Both the position numbers and the translations under genes were made by a program. 64,000 nucleotides of DNA from Thuidium tamariscinum (Eukaryota; Streptophyta; Bryopsida; Hypnales; Thuidiaceae): NCBI GenBank assembly GCA_947034885.2, contig OX344754.2, forward strand, positions 24,735,369 to 24,799,368, read 5' to 3'. The notes below the pieces were generated by a model, which saw only the letters and a program-made list of their open reading frames with translations, was not told the DNA's origin and searched no databases. Position 1 is the first letter of the stretch; every line of letters begins with the position of its first letter. This document shows, in pieces, positions 1 through 64,000 of the stretch.

Positions 1-902
1 TCATATGGTATGATTCTTTGAATTTTATCATTGCAAATCTTCCATATGTAAATTTGATTTGCACTTCAATTTCAATTTAATCTTGAGAAGACTAAAATAA
101 TATTCACCTAGAAAAATATAATTTCCAATGCAATTCAATTACCTAAATTTTGTAAAAACATAGACTATTGTCTTTCTTCTTTGTAAGACTATGCTTTATT
201 AATGAATAGATGCTATTAAATGATTTAAGAAAATAACGCCATCTTAGAAACTTTAGAATAATTCATATATTGTAAAGATAAACTAATTGTCATTTTTTCT
301 TAAAAAACTTTCTAATTTGAATAAGTTTATTTTGTGTAAGAAGTAATAAACTTAAATCAACCTTTGAAAATTCTTTTAGTTATGACTTTGAAATAAGCTT
401 CACTTTGAACATCTCAAGGTTCAATATGCAAACTTTACAATCTTAATATTAAATTTAATCTTTGAAACTTTATGATTTTGTGAATGGATATGTAGTTATT
501 TCTAAAAATTATTCTTTAAATTTAATTTTAATAAACATGGGGAGAACTTGCATGTAGAAAATATGACTAATTATAGTAAAAACTTGAAGCAAACACTTGA
601 AGTTTGTCATCTTAAATTATATACTATTAAAAAAAATAAAAATCACTTTGCTAATAACTATATATAATTAATTTTAAATTGTTACAATACTTAAATGAAA
701 ACTTTACAAATCTATCAACAACATTCATGTAGATTGTTTAACGTGTATGAATTCATCGATGAAAGTAGAAAATAAATGCATAGTAATATAGAATTTTCAT
801 ATCACATTTGTGTACTAGAAAAATATTATAAAGAAATTGAAACCTATAATTGCTTCATCTTCAAATAATTGCCACTTACAATATTTTGGTTTTGATCCTC
901 AA

Positions 903-3565
903 GAATATCAGCAATAACAACTTCAATGGGACATTCTCTACAAATATTCACATCATTCCCCATATCATGGATTTATCCCATAACCAATTCAAAGATATCA
1001 AATTTCATGTATACAATGAAACCACACCTTCAAATGACAGAGCCTTTCTACCATCAGTTGAAGAAATGTAAGATTCAAACAATTATTTTTGAAATTTTGA
1101 AGTTGGTTCAAATATTCAGAGAGTGCACTTATATTAGCTATTGACATTTGTTTTGTGTTGGTCTTTCTTTAAATATTTCCAAAACAACAATTTAAGTGGA
1201 CAATTTTTGGCTACAATTTTAACTGCGTCAAGTCTACAAATTTTGTAAGTTAATCCAAGTCATATCTACATACAATTACAATTGTCATCATAGTTTATTC
1301 TAGTTTGTAATCTTTATTTATGACTTTTTCTAACCTTATTGTATCTTTCTTCTAAAATGTGTTGAAGATGCGCAATCAAACAAAACTACAATGACAACTG
1401 AATAGGGATTCTTCATGGTATTATCTATAATTTGTCTTTATCTTTTGAGGTTTTTGAATGGAATCTAAGATAAATTATAGATTCTTAATTTATAAAAGCT
1501 TTGATAAAAATATGGAGTGAGTTATTTATTGATCTCTCTTCTTTAGATGGAAGACAACCTTTCTACTTTTCAAAATTCTAATGAATTCTACAATTCACCT
1601 TTCTTCATCTATATTTTTTTGAGGTTTTATACCTAAGTTACTTACTATCCACATTGATTTTTCAGGGATGCTAGTGAAAATCAATATCAGACTTTACAAC
1701 TTCCAATTCATCAATTAGAGACTTCCAGCTTATTACAAGTATTTATAACAAATAATAAACTTGATGTGGTGCAATATCCAAAGAATGGGAGATTGTCAAG
1801 CTACAACCTCCAATTCTCAAGTTTACTTTTGTAAGTACTTTTGATTTTATTCATTTTGTGATTTATTTTAAAAATTCATTATTTCATTTTTTTTGAATAA
1901 ATTGAATTTGATTTTGTTGATATCTAGTTGTACTTATCATTGGAAGGTCTAATTAGTGTCTTGATTGAATTTGCATATACAATTGATAGCCTTGGAGGCA
2001 ATCCTATATGCAAAAAAATTAAAAATACAGTTTTATCAAGCATATGTCGCTTGAATCGAACGGATGAACCACAACTTGGTATGATATCTATTCCATATAC
2101 TTTATACATGTCATGTAAATTAATTGAAATTCATTTTCAAGTATTGGTAAAAAAATGATTAAATAATGACAATATGAAATTATTCACTAATTAAAGCCTT
2201 GCTCATTTAAAAAATATTGGTATAAATATGATCAAAATTAAAGAAATTTGTTGGAAAGCAATAACATTCTTTTGACAACCAATGCTTTGTTTTTGAATTT
2301 GAATTTTGTATTTATATGAAAAATATGAGACTAATATGCTTTCTATATTTTGTATACTGAAAAAACACGCTTTAATCAAAATTCACTTCAAATTTGAAAC
2401 AAGGATGAAATTTGAATGGTGCATCTCAATTAAAATAAAAAATTAACCTTCATTTTGTTTAGAAAAGTTGGCAAATTTGGCCTACATAAAAGGACTATGA
2501 TTGAAATTTGTTGTTTTAACCAATTGTGTACAATTCTTGGCACTTTCAATGGATGAAAATGTGAATAATATTTTTTGAATATATCAAAAACAAAAGGCAT
2601 TGGTGTGATTTTATGTTCTTCTAAGTTTAAATGAATCAGTTTAGAAAAATCCATTCATTAATCATTATTGCCATCTATTTGATGTAGCATTTCAAAAAAT
2701 AATATTAGCATGTGGTTGGTAAAATGGGATGCATTTGGAAATGAAGAAGTTATCAACATGAATTCCCATCTTTCATTCCTACATTTAATTTCAACCTCAA
2801 GTTGTCATCAATAAGCATGACATATGAGTTTCTATTAAATTTTTGTTAACTTGGTGATGTTATGATTTACTTAGCACTTTACTTGTGATATGATTTCTAT
2901 GCACAAATCCAAATCAAATTAAGTTTTCATGGATTATTGTTGACATTTTGTTGTTGAAATAGTTATTCGAAAGTCTACAAAGATGAAGGTTATAATTGCA
3001 ACATCAACATCATCATTAGCTCTTGCATTACTACTTTTGGTAATTGGTGTATATGTATGGCGCTTGATGGGTAGAATCAAAACTCTTCATATCATTTTGG
3101 AAGGTGAAATAGCCTTGGTCTTCCTCAAATTTCTTTTTTGAAAAAGACTAGTGCAATAAAGAAAATTTTAAATGTCAACATTGCCAACATACAAAAGTAT
3201 GGATTATCAATGTAAATAATCAATCAACTCATTTACCTCATTTGAATGTATTGTTTTGATATAGAGTACTAATTTATTTATAAATCCATCTAGCTTTTAA
3301 ATTTGCAATTGATTAATTCCTACCTTAATATAGTTGTCAAATATTTGAAGGCCTTGACATATAGTTACATGCCTATATGTATGTGCAATATTTGGAAATT
3401 CATGAAGGTGTTTGTATTGATAATATATATGGTTTGGTGATGTCAGAATTTGATAAGAAAGAAGTGAAGCCCAATTTATACTCTTACAAAGAAGTGAAAT
3501 TGGCTACAAACAACTTTGACAAGTACAACAAACTTGGTGAAGGAGGCTTTGGTGTGGTATACAAG
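903..3565 (+). pseudogene. LRR receptor-like kinase, left copy, 5' half (broken)
   Basis: Exons matching the right copy one for one: LRR exons 903-1067, 1173-1244 and 1666-1830; an exon 1928-2078 with the GGNPIC/SICRLN cysteine pair that closes the ectodomain; a transmembrane exon 2963-3103 (ATSTSSLALALLLLVIGVYV, then basic residues); and the first kinase exon 3447-3565 with the glycine loop GEGGFGVVYK. Exon lengths equal those of the right copy. Two splice acceptors are lost compared with the right copy: AG is AA at 902 and AA at 1172 (both G to A). The next kinase exon lies 31.8 kb downstream because a CACTA element occupies the intron. Together with the lesions in the 3' half this is a pseudogene. 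The upstream LRR exons lie outside the window. Confidence 0.85.
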
Positions 3566-3938
3566 GTACAATATATGTTTGAATGCCCATGTCTTTAATG
3601 TTGTGATAGTGTAGGAAAATTTACTTGCTTTAGAATCATCTTTCTAAAAGACTTTAATAGCTTTGTAGAGTTGATTTGTTTTATCAATAGCAAAGTCAAA
3701 TTATAAATATGGCCAAACCATATCTTATAAGTATTCAATTTTATAAACCAAATTCAAGTATTTAAAGAAATGAATTAATGAAATGATTCAATATTAGGTT
3801 ATAATTGATCCAAAAAAACATTCTACAAATTTTTATGTGTGGGAAAATTGTAATTTTCTTGTTTACAAAAAAATTTGTCTTTTATAAAAAAAAATGTGCT
3901 TATATCACATTTAGAAAGTAATTGGTCTTTAGTACTCT

Positions 3939-3968
3939 CACTACAAAAAAAGAGGGGTAAAAATGACT
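3939..3968 (+). repeat. Left TIR of the 30-kb CACTA element
   Basis: Begins CACTACAAAAAAAGAGGGGT and continues to AAATGACT at 3968. It differs from the inverted right end only at TIR positions 13 and 22. The preceding TCT (3936-3938) is the target-site duplication. Confidence 0.93.
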
Positions 3969-4299
3969 CCAAAGAATGACTGCTTGTCCGGTTTTACTAG
4001 AAAATGACTGCAGATTCTATAATTGCACCAAATTTGCACTGTCCAATGGTTAAAGTCATTTTTCTGTCATTTTGCACGACTCGCAGATGAAGTAATGATG
4101 AAGTGCAACATTCACTACAACTATTCATTGAAAAATGACATTGACAATACAAGGGGGAATAGGGGGTATCTAATATGGATGCTAAAGTCATTAACAACTA
4201 CTTGGTGTTATTAACTGTGACTGCGCATCACTATTGCACGACTCCAAAATGACTTAAGCGACTTCAAAATGACTTAAATGACTCCAAAAAGCCAAATTC

Positions 4300-5110
4300 A
4301 GATTTTTTTAATACAAAGGACGGGCAGGGCAGTTTCTTGACATGGGCTTTAGTTATTCTTGCGTGACTATAATGCAACTGCACATCACTATTGTATGACT
4401 CAAAAATGACTTAAGTGTCTCTTTTAAAGCCAAGTACAGATTTTCTATATATAAAATGGATAGGGCAATTTGCTGACGTGGACTTTAGTCATTCTTATGT
4501 GACTACAATGCAACTGCACATCACTACTACATGACTCCAAAATGACTTAAGTGTCCCTTTTAAAGCTAAGTGAATATTTTCTATATAAAAAATGGATAGG
4601 TCAATTTGATGACATGGACTTGAGTCATTTTTGTACAACTACAATGTGACTGCACATTACTACTACGTGACTCCAAAATGACTTAAGTGTCCCTTTTAAA
4701 GCTAAGTGAATATTTTCTATATAAAAAATGGATAGGGCAATTTGATGACGTGGATTTTAGTCATTTTTGTGTGACTACAATGCGACTGCACATTTCTTCT
4801 ACGTGACTTCCAAATGACTCAAGTGTCCTTTGTAAAGCTAAGTGAAGATTTTTTATATAAAGATGGATAGGACAATTTGCTAATGTGAACTTTAGTCATT
4901 CTTGTGTGACTATAATGCAATTGCACATCATTGCTACGTGATTCCAAAATGACTTAAATATTCCTTTTATAGCTTAGTCAAGATTTTTATGTAGAAAAGA
5001 TGGATAAGACAATTTGTTGATATGGACTTTAGTCGCCCTTGTGTTAGTGCAATGCAACTACACATGACTACTACGTGACTTTAAATTGACTTAAATACTT
5101 TTAAAATGTG
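4300..5110. repeat. Left subterminal tandem repeat, about 136-bp unit
   Basis: About six diverged units. The landmark CTCCAAAATGACTTAA recurs near 4398, 4533, 4670, 4806, 4941 and 5078, giving spacings of 135-138 bp. Each unit also has GACTTTAGTCATT, TGACTACAATGCAACTGCAC and a TAAAGCTAAGT block. The TGACT/AGTCA words recur on both strands, as expected of transposase-binding subterminal repeats. Confidence 0.85.
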
Positions 5111-6265
5111 CTTAATGCTAAAATGCACTAAAAAAGTACAATGATTCTTGCAATGACCCTTTGGGATTTTTCAACACTCATACGCTAATATCCTTTTAAA
5201 GCTAATAAATTATCTTACCGGATAAGCAACTCCCATATTATATGGCCCTAACTAGAATTATTTATAATACATTTTAGTCTAATCTTAAGGAACATAATTT
5301 ATTTAAATGTAGAAAATTCTTGAAGCCCTTTTAACAAAGAATCCAAAATTGTAATTACATATATGAAACTAATATTCTTCGAAGACAATAATAGCATTAA
5401 AAAAATTAATTATATGAATTTTTTTAATACACATATTATAGAACAAGATATCCAATATTTTACATTTAAAAAATTAGTTAATTTTAATTAGAAGAAATTA
5501 AATATATGAAAATTTTAAAACTATGCATAAATGTTTCAATTCTTCATATATATTGTGATTTTTTTTTAAATTGAACACAACCTAAAATTTTCTATACTTA
5601 ATTTTTAATAATTTTTTATTTTTCAAAGTCTTTGTATAATTTGATATATTTACAAAATCCATCTTTTGAGAATCTAAGTTGTTTTATTGCCAATGCCCCT
5701 TATGTATAATACAAGAATTCTGTACCTAGGGTTATCTTTTATTCTTTTCAATTTTTTAGTCCTAGTTTATTTCTTAGGAGGATCACTCTATAGAAATTTT
5801 GTATATCATATGCAAGTGATTTTTGACCCCTTATTAATTTTTTAATAAACTATAAAAATTCAACCAATAATTTTGATCTTTGATTGATAATGACTATAGA
5901 TTTCTATTGTCAAAAATTTCACTTCAAATAATATATAATATGACTTTTAAGATAGATTGAAAAATGAATTGAAATGAGTCATTATGATGTGTGTTTTAAT
6001 TCAAACAGTTATAGAAAATACAATTTCATAACCATGGCATCAATATTTAAGAAATGAGGGGTCCAAAATCTTTATAGACACTAGTAGGAGCCCCTGATTT
6101 TTTGGATGTCATAGATGAACGAACAAGTTTTTGCGAACATATGTATGAAGAGAAAATTTATGCCAATCGGTGCTCATTGAATGTGATGTTGAAATGAACG
6201 CTACGAAATCAGAGTTTTGACATGGTCATGCCGAGACTCACATCCATGCTGCAAGTAACATTTGA
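5111..6265. other. AT-rich DNA, no gene recognised
   Basis: Long A and T runs, no long open frame and no recognisable repeat boundary. It lies inside the CACTA element between the subterminal repeats and a short coding-like segment. Confidence 0.5.
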
Positions 6266-6454
6266 TTTAGCAAACTCAATTTTATTGGACATCCTAGAGA
6301 ACAAGGAAGTGTACAAGGGGTCTGGGATTTTATTATCAAGCAAGGTAAGTTCTGTGCAGTTACTATACTAGGAGGTAAAATGCTGCCCAAAGGTGCAGAA
6401 GTTATTGGTGGGGCAGTTACTTTGATTTCGGGCATACAGAACTTCCATGGATGA
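6266..6454 (+). pseudogene. Short coding-like segment, family not recognised
   Basis: An open stretch of 62 codons between an in-frame TGA (6263-6265) and the TGA at 6452-6454, locally less AT-rich than its surroundings. It has no start codon in a useful place. The translation is balanced and glycine-rich and includes GSVQGVWDFIIKQGKFCAVT and LPKGAEVIGGAVTLISG, which looks like real protein rather than random AT-rich reading. I do not recognise the family. It could be one exon of a fourth captured gene, or chance. Confidence 0.35.
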
Positions 6455-8321
6455 ATGAAGCTGATGTTCCCAAATTTGGTTTTCATTTCTAAACCATAGC
6501 ATTCTGAACTGTAAGTGCCTTCAAACTGGTGGCAACACGTTCTAATCCTTCCTACACTTTGAAGTTAAAACAAACCAAGCCGCATTTAGCTATTCAGTTA
6601 TTCAGAGTATTTGAAAATTCGTGGCTCCTCTTCAAATTAGCAAGGTTAAAAAGAGAGTGAATATGATTTCAGTTTTGAACATTGTCTAATTGAAAGCTAT
6701 AAAACATTGATTTCTTCTATTTATTTTAAATGTACTATCAGAAAATGATAATAACTACAAACAAGATTAAAGTAATTTCTGAAGGAGTTTTGAAATCGTT
6801 TATAATGTTTTCGGAATATTTTTGAATGTTTGGAATCCCTCTAAAACCTTTTTGAATTTTTCATAAATCTTTCAAAACCTTTTCAAAATATTCGAAGATC
6901 CTATTCAAATTTAGAACTTCAATCTTTTTTTTAAAGTCTTGGAAGTTGATAAGTAAATAGGAATAAATTGAAATTGATTTGAATCAATTGAAATCTAAAA
7001 AAGCAAATTAACTTTCCAATATGTTTAGAAATCATTTGGAATTTCTTGAAATGTTCTGATTTTGATCTACAATTTGAATTAAATTTGTATCAAATACAAT
7101 TTGAATTTGTTTTTGATTTGAATTCCAGTCAAATTGAATTATGACGATTGAAACTGAAAATTCCATCAAAGCATTTATCGAATTTGTATATACTTCCATT
7201 TGTAATTAAAACAATGGAATGAATGTTGAAACTTTGATTCAATGCAGTCTATACAATTTGATTTTTTGGAAAATCCTTTTTCTATTTCTACTACCATGTT
7301 TTCCCAATACAGTTTTCTATTCGATTAGAATTAGAACTTTGAAGTTCTTTGAATTTCCAACTCATATTGGTAAATATTTATGTTATATACCTCATTTGAT
7401 TATACGTCTACGTTTTGAATCCAAAATAGTTCATTATTCTGCCATTTCTGAATCTTTCATGAACTCTCAATTATTTGATGAACATGAGCTTTCCAAGCCT
7501 TTCATTGTGAACTACTTTATTGTACTGAAAGTTTCAATTTCAGGAAATTGTGTAGACTCCTAAAAGGGGCCAAAACTTTTTTTTGGCCCAATTTCAAGGC
7601 ATACATTGGGCACTCCACATTGTGTTTGATTATATTCTCAAATACTCAAGGTTGTTCTAGAAAATAAATTCTAACTTCAAATAGAATTGCATTTTCAAAT
7701 AGCATTTCATGAAGGTTGTAATCCTATAGGTTGAATTATCAAGAAAAAAATTTATAACGTACAACTGAAGAATCTGAATAATTTTTCCCACACCTGTATA
7801 ATTAACTTGAGTAAATGGAGACTTCACATGTACTTGGAACACCGTGTCTGAGTTTAAAGCAATTGATTTTCGAAAATTCTTGGGATTGTCAGTACAGTCT
7901 ACCAGGTTTAATTTAATTTTAAGCTTGTTGTGGAATTGTTTTTTTATCGCAAACACTAATTGAAATTGAAATTGAAATTGTGAAAATATAATCATATTCA
8001 GGGTATATGCCTAATTAACACCATAAATTGAAGTCTTAGCAACTAGCTTGAAGCTTGTTTTTTTCTTCAAAAGGAATAGCAACATAATAATTTGAGTTAA
8101 AACTAGACTTTTGACTTCAAATTATGGTAATACCTATATACTCTTTATTACATATGTGATTTATTCACACTTTTTTATTCACACTATTTCATTATTTTTA
8201 TTCAATGAATGTATGTTGTAAATGCTTTTTTAGTGATATAATTTGAATAACTTAACCACCTTCTTATAGTACATATGTTTGTTTTTCTAATATCACTCTA
8301 CTATGACTGAATGAGGTTTAA
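6455..8321. other. AT-rich DNA with one unremarkable 114-codon ORF
   Basis: Contains an open frame 7219-7563 (+) and one at 7657-7995 (-). Both are rich in Phe, Ile, Leu and Asn as expected from AT-rich noncoding DNA and match nothing I know. No splice structure or repeat ends are visible. Confidence 0.45.
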
Positions 8322-9037
8322 CCTTGGAATGCCGCCAACACCATTTTGAGGTGTTTGGATGACAGTCCAGGGTCAAAAGAAGAACCAAACAGTAGTTTTT
8401 TCATCCACTTTTTTCAAATGACCTTTCATGTTGAGTTACAAAGTGTATCCAACTGAGTTTTTAGTCTAACTAATGTTTGTTTTCATATAGTTGAGAGAAA
8501 ACGGATGGCAAAATTTGCCATTTTAATGTATTTTGAGAAATTGAGTAAATCTAAAATTTGTCCTTGAAAACGACATTTTTTGAATTTGAAGCCAACTAAT
8601 GAAATAGAGGTTCTCTACTCTAGTTTCTTCTCCAATTTGAATTTTGGCAAAATTCGTAAAATTGAATATTTTATTGCAATTTGAACTTTGGCTGTATTTT
8701 TAATGTCCACTGCATTTTAATTATAGATGTACACGGAAAATACATTTACACCATGATGTTTGTCATTGTAATATTCACACATGGTGAAATTTTCAGCTTT
8801 TTTGAGATTATTTTCTATTTGATATGAGTTTTTCTTCAATTTTTCTTCAAAAAATTCCAGAAAATACAATTTTCCTCAAAAAAATCTGAATTTTTTTTGA
8901 ATTACAGAGTACATGTAGTTTCGTCTTTAAAAAATAAAATAAAAATTTTTCATACACATCTGGTTTGAAGATGGCAACAAACTGGATGACTGAAAGTGAG
9001 TCCTGAAACCAGTGGTAATAGGTCCGTCCTTTAAGGG
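8322..9037. mobile_element. TTAA-flanked (piggyBac-like) non-autonomous element, copy 1
   Basis: Flanked by TTAA at 8318-8321 and 9038-9041. The right end reads CCTTTAAGGG next to TTAA, matching the CCC(C/T)TAAAGG end typical of this family in the window. The left end, CCTTGGAATGCC, is diverged. About 716 bp with no coding sequence. Assignment rests on the ends only. Confidence 0.5.
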
Positions 9038-9842
9038 TTAATCTTTTACTTTTTGTATGTTCTCAAGTTTTTGATTAAATTGTAAGTGGTTCAGCTTGTA
9101 CTCATTCAAAAATCATATCTCATACAGTTTATTCAACCTCCTAGCACCCCACTTGTATTAAGAGCTTCTCTTTTCTTCCATTGAAGCACCAAAGTTAGTA
9201 ATGTTCAAAGATTCCTTTCCTTTGCTATTAAAACACTTTGCACTATAGGGTGTTGTAACATTCATCCCCTTCAATAAAAAAATAGAATCAGTCTTGGGAT
9301 TTTGAATTATTTATATTTCAATTTAAATTGTTAAAGTTTAAATAATTAAAATTTAACAAATTAAATTTTATTTAGTGTGCATGGTTCTTCCTATATGGTA
9401 CCTTACGAGGTAAATTTGTGGTTTATGAGATAAAAATAATATTTTATGACATGGTTGTTGTTCTGCTTTTACATGGTACCTTCATGAAGACACTCACCCT
9501 CCTTGACACAGTGGACCAAAACTTTGCTGAAATGTGTACAAATCAAGCCTTTGACATCCGGTTTAATTTTATAACGAAAACACAGAAAATTTTGCTAGAA
9601 AGAACATCAATTTTCCTTTCAGTGACACTGTAATAGTTCTTGTATGTTTACTTCAACCTACTAAAACTTGAAGCCACAGATGCTCAATGTATTTTACATT
9701 GCAAACTTCGATGCAATTAAGATCTTTGCACATTGATAACATAATTTGTGCACTTGCACTAAAGTATGTGAGTGCATACATCCAACTAGTCATGCATTGG
9801 ACTATGTTCTTGCTCACCCACATCTCCAGTGACTCTTATGTA
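9038..9842. other. Unassigned AT-rich segment
   Basis: Nothing beyond a 71-codon chance frame at 9418-9633; no splice sites or repeat ends that I can support. Confidence 0.4.
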
Positions 9843-10117
9843 AGGTAGGTACACCCAAAAGCGCCACTTATTCATACTGAGCCTACTTCCTACGATTAAT
9901 GAGTTCAAATTTTTATATAGTCTTGTTGGCAAAGTGAAAGCATGTTCCAACGCACCAAAGAACGTAGGATTTAGATACTGTATGCAAAAGTTATTAACAG
10001 TCAAAGTCTGTTTTCTGAAAGTGCCATCTATAGTCTGTGAACATGACTGATTTCGGAAATGTATGTGCACTATAGATGGCGCTTTTAGGAACATGGCGCT
10101 TTTGGGTGTACCGACCT
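9843..10117. mobile_element. TA-flanked MITE, copy A
   Basis: TIRs AGGTAGGTACACCCAAAAGC and the inverse, with TA at 9841-9842 and 10118-10119. A TA target fits Tc1/mariner-type (Stowaway-like) insertion. The inside also holds a shorter inverted repeat around the GCCATCTATAGT words. A second copy, 273 bp, lies in the opposite internal orientation at 51101-51373. Confidence 0.85.
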
Positions 10118-12318
10118 TACACGCCGCCTTCTACAATGGTCTCCCTCATTGGCTCTGTCGCAAACATGGCTGGTTGCAAGCCTCACTATAAGAAACCCAT
10201 GTTTTTTTTGGTGTCAGGCCAAAAACGTAACATGTTTAAAAAAACTTTATATGTTTTATAGAACATTGGGATGTCCAGTGAATGAAGGCTACAAAAATTG
10301 GAAGATTTAATTAAATATTATAAAAAGCATGCTAAATTATTGTCACAACAAATTGGTGTTATCCAAAACAATGATGTAGTTTAAAACATGGTTGTCAACA
10401 TAAAAATGTTTTTAAAATCATCCAAAAAAACATTCATAGCCACATCATCATTGTTGGTCAAACTTAATTAAAGCAATTAACAAAATTCTAGTTTGGTCAG
10501 AGGTAAAATGACTGACCACGATAAAAAAGATGAAAACGAGTAGATGGTGTGGAAATTAGGTGACATGGCATCTGATATGGAAATTACGTGATGTGGACAT
10601 AGTATGCTGACGTGGCATGCCACATCAGCGATCATGACAGACCTATGTTACAACTTTGGATGCTTATTTAAACATCATACTAAACATAAAGATGTTTTTA
10701 AAGACATCACTGTTAGCAAAATTGTTATTTACTGTTTGCAATCATAACATCAAAGCAAATGTTAATCACTGTGCAATTCATAACATCAAAAACGATAAGC
10801 AAACCTTAGGCAAGCTAATGGAGATGTCTTCTTTGATGTAAGCATGACTATAAAATGACCATCAACAAAGGCTTTCATGTGTTGTAAACATCCATATTTT
10901 TTCTCTTTCCTTTTGTTGAGCATATTCTTTACTTGATAAAAACATTTTTTCCTTATAATTCCAATTCCAATAGTTTTTGGTAAAATAAGAATTTTTTTAA
11001 TTTATTCATGACATTATTTCAATTAAATATTGTCATTAGGGAATCTAGGACACTTATATTCTTTATATTATTGTAGTTGAGTATTTCTCTTATTACAAGA
11101 TTAGAAAATCCCATTTTCTCATTTTTTTTTTACTACAATTGTATACAAGGACTAAAAAAGAATAACAACACAATTTGTATTTTTTGCACTATATGTTACA
11201 ATTGCATATATTTCTTGCAATAATAAGAACACCCATATTTTTTAAAATCGAAGGTAAGTATTTTTTTTCAATATAAGATTGGAAGATTTCAATTTCTTTG
11301 TTTGTTACAATAGAAATTCTCTTCAAATGAATAAGCACACAATTCATATTCTTTTCACTATTTGAAGTTTAATATTGTCTCTTTACAAATCTAAACATCC
11401 ATGTTTTTATTATTATTAATTACATTTGAGTATTAGTAACACCTACCTTTTTTTATATGAAATAACTTTAGTTTATAAGATTAAAATCATGTATGCCTTT
11501 TTCAAAATTTCAATACATAAAGTAATTAATTTCTTCAAGTGATTACAGTAACACCCACATTTTTTTCTTTTTTAAGGCAATTCCTAGGACAATTGACCTT
11601 TTCTGTTAGAAGAATGAGGAGATCCAAATAATCTTTTCATTATTGAAGTTTGGCTTTTCCTTTAGAAAATACCAACATTCATTTCTTTTTCTTTGTTACA
11701 ATTGGATATATCTTTACAAGACTAAGACACACTTTCTTTGTAATGAGGGTGGAATAGATTTTTTCTACAAAAAATTAAGACTTGCAATATATTTTAGTCT
11801 CACAATTGATGAAATTTACCTTACTAAAATTATAACATTTTATATTTCTTCCTTCTCTTAGATTTGACAATTTACAACTTGGGGGGGCGGGGGGAAGCAT
11901 TGTTGAAAAACATAGGAACAATGTGTAATAAAATATAGGGTCTAATATATTCATTGCACGTAAAATTTGTAAAAAATTATATTTATTATAGGGTGCTTTA
12001 AAATTGTGAAACATGCATGATTATATAGACTATAGAGTTAGACATAATACAATAAATTATGTAAAGAGTACATATAAAATAGTATATACAAATGTGAGTA
12101 ACTAAAAAAAGGGTTATAGATTACCATATGAAGCTTTAAATGTATTCATGAATGGGGTGATTTGTCATAAAAATTTTCCCATATTCTAAATGGAGTACTT
12201 CATTGCAAGGTACATATGGTATATGCAAAAAATACTTTAAAATTTTGTATCTAAGGGAAAAAAAATGGGGTGTAATCTTGAAAAGATTGGGGTCTATAGG
12301 AAAATAATGAGGTATAAT
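10118..12318. other. AT-rich DNA, no gene recognised
   Basis: A short GC-richer patch follows the MITE (10120-10200), and repeats of ACGTGG/TGACGTGGCATGCCACA type occur near 10560-10630. From 10900 on it is poly-T/poly-A rich; a G-run occurs at about 11880-11895. Open frames here are short and unconvincing. Confidence 0.45.
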
Positions 12319-13089
12319 CCCTAGAGAACCAAGGCCTTATTTTTTTGTTAAAAAATTAAAAAAAATTCTATTTCTATAGCAAAGGGTAAAAAAAATTTGA
12401 AAACTATTTTTTCTACAAATCTAACCATAGTATTTTTAGTATGAGAGCATGTGGAATAAATTTCAAAATTTTGAACAACATAGACTGTAAGATTTTTTTG
12501 TTAAAGTAGAAAAAACCGGTTTTTTAGCACATTGTAAGGTTTAATTTTTTTGACTTTAAGCCTTCTTAACTTTATTTTTTTTCACTATAGAGTTTTGAGC
12601 TTTAAATCTTTGAAATGTATAATTGAGTTCAGACTCTAGGGGAAAAAACTATACAGAAAAGCTTAATTTTTATTCTTTAAAAAAGTATTATGTAGAAGTA
12701 GGTATGAAATGGAAGGAAAAGTTAAATAATATCTTGAAGGTGGAAATACAATGCACTAATTCTAATGGTGGAATTGTTCTAGGAAAAAAATAAACCATCT
12801 GGCAATTTTTTTTAAAATATTAAAAATTGCATTTGAAATTGAATCCTACAAGTTATTTTTCTTTAAACTCAAATTTTCAAAATTTATTTTGTTGCCTGAT
12901 TTCCCTTATTTTGAGTGATTTTGAATATAACTTTTATTCCTAAGCATCAATTGAAAAAATTATATTCCCATGAAGACAATAAACATTTCTATCTTCAAAT
13001 TTTAAAAAAGGAAATCAGGATAAAATTTGAACTTGTAGGTACCTGCCCAAAATTCCATTTGTTCCTCAAAGGAAAATGGTTTTTCGGGG
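12319..13089. mobile_element. TTAA-family element, copy 2 (degraded ends)
   Basis: Starts CCCTAGAGAACCAAGGCC and ends TTTTTCGGGG, flanked by TAAT/ATAA instead of TTAA. The start is like the copies at 34468 and 40602 (inverse), including the later CTAACCATAG word, and the end (ACCTGCCCAAAAT before the terminus) is like the copy 47447-48370. Confidence 0.65.
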
Positions 13090-13407
13090 ATAAGTAATAT
13101 ATTATATATTAAAATGCCCACCAAAAAAATTATAATTACCAATACGATGTAATTAATTAATCACCAAAATTTATCTTTAATTTAAAAAATACTATGTCTT
13201 TTCATGAATTTTGCAAGGTAAATAGTCCCCTTTTAAATAAGTCATTACTATAGGTGTATGCAAAATATAAGAGAGAGTGCCACTTCTTAGGACTACATAA
13301 GTCTTCAATAAGAATAAACGAGACGTGTGGGCCCTTGAGAATCACCTAAAAAACAATAAAACCCAAGGAGATCACTAACATATTTCTATTGTAACCACAT
13401 GCTTTAA

Positions 13408-14252
13408 CCCTTAAATGCACATGCATCCACTTTTTGGATGCACCTTGGTCAACCTCAATTGTAACTTTCAAACTAAGAATGTTTGGAATTTGATGTAAAC
13501 TAAGAAAATGAAGCTTGCCAAGTTTTCTTTTTATTCAATTTTGAAATTTTGAAAAATGTCAAAAATCAGAAAAATTATTGCAATTGAAAGCTCAATGTGT
13601 TCAAATCCAAATATCACAGTATTGTGTGTTTTTAATTTATTTTTAATTTATTAAGAATGTATTTTAAATTTGAACTATTGAAAATTATGATTCCCATTCT
13701 ATCTCTCATTTATGGCAAAAAATGCAGACTATTGTAATATATATCCTAATTGATATCATTTTATTTCCACCTTTAGCTTTAAAAAATCATTAAAATTTGA
13801 TTTTTACATCAAGATAATTGAAAAAATCAGCATAAATAGAAAATGCATTTTTCCAATATCAAATTTTATATGTCAATAAAAAAGAGGATAAATTTGGTTT
13901 GATAGTTGAATTTGACTTCAAGGTCTTTGTTGTGCTTGTTTTGGTTGTAAGAAATAAAATAACCGATTGAAAAATTTTCACACTAGTTTCCATGGCTACT
14001 TATACCTCTTGAAAAAATTTCAAATAATCTAGACTATTTTTTCTATTTTTACTTATTTATATTCATTTTTTGCAACAAAAATGATAACAATTGCAATTTT
14101 TCACAAAACTAATTGAAATTTCTTGTATTGATATACAATTTATAGTTTCATGTGATTAAAATATAAGATTGTTCTTTAAACACAATTTAGATGTCAATGT
14201 TGTGCTCAAATATGAAGTTTGACCATTTCACAATGGATCAAGACGTTAAGGG
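13408..14252. mobile_element. TTAA-flanked element, copy 3
   Basis: TTAA at 13404-13407 and 14253-14256, with ends CCCTTAAATG and the inverse of CCCTTAACG. The interior is AT-rich with no open frame of note. The TTAA target and CCC terminus point to the piggyBac superfamily. Confidence 0.7.
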
Positions 14253-14642
14253 TTAATAGGGTATTGAAATGGAAGCTATCACATACTTGAAATACTTGAG
14301 GTATATTTCAAATATATTTTAATTATATATGAATTGGGTATATAGTGATGCATTGAATTGTTAGGGTTTTGATGTACCGAAATCTTCAAGATCTAGATGA
14401 ACTTGGATGTTTACTTCAAACTTTAGTAAACTTTGAAGCTCTCTACAAGGAGGGTTGTATGGGCAAGAAGAAGTGCATGGGCTTTGTTTTGTGGGGTTCC
14501 AACCTATGGCTAAATGGAATATCAACTCTAACAATTCCTTTTTAATCTACCAAAACTACTAGAAAAGTTTCAAAAAAAATACACATATGGCAACTAATAA
14601 TTGGAATGTCATTCTATATCTTTAAAAATAGTATGGCATAGT

Positions 14643-14880
14643 CATCCAACAACTACTCCATCTCCATTATCCGTAGCACCTGGTCTAAATAACCCACCTC
14701 TAGTTGGATTATTACTAATATAATCATGAAAAGCTAATTTTTTTGGAATTTGAGACCAAGCTTTAGATAAACTAAGATTTTCATTTTTACTAGAATGAAT
14801 TCTTTGATCTATTTCTCGTTGAAAAATCCTTGATCCCATTGATAATGAGTAGGACCAAATAATTCGATTGGAGTTGTAGC
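14643..14880 (-). pseudogene. psbB: Plastid-derived psbB (CP47) fragment in nuclear DNA (NUPT)
   Basis: On the minus strand the translation runs through [18 protein letters not shown], then, after a 1-nt loss in a T run, [36 protein letters not shown] and [14 protein letters not shown]. This is the stretch of the photosystem II CP47 protein before its conserved GDGIAVGWLGH motif. Only about 80 of roughly 508 residues are present, with a frameshift and many substitutions ([15 protein letters not shown] for FRAGAMDNGDGIAVG), so it is an old nonfunctional plastid transfer. It lies between two TTAA-flanked elements inside the CACTA element. Confidence 0.88.
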
Positions 14881-14968
14881 AAAACAACATGAAAATTATT
14901 AAATTTCAAAACAATTATGAATTTAAAATTTAAAATTTATTTTGACTTTAACCGTAGCAAATTATTAA

Positions 14969-15906
14969 CCCTAAAGCTCTTCGATGTTCATATTCTGGAC
15001 AATGAACAAAAGGCTTCAAAATGTTGTAGAGTCCCACAAACTTCTCATTCATCCTGGAATGTAATACTTGAATCCTGATAACACAACCTTCTTTAACCTT
15101 GGAGTGCATCAGCATTCAATTTCTAGACAATGAACAAAATAAAAATAAGTTTCCTTTATCATAATTGGATGGATGAAAGTCATCTTATTTGTGGATGTAC
15201 TCCATCAAGTTTTTATTCTATCTCATAGTAGGATTTGGTATAACTAGAATTTATCGTACTGTGAAAATCACAAGGTCCTTTGTAATATTGCATTTCTACA
15301 TTTTGTGATATTACATAGTTATAATGACCATTTCAATTTTGTGATATCACATAGTATTAAATGTGATATTATAGAGGTAATTGATATTATGAATGTTAAG
15401 GTTTTTTTGGCTTCACATTTCATTTCACTTTCACATTCTATGAATTTCAAGGTATTTCAAATTCTAATGAAAAATTGATGAAAATAATATATTTAATGTG
15501 TAGCAAAGCAAGTGCCAACTGCAAATGTGGAAGTTTGTCCAGTCAAAAATTGCATTGATTTTAGTTTAAAATTGGATTTGCAAAAATGAGGTCATAGATG
15601 TAAAGACCACAAACAATTCAAAAGATCACCATGTAAAGAAAACCTCATTTCAAATCCATTCTAACAAGTTTTACTCCAAAAATGATAATATTTTGCTTGT
15701 AATCGAATTTAGAATAATTTTTTCCTTTCAAAATTTATTGAAAAACATTGGTCATAGCAATGGTGAATCGAATTGTATAGATGGAATTTGAAACTCAAAA
15801 TCTACAACTCTTATTTGTATATCAAGTGCAAAATATTCTTCTACACAGTACTTTATAATGATTTTTCCCAAGTAGTCAATTTGGAGATGCATCCGGATGT
15901 TTAGGG
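14969..15906. mobile_element. TTAA-flanked element, copy 4
   Basis: TTAA at 14965-14968 and 15907-15910; ends CCCTAAAGC and the inverse of CCCTAAACAT. About 938 bp, noncoding. A partly repeated word (TTCTAGACAATGAACAAAA) occurs near 14990 and 15120. Confidence 0.65.
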
Positions 15907-18900
15907 TTAATGACCAATTTCATGAAATTCCAGTAAATAATATTGTTTTAGAAAGATACTAGCAAAAATGTGAAAAAAAATCAGAAAAGGATTGAGACTT
16001 TAAGGGTAAATGTGCCTTGCCTTGGTGGTCAAATCCGTCCCAGTTATCTAGGAGCCTCAGAAATGTTAAGCTTATGTGACTTATGTCAATGGCGTCGAAG
16101 GAGTAGATGTCCCTCCATGCAGCGTGCCTGGCTGAACCGATACCTGCGTGGATAGCTTTCAGGCTAGACGGGAGCTAATGCACACTTCAGTCTTCGTCTA
16201 CGATGGGATTCAATATTCTCTGCGGCGCAATTCCGCCTTCCTGGACTCCGGGTACATTGCGCTCACTCGCTGGCTTCCCGCTGCACTGCTCTGGTGGAGC
16301 TAAGTTTCATCGGATTTGATCTCCAATTGAGGTCAGTTCGCTTTGCAATCTTTGTAGCAATGGAGTGCAAGCCTGTGAGTCCCTCTTACCGGTAGAGTTG
16401 GCGCTTTGTTTTGTTTTGTTCTTGTAAGCTTATTCCCCGACCAATTCTTCGATGCGTAGGTTTTGCACGTCACAGCGACGTTTGTCACAGGGATTGCACA
16501 AAATCTCGCAGCGAATTGACAAGAAATCGGCACTTTATTTCAAGAACCCTAATCCCTCACCTCTGATCCAAATTCGGCACGTTTGAATTTTTCTCTCCGG
16601 AGAGTCTCCAAAATTTGAGAAGTTAATAGGGTTGGCGTTACTTTTGCAAAGGTGGATTTGTCCAGGAGGGGGAGAGAAGGCAGTGCTGATTCCAACAATG
16701 TAGTCGCTTTGTGCGACAGTTTCTGTTGCGCCGTGTAGCAATGTGAAGATGACAGAAGCCACTTTGTCTTCCGTGCAATGCAGCTCCTCTCTCCTTATTT
16801 ATGTTAAGCTCTGAGGAAAGAATCCTATTCTCCTTTGTTTTACAGCTTTCCTCTCTTTGGTGTTTCTACTGTAAATCTTTAAATGGTGATCCATGCTGAG
16901 AAGCAGCGTGAGCTGTTATGTAGTCAATATCAGCGAAGAACCAAGGCAAGCTTGTGGAACCAGTCAAGGAACTTGATGTAGCTCTGACTCAGGTATTGAA
17001 CTACTTGAACGGTGTGTCATAGTGTATTGTAATCTTTTTCGTCTTCATTTTGTTCCATCGGATTTGTGATGTGCTAGCAGCATGTTTAGATACGGTGGAT
17101 AGCTTGGTATGTTTCACAGATTCTGGTGATGTGCTGAAATTGTTCCATTGTTTTGCAGGCAACAAAAAGTAGTAGTGTGCCCCAATTTGGGATTCAACAT
17201 TTGAACTCAATGCGAGGAAATGTACGGATGGAGTGACGCGAGAGATGCATTAGGGTAGAAGCGCCAAATCTGTCGAGGTACAATTTGTTGGCTGTGGAGG
17301 CTGGAAGCTATGCATCATCGTTTGCTACCATAGAAGCTAAGCTACCCTGAGGAAGTGGGAACCCTAACTTGGTGTAGCTGTCTTACTTGAAAAGCGAGCC
17401 TCTGACCTGCATGTTGTGAGAGAGTGAGAGGAAGGAGGAAAGGAAATGAGGTAGTGAAGTTTGCAGGTTGGCTTTAAAAGAGTACCAAAGGGTAAGCGTA
17501 ACTTAGCAAGAACTTGCACGCGACGGACACTCCATCGAGCTCCACGCTTGTTAATCCTTCCCTTCCCAGATTCATTGCCATTCCACTTGCACTTCTTGTC
17601 CCTCAGTCGCCATCTTCTCCTCGTACTCATCACCCAGGCACAAGCGCCATCGCAACTGCGGTTTCACCTTTGCCAACATTCCTCATTGAGGTTCACTCGT
17701 ACGTCTTTGAATTCCCTTGTGTCAGATTCCATTTAGACGTACCTTGTAAATTTGCTTTGTACAATTTCTCCCACGCGTAAATCGTGATGGACTTTGGTTC
17801 TGGCGGGGGCTATTTCTAGAGGCAGTGGTTCTTCGGATTTGGTCTAGATTTTTGGAAGTGGTGAAGTTGGAGAGGAGTGAGTAGTGGAGTGTTGAAATTT
17901 CTGTCATTGGGTTTGAGAGGTTTAGTTGGGATTCAATTTGGAATTTGAACGGTTTCAGGGTGAGAGGGAGGATCGCACATGCTCTGCTCGAAACAGTATT
18001 TCTTGCTGTTTCGATTTTGTAGTACTGAGAAAGTCGATTGAAATGTGTGGAACAGGTTTTGATCTTGGGGAATTGCAAATTTGGGATTCCTCTGTCCAAT
18101 CAAATCTCGGGGTGAGTCGCTGTGACCTACAATTGATTGTTTTCCAGTGGGAATAATTTCTGCTAGAAGCGTGACGTTTTTCGGTGATGTAGACTATCAC
18201 TGACTTGTAAGCGCCGTGATTCTCTTTGAGTAGCAGCTGAGCCCCAAGGTGTAGAGCATGACAATCATCTCATACTCTGCATTTGGAGATTGTAGGCAGC
18301 AGATTCACAGGTGGTTTTTCCTGCTTATCGTATTCGTCTCTCGTCGAAAAACCCTATACTGCCTGCGCGCGTTCCTATATTCTCCAAGTTTTTCCAGTAT
18401 CATCTAGTTTCTAGCTGCTTTGGTCGTGAGAATGCTCTGAAATTTAATACGGAGATGTTAGCATGGATTTTGTGACTCTTCAAACTCCATGAAGTTGCAG
18501 TTAGTCTAGCTTGCTGATTGGTCCCATGAAAAGACCAAACCATGCATGAGAGAGGGATTCAAGCAAACCGGAGCATCACTCACCGGAGAAAGAAGGAACA
18601 CAGGAAAATTGAATCGACGCTGCATCATCCCCGATCCAACAGTATTCCAAATCCAAGACCGATTCTCATACGGCGCGAATTCCGCCTGCGGCAAATTGTA
18701 CGTCATCGGATTCCCCAATCTCGAAACCCTCGCTGCTTCCATTTGCGACTAGCACCCCAACCACGTTTTTATCATCATCGAAACGATTCACAAATAGCAC
18801 CGTATTGAATAGATTGTTGCCCATTTGAGCAACTGCTGACTAGTTCTCTTGTTTACCACTGCATTGCATCATAAGGTGGGGGTCGGAGGTTGTGGCGTTT

Positions 18901-19981
18901 CTTCACTAGGTGTGCGTGGAAATTGACCTAAGCGTGAATTTTCTTTCTGTTGCATTGTTCTTAATTTTCTTGATCCCGTTTGGATGTTGTGGGGAGCTTT
19001 TGTTTTGTGCTTGAGATTAGTTGTGGAGGTTTGAAATCGAAAGGATTTTAAGGATGGTGCGCGAGGTTGCAAAAGAGAGGATTTCGAAGTTTGGAGGGGT
19101 TTAGAGTGGGAGGGATTTGTTTGTATGATTCGGAGGTTTTAAAGAGGTTGTCAATTCGGTGTCAAACGTGCATTGTTCTTCCTGGTTATGTGAAGTGTAT
19201 CAGAAGGTAGAGTCGAGGTTTAGTCGTTTAGTGTGTGAGGTTTTGCTGCAGAGCATACGATTTTGGAGTGGTTTTGGAATCTTGTAGTGAAAGGGATTAT
19301 ATTATCACCTATGATCCGGGGCTTCAATTTAGCAGTGTCATTGTCTTTGAAGAGGGAGTCGATTCTGTATTGTGTACACCCGGTTCAGGTATCGAACATG
19401 CACTGTTCTATCCCTGTTCGTGGAAGTGTGCAGGGACTAGTTCAAAACCATTCGAGTCACAAAGTAAAACTAATCCTTTTTAATTAACATGTAGTAATTA
19501 TTCAGAAAATTATTAATATGTAAATCTATGAAATGTGTCTATTGCTTGTCAAAAAATCAAATTGAAATTAAACAGACTATTTCCTCTACAGGATCTATTA
19601 CTTTGAACTGCAATGACTAAAAAATAATGAAGATATTTGTCACAAAATCATGTTGATGAATTAAGGAATTCACAATGTAAAGTTCCAATGGTTTTGTAGA
19701 TTTAGTAAACAAACTAATGGTATTTTGAATGATTCTCATCTTGTAATGTAAGGTTAGCAATGCTTTGAATTGTGTAAGAGAGTGTCCCTCTTAGGTGAAG
19801 AGTGCTGGTGTGGGAATCACTGTCCAGGTTGAGTGGGCTTTATCGTAGTTGCATATCCCATGTCCATTGATTTTATGCTCATTTCAGAATTCATTCAGGT
19901 ATTTTAGGATGACTACATGGCTGCATACTTTGAGCATTGAGATTGAGGGCTGGTTTGTTTTGTTGTCATTTTTCTTCACAG
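15907..19981 (+). other. GC-richer leader of the captured gene block; no exon identified
   Basis: Base composition rises sharply from about 16000 compared with the AT-rich flanks and stays higher through about 28500. It precedes the first recognisable JMJD5 exon, so it may be the promoter, 5' UTR, first exon and first intron of that gene. Several overlapping frames of 60-125 codons exist (for example 17461-17736, 17722-18099 and 18546-18752), but none matches a family I know. The one at 18546-18752, ending KLYVIGFPNLETLAASICD, reads most like real protein. Confidence 0.45.
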
Positions 19982-22251
19982 GTACGCAATGAAGGGTTGC
20001 TGGCCTTGCAAAGAAGGCCTGGCGTGTGACGAGGAAGCTGCAGAAGCTGCATATGAGTTAGCGTGGGAGGAGTTACACGCAGGGCCCTGGCAAAGTGTGT
20101 CTTTTGTTTGGCGTGATGCCTTTTCTCTCTCCTGCTTGTCCTTGGCGTCGTGCCATCACCGAGCCAACCGGCCTGTAGAGTCTCTGAAAGTTCTGGATCT
20201 TGGAGTGATCATGGGGACCCACGATTTCGTAAGGAAATTGACACTTACCTCAGCAGCATTGGGCCGGCGATAGGCACAGCCAAGGGCCTTGGCACGTTAA
20301 ATGGTGCTAATCAAGGGAGTCATCAGCAAGTAGCATCGCCGGATGTGCTTCTGCGAAAGAAGAAAGAAGGGCAAGTGCTACATGAGGTGTAGGCAAGTGC
20401 TAAACTTCTTTTATTTTACCCATGTTGTGCACTTTCTTGATGGCGTTTTAATGTGGTTTGCTTTCTTGTATTTAGGATGAAGTTAGACCAGGGGCGGAGC
20501 TAGTTCCTATCTCAATTAGGAGGCTTCAAATTTGTTGTTGGAGCATTTTAATGCTATTGACTGTCAAATTTGAATGCTATCATATTCCTAGTCGTGCCTC
20601 GTGTGAAACCGCGTATGTGTATTCCGAATATGTGGAAGGCACAATTTTCTCTTTCATATCATCATATCTCTGTTTATCATTTATCTGGAATAGTAAGAAT
20701 TTCTGGCACTGTTCGTGAATTTTCACATTTCATTAGCATTCTTGATGACCTGTCGTAGTGAGAGGTGTAAGACACTGATAGGAAAACGTTCTGATAATGT
20801 CAGGAGCTGAATGCTCTACCGGCAGGCTCTTTGCGGGGCATTTTGGTAGATAAAAGAAGCTGCCCTTCACTGGAAAGTTTTCTTCGTGATTCTTTTCTGC
20901 CTGGAGTACCAGTAGTAATCTCAAATTCGATGAATCACTGGCCTGCTATGAGAAAGTGGAATGACATCACCTATCTTCAAAAGATCGCTGGGCATCGCAC
21001 CGTTCCGGTAGAGGTAAGTTCTGACTATTTTCTCCCTCCTCATGTCTTCACGATCTATTTACTAGACGCAATTTTTTGTGGGGGATCTCACCGGATGACG
21101 GAACAAGATGAATTTGATTACGCCAAAGTCTTTCTCTCTATGCTCTCTTCCCCTTTTAAATAATCGGCGTCCTGCTTGATGGATTTTTTTGGGCCTTCGG
21201 TGACTTCTTCAGAAATCATGGCCGATGAAAGACCGTGTGTTCCCTTTGATTGATAGTTTTGGAGTAAGCAGTCTATAATTTGTGGTATTTCCCTCTGGGC
21301 TTAGTAATTTGAACTTGTGGCAATCAGGGCAGGTGGGAGAACACTATCTTGCTTCAGATTGGAAGCAGGAGCTGATGACTCTTTCCCAATTTTTAGAGAG
21401 ATCTCTCGGTCATTCTGATGCTCAAGCCACCAGTCGGCCGTATCTTGCCCAGCACCCACTTTTTGAGCAGGTATGAAGTGTGCAAGAGATATTATGTCTG
21501 GTCTCCTCTTTCGTGTGACATTGTTTTTGTAAACTCTTATACACTAGTAGAAAATTGTGCGGATTTCAACACAAGCAACCCAACATTCTTGTTTCCTGTA
21601 ACGCGAAAACATCAAGTTCAACACAAAATTTGCATTGAACTTGATGTTTTTGCGTTATAGGAAACAAGAATGTTGGGTTGCTTGTGTTGACATCCGCACA
21701 GTTTTCTACTAGTGATATGATGTAATCATGGTGTTTTGGATTAGATGTTTGGTAGCAGGGTGGATTGCTGGTGCAATTTGTTGTTGCGATTGTAAGAAGT
21801 TATCTGGTTTATCAACCCAGATTCCAGAGCTGCAAGCAGACATAGTTATCCCAGACTATTGTTCTGTCGGAGGTGGTGACCTTCAATCCATAAACGCCTG
21901 GTTGGGCCCTGCTGGAACGATAACTCCTTTACATCATGACCCCCACCACAATCTTCTAGCACAGGTATGAATTGAATGCACTGGACACTCTTGCTTTTCA
22001 AATTAAGTCAGCACGTGGCACGCATCTGGGAGCTGTTTAAAATTTTGGTCGCATGAGAGTAATTTGAGAACCTGCTTTAGAAAGAAGTCTTCTTTTTATG
22101 TTTACCTTCATCTGCACTTGTGAACAAATTAGTTGATTGCATCCTTGTGGTCCTCCAGGTGGTAGGTCGGAAGTATGTACGACTATATTCACCAGAAACC
22201 TCTCATAGACTTTATCCGTACACTGAACAGATGCTTTGCAACTTTCCTGAG
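19982..22251 (+). pseudogene. JMJD5: JMJD5/JMJ30-type JmjC protein gene, truncated and frameshifted
   Basis: JMJD5 (KDM8; plant JMJ30) is a nuclear Fe(II)/2-oxoglutarate-dependent JmjC oxygenase. Exons: 19982-20386, 20804-21013, 21333-21470, 21821-21964 and 22159 to about 22251. The first gives AAEAAYELAWEELHAGPW and VWRDAFSLSCL, the family's helical N-terminal part. The second has PVVISNSMNHWPAMRKW and GHRTVPVE, the third VGEHYLASDWKQELMTL, the fourth [14 protein letters not shown] with the iron-binding His (21932-21934) and Asp (21938-21940), the fifth VVGRKYVRLYSPE. The first exon needs a frame change at about 20214 (one G short in a G run) and probably another near 20030. After the fifth exon a stop follows, and the C-terminal part with the second iron-binding His and WWHYV-type motif is absent; thimet oligopeptidase sequence begins within about 30 bp. 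Hence a captured, dead fragment. Confidence 0.9.
21542..21714. mobile_element. Palindromic CACTA-type MITE in a JMJD5 intron
   Basis: 173 bp, almost a perfect hairpin: ends CACTAGTAGAAAA and the inverse, arms of about 80 bp, flanked by ATA (21539-21541) and ATA (21715-21717). The 3-bp duplication and CACTA terminus fit the CACTA superfamily. The terminal sequence is the same as that of the 1.8-kb element at 32001-33783, which may belong to the same family. It lies between the third and fourth recognised exons and spares both splice sites. Confidence 0.9.
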
Positions 22252-22282
22252 AATCTTGCGAGATTATGAGGCGTTTCTACAG

Positions 22283-23315
22283 GTGAACTATGAGAATGTG
22301 ATTGCACCATTGGCAATTCTAGAGTCAGAGGAGTTTGCTTTGGTTCAAAGTTGTGTATTTCCTGCCCTGGTGTCGACTTCGAAGGAAGTTCGAGATGCCA
22401 GTTCTAAAGCGGAGAAGAGAATTGATGCCTACAATGTAAAGTGCAGGTAGTTATGTATTTCAATGTTAGTTTGCAGTCTAATGTGTCTTATGTGCTGTAT
22501 GAAACTCTTGATGTGTTTTATTGGACGCACGTGAAGCCGTGTAGTGGGATGTCTTGCGCGAAGATGTATACCGTGTTGTGAAGGCCTTCGCTGAGAAGGC
22601 CGATCCTTTGAGCCCTCAAGCCCAGCGATTTGTGGACCATTTGGTGAGTCCCTTCCTTTCACGTTTTCCCGTAATTAGGGTGGCTACTACGTTTTATAGT
22701 AGAGTATACTATCTACGTCACTATAAGCAATTTAACATACTCAGGACTGTGATTCTTTGGAGGTCACTATGGAGCTGTAGAGAGATACCTTTGGGTACTA
22801 GAAACAATCTGTTGAGATCGATTTTTTTGCTCACTGTGTACGAATTCAACATGAGTCAGTACAAGAGACGAGGTCAGTTCCCTAATATCGTGTTCTTCAT
22901 AACCCGTTCGGTTTGGAATTAGTTGTGCGTAAGGTTTTCCAAGAACAACAACATAAAGTAGAGGCTCCATCAGCCATACAGTACATTTGAGGCTCCATTG
23001 ACCGTACATGTGAACTTTGATTTGTGCGAAGTGTGAATGGAACCTCTTCCTTGTATTGTGATTGAAAACTTTACATTATATACGATCTTTACTCCTCACT
23101 AGTGGATCCGATCTTATGCATCTCCTTTGCTGCAGGTCAGAGATTACGAGAGATTGGGTTTGAACTTATCTGCAGACATTAGGAGGAAGGTCGAGTTTTT
23201 GAAGACCACCATTGGCGAGCTGTGCATCGAATTTCAGCAGAATATGAATGAAGAGAATCGTCGCCTCTACTTCACTGAAAGTGATCTAGCAGGATTACCT
23301 GCGGACTTCATTAAG
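22283..23315 (+). pseudogene. Thimet oligopeptidase (M3 metallopeptidase), internal fragment
   Basis: Three in-phase exons: 22283-22435 (VNYENVIAPLAILESEEFAL and FPALVSTSKEVRDASSKAEK), 22545-22643 (LREDVYRVVKAF, LSPQAQRFVDHL) and 23136-23315 (VRDYERLGLNLSADIRRKVE, LCIEFQQNMNEENRRL, LAGLPADFIK). This is the N-terminal helical region of M3A oligopeptidases, which degrade short peptides in cytosol and organelles. The 144 codons are uninterrupted, but the family is about 700 residues: the extreme N-terminus and the whole catalytic part with the HEXXH zinc motif are missing. It directly follows the truncated JMJD5 piece and directly precedes RecQ on the same strand, so it is an internal slice joined between two other genes. 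Confidence 0.9.
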
Positions 23316-25515
23316 GTCATACTTCTGTAGGAATTTAATCTTGCCTGGGACTTCTGTGAGACTTGAAAATTGCAAGCACAGAGTCAGTGTTGTAAGATCA
23401 AGTATTTTATAGATAATGATTCTTGTGTGGCTCGTCTTTGTAGCCTGTTCTGCGTTCACGTGGGGTTTCTAAAGCCTTTTTCTTTCTTCACGAACTTGCT
23501 CGTGATAGCGAGGGCAAGCTATCACGAAAATATTGTCGTCGGAAATCAGTCCAAAAGTATAAGAAAACAACGCTGGAGGATGGCGAGGTTCATATGGCTA
23601 TGGCGGAAGGTGACAGCAATGTGGACACAAGCGTTGGGCCCAGCAAGCGGAAATCGGTGAAGTGGAATCAAGCGGGCATGGATCCCGAAGGTCCGAAGTC
23701 CACTTCGTTGTGGGTTGACGAAGGTTGGTATGACAAGCGTGTCGTCAGTGTGGAGAACACGAAGGACACTTCCCCTGTGGAGGACTTCTCCCCTGCGCTG
23801 TCTATCTCTCCGGAGGAGCTAAAGAATTTGAAGGAGGCCGCTCTTGGTGACCCCTGCGAAGCGAATTTGTTGACAGTCTTGGAGCCTGTGTTTGGGTACA
23901 AGGCTTTTCGCAGTGGGCAGTTGGTTGCTATTCAGCGTGTGCTGGCGATGGAGTCCACTTTGCTGGTGCTTCCCACTGGGGCAGGGAAGTCTCTCACCTA
24001 TCAGGTTCGTGCTCTTCTCGCCTTGTCGGATCTGAAACCCGAAACTCTCGGAGCCTCATCATCTCATCTCTTGCGCTTGAGGGAGAGGATACTATGTAAG
24101 GCAAGCATTTTAATGTTCTCAGGAGAGTGGTTATTGGGAGATCGATGTAGCGCCGTGGAGAGATCAGTATGCGTACAAGACTGAAATCTGTGTAGATCAA
24201 ACATTTGTTTTTGTGAATGAATTTCTTATGCAATTTCGAAGGAGGTTCTAGACCAGTGCAAGTGCCAGTTGACAACCCCGTTTCTGTTGAAAGATCATTG
24301 GCCGTACACATTAGCTAAGTCAATTGAAGGTCGGCTGTCTGAATAGATGAGTAGCGGTTGGTGAGATGTGAGAAAGTCTCTCTTGGTTCTAGTATCGTCT
24401 ACCTCACTGTAAATACGTCTTTTGGTAAGCAGCTCCCAGCGTATGTTCTACCGGGACTCACTTTGGTGATTAGTCCATTGGTGGCGTTCATGGCGGACCA
24501 GCTGCAACACCTTCCTCCGTTGTTGCCTGGAGGTCTTATCAATAGTTCTCAGGTATGGGCTTTTTTATTGTATGGCTAAAACCGCTGAAGGATCAAGAAT
24601 TCTTGATTTGAATATGCATTGCTTTGAACATTGTTTCGCTGAATACCAAGCAATTGTGGGGATACTGATCAGGTGTTCAATCTGATTGCAAAGCACTAGT
24701 GAGAGCACTGAAGTAATGAGTCGACTTCTTTCTTGTCAAATTAAGGTTCGTTTTATGGCTATCTTTATGACCAACTGCACCATGTACATTGTCATGATTC
24801 TTGGAATGCTGGTGTGAGTTTGAATCTCTTGCCTGCATTTACTGGAGTTTGTATTAGTCTCTCATCTATGTCACACAATGACAGTGTATAGGAGTTTTTG
24901 GGCTAGCCCTTATGGGAAGGGCTGTCACAACCTCTGTCTGTGAATTTGTGCCAAGCATGAAGCTCACCAAAACCATTGAATACTGATTAGCGTGTATTAA
25001 CAGTATTCCTTTGTTTTCTTGCATTGAAGGTGCTATTCATATCGCCAGAGCGTTTGTTCAGCGGTAGTTTTCTGTCTGCTCTGGACTCTCTCCCTGAAAT
25101 CTATCTGGCAGTGGTGGATGAGGCTCACTGCCTTTCCGAATGGTGAAACATTTGCCTTCCGAATCCAGTTGTGTGCACAGTTAGTGATTATGAGCCTCAC
25201 GCTCCTTAGAAGTTGTGTTATCACTAGTCATAGACTGACTCACCTGCTTTTGTCCTTCACTATGTCTGCTTTCAATGTGAGCTGACCCTTGTTTCATCTC
25301 TCCAGGTCACACAACTTTCGACCTTCATATAACAGTCTTGGCAACATACTGAAGAAGCGTTTGCTTGTCCCGTGCGTTCTAGCCTTGACGGCAACAGCTA
25401 CCAAAGAGACAGAGTGTTCCATCATCAAAGCCCTTTCTATTCCTTCATCAGGAATTGCGCAAGCATCTGCTGTTCGCCAAAATCTTCATCTATCTGTCTC
25501 GCGACCTTCACATCG

Positions 25516-25623
25516 GCAAGTTATATTAAAATCATTTTTCTGATGCAAACTGTATGATAGTGCGAATCCAGAAAGATTTTCGGAATTGAATTGCTGCATC
25601 TGATGATCTGTTCCTCTTCACAG
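25516..25623 (+). other. GC-AG intron in the RecQ gene
   Basis: Only a GCAAGT donor (25516 on) joined to the CAG acceptor at 25621-25623 keeps frame, giving SRPSHRRRDLLALL across the junction. The nearby GT at 25520 would break the frame. GCAAGT is the usual sequence of natural GC donors, so this is likely original rather than decay, unlike the GCAGCC donor at 26576. Confidence 0.65.
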
Positions 25624-28338
25624 GCGGAGGGATCTACTTGCACTGCTTCGGTCTAGTCCGTTTTCAGAAGTCCAAAGCATCATCATCTACTGCACATATC
25701 AGGTATTAAGAGGTTCACATGTCCATGTACGACTTGAATTTCATATTTTTTGATTCTTAGACTGGGTCATTCCTCTTGTCCCTTAATGAGGTACCTGTTC
25801 ATGCAGGTTGAAGCTGATGATATAAGCAGATATTTGGAGGAGAAAACGATTGCTGCTAAGGTTTGCCTGCCGTCCCAAGCATGTTGTCTTTGTGTCAAGA
25901 GTGAAGTATAGCGTTCCCATGGTTAGCCAATGCTACTGGTGAAGGCATTATTAGTGCTTCTTCTAATTTTCAATCACATTTTTAATTGTTCCTGCAGAGC
26001 TATCATATTGGTAGACCGTCCTCTGAACGAACTCGTGTTTACCAACTCTTCTGCAGTAACAAACTGCGTGTGGTAAGTTAGTTCTTCCTAACCCTTTGCT
26101 TTTCTTCGAATCTGGATATTCTCGTTCTTGGGACTTCATTCTCGACATTATTGAGCAGGGATAAGAAGACTTGCATGTACGTTTATTAAGAACTTCCACG
26201 AACTTCCGTTTTATGAGGTCTGTTGTTCTGATGTGCAGGTTGTTGCCACTGTTGCTTTTGGAATGGGCTTGGATAAAAGGAACATTGGTTCGGTAATTTA
26301 ACATTTTGAACTTCCGCTGAAGGCTTTCTCATGCAACTGTGGTCTCCTCGACATTGTATTGTTGCAATAATCTGATCCTTGCTTTGGGATAGTTAGGTTG
26401 TAATTTTTTTACTGGACGTTGAAGAGCAGCAGATGATCAGTGGGCACAGGCATTGTTGAAGGGGATAATTATATTTAACCTAGAACTTTGAAACCAACTG
26501 AGTTCTAGTTTTGAACTTCCCATTCTGCAGGTAAGTCACTACAACATGCCTAGAAGTCTGGAGCATTATGTACAGGCAGCCTAGTTCATCCCTGCGGTTG
26601 CAATTCTCTTACAAATAACGCTCTTTTCTTCATGGGGAGATATAAGTTTATGACGTTGAATACTATGCAGGAAACGTGACGTGCAGGTCGTGATGGCAAA
26701 CCTGCCTTCTGCCACGTTTTTCTGGACGATACAGACTATTTGAAACTCCGCAGTCTTGCACACAGGTATGGCAACTAGGTGGCATAGACTTTTGGTATAT
26801 CATTTGGTATATTTCCTCTCTTAAATATGAAAGAGATAACTCTACAATCTAAATACGACTGGTGTTTGTATGTCAAATTGGTTAGATGAGGCTTGATCTA
26901 TCTCGAAGGCTATGGTAGCCTTGCCGTTGCTCATCATTTTCAAACCTTTATTTCAGCTGACATTTCGGCTATTCTGCAGCGACGGTGCGGACACCTTCGC
27001 TGTGAACAAGTTTCTTTGTCGAGTGTTTCAAAGTCCACCAGATACATCAAAGTCTATGACCTCAATCAATGTTGAACAAACAGCTATTGAATTGGATCTC
27101 AAAGAAGAGGTAAAGATATAGCTTCAAACATGCTGTCCCAACTTTAGAGTGAGTTAATCTTTCCTGAAGCAGTGATCTTTGCCTCGATCGTATCTGAAAT
27201 CTTGGATGTACAGGTCAGGGCTACAATTTTGTCGTTCATGGAAGTCGGAAAGGTGCAGTACGTGCATGTGCATTCCAAGTTAAAAGCAACATGAACTTAA
27301 CGTTCTACAAAGTGAGTGTTTGTGTTTGTTTAGTCTTTTAACTCTTTCAGAATTATGCAATTATTCACTTTGTATTCTTAAGGTAGACCTTTGCTGAGTT
27401 GGGGGGTCTCGTGTCTCAGACTAAAGCTGCTTTTCTTGCAAAACATAGTGCTCTGGTGGCGGCAATCGTCCTAAGGTGACTCCTCTCTCCTTACATAGAT
27501 TTCACCCATTTTATTGGATTCTGAAGTTATTTGGTTCTCATTTGATTGTTCTCGGACAAGATCATGTTATTTCTGTCTTCTTTGTGTCATGTTATGAGGG
27601 CCTGCAGTTCTTTGTATTTTATCAGTTATTTTCAGCATCTGGGATTTCAGGCCGTTGTTGATTTGAAAGCTGGACCAGTTTAGTTTGTCCAGTTTTTGCA
27701 CCCCTACTGGATGTACCTTCTATCAGGTGGCCAAGCTTGATGCAATGTATACTGCAGCAGCAGCTGCTGCGTCTCGTCGTGGCGAAGAGACGAGCAGTAA
27801 TTCTGAGTGTACTGCCCAGCAACTATCTCTGCAAAGTAGTATCAGTACATACTTCAACAGATGTGAAGATAAACCGACAACCCCAGCTGCACCTAGCATT
27901 GTGGAGTCCACAAGGTAGAGTCCCTATTTCAGGTCCTCTCTACCTTGGTTTCTTATTTAACAATTATCTTCTCTGCCCTACAACACTTTCCTAGGATTAT
28001 GAAGCTCTGTACAACTCTTACAAAGCACTAGTGGTACGGATATTACGATGTTGCAGCTCTTTCTTGAGGGCAGATATCAAGGTATGGTTACTACTGAATC
28101 TTTCACCAAAGCTGTTATGATTTTTGGAAGTTTGTGGCTGTAGTATCAGTTATTTATTTTTCTGTGTGTAATATTCATGGAATTGCTAAACCTATTCAAA
28201 GAACTGATGTTGATACGCTCCACTACTGAGCAGGTCCTCTCAAAATCCCACCAGAATGCGAGTTTCACTGGCAGAGTGGTCGCCCGAATATTGCATGGTC
28301 TGTGGAGCCCTACATATCCTTACGCATCTTGGTGCAAG

Positions 28339-28490
28339 CACTACTAGAAAAGTCACCCCGAATGAACTGAACTATGTTGATTAGGACATCTTGATTCGGA
28401 CACTTTTAACACAATTGTGTTAAAAGTGTCCGAATCAAGATGTCCTAATCAACATAGTTCAGTTCATTTGGGGTGACTTTTCTAGTAGTG
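28339..28490. mobile_element. Palindromic CACTA-type MITE inside a RecQ coding exon
   Basis: 152-bp near-perfect hairpin with ends CACTACTAGAAAAGTCACC and its inverse, flanked by AAG (28336-28338) and AAG (28491-28493). Removing the element and one AAG restores the reading TGG TGC AAG AAT CAC TTT TGG (WCKNHFW), which fits the conserved RecQ segment after SPTYPYAS. The element itself brings a stop (CAC TAC TAG). Confidence 0.92.
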
Positions 28491-28960
28491 AAGAATCACT
28501 TTTGGTATGTACCTCATCTCCTATTGAAATTTGATGTTTAAAGAGTAAACAAGTGTGGATAATATAGGTGTTGGTATCCATTTGCAGGTTCTCTTTTGAG
28601 ACGAGTTGATAGCTAACATATCTACCTCATTGTGCGGGAGCTTTCTCATGCATAGAACGTGGATGTGGCTATTGAAGTACTAGTATGTAATATAATGTGT
28701 GACTGCTTCCAATTGACTGCAAGTCCACAATTGTCTGTGAAGCACCTCATGACAACTAAGTTCGAAGTGCACTGTTGAAGGTACAAACTTTTTGATGAGC
28801 ATCAAATTAATAGCTTCTATAGTGGAATACACAATTGCTCAGTGCAGAGTTACTGCATCATTTCGAACCACTTAGATATTTCATGAAGTGTAATATAGGC
28901 TAGGAGGAGGTGCAATGGTTGTCAAGCATGTTCGATGTCCAATTGATTCACCAAGAACAA

Positions 28961-29038
28961 CATTGCACAGGTATTGTGAGCAATGAGTAGCATATTCCAG
29001 CATTGCACAGGTACTGTGAGCAATGAGCAACATATTCA
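28961..29038. repeat. Two-copy tandem duplication, 40-bp unit
   Basis: CATTGCACAGGTATTGTGAG and its neighbour CATTGCACAGGTACTGTGAG start at 28961 and 29001; the units also share CAATGAG and CATATTC. Confidence 0.85.
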
Positions 29039-29550
29039 TCTCTTGAAGAATGAAGATTTCTATACATTTTGAACGAATTTCAAGTCGTAGAGTTTCATAG
29101 TTTGGAGCTTTGTTTCCACACAATTGGTACCTTAGTACCAGAGCTCACATAAGTTAGTGCATGCTTTGCATCCCTGTTCATATAACATGTGTACGATGTA
29201 GGCTACCAAACTTTGCCGTCATTTTTTAAATGTGATTGTGAGTAGCATTATTAGGTCACCTGACTGTAAAACCAATATAGCTCAATTGAAGAGATACCTA
29301 TTATAAAAGACGTTAGTACATGATGGATAATTAATTTCCATGCTAGCCTTTCTACCTTAGAAACATATGTGCTACAGTGCAGAATTAGCATATGTTGTGT
29401 GTATAGTAGTATGTACATGCTCGTAGCATGAAATATAGAAACAAATGCTTCATAGCATACTATGCAAAGCGCACAGATGTTAAAATATGCTAGTGTACAA
29501 GTGTTGTGATGTAATAGAATGTTTATGAAGAAGTTGGCCAACGTGTTATT

Positions 29551-29701
29551 CAATGTATAATCTCATCTATGCCTTGTTTATTATGATACGCTTGAGGATG
29601 TCAATAATGATGAAATAACATGGGAAATTCAATGTATAATCTCATCAATGCCTTGTTCATTATAATATGCTTGAGGATGTCAATGACTATGTAATAACAT
29701 G
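29551..29701. repeat. Two-copy tandem duplication, 79-bp unit
   Basis: CAATGTATAATCTCATC begins at 29551 and again at 29630; both copies continue through GCTTGAGGATGTCAAT and end ATAACATG. Confidence 0.88.
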
Positions 29702-32000
29702 CGGGGAAAAAAACGTATAGCACATGTCTATGAGGTATCGATGATTTTCAAGAACATGACCCAAGGAAAAGCAAATGGTTTTTTTAATGTTCAAGTCCTC
29801 ATTACACGTGTTCAGCAATGTACAATAGTACTAGGAAAATATTGAATGACAAGGTCAATCTATTTTTGTGGTTGTTGACACTCACATCTTCCAGAATGCA
29901 CTTATAGGATCAACTAATTATTCAAAACATTACTCTAATGCGCTACTCATCGTGCAACACATGTACCCTATTGTCAAACTGTACATGGCGAGTTCCATAT
30001 TCTCTTTGTGACCATGTTAAGAAGAATGTGCAAAAAATTCTCCACTCTACTGCTATGTTCTGTAGCACACATAGAACTCCATACTAGTTTGTGCAGAATC
30101 AGTGGCACTGTTGCAAATGTTGTCTTATTAATCTTCAAAACATAATTAAGTATGAACGCACCAAACACTCAGCAGGCCTCTAAAAACATGCAATCAAACA
30201 TAGCGCCTCGTTACTTCATCATGGAATTTGTCATCTTAAACACTGAAAATCTGTTGATATTGATAGCTTCAGTGTTGCTGTGAATGTCACAGACCACGTC
30301 TCTTTGTTTTCCAGGACGTTGAGTTCAATATGAACTGCAATGTTCAACTGAAGTGAACTGAAACAATCTCATTTGCCACATCAACGTCGGTCTGGTCAGG
30401 AAAAAAATAAAAAATAAAAAAAAATAACTTGGTGATGACGTGGCGCTGACGTGGCGCTGACGTGGCTTGTTTTTTTACCCCTTTTTACCCTCAAAATTGT
30501 TGTGATTTCTGTGATGTTCCTCACTAAACGCAACATGTTTTTCCTAATTCTGTTGTGTTTTTCCCTTGTCTTTTTTGACGGATTTTCCTAGACATTCATA
30601 GTTTACATGCCTGATGTTGTGATTCACATCCACCCACGTCTCAGGGCTTGTCACAAAAAACAAGTCTTTCTTCTAGTGAGAGCTTTGGCTCACAATATAA
30701 ATACATAGAGTGCCTCCCCCCCTTGAGGTTTATCTTTTTCATTTCTTTATAAAATAATTTTCTTAATAGAATATTTTCTTTTTTCTTTTTTTTCTTGAAA
30801 TGATGCATTGTTAGTGGCCTTTGTCTTTGATGTTGTATAATATCTTCTTCCTTAAAGTCCAATTGTATGATTTGCTTAATTCCTATTGACATGCCACCAA
30901 TACTTCTAAAAATGTGTGCTATTGTTGTTGCACTAGTTTTGAACACTTTAGGGGTTTCAATAAACATACACTAAAGTATTTAAGAAGAAATCAAGAGCAA
31001 TTGTTAAGTCCCATTTTCCCTTAATGCAAATGACAACATCACCACTCTGATTCTACTATAGAATGACTTTGTGTGACTACCAAACAACTTCCTATGACTG
31101 CCAAACGACTACTTAGAAGTTTGATTTGGACTAATGCACAACTACTCTACTACTACATACCTACTCTATTACTACTCTAGAGCCTTAACCCTAAACCCTT
31201 TCCAAATTGTTTAACAAATTTGTCTATAACTTTTGATTTGAAGCTCAAAATCTGAAATGGATTTTTGGAGATGAAAATGAAAATGATCTTTCAACTTTCA
31301 TTAGTTCAAATTTTTTTGAAAAAAGTTAATGTACTATGCCTCAATGAGGTTTGAAATATTATTTGTAATACAATTTCTGCGTTTTCTATATATCCCACAA
31401 GTTTTGTCTTGCCAACTACTATCCTACTTCTATGAAAGGCTTATCATTTCTTCTATTCATACTCACACACTAAGTGGCAATAAATAAGCCTTGGTGTATG
31501 GTGTATGGTGTGTGGCATTTGGTGAATTGTGTTTGGCATATGGTATATTGTATATGGTGCATTGTGTATTGCATATTTATTGTGTACGGTGTATAATTGT
31601 GAAATTTTGAGTACATTCATATATGATTGTAGAATGACTATTGCTCATATAATTGTTAATACATTTTTCTTACACACATTGCTACAAATAAAAAATAACT
31701 TTCAACATCCTTAAAGAGTAATTTAAACCCTAACTCTACATTACTCAAAAATGACTATGAAATGACTTGCTATGTGGCAGTCCATCTTAAAATTCATCAC
31801 AACTTCTGAATGACTATAAAATGACTTCACAGTGACTTACATGTGACTCTGACGTGGCTGTCCACGTTAGCAATACTTGGACTATATTATAACTACAAAA
31901 TGACTGCATGATGACTTCATAATGACTTACACATGACTCTGACGTCACCAACCTACATACAATATCACAACTGCAAAATGACTACATAATGACTTCACAA

Positions 32001-33783
32001 CACTAGTAGAAAAAAACAGTGACCAAATTAACAAAACTCAACACAAAAGTGTTGATTTTTTTTGTTGATTTGGACGTATTAATTTGGGTACTTTTCAACA
32101 CAAAAGTGTTGATTTTTTAACAAAAAAATGTCAAATTTTAACAAAAAAGTGTTCATTTCTAACAAAAAAGTGTTGATTTTTTTTGTTAATAAGGATATTT
32201 TTTTAAAATATATTTTAAAAAATTCATAAACAAATTCAACCTCTAGGGAGGTGCCACGTGGCGACCTATCCATTTGCCACGTGGCAGCTATTGAGGAAAT
32301 GAGGCCACCGGGGTTTGAACCCGCAACCTCGTGGTTGGAGGCCAAGGCTCTTGTCAAGGCACCAAGCACTTAAGATGTGTGATTGTTAACGAATTAGAAA
32401 TGTATTTAGATAGTTCTTTCGGGTTTTTTTCAATTCTTTTTTAAAGTCAGTAGACTTTAGAGTCGATTCAGACCTAGTAAAAGAACTTTTTTGGAAAAAC
32501 TTTGAACTAAAGAAAGTTGAGAAATAAAGTCCAACAATTTTTTTGAGATTTGGATCTTCCAATCAAAAGTTATATACAAAAATCAGAGAGAGGTTTGAAA
32601 TTTTTTAAAATAAATGTTCATTTCCACCCCTCTCTAATTTTTGTCCATAACTTTTGATTGGAAGAATTAAATCTCAAAAAAATTATTGGAGGTGAAAGAA
32701 GACTTTATTTCTCAACTTTATTTATTTCAAAATTTTTCCAAAAAAGTTTTTTTACTAGGTCTGAATCGCCCCTAAAGTCTGCTGACTTTTCAAAAATCCA
32801 ATTTGTGATGATTTAATTTAAAAAGAAATCTACATTGTAAAATTAAGACTCCAAAGGCTTATAAAGAAACAAAAGGATTAAAATTGTACTTATATTTGAA
32901 TTTGGAGTTGAGACATATAATTTTAATTATAATATTCTTTAACGTTTTTCCCATCAAAAGTCAATAGACTTTAGTGGCGATTTTGTTCTAGTAGATAAAC
33001 TTTTCAAAAAAACCTTTGAACCAATGAAAGTTGTAAGATGAAGATATCTTTCACCTGCAACAATCCAATTAAGATTTAGATCTTTCAATTAAAAGGCATG
33101 GACAAAAATCAGAGAAGGTGTTTAAAAATGTGAAAAAGATGTCCATTTCTACTCTTCTCTGATTTTTATTCATTACTTTTGATTGGAATATCTAAATCTC
33201 AAAAAAATTGTTTGAGGTGAAAGATATATCAATTCTACAACTTTCATTAGTCCAAAATTTATTGAAAAAATCAATTTTACAAAAAAGTTTCTTAACATTT
33301 TATAACAGTGCCTCTGAAATTTATTCATAACTTTTGATTGAATACTCCAAATTGCAAACGGTTTTTTGGAGATGAAAGATTGTTTGATTCCCCAACTTTT
33401 ATGTGTTCAAAGTTTTTTGAAAAAAGTTCTTTTTCTATGACAAAATGACCTCTAAAGTCTACTGATTTTACACAATACCGAATAGTGAATGATGAATTTA
33501 AAAAAACAAACAAGGTATTGTGCATAGAACACTAACTATGATGATTCAAACATTTTTCAAATAAAAAAAACTAATTTGAGACACATATATGTGAAAATGA
33601 ACAAAAAAGTGTTGATTTTTTTGTTACTTTTGAATTACAGTATCCAAATCAACAAAAAAAAGTGTTGATTTTGACAATGTGTACTAGAATCAACAAAAAA
33701 ATGTGAAAATAGACAATGTAGTATCCACTTCAACGAAAAATTGTTGATGTTTTGTTAATTTGGTCACTGTTTTTCTAGTAGTG
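32001..33783. mobile_element. Nested 1.8-kb CACTA-like element
   Basis: Ends CACTAGTAGAAAAAAACAGT and the inverse of CACTACTAGAAAAACAGTGA; a 3-bp duplication CAA flanks it (31998-32000 and 33784-33786). Both subterminal regions carry copies of AACAAAAAAGTGTTGATTTT. The middle has two imperfect palindromes centred near 32615 and 33135 built on related sequence (GTCAGTAGACTTTAG, CATAACTTTTGATTGGAA). No transposase frame. It sits in the right subterminal repeats of the 30-kb element and joins them cleanly when removed. Confidence 0.88.
32225..32375 (-). mobile_element. tRNA-derived SINE
   Basis: On the minus strand an A-box-like TTGGTGCCTTGACAAG is followed by the B box GGTTCAAACCC with the flanking AGGTTGCGG and GGTGGCC, then a tRNA-unrelated tail (CCACGTGGCAAATGG) leading into A/T-rich sequence. 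The anticodon arm does not fold convincingly, so this is a SINE rather than a working tRNA gene. It lies inside the nested CACTA-like element. Confidence 0.7.
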
Positions 33784-34118
33784 CAATGACTTACATGTGA
33801 CTCTGACGTGGATGTCCACGTCAACAATGCTTGGACTATATCACGACTGCAAAATGACTGCATAATTGGATGACGTAGACATCTATGTTAGCAAAATTTC
33901 TTTAAAAATGGGCAGCTGCCCAATCTTTTCTAAAAATTTGCTTGTCCACCTCATCGTCCATGTAGACCCCCTCATCCATTTTCCATCCAAGTCTAAAATG
34001 GATGGTGATAATAAGATTGCAATCATTTAAAGAATGACTTGTCCACAATGACTCCAGAGCCTCGAGTCGCGACGCAGTCATTTTTGTCTGGAATGACTGG
34101 TTTTGAGTCATAGATCGC

Positions 34119-34148
34119 AGTCATTTATACCCCTCCTTTTTTGTAGTG
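34119..34148 (-). repeat. Right TIR of the 30-kb CACTA element
   Basis: On the minus strand it begins CACTACAAAAAAGGAGGGGT, the inverse partner of 3939-3968. TCT follows at 34149-34151, then AATTGCA, which continues the intron sequence seen uninterrupted in the right gene copy. Confidence 0.93.
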
Positions 34149-34467
34149 TCTAATTGCATTTTTATTAGAATCTTTGATTGATTCAACATCTAAACGTTTC
34201 TAAAGTTGATACATGTTTGCGTAATATTTAGATCTCCTAAACCAAACATCAAATGCTTTTATTTTTTTGCTCATTTTCCTTAAGATTTAAAATCTTTAAG
34301 GTTTAGAAACAAAATTTCATAAAAATATGACAATTAATAAAATAATTATAGTTTTTTGCTTTAAAATATCATAAGAAGACAAAAAGATTTGAGGTTTGAG
34401 CAAAGCCTCAAATTAACAAGAATTTTAGCAAATTTTCAACAAAAAATGTACTCGTTTTTTCTCTTAA

Positions 34468-35250
34468 CCCCTAAAGGACCAAGGCCTTTTTTCTGTCAAA
34501 AACTTCTCAAAACTGTCATTTCTGTTGCATTCATCCAAGAAAACAAAAAATATTTTTTTTCAGAATCTAACCGTAGGATCTTGTACTTAACTTGATTGAG
34601 ATCAAGTCGTAAAAATTTCATGAAGTTTGACCATACAGATTGGAAGATATGAGCATTCAAAGTTGGAAATACAAGTTTTTTTGAATTGTGGTTTGCAATT
34701 TCAGATGACTTTGACTGGAATTTGTATTAAAAAATTGCACTATAGACTTTGAATTTATAATTTCTTGTGTTAAGAAATTGAGTTGAGAATCTAGGAAAAA
34801 AATTTCACACAAAAAACACTTGATTTTCATTCTTTAAAAAATTGTTAAGTAGATGTAGGTCCAAGATTGAAAGAAAAACTAAATGGTTAATAACTCTAAG
34901 ATGGGATTGAAATACAATAATCCCAATGGTGAGATTGTTCTAGAAAGTAAACATAACCTTATCCAACAATTTCTTTTGAAAAATTGTGAAAATTGCATTC
35001 AAAAATGAATCCTATAATTTATTTTCTTAAGAAATTGTTTAGATTGCCCAAAAAACAAGATTGTCCATAACTTTTTCATTATAAGTCCAAATAGAGTAAA
35101 TCAAAGCTTCACATGTAGGCAAAAATATATTATTTTAGAAAAAAAAATTAAAAAATTAAATTTTGACTTTTTGCAAAAAAAAATTCTGCCCGCTGAATGA
35201 AAATTTGGGCTTTTTGTGGTATAACTTTTGCTCCCCGTCACCAATGATTT
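34468..35250 (+). mobile_element. TTAA-family element, copy 5 (3' end lost)
   Basis: TTAA at 34464-34467 then CCCCTAAAGGACCAAGGCC. The interior (CAAAACTGTCATTTCTGTTG, CTAACCGTAGGATCTTG, GGTATAACTTTTGCTCC) matches the reverse complement of 38942-40602. The right end is not found; similarity fades near 35250. The right arm has a related element at the same intron position (57831-58566), so an insertion here predates the inverted duplication. Confidence 0.7.
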
Positions 35251-35336
35251 TTGTAGTCCTATTTTAAATAGTTTTATTCAATTTTGAAATGAAAAGGTTT
35301 AGGAATTAGCCTAAAATTGGTTGTTGTATTTTACAG

Positions 35337-37144
35337 GGAGAGCTTTTTGATGGAACACAAGCAACCGTGAAGAATTGACAATGTCATCAAATCAAGTGCT
35401 TTCAAAGTTTTTGAATGAGGTCATTGTCATTTCCAGCTTAAAACATTGCAACTTAGTGAAGTTGAAAGGTTGTTGTCTTGGAAATGGAGATCAACGCATT
35501 TTGGTGTTTAAATATGTGGAAAACAACAATCTTGCAGAAGCATTGTGGATGCATGGTATGACTCCTTTGATCTTCCTTTTTGTCTTTGGTTGTAAATTTA
35601 CCAATTTTATTGATACATTGTTTCATAATAAGATTTTGTTGTAGGTGATTTGCAAAGCAACATTGAACCTCCATGTTTGGATTGGAAAAGAAGGTTCAAT
35701 ATCATTGTAGATATTGCAAAAGGGCTTGCATACGTTCATGAGGAGTTGCAACCACCAATCATTCATAGAGACATTAAAGCAACCAACATCCTTTTGGACA
35801 AGAACTACAATGCCAAAATTGCAGATTTTGGTTTGGCATATCTATTTCCAACACTTGATAATGAAGCATCCCACTTGACTTTGACACATTTCATGGGAAC
35901 AAGGTTAGTGAACTTACCTTGAAGATAATTTTTTTGAAATACAAAAATTGTTGAAATATGTAAAGGTTTACAAATCACAAATTTATTATATAATATTGAT
36001 TGTTGTAAGCACATGGATTAATTAAACATATAAATCAAATTATCTCATTACGGGAGTTTTGAGACCTCTCGAAGATTGTAGTTCCCATAATCCAAAAAAG
36101 CAAAAACTGCCAAGGGAATGTGAAATTGCAAGAATCCTATATGGTTGAGAGAGTGCCACGTCATTCATTTATTTTTTTGAAAAAAAAATTTGGGGCTTTT
36201 TTTCACATTTCAGGATCCAAATTTAATTATTTATTTATTTGATAATTGTTGGCTTAACAATGACTAGCAATCACGGAAACAGTCCTGAAATGGCCCTCTC
36301 AAGGCATCAAACCCCCCCTAATGACTACATCATATATACTCTAAAATCATTGCAAATGCCAAGAATTTAAAAAATACTTGGATGCTAAACTCACAAGTTT
36401 TTTATGCTTTGATATACACAGGATATTGCTCTCCTGAATATGCGCTTCATGGTCATGTGTCAACAGCCCTTGATATATACAGTTTTGGAATTCTTCTACT
36501 TGAGATTGTGAGTGGAAGGAAAAACATTGATCTTCAAAAATCAAGTGAAAAAATTTATTTGCGAGATTGGGTGAGAAGTTTTGATAGAAACTTATATTTA
36601 GTCATCAATGACCTGAAATCCATCTCATTGATGGTCTACAATTATTGTAAAATTCTATGTTCATCACTTTTATTTAGATTTGAGTTTATCCACGTGAATA
36701 AACTTATTTGTTGTGTGTTTCTTCAATTGAATATTGGTCTTGAAAACAATCTAATATGTACATATACCTATATTACATTTACATGTAGAGAATATTTAAT
36801 AGGATTGACTTCTTTAATAGTTAATATACCATGACTAATTTATAGAAATTGTCTATATCTTACAGGCTTGGAAACAATATGAAGCCATGGCATTATTGGC
36901 ACTTATTGATCCAAAGATGGACCACTCTCCAATGGACTTGGAAGCCATTCTTTGTGTCCTAGTTGTGGCACTTGCATGTGTGGATTATAAAGCTGCAAGA
37001 TGTCCCAAAATGTATGATGTTGTACCTATGCTTTTGGGAATAATGTCCATCAACCAATTTCAAAGAGGGATTGAAGATGGAGACAAGATTGATGAAACAA
37101 GTGCAGAATCTCCCATTATGTTGAGTACAACATCTTCCCTTTGA
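35337..37144 (+). pseudogene. LRR receptor-like kinase, left copy, kinase half (broken)
   Basis: Five kinase exons: 35337-35555, 35645-35903, 36420-36570 and 36866-37144 match the right copy, the last ending at a shared stop after STTSSL; the fifth kinase exon is 3447-3565, before the CACTA element. Motifs visible: ATVK at the catalytic lysine, HRDIKATN catalytic loop, DFGLA, and SPEYALHGH near the APE position. Lesions against the right copy: the first exon is 219 nt instead of 220, a 1-nt loss near 35372 just after the catalytic Lys codon that gives an immediate TGA; and the acceptor of the third exon here reads CAC instead of CAG (G to C at 36419), moving the nearest AG by 2 nt. The gene cannot give a full kinase. 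A stray insertion lies in the intron at about 36040-36320. Confidence 0.85.
36098..36306. repeat. Dispersed repeat, copy in left kinase intron
   Basis: Absent from the right gene copy. It shares ordered words with 50000-50195: ATTGCAAGAAT, GTTGAGAGAGTGCCACGTCA, TTTTTTCACATTTC, GGCTTAACAATGACTAGCAA and AAATGGCCCTCTC. Probably part of an LTR-retroelement, but no LTR ends are visible. Confidence 0.55.
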
Positions 37145-37497
37145 AGCAACGAAAACTTTCATGTAGATAATTGTGTTCTATTGAACAATGTTGGTGACCA
37201 TAAAATGAATTCAATAGTTCTATAAGGTGGCTTAAGATGTTCAAATGATTACAATTGAATAAGATATCATGGATGATTTTTGTATCCTCAATTGTCCATG
37301 TATTGTCTAATATCTCTTTAAGCTTCAATGATCTCCTTCAAAGGTATATTTGGTGATTTTGTTTTTGATTGTTTGTAACTACCAAATGACATTTTGTTTG
37401 TATTGCTTGAAATAAATACACATATTTGAGTTCAAAATATGATTTAGAAATCATTAGTTATATGGTCTTGATATATTTTTTAAATCAATTTTTTGTA

Positions 37498-38890
37498 CAA
37501 TGGGGTACCAATCAAAATGTCGTTTTCGAATTTGCAATGAGAAAAATTTCAGTACTGCCAACTTTGAAAGCCTCCCGAGATCTCAAAATTTTTTATTTTA
37601 CCACTAAATTTTGACCACAACATTATCATTCAGTTAATTATATTTATGCCAAATTTCAAGGCCAAAGATTCTCCAAAAAAAATTATTCAAAATCTACCAA
37701 CATGGATAGTGGTGAGAAACATTTCACTACTTTCAACTTTGACACCTTTCTAAGTATTGATTTTTTTTTTCTTTTGCCATGAAAATTTTGTCATGAAACA
37801 ATCTCTATGTTTTTAATATGTATAAAAAATTCAAAGGTAAAATTTTTGTTTTAAGAAGATATTTGAAATCTCCCAACAAGTGTAGTTTTGAAGAACTTTT
37901 CACAATTGCCAACTTTGACACCCTCCCAAGGGCTGAAAAATTGGTTTTTTACCATGAAGTTTTTTTTTTCAGTCATATATATGTTTATAATATGTACTCC
38001 AAATTTTAAATTAAAACGAATTACCAAAAAAAAGATATACAAAATCTCCCAACATGTGTAGTTGTGAGAAAATTTTCACTATTGCCAACTTTGACACCCT
38101 CCCAAGGGCTGAAAATTTGTCTATTTAACATGAATTTTTTTGAATAAGATCAACTTTATGTTGATAATATATGTTCTAAATTTCAAGTTCAAAACACTAA
38201 ACCAAAAAAAGATATTAAAAATCCCTCAACATGTGTAGTTGTGAGGTTGAGTTTTTACATTCGTGTCAAACTTTGCTCCACAAAATAACATTATACTAAG
38301 GGCTCAAAAACTCCTCCTTACAACTACACATGTTGGGAGATTTTGTATATCTTCTTTTTGGTAATTCATTTGAATTTAAAATTTGGATTACATATTATCA
38401 ATATATATATGACTACACCAAAAAAAATTCATGATAAGAAACCAATTTTTCAGCCCTTGGGAGGGTGTCAAAGTTGGCAATTGTAAAAAGTTTCTCAAAA
38501 CTACACCTATTGGGAGATTTCAAATATCTTCTTATAAAACTAATTTTTTACCTTTGAATTTTTTATACATATTAAAAACATAGAGATTGTTTCATGACAA
38601 AAATTTCATGGCAAAAGAAAAAAAACTCAATCCTTAGGAAGGTGTCAAAGATGAAAGTAGTGAAATATTTCTCACCACTACCTATGTTGGTAGATTTTGA
38701 ATAACTTTTTTTGGTGAATCTTTTGGCCTTGAAATTTGGCATACATGTAATTAACTTAAAGATGATGCTGTGGTAAGAATTTTGTGATAGAATACAAATT
38801 TTTGAGCTCTCAGGAGGCTTTCAAAGTTGGTAGTACTGAAATGTTTTTCATTACCAATTCGAAAACAGCACTTTGATTGGTACCCCACTG
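37498..38890. mobile_element. 1.4-kb foldback element with TA target
   Basis: Left end CAATGGGGTACCAATCAAAA, right end inverse CAGTGGGGTACCAATCAAAG, flanked by TA (37496-37497 and 38891-38892). The two halves are near-complete inverted repeats of about 650 bp around a centre near 38250. Repeated inner blocks ACTTTGACACCCTCCCAAGG and CCCAACATGTGTAGTT occur more than once in each arm. The right arm of the gene duplication lacks it at the matching place, showing insertion after duplication. Terminus and TA target suggest a Tc1/mariner relation. Confidence 0.85.
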
Positions 38891-38941
38891 TATATAGCTA
38901 TTATATATTTCAACATTTTTTTAATAATACTTGGCATTTAT

Positions 38942-40602
38942 CCCTAAAAGCCCATTGTTCCCTTGAGGGATAATTTGGAGTTCAAGAACATTCCAATGAC
39001 CTCAATTTTAAGTGAAACTTTTTGAAACTTTCTCATAAAAAATTAAAATTGATTAGCTATGTTAAAATGTAATTTTTTATTTCAATCAGTGCTTAGGAGC
39101 AAAAGTTATACCTTTAAAAAGTGGAAATTTCAACTTGGCGGGTAGGAAAATAAATTTAAAAAAGATGAAAACTAAAATATTTTTTTTTATCTCATATTTT
39201 ATATTTTTGTCTACATGCAAAGCTTTGATTCATTCCATTTGGATTAGTTATGTGAAAGTTATGAACAATCTTGTTTTTTGAGTAGTTTGAGCATCTTCTT
39301 GAAAAAATACTTATAGGATTCATTTTTTTAATGCAATTTTCACAATTTTTCAAAAGAAAATGCTTAATAAGGTTAAAACTACTTACAAAAACCATCTCAT
39401 TGTTGGAATTATTGTATTTTGATCCCATCATAGAGCTATTAATGATTTAGTTTTTCTTTCAATGTTGGTCTACCTCTTCATAATAATTTCTTAAAGAATA
39501 AAAATCAAGCATCTTTAAGAAAAAATGTATTCCTAGATTTTCAACTCAATTCTTCAATACAAAAAAATTTAAATTCAAAGTCCATAGTATAAAAATTTTC
39601 AACAAATGGCAGTCAAAGTCATCTAAAATTAAAGGACAATGTTCAAAAAATCTTTTTTTTTCTAACTTTGAATACAAATATCTTCCAATCTATATAGTCA
39701 AAGTACATGAAATTTTTACCACATTATTTCAGACAAATAAAATATAAGATGGGTGATTGCAAGAAAGACTGGTACTATTTTGCGTCACACTTTGAATGAT
39801 AGAGTTGTTATTGATTATAAATTTTAAAGTATGAACCATATTAACTTGAAATTTTGACTAAAGATGTTTGATATGACAAAAATCAAATTTTTTATTTTTG
39901 AGAAATTTTCAAAAATTATTTTATAATTAAATTTCAATTAAGCTAATTTGTCACACTTTGCGATTTAGGGGATTTAGTACTAGGGAGCATCCAAAATTAA
40001 TGATCTAAAGCTGAAATTTTTGTGGCCTATTCCTATATTAGGTAGGCATGTTTCTACCAAAGGAAATCTCAAAAATAATTATTCTCTTTCTTGTACATGT
40101 GCGTGAACAAGCCTCCCTTGCACGCATACTTTTGAACATTTAAGATGGTTTTGAGATCATTCTTTAGGTGAAATATTTTTATCATCAAGTTCTTCCAAAT
40201 TGAAAATTTTTAGTTTTTTTTTAAAATTCTTTTTCCTATTTTTTACAAATTAAAATGTCAAAGTACCCATTTTCATGAAAATTTGCACTTTTCTAGTTCT
40301 CCTACTTAGAGAATTTTTCTACACTTTTCCTTCCTGGGGTACCTTCTTCTTAGAGGTATATACATAAAACATATTTTTTACATTTAAAAAAAATTGTTTT
40401 TCTAATTATACAGTACTCCGAAAAATTTCACTAGTACTGTAGAAAACGCTACATAAATCAGTTGGTCTTTCTTGCAATGACCCACATCCAATGGTTAGAT
40501 CTTTCTTAAGAATATTTTTTTTGTTTTCTTAGATGAACGCAACAAAAATGACAGTTTTGAGTGTTTTTTTACCAAAAAAAATGACCTTGGGCCTCTGGAG
40601 GC
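38942..40602 (-). mobile_element. TTAA-family element, copy 6, with a nested insertion
   Basis: Absent from the right arm at the matching place. Ends CCCTAAAAGCCC and, inverse, GCCTCCAGAGGCCCAAGGTC, flanked by TTAT on both sides (38938-38941, 40603-40606), a mutated or variant TTAA. The inverse interior resembles copy 5. A second TIR element (39751-40483) is nested in it. Confidence 0.7.
39751..40483. mobile_element. TIR element GGGTNATTGCAAGAAA family, copy A
   Basis: Ends GGGTGATTGCAAGAAAGAC and inverse GGGTCATTGCAAGAAAGACC. It interrupts sequence that is continuous in copy 5 of the TTAA family. The left interior GGTACTATTTTGCGTCACAC recurs in two other copies (about 41088-42422 and 53413-54146). 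Superfamily unknown. Confidence 0.65.
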
Positions 40603-41087
40603 TTATATGTATGACATTTCAAAGATTATATTAATGTCATCATCAAATTTTAATTAATTTTGAATGCATTATTACTACAAAACCTAATGATGAAGTATTG
40701 AATATAGAGTTTTATGGGTCAAATCATATCTTGGAATGAATATATAATAGCAAATGTTGTATCCTTGTTTATTAGGTCTTTATTTGTATAAACTCCGACA
40801 GATGTCTCTAAGTTTGATTTACTTTTTTATGGTTCATCCTACATTTTTTTGTTTAGTAGTAATATTTTTTTATATTTTTTGTATTACTTACATCTATTTG
40901 TTAGAGGCTTCACTAGGATTTCATTGTTTGAACATAGGTGGTTTATCATTACACTTTTATCATATTAACCAATATTGTTTATTAACAAGATTCATCCTCA
41001 AAAATACAAATAGGGGGTGAGGTGGGAAAATAAACCAAGCCATGAGACCATGAGGGTAGTAGGTGAATTTATATTTTTATATGTATG

Positions 41088-42422
41088 GACAAAAGCATGA
41101 AACACTACGTAGTTTTTGTAGCATCTCTATAATCCGCATGATTATTTTGCGAGTATGCATTATAATTTGAAAAAAATGTAAAAAGTTTTAAAAAGTTTTA
41201 AATTTAAAAAAATTATATATATATATTATGTATATTAAGCTTTAAGAAGAAAATACCCTAGGAAGGAAAAGCTTAGAAAAAAAATCTATGAATGAAAGAA
41301 TTAGAATAGTGCAAAATTTATGAAAATTTGGGAGAACTTTATGATGAAGGGATTTCACCAAAAGAATGATCTCAAAACCATCTTGAATCATGTTTGAAAG
41401 TGTATGCAAGGGAGGTTTGTTAGCACATGTATAGAAGAAAGAAAATAATGATTTTAAAAAATTCCCTTTGGTAGAAATATGTTTACCTAAGATAGGAATA
41501 GACTACAAAAATTTAAGCTCTAGATCGTTAATTCTTAAATGCCCAAGGCTTTTTCTAAGCTTCTGGGAATTTGTTCTATATTTAAAAAGAAGTCAACATT
41601 TTGATAAGCTTTATCAATTTAAAAAAGAAGTAAGCATACAAAATCAATCCAAATGTCCTAAAGATCATTTAGAAGAAGAAAGCAAAAAAATATCACTTAT
41701 GGATTGAAAGATTATAATGTTTGATCATGAGGGTGTTAAAACTTGAAAAGTGACTTGAAGTCTTTTAATCCACTTTTCACATGTCAAATCAAAAAAGGTG
41801 GCCGCCAAAAAAAATGAGGTTGAAGGGCCTAGATTGCATAATCCCAATTAATTTATAGATTCTCAAAATCTAGTCCGCAAATTTTTTGAGTGAATTTCAA
41901 GTGTGTTTTTTTCTCCAAGATCTAGTGTATTTGAGGCTCATTTCTAAGAGCCCTTAACACTATGGAAAGTCAAAATTGCAATGGACACCCTTGCACAAAA
42001 TCTTAAATAGAAAAATCATAATCAATCATTTTCAAGATTAGGTCTTTGATGCTTAAATTAAACTTCAAAAAGAAGTTTAAGAAATATAAACTACTAAAAA
42101 TAGCATCTTGATTAGGCTTTATCTAACTTCAAATTTTTGCAAACATCAGATTTTGGTGCCTTAGGCATTTACAAATTAATTTTGGATACTCCCCAATACT
42201 AAAAACCTTTAAACTATAAAGTGTGACAAATGAGCTAAATTGGAATTTAATTATAAAAAAAATTTGAATTTTTTTTGATAAAGAACTTGATTGTTGTCCT
42301 ATTAGACATCTCCAATCAAAATTTCAAATTAATCTAGTTCATACTTTAAAAGTTATAGTGGATGACAACTTTGACATTGCAAGTGTGACACAAAATAGTA
42401 CTAGTCTTTAATGCTTTCACCC
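41088..42422. mobile_element. GGGTNATTGCAAGAAA-family element, copy B (diverged)
   Basis: Absent from the right arm. On the minus strand the right end reads GGGTGAAAGCATTAAAGAC then TAGTACTATTTTGTGTCACA, matching copy A; the left end (GGACAAAAGCATGAAACAC) is diverged. A TTAA-family element (41532-42175) lies inside. Boundaries are approximate. Confidence 0.5.
41532..42175 (-). mobile_element. TTAA-flanked element, copy 7
   Basis: TTAA at 41528-41531 and 42176-42179; inner ends AAATGCCCAAGGC and inverse AAATGCCTAAGGC. The inverse is homologous over its length to 45729-46375 (GCTATTTTTAGTAGTTT, CAAGATTTTGT/AAGATTTTGTGCAAGGGT), and the lengths agree (644 and 647 bp). No coding sequence. Confidence 0.75.
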
Positions 42423-43919
42423 GACATATGCATATTTGTATATGTAGAGATGTCTTGTTTACAAATCTTAGAAGGGCAATTAAATCAAAATTAATTAGTA
42501 ACCATATGAGTGAGTCTTCTGACTTACTATCCACCCAAAAAACAATATATTGTTGAAAACAATTTCAAAGTTCCTTTTTTTATGAATCCACAATCAAATC
42601 TTTTCTAATTGTAAGATTTTGTTGAAGGCAAAACTATGCTACATATTTCAATGTATATTAAAAAGTACATTGATGTGACTATTATATCTGCAATATGTCA
42701 ATTGATTATATCTTGAGCTTTAACCCCTCAGAACCGACTCTATATTCACTGAAATCCAAACCTTTTTGTACTCACTCCAATTAAACTATCAATTAAGAAA
42801 AGATCCACACTAATTGACTATATTGATTTGTAGTAGAGATATACTAAGAGGTACATGGAAAAAGACATATTCATTGATTGTACCATTGAAAGATTATAAC
42901 AATCAAACAAGGCCATTTTTTAAAATTGAGAGGCCATACTTGAGGCTTTGAGGCATGTAAGCCTCCAAATTGGCACTTGAAACTGTAGGTTCATATTTTA
43001 CAAATTTTTGATGGTTTTTAATTTAATTTAATGAAAAAAGACATAAAAAAAGTGTTGTTGAGAGTTTTGGTAGAAGTCCCTACCAAAGTAATAAGGAATA
43101 TCCCTAGAATTAAGGAATGCATACAATACCATGTTTTCCCAATTCTAAGTCTTAATTGTCAGTCTAAGAGATTAATTAGCCATTCCAAAAGAAGTGAGGA
43201 TGTGAGAGTTACCTAGTCCTAGTGTCTTGTCTATACAAATCTAAATCTGTGAAAGTGAATGTAACAATTTGGCTAAGTATTTAAGTCTATTTTAGATCTA
43301 GAAAGTTGAATAAATTAAAATTCAATTTGTAAAGAATTTGGATTGGTTAGTCAAAACATTGGACATAATTTTGAAATTCAAAGCAAAATTGAACAGAGAT
43401 GGTGAAAAAAGTAATAAGAGTATACAAAAAGGTGCTATTAAAATAAAAGAATGCCAAAAGATCAATATAGGAGCCAATTGACCAAGATTCCCTAGAGTAA
43501 ATTGTTCTTTATTAGAAGTTATTCCAAAATTACTATAATTAAACAAATGTAAGTGAGTGTGGAACTTACTTTTAGAATCTAGGAGTATCTTAAAGCTCAT
43601 AGTGAGCTCCCAATTCGTCACTTGGGACTCATGTGTTTATTTTTTTGAAGTTTTATTATTTATACTACAAATATTGACAAAAAGCCCTAAAAAGAGTGTG
43701 GTACCAAAATAGGTATGTTACATGCCAATATAGTATTTGGTCACAATTGTATTTTTATTCATAGAACGGCCCTAAAACCCACTTGTAAATAGGTTAGAAC
43801 CAATGAATAGTGGAATTTGACAAGTTTGAGGGGTCTTACCCAAAATAGCCTAAAGCTTCATATGCGTGTAACCTTGCTAGCTAAATTAGGTCTAAAAAGA
43901 GTCTGGGCCAATCCCCAAG

Positions 43920-45640
43920 AGAGATTCCTTAGAGAGGTTTTAGTTTTCCCGTTCCATCGACGAAATAGTAGAAATTCCAATTTTTAGCATGCAGGTGTTA
44001 CTTCTGTAAGATCGGCTGCAGAAGAATCTACAACCACCGGATTGTAATCTCGGGTTGGAACCATATCAGGGGATCGGAAGCGAAATCGGTTCACAAAGAT
44101 TCCCTTACAATATAGAAGATTCTATGACTTCCAGTGAATTAACGGAGCGAGCGTTGTTGCCATCCATACCTAGACTTTGCAAGAGCGACTACGGACTTGC
44201 AGGTCTCTCAGAAGATTCCATGAGAGGTCCCTTGGAAAGTCTCGGTTTTTTGTGATCATTCCAAGATCTTTTTCCGAGCAATCAAACGCCCAAATTCAAG
44301 ATGGGAAATTCACAGTAATTACCCCGGTGGCAGTAAAATCTCACTAAAAATTAAAGTAGCTTCTTTTATGCGAATAACGCGCCCCGACAAGTTTAATGGG
44401 ATTCCGATAGTGGGAAGTCTCCAAATTGGCAATGTCCATCCCAAATTATCCACGTGGCAGAAATTACGAGGCGTTGACTGACATCCTAGGAGCATACGAA
44501 ATTGGAATGAAGTCAACCAAGAGGCTTTTCTTGCTCCCCAAAACCTTCCAGAAAAACCTGGCTAATTCCCCTTGGTAAAAAAGGTGACCTCCAAGAATTA
44601 GATTTTTAACATTTGTACTAATCACGGTTGGCACCAGGTTAGGGAGGGATTCTTGCAGAATTAATAGGGGGAGGGGGGTCCTCTAGTCTAAAATTGGAAT
44701 TTTGAAGCCAATAGCACAATCCATTTCCAGAATTAATAGGGGGAGGGGGGTCCTCTAGTCTAAAATTGGAATTTTGAAGCCAATAGCACAATCCATTTCC
44801 AATTTGGAATTGGTCTCCAGAATTTAGAACTTGTGACCAACGGAAAAATCCAAAATTTAGGTGAAAATCTCAAAAGATAAGGATAAAAATCTGGAAAGAT
44901 GAGGTTACTAGTAGTAGGTTGCGGGGGGTAGGTTGTCCCTTGGATCCTATTTAAGGGGTCCATTTTCCCTTCTACAACCCCCCCAACACTTGGTTTGGAT
45001 CTGTGGGTTCAAGTTATCTTGGAATTTTTTGGCGTTTTAAGCCAAAAAAATTCTACAGTGTTTTTGGAGCACTTTTGGCTCCTCTTGTTGTTCTATTTCA
45101 ACCTTTTTGAAGGTCCTTGGGGATCCTTCTTCTTGTGTTCTTGATCCTTAGAGTTTGTGAGAGCTCACTTCATATGTGTGGAGTGTTTCTGGCCTTCTGG
45201 GAGTCTTTTTGGTCTATTCTACTAATCCTAAAGTCACCCCCATTGTACCTTGGTGATGCCACTTTGGGGGGCTTTTAGTGCATGTGTTTCAACAATTGTT
45301 GGGTCAACGCTAACTTATGTGTATCTATGGGAGGGAGTCCTAACTATAGTCATCCATCTTTGTCCATATTACGTGGTCCTACCTTGGTCACAACAAAGCT
45401 TTGAACCCGTGAGGTTTCTCCAAGTCTTATATTAGCAAGACAATATTAAAATCAAACCCATGGCAAAGCTTTGAACATGTGAGGTTCTTCCAAGTCTTAT
45501 AGTTGGTGTTAAACCCAACCTCACGGCGGAGCTTTGAATCTACGCCACATTCTGTTCCAAAGTATAGTTTCTAAAATCTTCTTGGAAACGTCCAATGAAA
45601 GTTTAGCTTCCAAAAAATTAGTAGGAATAGAAAAAAACTA
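43920..45640 (+). repeat. LTR-retroelement-like GC-richer block
   Basis: Less AT-rich than its surroundings. It has a core-promoter-like CCTATTTAAGG at about 44947 followed by a C-rich CTACAACCCCCCCAACAC start-like region, and repeats of AAAGCTTTGAACNTGTGAGG with TCCAAGTCTTATA at about 45392-45435 and 45463-45502. No second LTR, primer binding site or gag/pol frame is visible, so solo LTR is a guess and the limits are approximate. Confidence 0.4.
44657..44800. repeat. Perfect two-copy tandem duplication, 72-bp unit
   Basis: The unit begins AGAATTAATAGGGGGAGGGG at 44657 and again at 44729, and ends CAATCCATTTCC; I see no difference between the copies, so the event is recent (or an assembly artefact). 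Confidence 0.92.
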
Positions 45641-45728
45641 GCTAGGGAGAAGGGACATCCAAACGGGTTTTACAAGTCAAAATATCACCCCACCCATAGT
45701 GCCGTGTTTCCCCAAGTTCATCCTTTAA

Positions 45729-46375
45729 CCCCTAACTGCCCAAGGCACCAGAATCTGGTGTTTGCGAAATTTTGAAGTTAAATAAAACCTAACCAATTTG
45801 CTATTTTTAGTAGTTTGTATTTTTGGAAAGTTCTTCTAGAAGTCTAGTTTTAGTGTCAAAAATCCGATCTGGAAAATGAATGATAGTGATTTTTCTATAC
45901 AAGATTTTGTACAAGGGTACCCCTTGCAATCTTGACTTTGTGTAGTGTTGAGAGCTCTTGAAAATGAGCCTCAAATACACTAGATCTTGAAGAAAACATC
46001 ACATTCAAAATTCATTTAAAAAAATTGTAGAATAGATTTTGAGGAGCCGTAAATTGATTGGAGTTGTGCATGTTAGGCCCTTTCACCTCATATTTTTTTG
46101 TTCACCAACTTTTTAGATCTAACTTGCAAAAAGAGGATAAAAACACTTTACATCATTTTTGCAATTTTAACACCCTCATGGTCAAACATTATAATCTTTC
46201 ACTCTACAAGTATTATTGTTGTGTTTTTTTTTCCTATGTAATCTCTAACATGTCTAGTTTGAATTTGTACGGTTACAATTCAAAAAAGATTGATACAATT
46301 TATCAATATGTTCGCATTTTGTTCAACTTAGAGCAAATTCTAAGAAGCTAGAAACAGGCCTTGGGCAGTTAGGGG
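45729..46375 (+). mobile_element. TTAA-flanked element, copy 8
   Basis: TTAA at 45725-45728 and 46376-46379. TIRs CCCCTAACTGCCCAAGGC and the exact inverse. Noncoding, 647 bp. This is the best-preserved end pair of the family in the window. Confidence 0.85.
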
Positions 46376-46439
46376 TTAAGCTCTCAGGCCATTCAAAAAA
46401 AATCAAAACGAGAAAAACCAACAACCAGTTCGGGATCAA

Positions 46440-46640
46440 GGGGTCTGGGAGGCTGCTGGTTTAAGTCTGTGAGTGGGGTGCTAGGTCTGTGGGTCAAGGT
46501 TGGGTCTATGGGCTGGGATTTGGGTTTGTGGGCAGGGGTATCGAGCGGGTATCAGGCGGGGCTGTCAAGGCCTCTAGTTCCAGAGTATGTGGGTTGGGGT
46601 TTTGGGTCTGTGGGCGAGGTTTTGGGTCTGTGGGCTGGGG
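46440..46640. repeat. G-rich minisatellite
   Basis: Imperfect repetition of GGTCTGTGGG and TGGGCTGGGGTT words, about ten times, in an otherwise AT-rich region. The runs of three and four G could form G-quadruplexes on the plus strand. A purine-only stretch (about 46690-46770) follows. Confidence 0.75.
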
Positions 46641-47446
46641 TTCTAAATCTCTTAAAACAGGTATAGGAAGGAAGAAATAAAAAAACTAAGACAAAATAAA
46701 ACAAACAAAAACAAAGGAAGAATCTCAAGAAGAACAACAACGAAGGGAAGAGGAAGAGAAAGGGAGGACGGAGCATACCCTACATGCTACCACTTAAGAC
46801 CTCTTCACTCTCACCAAGACAAAGCCAAGCCGCAATGAAAGGAGTTTAGGAGGGAGGGGAAGTAATAGGGAAAGGAGGGAGAGAGACAATCAATAGTGCC
46901 CTAAGTTTAGGGGTATAAGAAAATCCTAGGAGGCCATTGTGGCCAATGAAATAGAGATTAGAATGACGCAAAAGATAACGACGTAAGAGGGTGGGAAGCT
47001 ATCCATTATTTAGGGGCACTATAGATGTAAGACCACCAAGATGGTTGGTGGAATAGTGCTAAGGTAAAGGAGGAAAGTTTAAAGAGAAAGAAGGAAAAAA
47101 CCAATTAGGGCTTATAAGTGTACGTTATTCTTCCTAAATTAAGCCGTAGGCATTGAGGTTGCTTCAAACATGTGTCTACAATGGAGTATGGATATGTGAC
47201 TGGAGGTTTGGAGGGAGATGTCACGGATGCCAACAAACGACGGGTAAGTCACTAAAACAATCATTGATAGGTTGTGTCTTCCTAATCCATCACGATTAGT
47301 AGGTAAACTAACTTAGCTATTAGGCGATGAAGGAGTAATTGGATTGAGGCCCAATTAAGTTAGTAATTAGATTAGGATGCCAAATCAGACACGGATTGGA
47401 TTAAGGGTCCAATTAAATTTGTAATTACGTTAGAGTGCCAGATTAA

Positions 47447-48370
47447 CCCCTAAAGGTTTTTGACTATGTTTTCACCAAAATTGCTCCAAAACTGTCATTT
47501 TTAGGATAACTATCAAATTTTAAGAAAAAAACATTTTTAGAATAATGTAACCGTAGAATCTTAGAGTAAGATAGTTTGAGAGCATGTACAAAAAATTTCA
47601 AAAAATTCCGCCATGTAGATTGTAAGATAATAGTGTTTGAAGTTACAAAAATCCCTTTTTTATCACTGCGGAAATCCGGGCAGCTGCACTTCAGAAGGCC
47701 ACATTTGTATGAAAAAATATTCAAAATGGTTTTTACTCTTTGGATTCATTCTTCAATTCAAGTTGGCTAAATGCTCAAAAAATTTCAAATCATTTCGAAT
47801 TGTACAACATGTACAAAAAAAATAGTAAGTAGAGAGAAGTAGAGAATTATTCAAAACATTAAATGTTTAACAATTTATTTATTGAATTGAAAAATGCCAA
47901 TCTCAATGGTTCAAATGTTGTAATAAACATTCTACATCCAATGTTTTTTGTTTTTTTCAAAAATATTGAAAATTGAGTAAAATAAAGGACTTCAAAGTTT
48001 AGTTTAGAGTAGAGAATCTATAACTACCTGCAAACTAAAATTCTTCATAACTTTTGACTCATTAATCCAAATGGAATGATTCAAAGATTTATACATATAT
48101 ATAAATCTATAAAATCAATTTCAAATTTTGTTTTCCAAAAAAAGTGATTTTTTCTGATCTGCCCGAACTGCCCGAGTTGAGAAACAAACAACATATTATG
48201 CAATAACTTTTCAACCATGTAGTCAAAAGTCATGAAAATTGTTGTGCTTGAAAGATACTCCTCGTCCACACCTTCTATTAAATTTTGGTTTCAAAATATA
48301 GAAATCTCTAGTCACACGTACCTGCCCAAAATCGCTATGTTGCCAAAAAAGCACTTTGGTCCTTTAGGGG
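47447..48370. mobile_element. TTAA-flanked element, copy 9
   Basis: TTAA at 47443-47446 and 48371-48374; TIRs CCCCTAAAGG and exact inverse. The left interior matches copies 5 and 6 (CCAAAACTGTCATTTTTAGG, GTAACCGTAGAATCTTAG); the right interior has ACTTTTGACTCATTAATCCA and GTTGCCAAAAAAGCACTTTG, shared with copies 10 and 11. 924 bp, noncoding. It splits the GATTAG/AATTAGG-rich DNA on either side. Confidence 0.85.
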
Positions 48371-48377
48371 TTAAGCT

Positions 48378-48612
48378 AGGATTTAGATTAGGAGCAAGAT
48401 TAAATTAGAAATTAGATTAAGGATGAATTCAATTAGGATTTAGATTAAGAACGAGAAATTATATTTAGGGAGAATTTAAATTAGGATTAAGGATGAATTA
48501 AATTAGGATTCTTATTAAGGGTGAATTTGAATTAGGATCTAGATTAAGGGAGAATTTTAATTAGGATTTAGATTAAGGAGGAATTTAAACTAGGACTTAC
48601 ATTAAGGAAAAA
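48378..48612. repeat. Short-period array of AATTAGGATTTAGATTAAG words
   Basis: Seven or so diverged units of about 30-40 bp containing AATTAGGATT(TAGATT)AAGG and GAATT(T)AAATTAGG. Related words occur before copy 9 (47340-47440), so the array was one block before that insertion. Confidence 0.65.
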
Positions 48613-49999
48613 TCAAAGTATAGGCTGAATGTTAGGTTGGACGATAAAAATCAAGGTAGGAAAATAGATCAAGTTGAGATTAGCCATAGAGTTAGAAGGG
48701 TCAACTAGCCTTAGTTCTCCAACATACCAACTTAGACTGGTGGTAGTTAAAATTGGCTGCCGTTAAGGGGCGGTAGCCTGGACTACCTCCTCACTAACGT
48801 GGTGACTCCATTGCCACTTGCGAAACCTAGGAACATTAGAAAACAAAAGATCCATTGCTTAAAAGGCACAATGGACCTACGCTTAGTTATCCGCTAGGAT
48901 AGAAACCTTACCAACCTCTAGAACCTGGTTGTGTCCGTTTACTTACCAAGGGTGGGTAAATAAATGCCCACACTTATCCAAAATATTTTAGATTTTTTTC
49001 AAAATTCCATGTTGACTCCTTGCAAAAATAACGGCTTATAAACATCTTTGTAAATTTCTAGAAATTACATGTGTTGCCCAAAAATCTCAATAAAAATTAA
49101 GAGAGTTTTGTATACTAGTAAAGTGCACTATTAAATTTTAACTACTGGAATCAGCACCAACAATCATCAAATTTTAAGAGAATTTACAACTTAGCGGCAA
49201 GTTGACCAACATACTAGGAGCTAATAGTGCTCAATTGAAGTAAATAAAGTTTCATTATTTACTTTCACAAACATTCCTTATGACCCAAGCTTAACAAATT
49301 TTTTGAAAAATACTAATTCGAAAGTTAGAATTTTGATTTTTCTTTGGAGTTATCATTAGTGGATTTTACACTTACAAATAGCCTAGTAAGTAGGGACTAG
49401 GGGACATCCAAACTAATTGGGGTCTTTTGAATGTGATGGTATAGACAATTTTTCATTTTGAGTTGTTCTCTAAAAGAAGAGAAGGTCAATTCTTAGTTTG
49501 AATTTTTATTGTAATTAGTGGTAATGCTAAATTAATTTCACAAATATCTTTTGGAAAATTGTAGAGTGGATTTGGTTAAGATCTCATTTCTTGCATATTA
49601 AGCCATTTTTGGAGTCAAGAAAGTCAATTTAGAAAAATCTTTGGATTAATCACTAAATATTTAGATTAATTAGGATTATTTTCAAAAGATCTTTGAAAAA
49701 AGATCTTGGATTTGATTTAGCCAAGATCTATTATCTAAGTGGAGAGGCTTTTAGAGTATTCTTCCATTAAATAAAGAATATTTTGCAATTATATTAGGGT
49801 AGTTTAAAAAATATCTATAATTTGAAAGGAAAATGTAATTCACCAACAATTTATCCAAGAGGGGGGCCTAGACCAAGTATAAAAGGCTCTTCCTTTAGGT
49901 TCTTGGTAACCTCATTCTTATATGACTACATTTTGCTCTCATTCCTTTTGACATTGAATGAAATTTGAAGGCATTGGAAGATTGCAGGTTCCTGGATTG

Positions 50000-50195
50000 C
50001 AAGAATTTAGTTTCTGCCGCGGAAATAGGAATTCTACGTGGTCGAGAGGCTGCCACATCATTAAATTATTATTTTTGGACTTTTTTCATATTTCACATCT
50101 CAATTTTCTTTTGGGGGGTAATGCTGGCTTGATAGTGGCCGATGATATTGGAATCTGTTTTAGAAACAGATCCAAAATGGCCCTCTACTATCTTC
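50000..50195. repeat. Dispersed repeat, copy in spacer
   Basis: Partner of 36098-36306 (ATTGCAAGAATTTAG, GTCGAGAGGCTGCCACATCA, CCAAAATGGCCCTCT). Preceded by a TATAAAAGG box near 49878, which could be the promoter of an LTR. Confidence 0.5.
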
Positions 50196-51100
50196 AAATT
50201 TCTTCTAATGGTTTGTGCTACCGTCAAAGCCGGAGCACCATTTCTTTCATTTTGTGTTATTAGCAAAGCCGGGGCAACATTTTTTTGCAAATTGTTCACT
50301 TTGAAGGATTGGAGGGTCCCTTCAAAGCATTTCTCTTAGATTTTGTTTAAATGTTAAAGGCTAAGCCTCAATAGTCTTTGTTTTCATAGAGTTTGGAAGG
50401 GGTAGACCTCCAAAACTCTAAATTGCCTTAAGATTTATAAACTAATACATTGTGGTATTTGAAACAACATTTATTACTAATATTCTCCAAGCGGCAAAGT
50501 TTAACTTTGCCAAAAAAGTGTTGGACTAATTTTCATTCAAAATTTGTTGTATAACAAAGACGAGTTTTTGATTGCTAATGTTCGATTAAAAACTTTCATA
50601 GGTATCTCTTGTAGAGATTAAATATAATTTGCTTGAAATTTTGGAAAATTAATACTAATGTTTGGTTAAACATTTTCATGTGTATCTCCTTTTGGCATTT
50701 AAAATCTTGAAATAATTTTTTTTATTCATTGATATGTTGTAGACTTGGAGTTGCCCCCGCATAGTGAAGCTTTGACTTTGTTAGTTTTGAAAATTTGCTA
50801 GAAATATTCTTTGAGTGGTTTTCTTAAAGCCACACTTCCGTTGAATTTTTCCCTATCATTTTGTGTACATGTTGGGAAGTCCTTGGTTAAACTTGCCAAT
50901 CATTGCTTAATTTTTGTTTTAGTTGCTAATATTTTTATTAAAAAATCCATAAAAATTTAGAATAGTTCAACTAGTTATTAGGTTGGTGGTTGTGTTAGAA
51001 CTCCTTTCAAATCATTCTTGTGAGGAAATCTCAAAATACCAATAATTAGTAGAATTACTGTGGTTTTAGTAGTTAATTAGTGACTAGAAAATTCCCTATA

Positions 51101-51373
51101 AGGTAGGTACATCCAAAAGTGCCACGTTCCTAAAAGCACCATCTATAGTGTGTATACATTTCCAAAATCAGTCATGTTCATAGACTGTAGATGGCGTTTT
51201 CAGAAACAGACTTTGACCGTTAATAACTTTTGCATACGGTATCCAAATCCTATGTTCTTTGATGCGTTGGGATGTACTTTCACTTGCCAACAAGACTGTA
51301 TGAAAATCTGAACAGCCTAATCACAGTAACTAGGCACAGTATGAATAAGTGGCTTTTTTAGGTGTACCCACCT
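51101..51373. mobile_element. TA-flanked MITE, copy B
   Basis: TIRs AGGTAGGTACATCCAAAAG and inverse AGGTGGGTACACC, with TA at 51099-51100 and 51374-51375. The inverse matches copy A (9843-10117) along its length, including CACTTATTCATACTG and GCAAAAGTTATTAACGGTCA. No ORF. Confidence 0.87.
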
Positions 51374-51849
51374 TAAGTCCCCCAAACCATATTATGTGAG
51401 AATGTTGAAAGTCCAAAAATTGAGACTCTTTTAAGGATTGAGAGTGGGATTTTTAGTGTAGGAATTTCCAACCAGTCCAGCCGGAAGCAGTCCATGGCCA
51501 GTCACGGTACTGACAGTAGGTCCAGGCACGTTAGTTGGGATCCTGGCTCGCCTGCTTGACCTCCGGGTATCAGGGAGGGGGGTTGGGGTTTATCGGAAAC
51601 CCCAGGGGAGTGGAGCGGATAGTCTGATGAGAGAGAGGGGATGAGAGAGCGAACAACATTTGAAAAATTATCAAAACCGATTTCAACCATAAACGAAGAG
51701 GTTTGATGTAAAGACCAAAGTAATCTTCAATTAAAATTTTGTATTCCAATAGGGAGGTTGGAATTCCAAAGTTGCAATAAATAAGTGCAAGGAGAGGTAG
51801 TAGAATAAAATACATGTCATTGCAAAAAAATACAGAAAGAAGAAAAAGC

Positions 51850-52535
51850 CAGAAAAGGAGCTATCAATAAGAGTACTTCTTTGAAATTTTCACACAACAT
51901 TTTCCCAAAGAGTAGCTTTAAGGCCCAACAATTTTCATTATTTTTTACTACATTTCAAAAAAGTAACTGCATGATATGTGATTTTCTTAAATCTTAAGAT
52001 AGCCTGAGTAGTTCAAAAAACTTCTTTAAAAATCAATTTTTGAAAAAATAAAAAACTGAAATGGATTCTTTTGAATTATATGTACTTGGAAAGCTTTGAA
52101 TCATTCAATTATGATTAATAAAATGAAAATTATGAAGAGTTTTAGTTTGCAAGTAGGTATGGAGTCTTTGAAAATCATACCTACTTGCAAACTAAAACTC
52201 CTCATAACTTTCATTTATTTAATCATAATTGAATGATTCAAAGCTTCCCACATACATATAATTCAAAAGAATCAATTTATATTTATATTTTTCAAAAATT
52301 AATTTTTAAAGAAGTTTTTTGAACTGTGGGGGTTGCCTAAAGATCAAAGAAAATCACACATCATGCAATAATTTTTTAACCATGTAATCAAAAGTAATGA
52401 AAATTGTTAGACCTTAAAGCTATTCTTTAGGAAAATGTTATGTGAAAATTTCAAAGAAAAAATAAAATCTCTATTTGTAGTGAACTAGTCAAAATCACTA
52501 TATTGCCAAAAAAACATAGCTTAGTCCATCAAGGG
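51850..52535. mobile_element. TTAA-family hairpin element, copy 10 (left end lost)
   Basis: Palindromic centre near 52160 (CATACCTACTTGCAAACTAA with its inverse on the left). The right end is CATCAAGGG next to TTTAA (52536-52540). The arms (TTTAAGGCCCAACAATTTTC, AAAATGTTATGTGAAAATTTC) match copy 11. I find no intact left terminus. Confidence 0.65.
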
Positions 52536-53412
52536 TTTAAGCACTAAGCAATTATGGAGGTGTCCACTATAATATGGCATATTGCAAACTACCTATCAAG
52601 AATATAGGATATAATATAATGTCAATTGGTAAATATTGATCTCAATGTTTGATTAAAAATTCAATCTACCAAAAATGCAAAACATTTTGAACTTTTGTAA
52701 AAACAGAATATATATGGTAAGAGAAGATGATAGGTGAGACTAAAAAACAGATAATGAAGTATATGTCTAGTGAGAGAATGGTGATTCTATACATAAATAG
52801 GTTGTAAAGAATCTTATAGTTTATGTAATACACCAAATTAGACATTCTTGCACTTGGCAAAGTGCAATGATTGTATGCACTACTATTGAATATTCACCAA
52901 AAGTGAATTTAAGAAAAAGTTCAGTACCCCCTAATTTTTTAGAAATACTTGTCTTGTCTTTTCTTATGAAGTGAGCTATTTTTTTCTCTCTTAGTGGTTA
53001 AATGTTAAAAATGACACATTCCTTCTCACTTCCATTACAATTCAAATGTTGATTTGCGTGATAAGATATATAAACCTCTATCACTTTAAGTTTGGTAGTC
53101 TCTCTTGAGTTCTTACTATTTGTTGGTATTTACTTCTTTCTTCTTTCTTAGAGCAATTGAATAGCTTTAATACATTTGGTCCCTATTTTCTTTTGCTGAA
53201 AATAGCAATTTTTAGCAATGATGGCTTCTATTCAATCCACTTCCAACAATCAAGTTGTGTCTTTGATACTTTTATGATACAAAAAATGGAAATATATAAG
53301 TTTGTGATGTTCCATTATAAATTGTTTTATGCAAAAATTATGACACATGATATTGAGCTTAAGACACCTAGTATATGTTATGGTTCTAACTTCACGTTTG
53401 GATTGTGGCATA

Positions 53413-54146
53413 GGGGTCATTGCAAGAAACACTTGTCGATTTTGTTGCATTTTGCAACAATACTTTTGATTTTTTCAAGAGTACTATAAAATTAGAAAAA
53501 TAATTTTTTTTAAATCAAAAAAATATGAATAATGTATATACCTCTAAAATGAAGGTTTTCACCATAGGAAATTGATAGAAAATTCTCTAAGTAGGAGAAC
53601 TTGAAAAGTGCCAAATCTCAAGAAAATAGGTACTTTGATTCAAAAATTAGGGAAAAATAGTAAAGATAAGTATTTTCAAAATATAAAAAGTGAATATTTT
53701 CAACAAATTTATGGATATGGCCATTCACCAAAAAATCCACCAAAATCATATTTTCTATGTTTCAAAATACAAGCAGAGAGAAGCTCACTTTGTAGACATC
53801 TACACCACATAAAATTAACTATTTTTAAAAATAATTTCTTGGAAAGCTAGAAGTTTACTAGAAGACCATCTCATCCAAATTTCATCTCAAAATCATTAAA
53901 AGAAAGGTATTTCATAGTACTAAAAAATCCTAAACTATAAAGTGTGACATTCAATTGGGGTCTATTTTTGGATAGTAAAATATTTTTGAAAATTATGAAA
54001 AAATCATGGAAGGTGTATAATAGTTATGAGTACCTTCCCTATAAATCTTGAGTCATTTGGAGCCAAAACACAAAATCTATGGCCAAAAAACAAATCAGCA
54101 TGCAACGTGTGACACAAAATAGTACAGGTGTTTCTTGCAATGATCC
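53413..54146. mobile_element. GGGTNATTGCAAGAAA-family element, copy C
   Basis: Ends GGGGTCATTGCAAGAAACAC and inverse GGATCATTGCAAGAAACACC, flanked by ATA on both sides (53410-53412, 54147-54149), possibly a 3-bp target duplication. It shares CTCTAAGTAGGAGAACTTG and GTGACACAAAATAGTAC with copy A. 734 bp, no gene. Confidence 0.7.
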
Positions 54147-54963
54147 ATAGGTGCAAATTAGGCTCTTGTCTTCATAAATCTTAATAAAGCAAAGTAAATT
54201 GGGTCTTTTCCTACCTCCTACATACCTATTTTTTCTTAGAAAATGTATATATAAAGAGATGGATAATTTGATGCAAAAAATCATCTTATGGCCTTCTTTA
54301 AGAAATGACAATTTATATACTTCATTTTATTTATGTAACTGTTTTAACAAAATACAATTGTAGTATTCTCATTTGCTTAATCTTTGAGTGCCCCACAGTC
54401 TCAAATATGGCCTTTCAACTTTGGAAGATGTCCTTGTTTGATTGTAATAATCTTTTCAATGGTACGGTCAGAGGACATGTCCCTTTCTATATACCTCTGG
54501 GCATGTCTCTACTACAAATCAATATAGTCAATTAATGTGGATCTTTTCTCAGGTGATAGTTTAATTGAAATGAGTATAAAAAAGTTTGGATTTTTATAAA
54601 CATAGGCTAGGTGTTGAGTGATTAAAGCTTAGGGCTTAATCAATTGACATATTACAAATGTATTAGACACATTGATGTACTTTTAAATATATGTTGAAAT
54701 ATGTAGCAAACTCTTGCCTTCACCAAAATCTTATAGTTAGGAAAGATTTGATTTTGGATTTTTTTTCTAAAAGTTCAAAATATATGTTGGTTGATTGAAT
54801 AGACAAGGATAGATAAATGCTCTTGTACTGTACAAGAAGAGTACTACAAGAGTCATTGTTTTCAATCCCGTTTTCAATGGTACACTCTCTTTTGGGTCAA
54901 TAGTTAGAAGAGTCACTTATGCATATATAAATAAATAAATAAATGTATATATATCTATGTGTG

Positions 54964-54968
<5 letters not shown>

Positions 54969-55014
<46 letters not shown>
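54969..55014. repeat. (AT)n microsatellite
   Basis: About 23 uninterrupted AT units, preceded by ATAAATAAATAAATAAATG (54928 on). The matching place in the left arm (about 41070-41085) has only a short ATTTTTATATGTAT. Confidence 0.95.
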
Positions 55015-55017
<3 letters not shown>

Positions 55018-56144
55018 CCTACTACCCTTATGCCTTGGTTATTTTTTTCTACCTCACTCCTTTTTTGTATTTTTGAGAATGAATCTCATTAACAAATGAT
55101 ATGGATTAATATGAAAAAATTGCAATAACAAACTAGTGAAACCACCTACATCCCAACAATGCAATCCTAGTAAAGCCTTCGGCAAATGGATGGATTGACC
55201 ATCACATCAATGGCACCTCTTTTTTGAAAATACAAAAGTCATTGACAAAAGGGGAAGGGGTCCTTTTTCCTTGCATCTTGATTCATGGTTTTGGTTTCTC
55301 TAGCACAAAAGGGTTGTTTGGTATGGCGGGATGCATCTTTTTAAGAGATAATATGAAAGGTATACAACAAATTAAATGTTTTTAAAGTAAACAAATGTTG
55401 TAGAGCAAAAAAATTTATTATCATAATATTTACTTCTACATATGCAACATGAGAAACAATAAAAAAATTCTTAAACATACATTACTACTAATCAAACAAA
55501 TGTAGGAGTAAACAAACAAAAGTAAATCAAAATAAGGGACATCATATCCATAGGAGTTTACACAAATAAAGTCCTGATAAACAAAGATACAAATTTTCTA
55601 TCATATATTTATTCAAAAATATTGTTTCATCCATAAAACTCTAGATTCAATATACTTCATCATAATTAGGTTGTGTGGCAATAATGCATTCAAAATTAAT
55701 TAAAACTTGACGATGACATTAATCAAATCTTTGAAATGCCATACATATTGATATGATGTATTGTAAAAATATTTTGAAATAGCTATCTTGAAAAAAATTG
55801 ATTTAAAATATATATCAAGACCATATAATTAAGTATTTCTATGTTACACTCCAAGCTCAAATATGTGTATTTATTTCAAGCAATACAAACAAAATGTCAT
55901 TTGGTAGTCACAAACAATCAAAAACTAAATCACCAAATATACCATTGAAGAAGATTGTTGAAGCTAAAAGAGACATTAGCAATGCATGGACAATTGAATA
56001 TACAAAAATCATCCATGATATGCTTATTCAATTGTAATCATTTGGAGTACATCTTAAGCCACCTTAAAGAACTATTGAATTCATTTCATGGTCACCAACA
56101 TTGCTCAATAGAACACAATCATCTACATGCGAGTTTTCATTGCT

Positions 56145-63807
<7,663 letters not shown>

Positions 63808-64000
63808 CTGTATCAATAAAAATTTGGAAGGTGAAGTGTAAGTTAGCAATGACATAGTTAATGTTAGTACAATCATGGATGCAATGTTTAGTCAAATGTT
63901 TTTATAGAGTATACTTTTAGTTTGTTGAAAAAATATTTCAAGATCTAGTACAAAAGCTTAGAGTTCTTGAGGTCATTGATAGCACTATTGTGCAGACAAT

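Follow-up and report, generated by a model that had tools for sequence, protein, structure and literature searches.

In Thuidium tamariscinum (Bryopsida, Hypnales, Thuidiaceae), a receptor-kinase-like gene is interrupted between kinase exons by an insertion of 30,210 bp, which raises the question of whether one unusually large CACTA transposon can move with several gene pieces on board, or whether such a block is assembled from more than one element. The insertion occupies positions 3939-34148 of the window, the whole 64,000-nt stretch analysed here (GCA_947034885.2, OX344754.2:24,735,369-24,799,368, forward strand); loci elsewhere in the genome are prefixed C1, C2 and so on. It is highly probable that the answer is a nested pair, an outer CACTA element of 3.8 kb and an inner one of 24.4 kb, which moved jointly.

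Two CACTA elements, one inside the other

The outer ends, CACTACAAAAAAAGAGGGGTAAAAATGACT and CACTACAAAAAAGGAGGGGTATAAATGACT, are 30-bp CACTA terminal inverted repeats (TIRs) matching at 28 of 30 positions, flanked by a TCT target-site duplication (TSD). When the window flanks are joined without the insert, they align to an inverted paralog in which TCT is present once, and the paralogy runs on both sides of the site (15-3938 against 62818-58894, 89.5%; 34166-34476 against 58872-58558, 84.5%). Nine copies of the subterminal repeat AAATGACT lie within 400 bp of the two ends of the outer element, against 0.35 expected from the middle. CACTA TIR, 3-bp TSD and subterminal repeats together place the outer element among the CACTA (En/Spm) transposons. 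The CACTA-type insertion, its TCT duplication, its ATGACT repeats and its empty-site control at 58894, all proposed in the preliminary description, are thus confirmed. A search of the genome for other copies, which had been suggested there, found five others that match to the same two ends (the four on C6 share one extra flanking base). Both flanks were read for 12 distinct insertions of the outer family, of which 11 have perfect 3-bp TSDs and one (C4:11263981) an imperfect AAA/ATA pair. These copies and insertions rule out chance ends. The paired copy at C1:25132412-25137803 was left out of this reading, and that at C4:2250214 was read minus its left 730 bases.

The earlier view of a single unusually large element is refuted. 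The ends belong to a CACTA element of about 3.8 kb, and the gene pieces are cargo of a nested 24.6-kb CACTA element with its own ends, TSD and family (Table 1). An empty join, with the inner element absent and a 3-base overlap, is present in ten of the 11 other outer copies; in the C8 copy AGA stands once where the window has it twice, and in the eleventh (C2:34764752) the join region is deleted. Most of the 30,210 bp is due to nested insertions, which contribute 24,600 and 1,783 bp in addition to their 3-bp duplications. The preliminary description allowed them just part of it, and hence missed the main nested element.

The inner element starts CACTAG and ends CTAGTG, with TIRs of only about 10 bp. 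Its CACTA-start TIR and 3-bp TSD (AGA) are those of a CACTA element; subterminal repeats are not clear, since none of the 8-mers of the terminal 400 bp is strongly repeated (CCACGTCA occurs three times). Fifteen relatives with paired ends all start CACTAG and span 12.9-52.5 kb from end to end, any nested later DNA included. Fourteen have a perfect 3-bp TSD; at the fifteenth (C4:153827) the repeat is instead a shifted one of 4 bp, TGGT. Five of 25 left-end matches starting at base 1 (C11:8081995, C3:13099782, C2:92628, C1:47361945 and C1:23450492) had no facing right end and were excluded from the pairs. The copy at C1:31431201-31455652 carries the same cargo as the inner element of the window; its TSD is GTA, and none of the listed outer ends lies close to it.

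The 1,783-bp and 173-bp inserts arrived after the inner element. For the older element at 10184-13318 no matching right end was seen, and this end is perhaps cut off. Helitrons lack a TSD and have 5' TC and 3' CTRR ends, and LTR elements have long direct terminal repeats; both identities were rejected on the TSDs, the CACTA ends and a self-comparison with no direct repeat pair at the ends of the block. A nested LTR retrotransposon was also rejected as the source of the GC-rich stretch at 16-28 kb, which has no terminal direct repeats and much of which matches host genes.

Table 1. Positions of the outer and inner elements, their duplications, later inserts and captured fragments in the window
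Feature	Position	Strand	Basis or remark
Left TSD (TCT), outer element	3936..3938		flank comparison
Left arm, outer 3.8-kb non-autonomous CACTA	3939..6078	+	TIR 3939-3968, 136-bp tandem array 4326-5094, ATGACT subterminal repeats
Left TSD (AGA), inner element	6076..6078		outer copies with empty join
Inner nested giant Pack-CACTA, 24,600 bp, CACTAGTAGG...CTTCTAGTG	6079..30678	+	ends, TSD, family
Older nested multi-copy element, starts CACTATAAGAAACC	10184..13318		also in TOP+RecQ relatives
Plastid psbB (CP47)-like fragment	14645..14905	-	PF00421, 3.1e-16
Stretch with 79% match at C1:32150499-32151630 (outside family spans)	17156..18257		
Stretch with 99% match at C3:38996726-38997007 (outside family spans)	18512..18794		
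JMJ30/KDM8-like gene fragment with introns	18879..22243	+	likely donor C5:6034546-6037707
Palindromic CACTA MITE, 173 bp, TSD ATA	21542..21714		absent from other four composites
Filler, 26 bp, between JMJ30 and TOP fragments	22244..22269		
Thimet oligopeptidase/neurolysin-like (TOP, M3) gene fragment with introns	22270..23520	+	likely donor C2:32822589-32823846
Filler, 10 bp, between TOP and RecQ fragments	23521..23530		
RecQ helicase gene fragment	23531..28000	+	likely donor C3:17836775-17841889
Right TSD (AGA), inner element	30679..30681		outer copies with empty join
Right arm, outer element	30679..34148	+	split by insert 32001-33783
Nested CACTA-ended insert, 1,783 bp, TSD CAA	32001..33783		absent from other four composites
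Right TSD (TCT), outer element	34149..34151		flank comparison
Empty paralogous site, single TCT (AGA on + strand)	58894..58896		alignment

A second site and movement of the pair

The proposal that all 30 kb moved as a unit is borne out at a second, independent site. Four more full composites on C6 match up to both outer ends, without only the two late inserts, and have the TSD CGT. Their flanks are common to the four but differ from those of the window, indicating that they are duplicates of one second insertion; five separate local transpositions of the 28-kb unit were rejected for this reason. Empty CGT sites lie at two related loci, C1:34614750-34614752 and C1:52204529-52204531, where by alignment coordinates the flank matches overlap by exactly three bases. 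This second site, with the same internal junctions, its own TSD and empty sites, indicates that the nested pair moved at least once as a 28.2-kb unit.

In the proposed history, the non-autonomous outer element would have been invaded once by an inner Pack-CACTA of another family, also without detected transposase. Presence of the composite at two unrelated sites points to the outer ends having later carried both as one unit, presumably cut by a CACTA transposase from elsewhere. The second site, beside a Transposase_21 gene (4.4e-54) of another CACTA-type element, would then have reached at least four copies by duplication together with the DNA around it.

The composite had been described as having no visible transposase, which agrees with the searches made here. 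None was found in 30 stop-free stretches scanned, out of 239 that reach 45 aa or more, and a Transposase_21 protein from a nearby locus gave no match to the window up to E = 1, whereas all four CGT flanks examined do match. In these searches the composite thus did not display the TNP2 transposase (PF02992) of autonomous CACTA elements. The spans of the 15 inner relatives hold none of the 150 listed Transposase_21 loci (627 candidates, 477 unscored), but this list missed a clear 183-bit locus, so that it leaves room for a transposase in those relatives and was discarded as proof that they are non-autonomous. The genome holds at least 150 Transposase_21 loci as possible sources in trans, and mobilisation would probably have relied on such a putative TNP2-type transposase. 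Candidate TNP2 transposase sources would share the outer TIR and the ATGACT repeats, or CACTAGTAGGAGCCCC. Two long outer copies, C4:2250214-2270743 (20.5 kb) and C4:11263981-11288741 (24.8 kb), were considered as autonomous members and proved to be ordinary outer elements split by unrelated nested DNA, whose open frames, on our reading, resemble genes for hAT and MULE proteins.

The inner block might instead have been copied between outer copies by ectopic gene conversion or recombination, without travelling with the outer element. The arms of the window and CGT copies differ by 0.61-0.67% with the array excluded (0.84-1.07% with the 136-bp array included), about twice the 0.29-0.32% of the inner block, and of the 34 fixed differences in the arms 14 lie close together at 4452-4531. 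The disparity between arms and inner block means that some gene conversion or unequal mutation took place. However, to copy the block in this way would need a tract of 24.4 kb with its limits within the arms, whereas the arms of the two sites are mutual closest relatives among 14 rows (support 0.995), with 1.28-1.53% divergence to the nearest other. Moreover, 76 of the 89 fixed differences between the two sites are transitions, as expected from methylated DNA, and perfect outer TSDs and empty sites are present at both, making transfer by conversion quite improbable. Scarcely credible is a single CACTA lineage with an old 24.6-kb middle, in which the copies without the middle are internal deletion derivatives. 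Such derivatives are common in CACTA families. Here, however, ten copies have one and the same 3-base-overlap join at the point where AGA is doubled in the long copy, although divergence of their arms reaches about 11% in places. The block also has CACTAG ends of its own, and members of its family are flanked by TSDs of their own at 14 of 15 other loci.

Captured fragments and a likely order of capture

The three gene pieces reported earlier are present; that of the oligopeptidase was recognised solely from its resemblance to solved structures, and that of RecQ scores below the Pfam cut-off. The JMJ30, TOP and RecQ fragments are 93-97% identical to likely donors on C5, C2 and C3, respectively, with introns kept, and donor sequence runs past the capture boundary at each of the four boundaries examined. 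By these host-gene fragments, whose donors can be identified elsewhere in the genome, the inner element is a Pack-CACTA. Six further fragments in 16134-18794 match elsewhere at 74-99% and are given as matches, with no donor claim. For RecQ, a second locus (C11:5927732) shares sequence with the C3 locus beyond the capture boundary, and for this reason the C3:17.84 copy was rejected as a member of the inner family; the C3 match is longer, making it the likelier donor.

The cargo of the relatives, scored for the best 40 of 352 candidates, suggests a stepwise capture from RecQ to TOP with RecQ and then to JMJ30 with both. RecQ at C11:766918 starts exactly at the capture boundary, 23531, without TOP, and C4:153827 holds TOP and RecQ from exactly the TOP boundary, 22270. 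The series could also be one of loss, from an ancestor that held all three fragments. Internal deletions are indeed clear in the relatives C2:12609784, C5:19996827 and C2:22195884, and C11:766918 is the only scored relative with RecQ from the boundary and no TOP. Loss is nevertheless unlikely, as the exact boundaries mean that losses would have had to stop at the joins.

Under stepwise capture, the inner family would have gathered RecQ, thimet oligopeptidase and JMJ30 in turn, plus plastid and other DNA. The retained introns and the 10- and 26-bp filler at the joins suggest interrupted gap repair with template switching as the possible capture route. More tentatively, and with some doubt, the inner family may be a lineage that enlarges itself on one fixed side, each new fragment being added in the same orientation and on the same flank, with the smaller pieces further left, so that its members form a time-ordered record of capture. 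Such giant cargoes might then be remobilised by lodging in a short element whose ends can bear a load several times longer than the element itself.

Known capture elements and the meaning of the nested pair

Pack-CACTA and Pack-TYPE elements of Arabidopsis, rice and maize, for which acquisition by local and tandem insertions has been proposed, likewise have non-autonomous CACTA ends with host fragments from several loci (PMC8903248). The present cargo differs in its 24 kb (relatives to 52 kb between ends), in its apparently successive states and in being carried by a second CACTA, none of which is described in the available part of that source. The soybean Tgm-Express1, an intronic CACTA of 5.7 kb with exons and introns of five unrelated genes, resembles it in intron position and multi-gene exon and intron cargo, but is one element, with no nesting or series of relatives described in the excerpts of that report (PMC1947982). 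Size class and gene capture are shared with grapevine Cactavine elements of 10-25 kb, two Cactavine-5 copies of which carry a PPR gene piece (PMC2528002), and with wheat CACTA elements of up to 30 kb, 140 capture events being reported on wheat 3B (PMC4290129). However, transposase copies are listed in the table for the long Cactavine families (PMC2528002), whereas in the present composite none was detected and the nested pair moved jointly.

From single elements it is difficult to tell how CACTA elements take up host genes and how large a load their ends can bear. The present genome has what look like successive states of the cargo, together with likely donors and with filler at the joins, and an empty site matches each of the two positions of the nested pair, so that the order, side and mechanism of capture become testable by sequence comparison. 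Nesting can turn the cargo of a long element into the freight of a short one.

Two nested elements at the insertion site

The preliminary description had read positions 3939 to 34148 of the window as one CACTA-type insertion. As an observation the insertion is confirmed by its ends, its target site duplication (TSD) and an empty paralog: the inverted repeats at 3939 and 34148 match at 28 of 30 bases, TCT flanks both ends, and, once the insert is removed and the two window flanks are joined, they align to the inverted paralog, which has only one TCT (58894-58896); the paralogy extends beyond this empty site in both directions. The reported subterminal repeats of the ATGACT type were also found, together with a 136-bp array. 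From a reading of the translations, the host site appears to lie between kinase-like exons; at 36382-36834, PF07714 scores 22.1 bits (just below its 23.1-bit cut-off) and PF00069 21.1 bits (well below 31.7). A receptor-kinase-like region makes up the window as a large inverted duplication, of which only one arm carries the insertion. Within 35351-35641, the left, insertion-bearing copy reads a stretch of 16 residues where the right copy (57360-57665) reads one of 21, and the ATP-binding stretch may be lost from the left copy. A 72-bp unit forms two perfect tandem copies at 44656-44801.

The insertion is not the single 30-kb element proposed, but a 24,600-bp inner element (6079-30678) nested in a short outer one, the pair being termed here the composite. 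The genome (363 Mb, 19 contigs, of which C1-C11 total ~362.9 Mb) was searched with the left 262 bp and right 363 bp of the outer element, scoring the best 40 of 287 and the best 40 of 494 candidates, respectively. Pairing left and right matches gave 17 outer copies among the matches listed, 16 of which were read at least partly (C1:25132412-25137803 was left out). Four copies on C6, the contig that holds the window (C6:24735369-24799368), are 28.2 kb long and match the window's insertion as far as each of its ends, lacking only 21542-21714 and 32001-33783, while a copy on C8 is 3,824 bp long and does not contain 6079-30678. In the window this block begins CACTAGTAGG, finishes CTTCTAGTG and is flanked by AGA on each side, with one AGA at the same place in the C8 copy. 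The arms meet with a 3-base overlap in 10 of the 11 outer copies that do not carry the block, the remaining one (C2:34764752) having a deletion at the join. Subtracting 24,603 and 1,786 from 30,210 therefore leaves ~3.82 kb of outer DNA, so that nested insertions do not account for only part of the length, as had been claimed, but for most of it. Both flanks were read for 12 distinct outer insertions: the 3-bp TSD is perfect in 11 of these, and the twelfth, C4:11263981, has AAA/ATA. Two outer copies (C4:2250014-2270013 and C4:11263781-11289100) are split by ~16-21 kb of other nested DNA, in which long open reading frames of up to 746 and 336 aa look like other transposon proteins. A ~277-bp MITE-like element with inverted ends occurs twice in the window (86% identity), at 9841-10119 inside the inner element and at 51099-51375 outside it.

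Features of the window and likely donor loci
Feature	Position	Details
Kinase-like exon piece	3365-3595	left of insertion; reading of translation
Kinase pieces	from 35351 onward	right of insertion; reading of translation
Inverted duplication, pair 1	15-3938 / 62818-58894	pieces ~74-91% identical over whole duplication
Inverted duplication, pair 2	34166-42955 / 58872-54389	pieces ~74-91% identical over whole duplication
psbB-like plastid DNA	14645-14905	PF00421 3.1e-16
Mosaic	16134-18794	matches of 74-99% at other loci
JMJ30/KDM8-like fragment	18879-22243	PF24472 1.3e-26; JMJD5 2.4e-13
Thimet oligopeptidase (TOP)/neurolysin-like fragment	22270-23520	3.7e-10; second piece weaker, 0.0028
RecQ fragment	23531-28000	RECQL4 4.4e-9 and 1e-8
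Late insert, CACTA-ended	21542-21714	173 bp; TSD ATA
Late insert, CACTA-ended	32001-33783	1,783 bp; TSD CAA
Likely donor of JMJ30 fragment	C5:6034546-6037707	
Likely donor of TOP fragment	C2:32822589-32823846	
Likely donor of RecQ fragment	C3:17836775-17841889	

Transposase and movement of the composite

The composite holds 239 stop-free stretches of at least 45 aa, and in the 30 scanned there is no transposase, in agreement with the earlier reading; the longest stretch is RecQ (246 aa), all others being 125 aa or shorter. Transposase_21 occurs beside the other composites: a stretch in the right flank of the C6 copies scores 4.4e-54, and the domain was found in all four flanks examined, which places their insertion within or next to a CACTA element that bears a transposase. 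Used as a query against the window and the other outer copies examined, this protein gave no match with an E-value of up to 1. At least 150 Transposase_21 loci in the genome exceed the cut-off (150 of 627 candidates scored). By position, none of the loci listed falls within the window, any composite or any of the 15 spans of inner-family relatives, but this list missed the 183-bit locus in the C6 flank.

The four C6 copies have 1.8-2 kb of flank per side in common (99.6-99.95%) and differ by 0.10-0.15% within the element; they represent a single insertion (TSD CGT) that was afterwards duplicated together with the surrounding DNA. The left flank matches C1:34614750-34616751 and C1:52202521-52204531 (88%), the right flank C1:34613575-34614752 and C1:52204529-52205713 (91-92%). 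At both loci the match coordinates overlap by exactly 3 bases, as they should if these are empty sites of the CGT insertion. The composite-bearing segment occurs at least four times within ~0.65 Mb (C6:25.05-25.71 Mb), three times in one orientation and once in the other, with flanks 0.05-0.4% apart; either a recent segmental duplication or an assembly artefact may account for this.

Over the 1.8-2 kb per side compared, the CGT flanks share no sequence with those of the window, so a nested pair with identical inner junctions is present at two unrelated sites, and the composite most probably moved as a unit. With the tandem array excluded, the window and CGT arms group together among 14 rows (support 0.995), diverging by 0.61-0.67% against 1.28-1.53% for the nearest other row. 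However, the inner block differs by 0.29-0.32% between the sites, less than the arms, which counts against a simple story. Of 34 fixed arm differences, 14 cluster at 4452-4531, and at these 34 positions the C8 copy agrees with the window at 23, with the CGT copies at 10 and with neither at one; transitions make up 76 of the 89 fixed differences between the sites. The arm excess may reflect patchy conversion within the array, together with methylated C being deaminated. The Arabidopsis mutation rate is ~7e-9 per site per year, at which 0.3% divergence would correspond to about two hundred thousand years.

Captured cargo and the inner family

The homology of the likely donors to the window ends at the bases tabulated, while at the four boundaries fetched the donor sequence itself continues, and filler of 26 bp and 10 bp occupies cargo joins. 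The RecQ fragment reaches only 0.0012 for DEAD in Pfam, below the cut-off, and the TOP fragment has no thimet oligopeptidase/neurolysin match in the 10 stop-free stretches of that Pfam scan. In the parts of the literature drawn on here, CACTA lengths are given as 10-25 kb for grapevine families (PMC2528002), a mean of 6.8 kb for lettuce LsC1 (PMC8195511), up to 30 kb in wheat, where 140 capture events are reported for 3B (PMC4290129), and 16-20 kb for enlarged red algal elements in a review of giant transposons (PMC6431247). Captured fragments are described in Chenopodium (PMC8978399) and in Tgm-Express1, which carries five gene pieces within 5.7 kb (PMC1947982), and local hopping has been proposed as the capture route of Pack-CACTA elements (PMC8903248, PMC13317346). 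In literature searches for nested or co-mobilised CACTA elements and for giant ones, the titles and abstract openings listed show no evident precedent.

Searches with the inner ends scored the best 40 of 64 candidates on the left and, on the right, gave 42 rows from the best 40 of 63. Among the matches listed, 20 of the 25 left-end matches starting at base 1 have a facing right end (five have none), giving the five composites and 15 others with ends 12,909 to 52,477 bp apart. All 15 relatives open with CACTAGTAGGAGCCCC, and 14 have a perfect 3-bp TSD, counting C2:12609784 after a last-base G-to-A change; the flanks of C4:153827, ggt/tgg, form a shifted 4-bp repeat. The five widest (28.7, 30.1, 31.5, 39.0 and 52.5 kb) all have perfect TSDs and are also the most diverged; these widths are end-to-end distances, and later nested DNA may account for part of them.

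The cargo search scored the best 40 of 352 candidates. JMJ30, TOP and RecQ occur together in the window, the four C6 copies and C1:31431201-31455652, whose cargo is the window's at 96-99%. This C1 element has its own TSD, GTA, and no outer end nearby among the outer-end matches listed (best 40 of 287 and of 494), so the inner element is mobile by itself too. Within the same best 40, TOP and RecQ are found in C4:153827 (from exactly 22270), C4:279723 and C2:12609784 (with a deletion), RecQ from its exact boundary at 23531 in C11:766918, and partial RecQ in C5:19996827 and C2:22195884; the other 8 of the 15 spans have none of the three among the matches listed. The series could possibly have arisen by loss of gene pieces rather than gain: deletions do occur in the relatives, the cargo states rest on the best 40 of 352 candidates, and RecQ by itself from the boundary is represented by one element, C11:766918. 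The simplest reading of the series is that the inner element gained its gene pieces stepwise, on one side.
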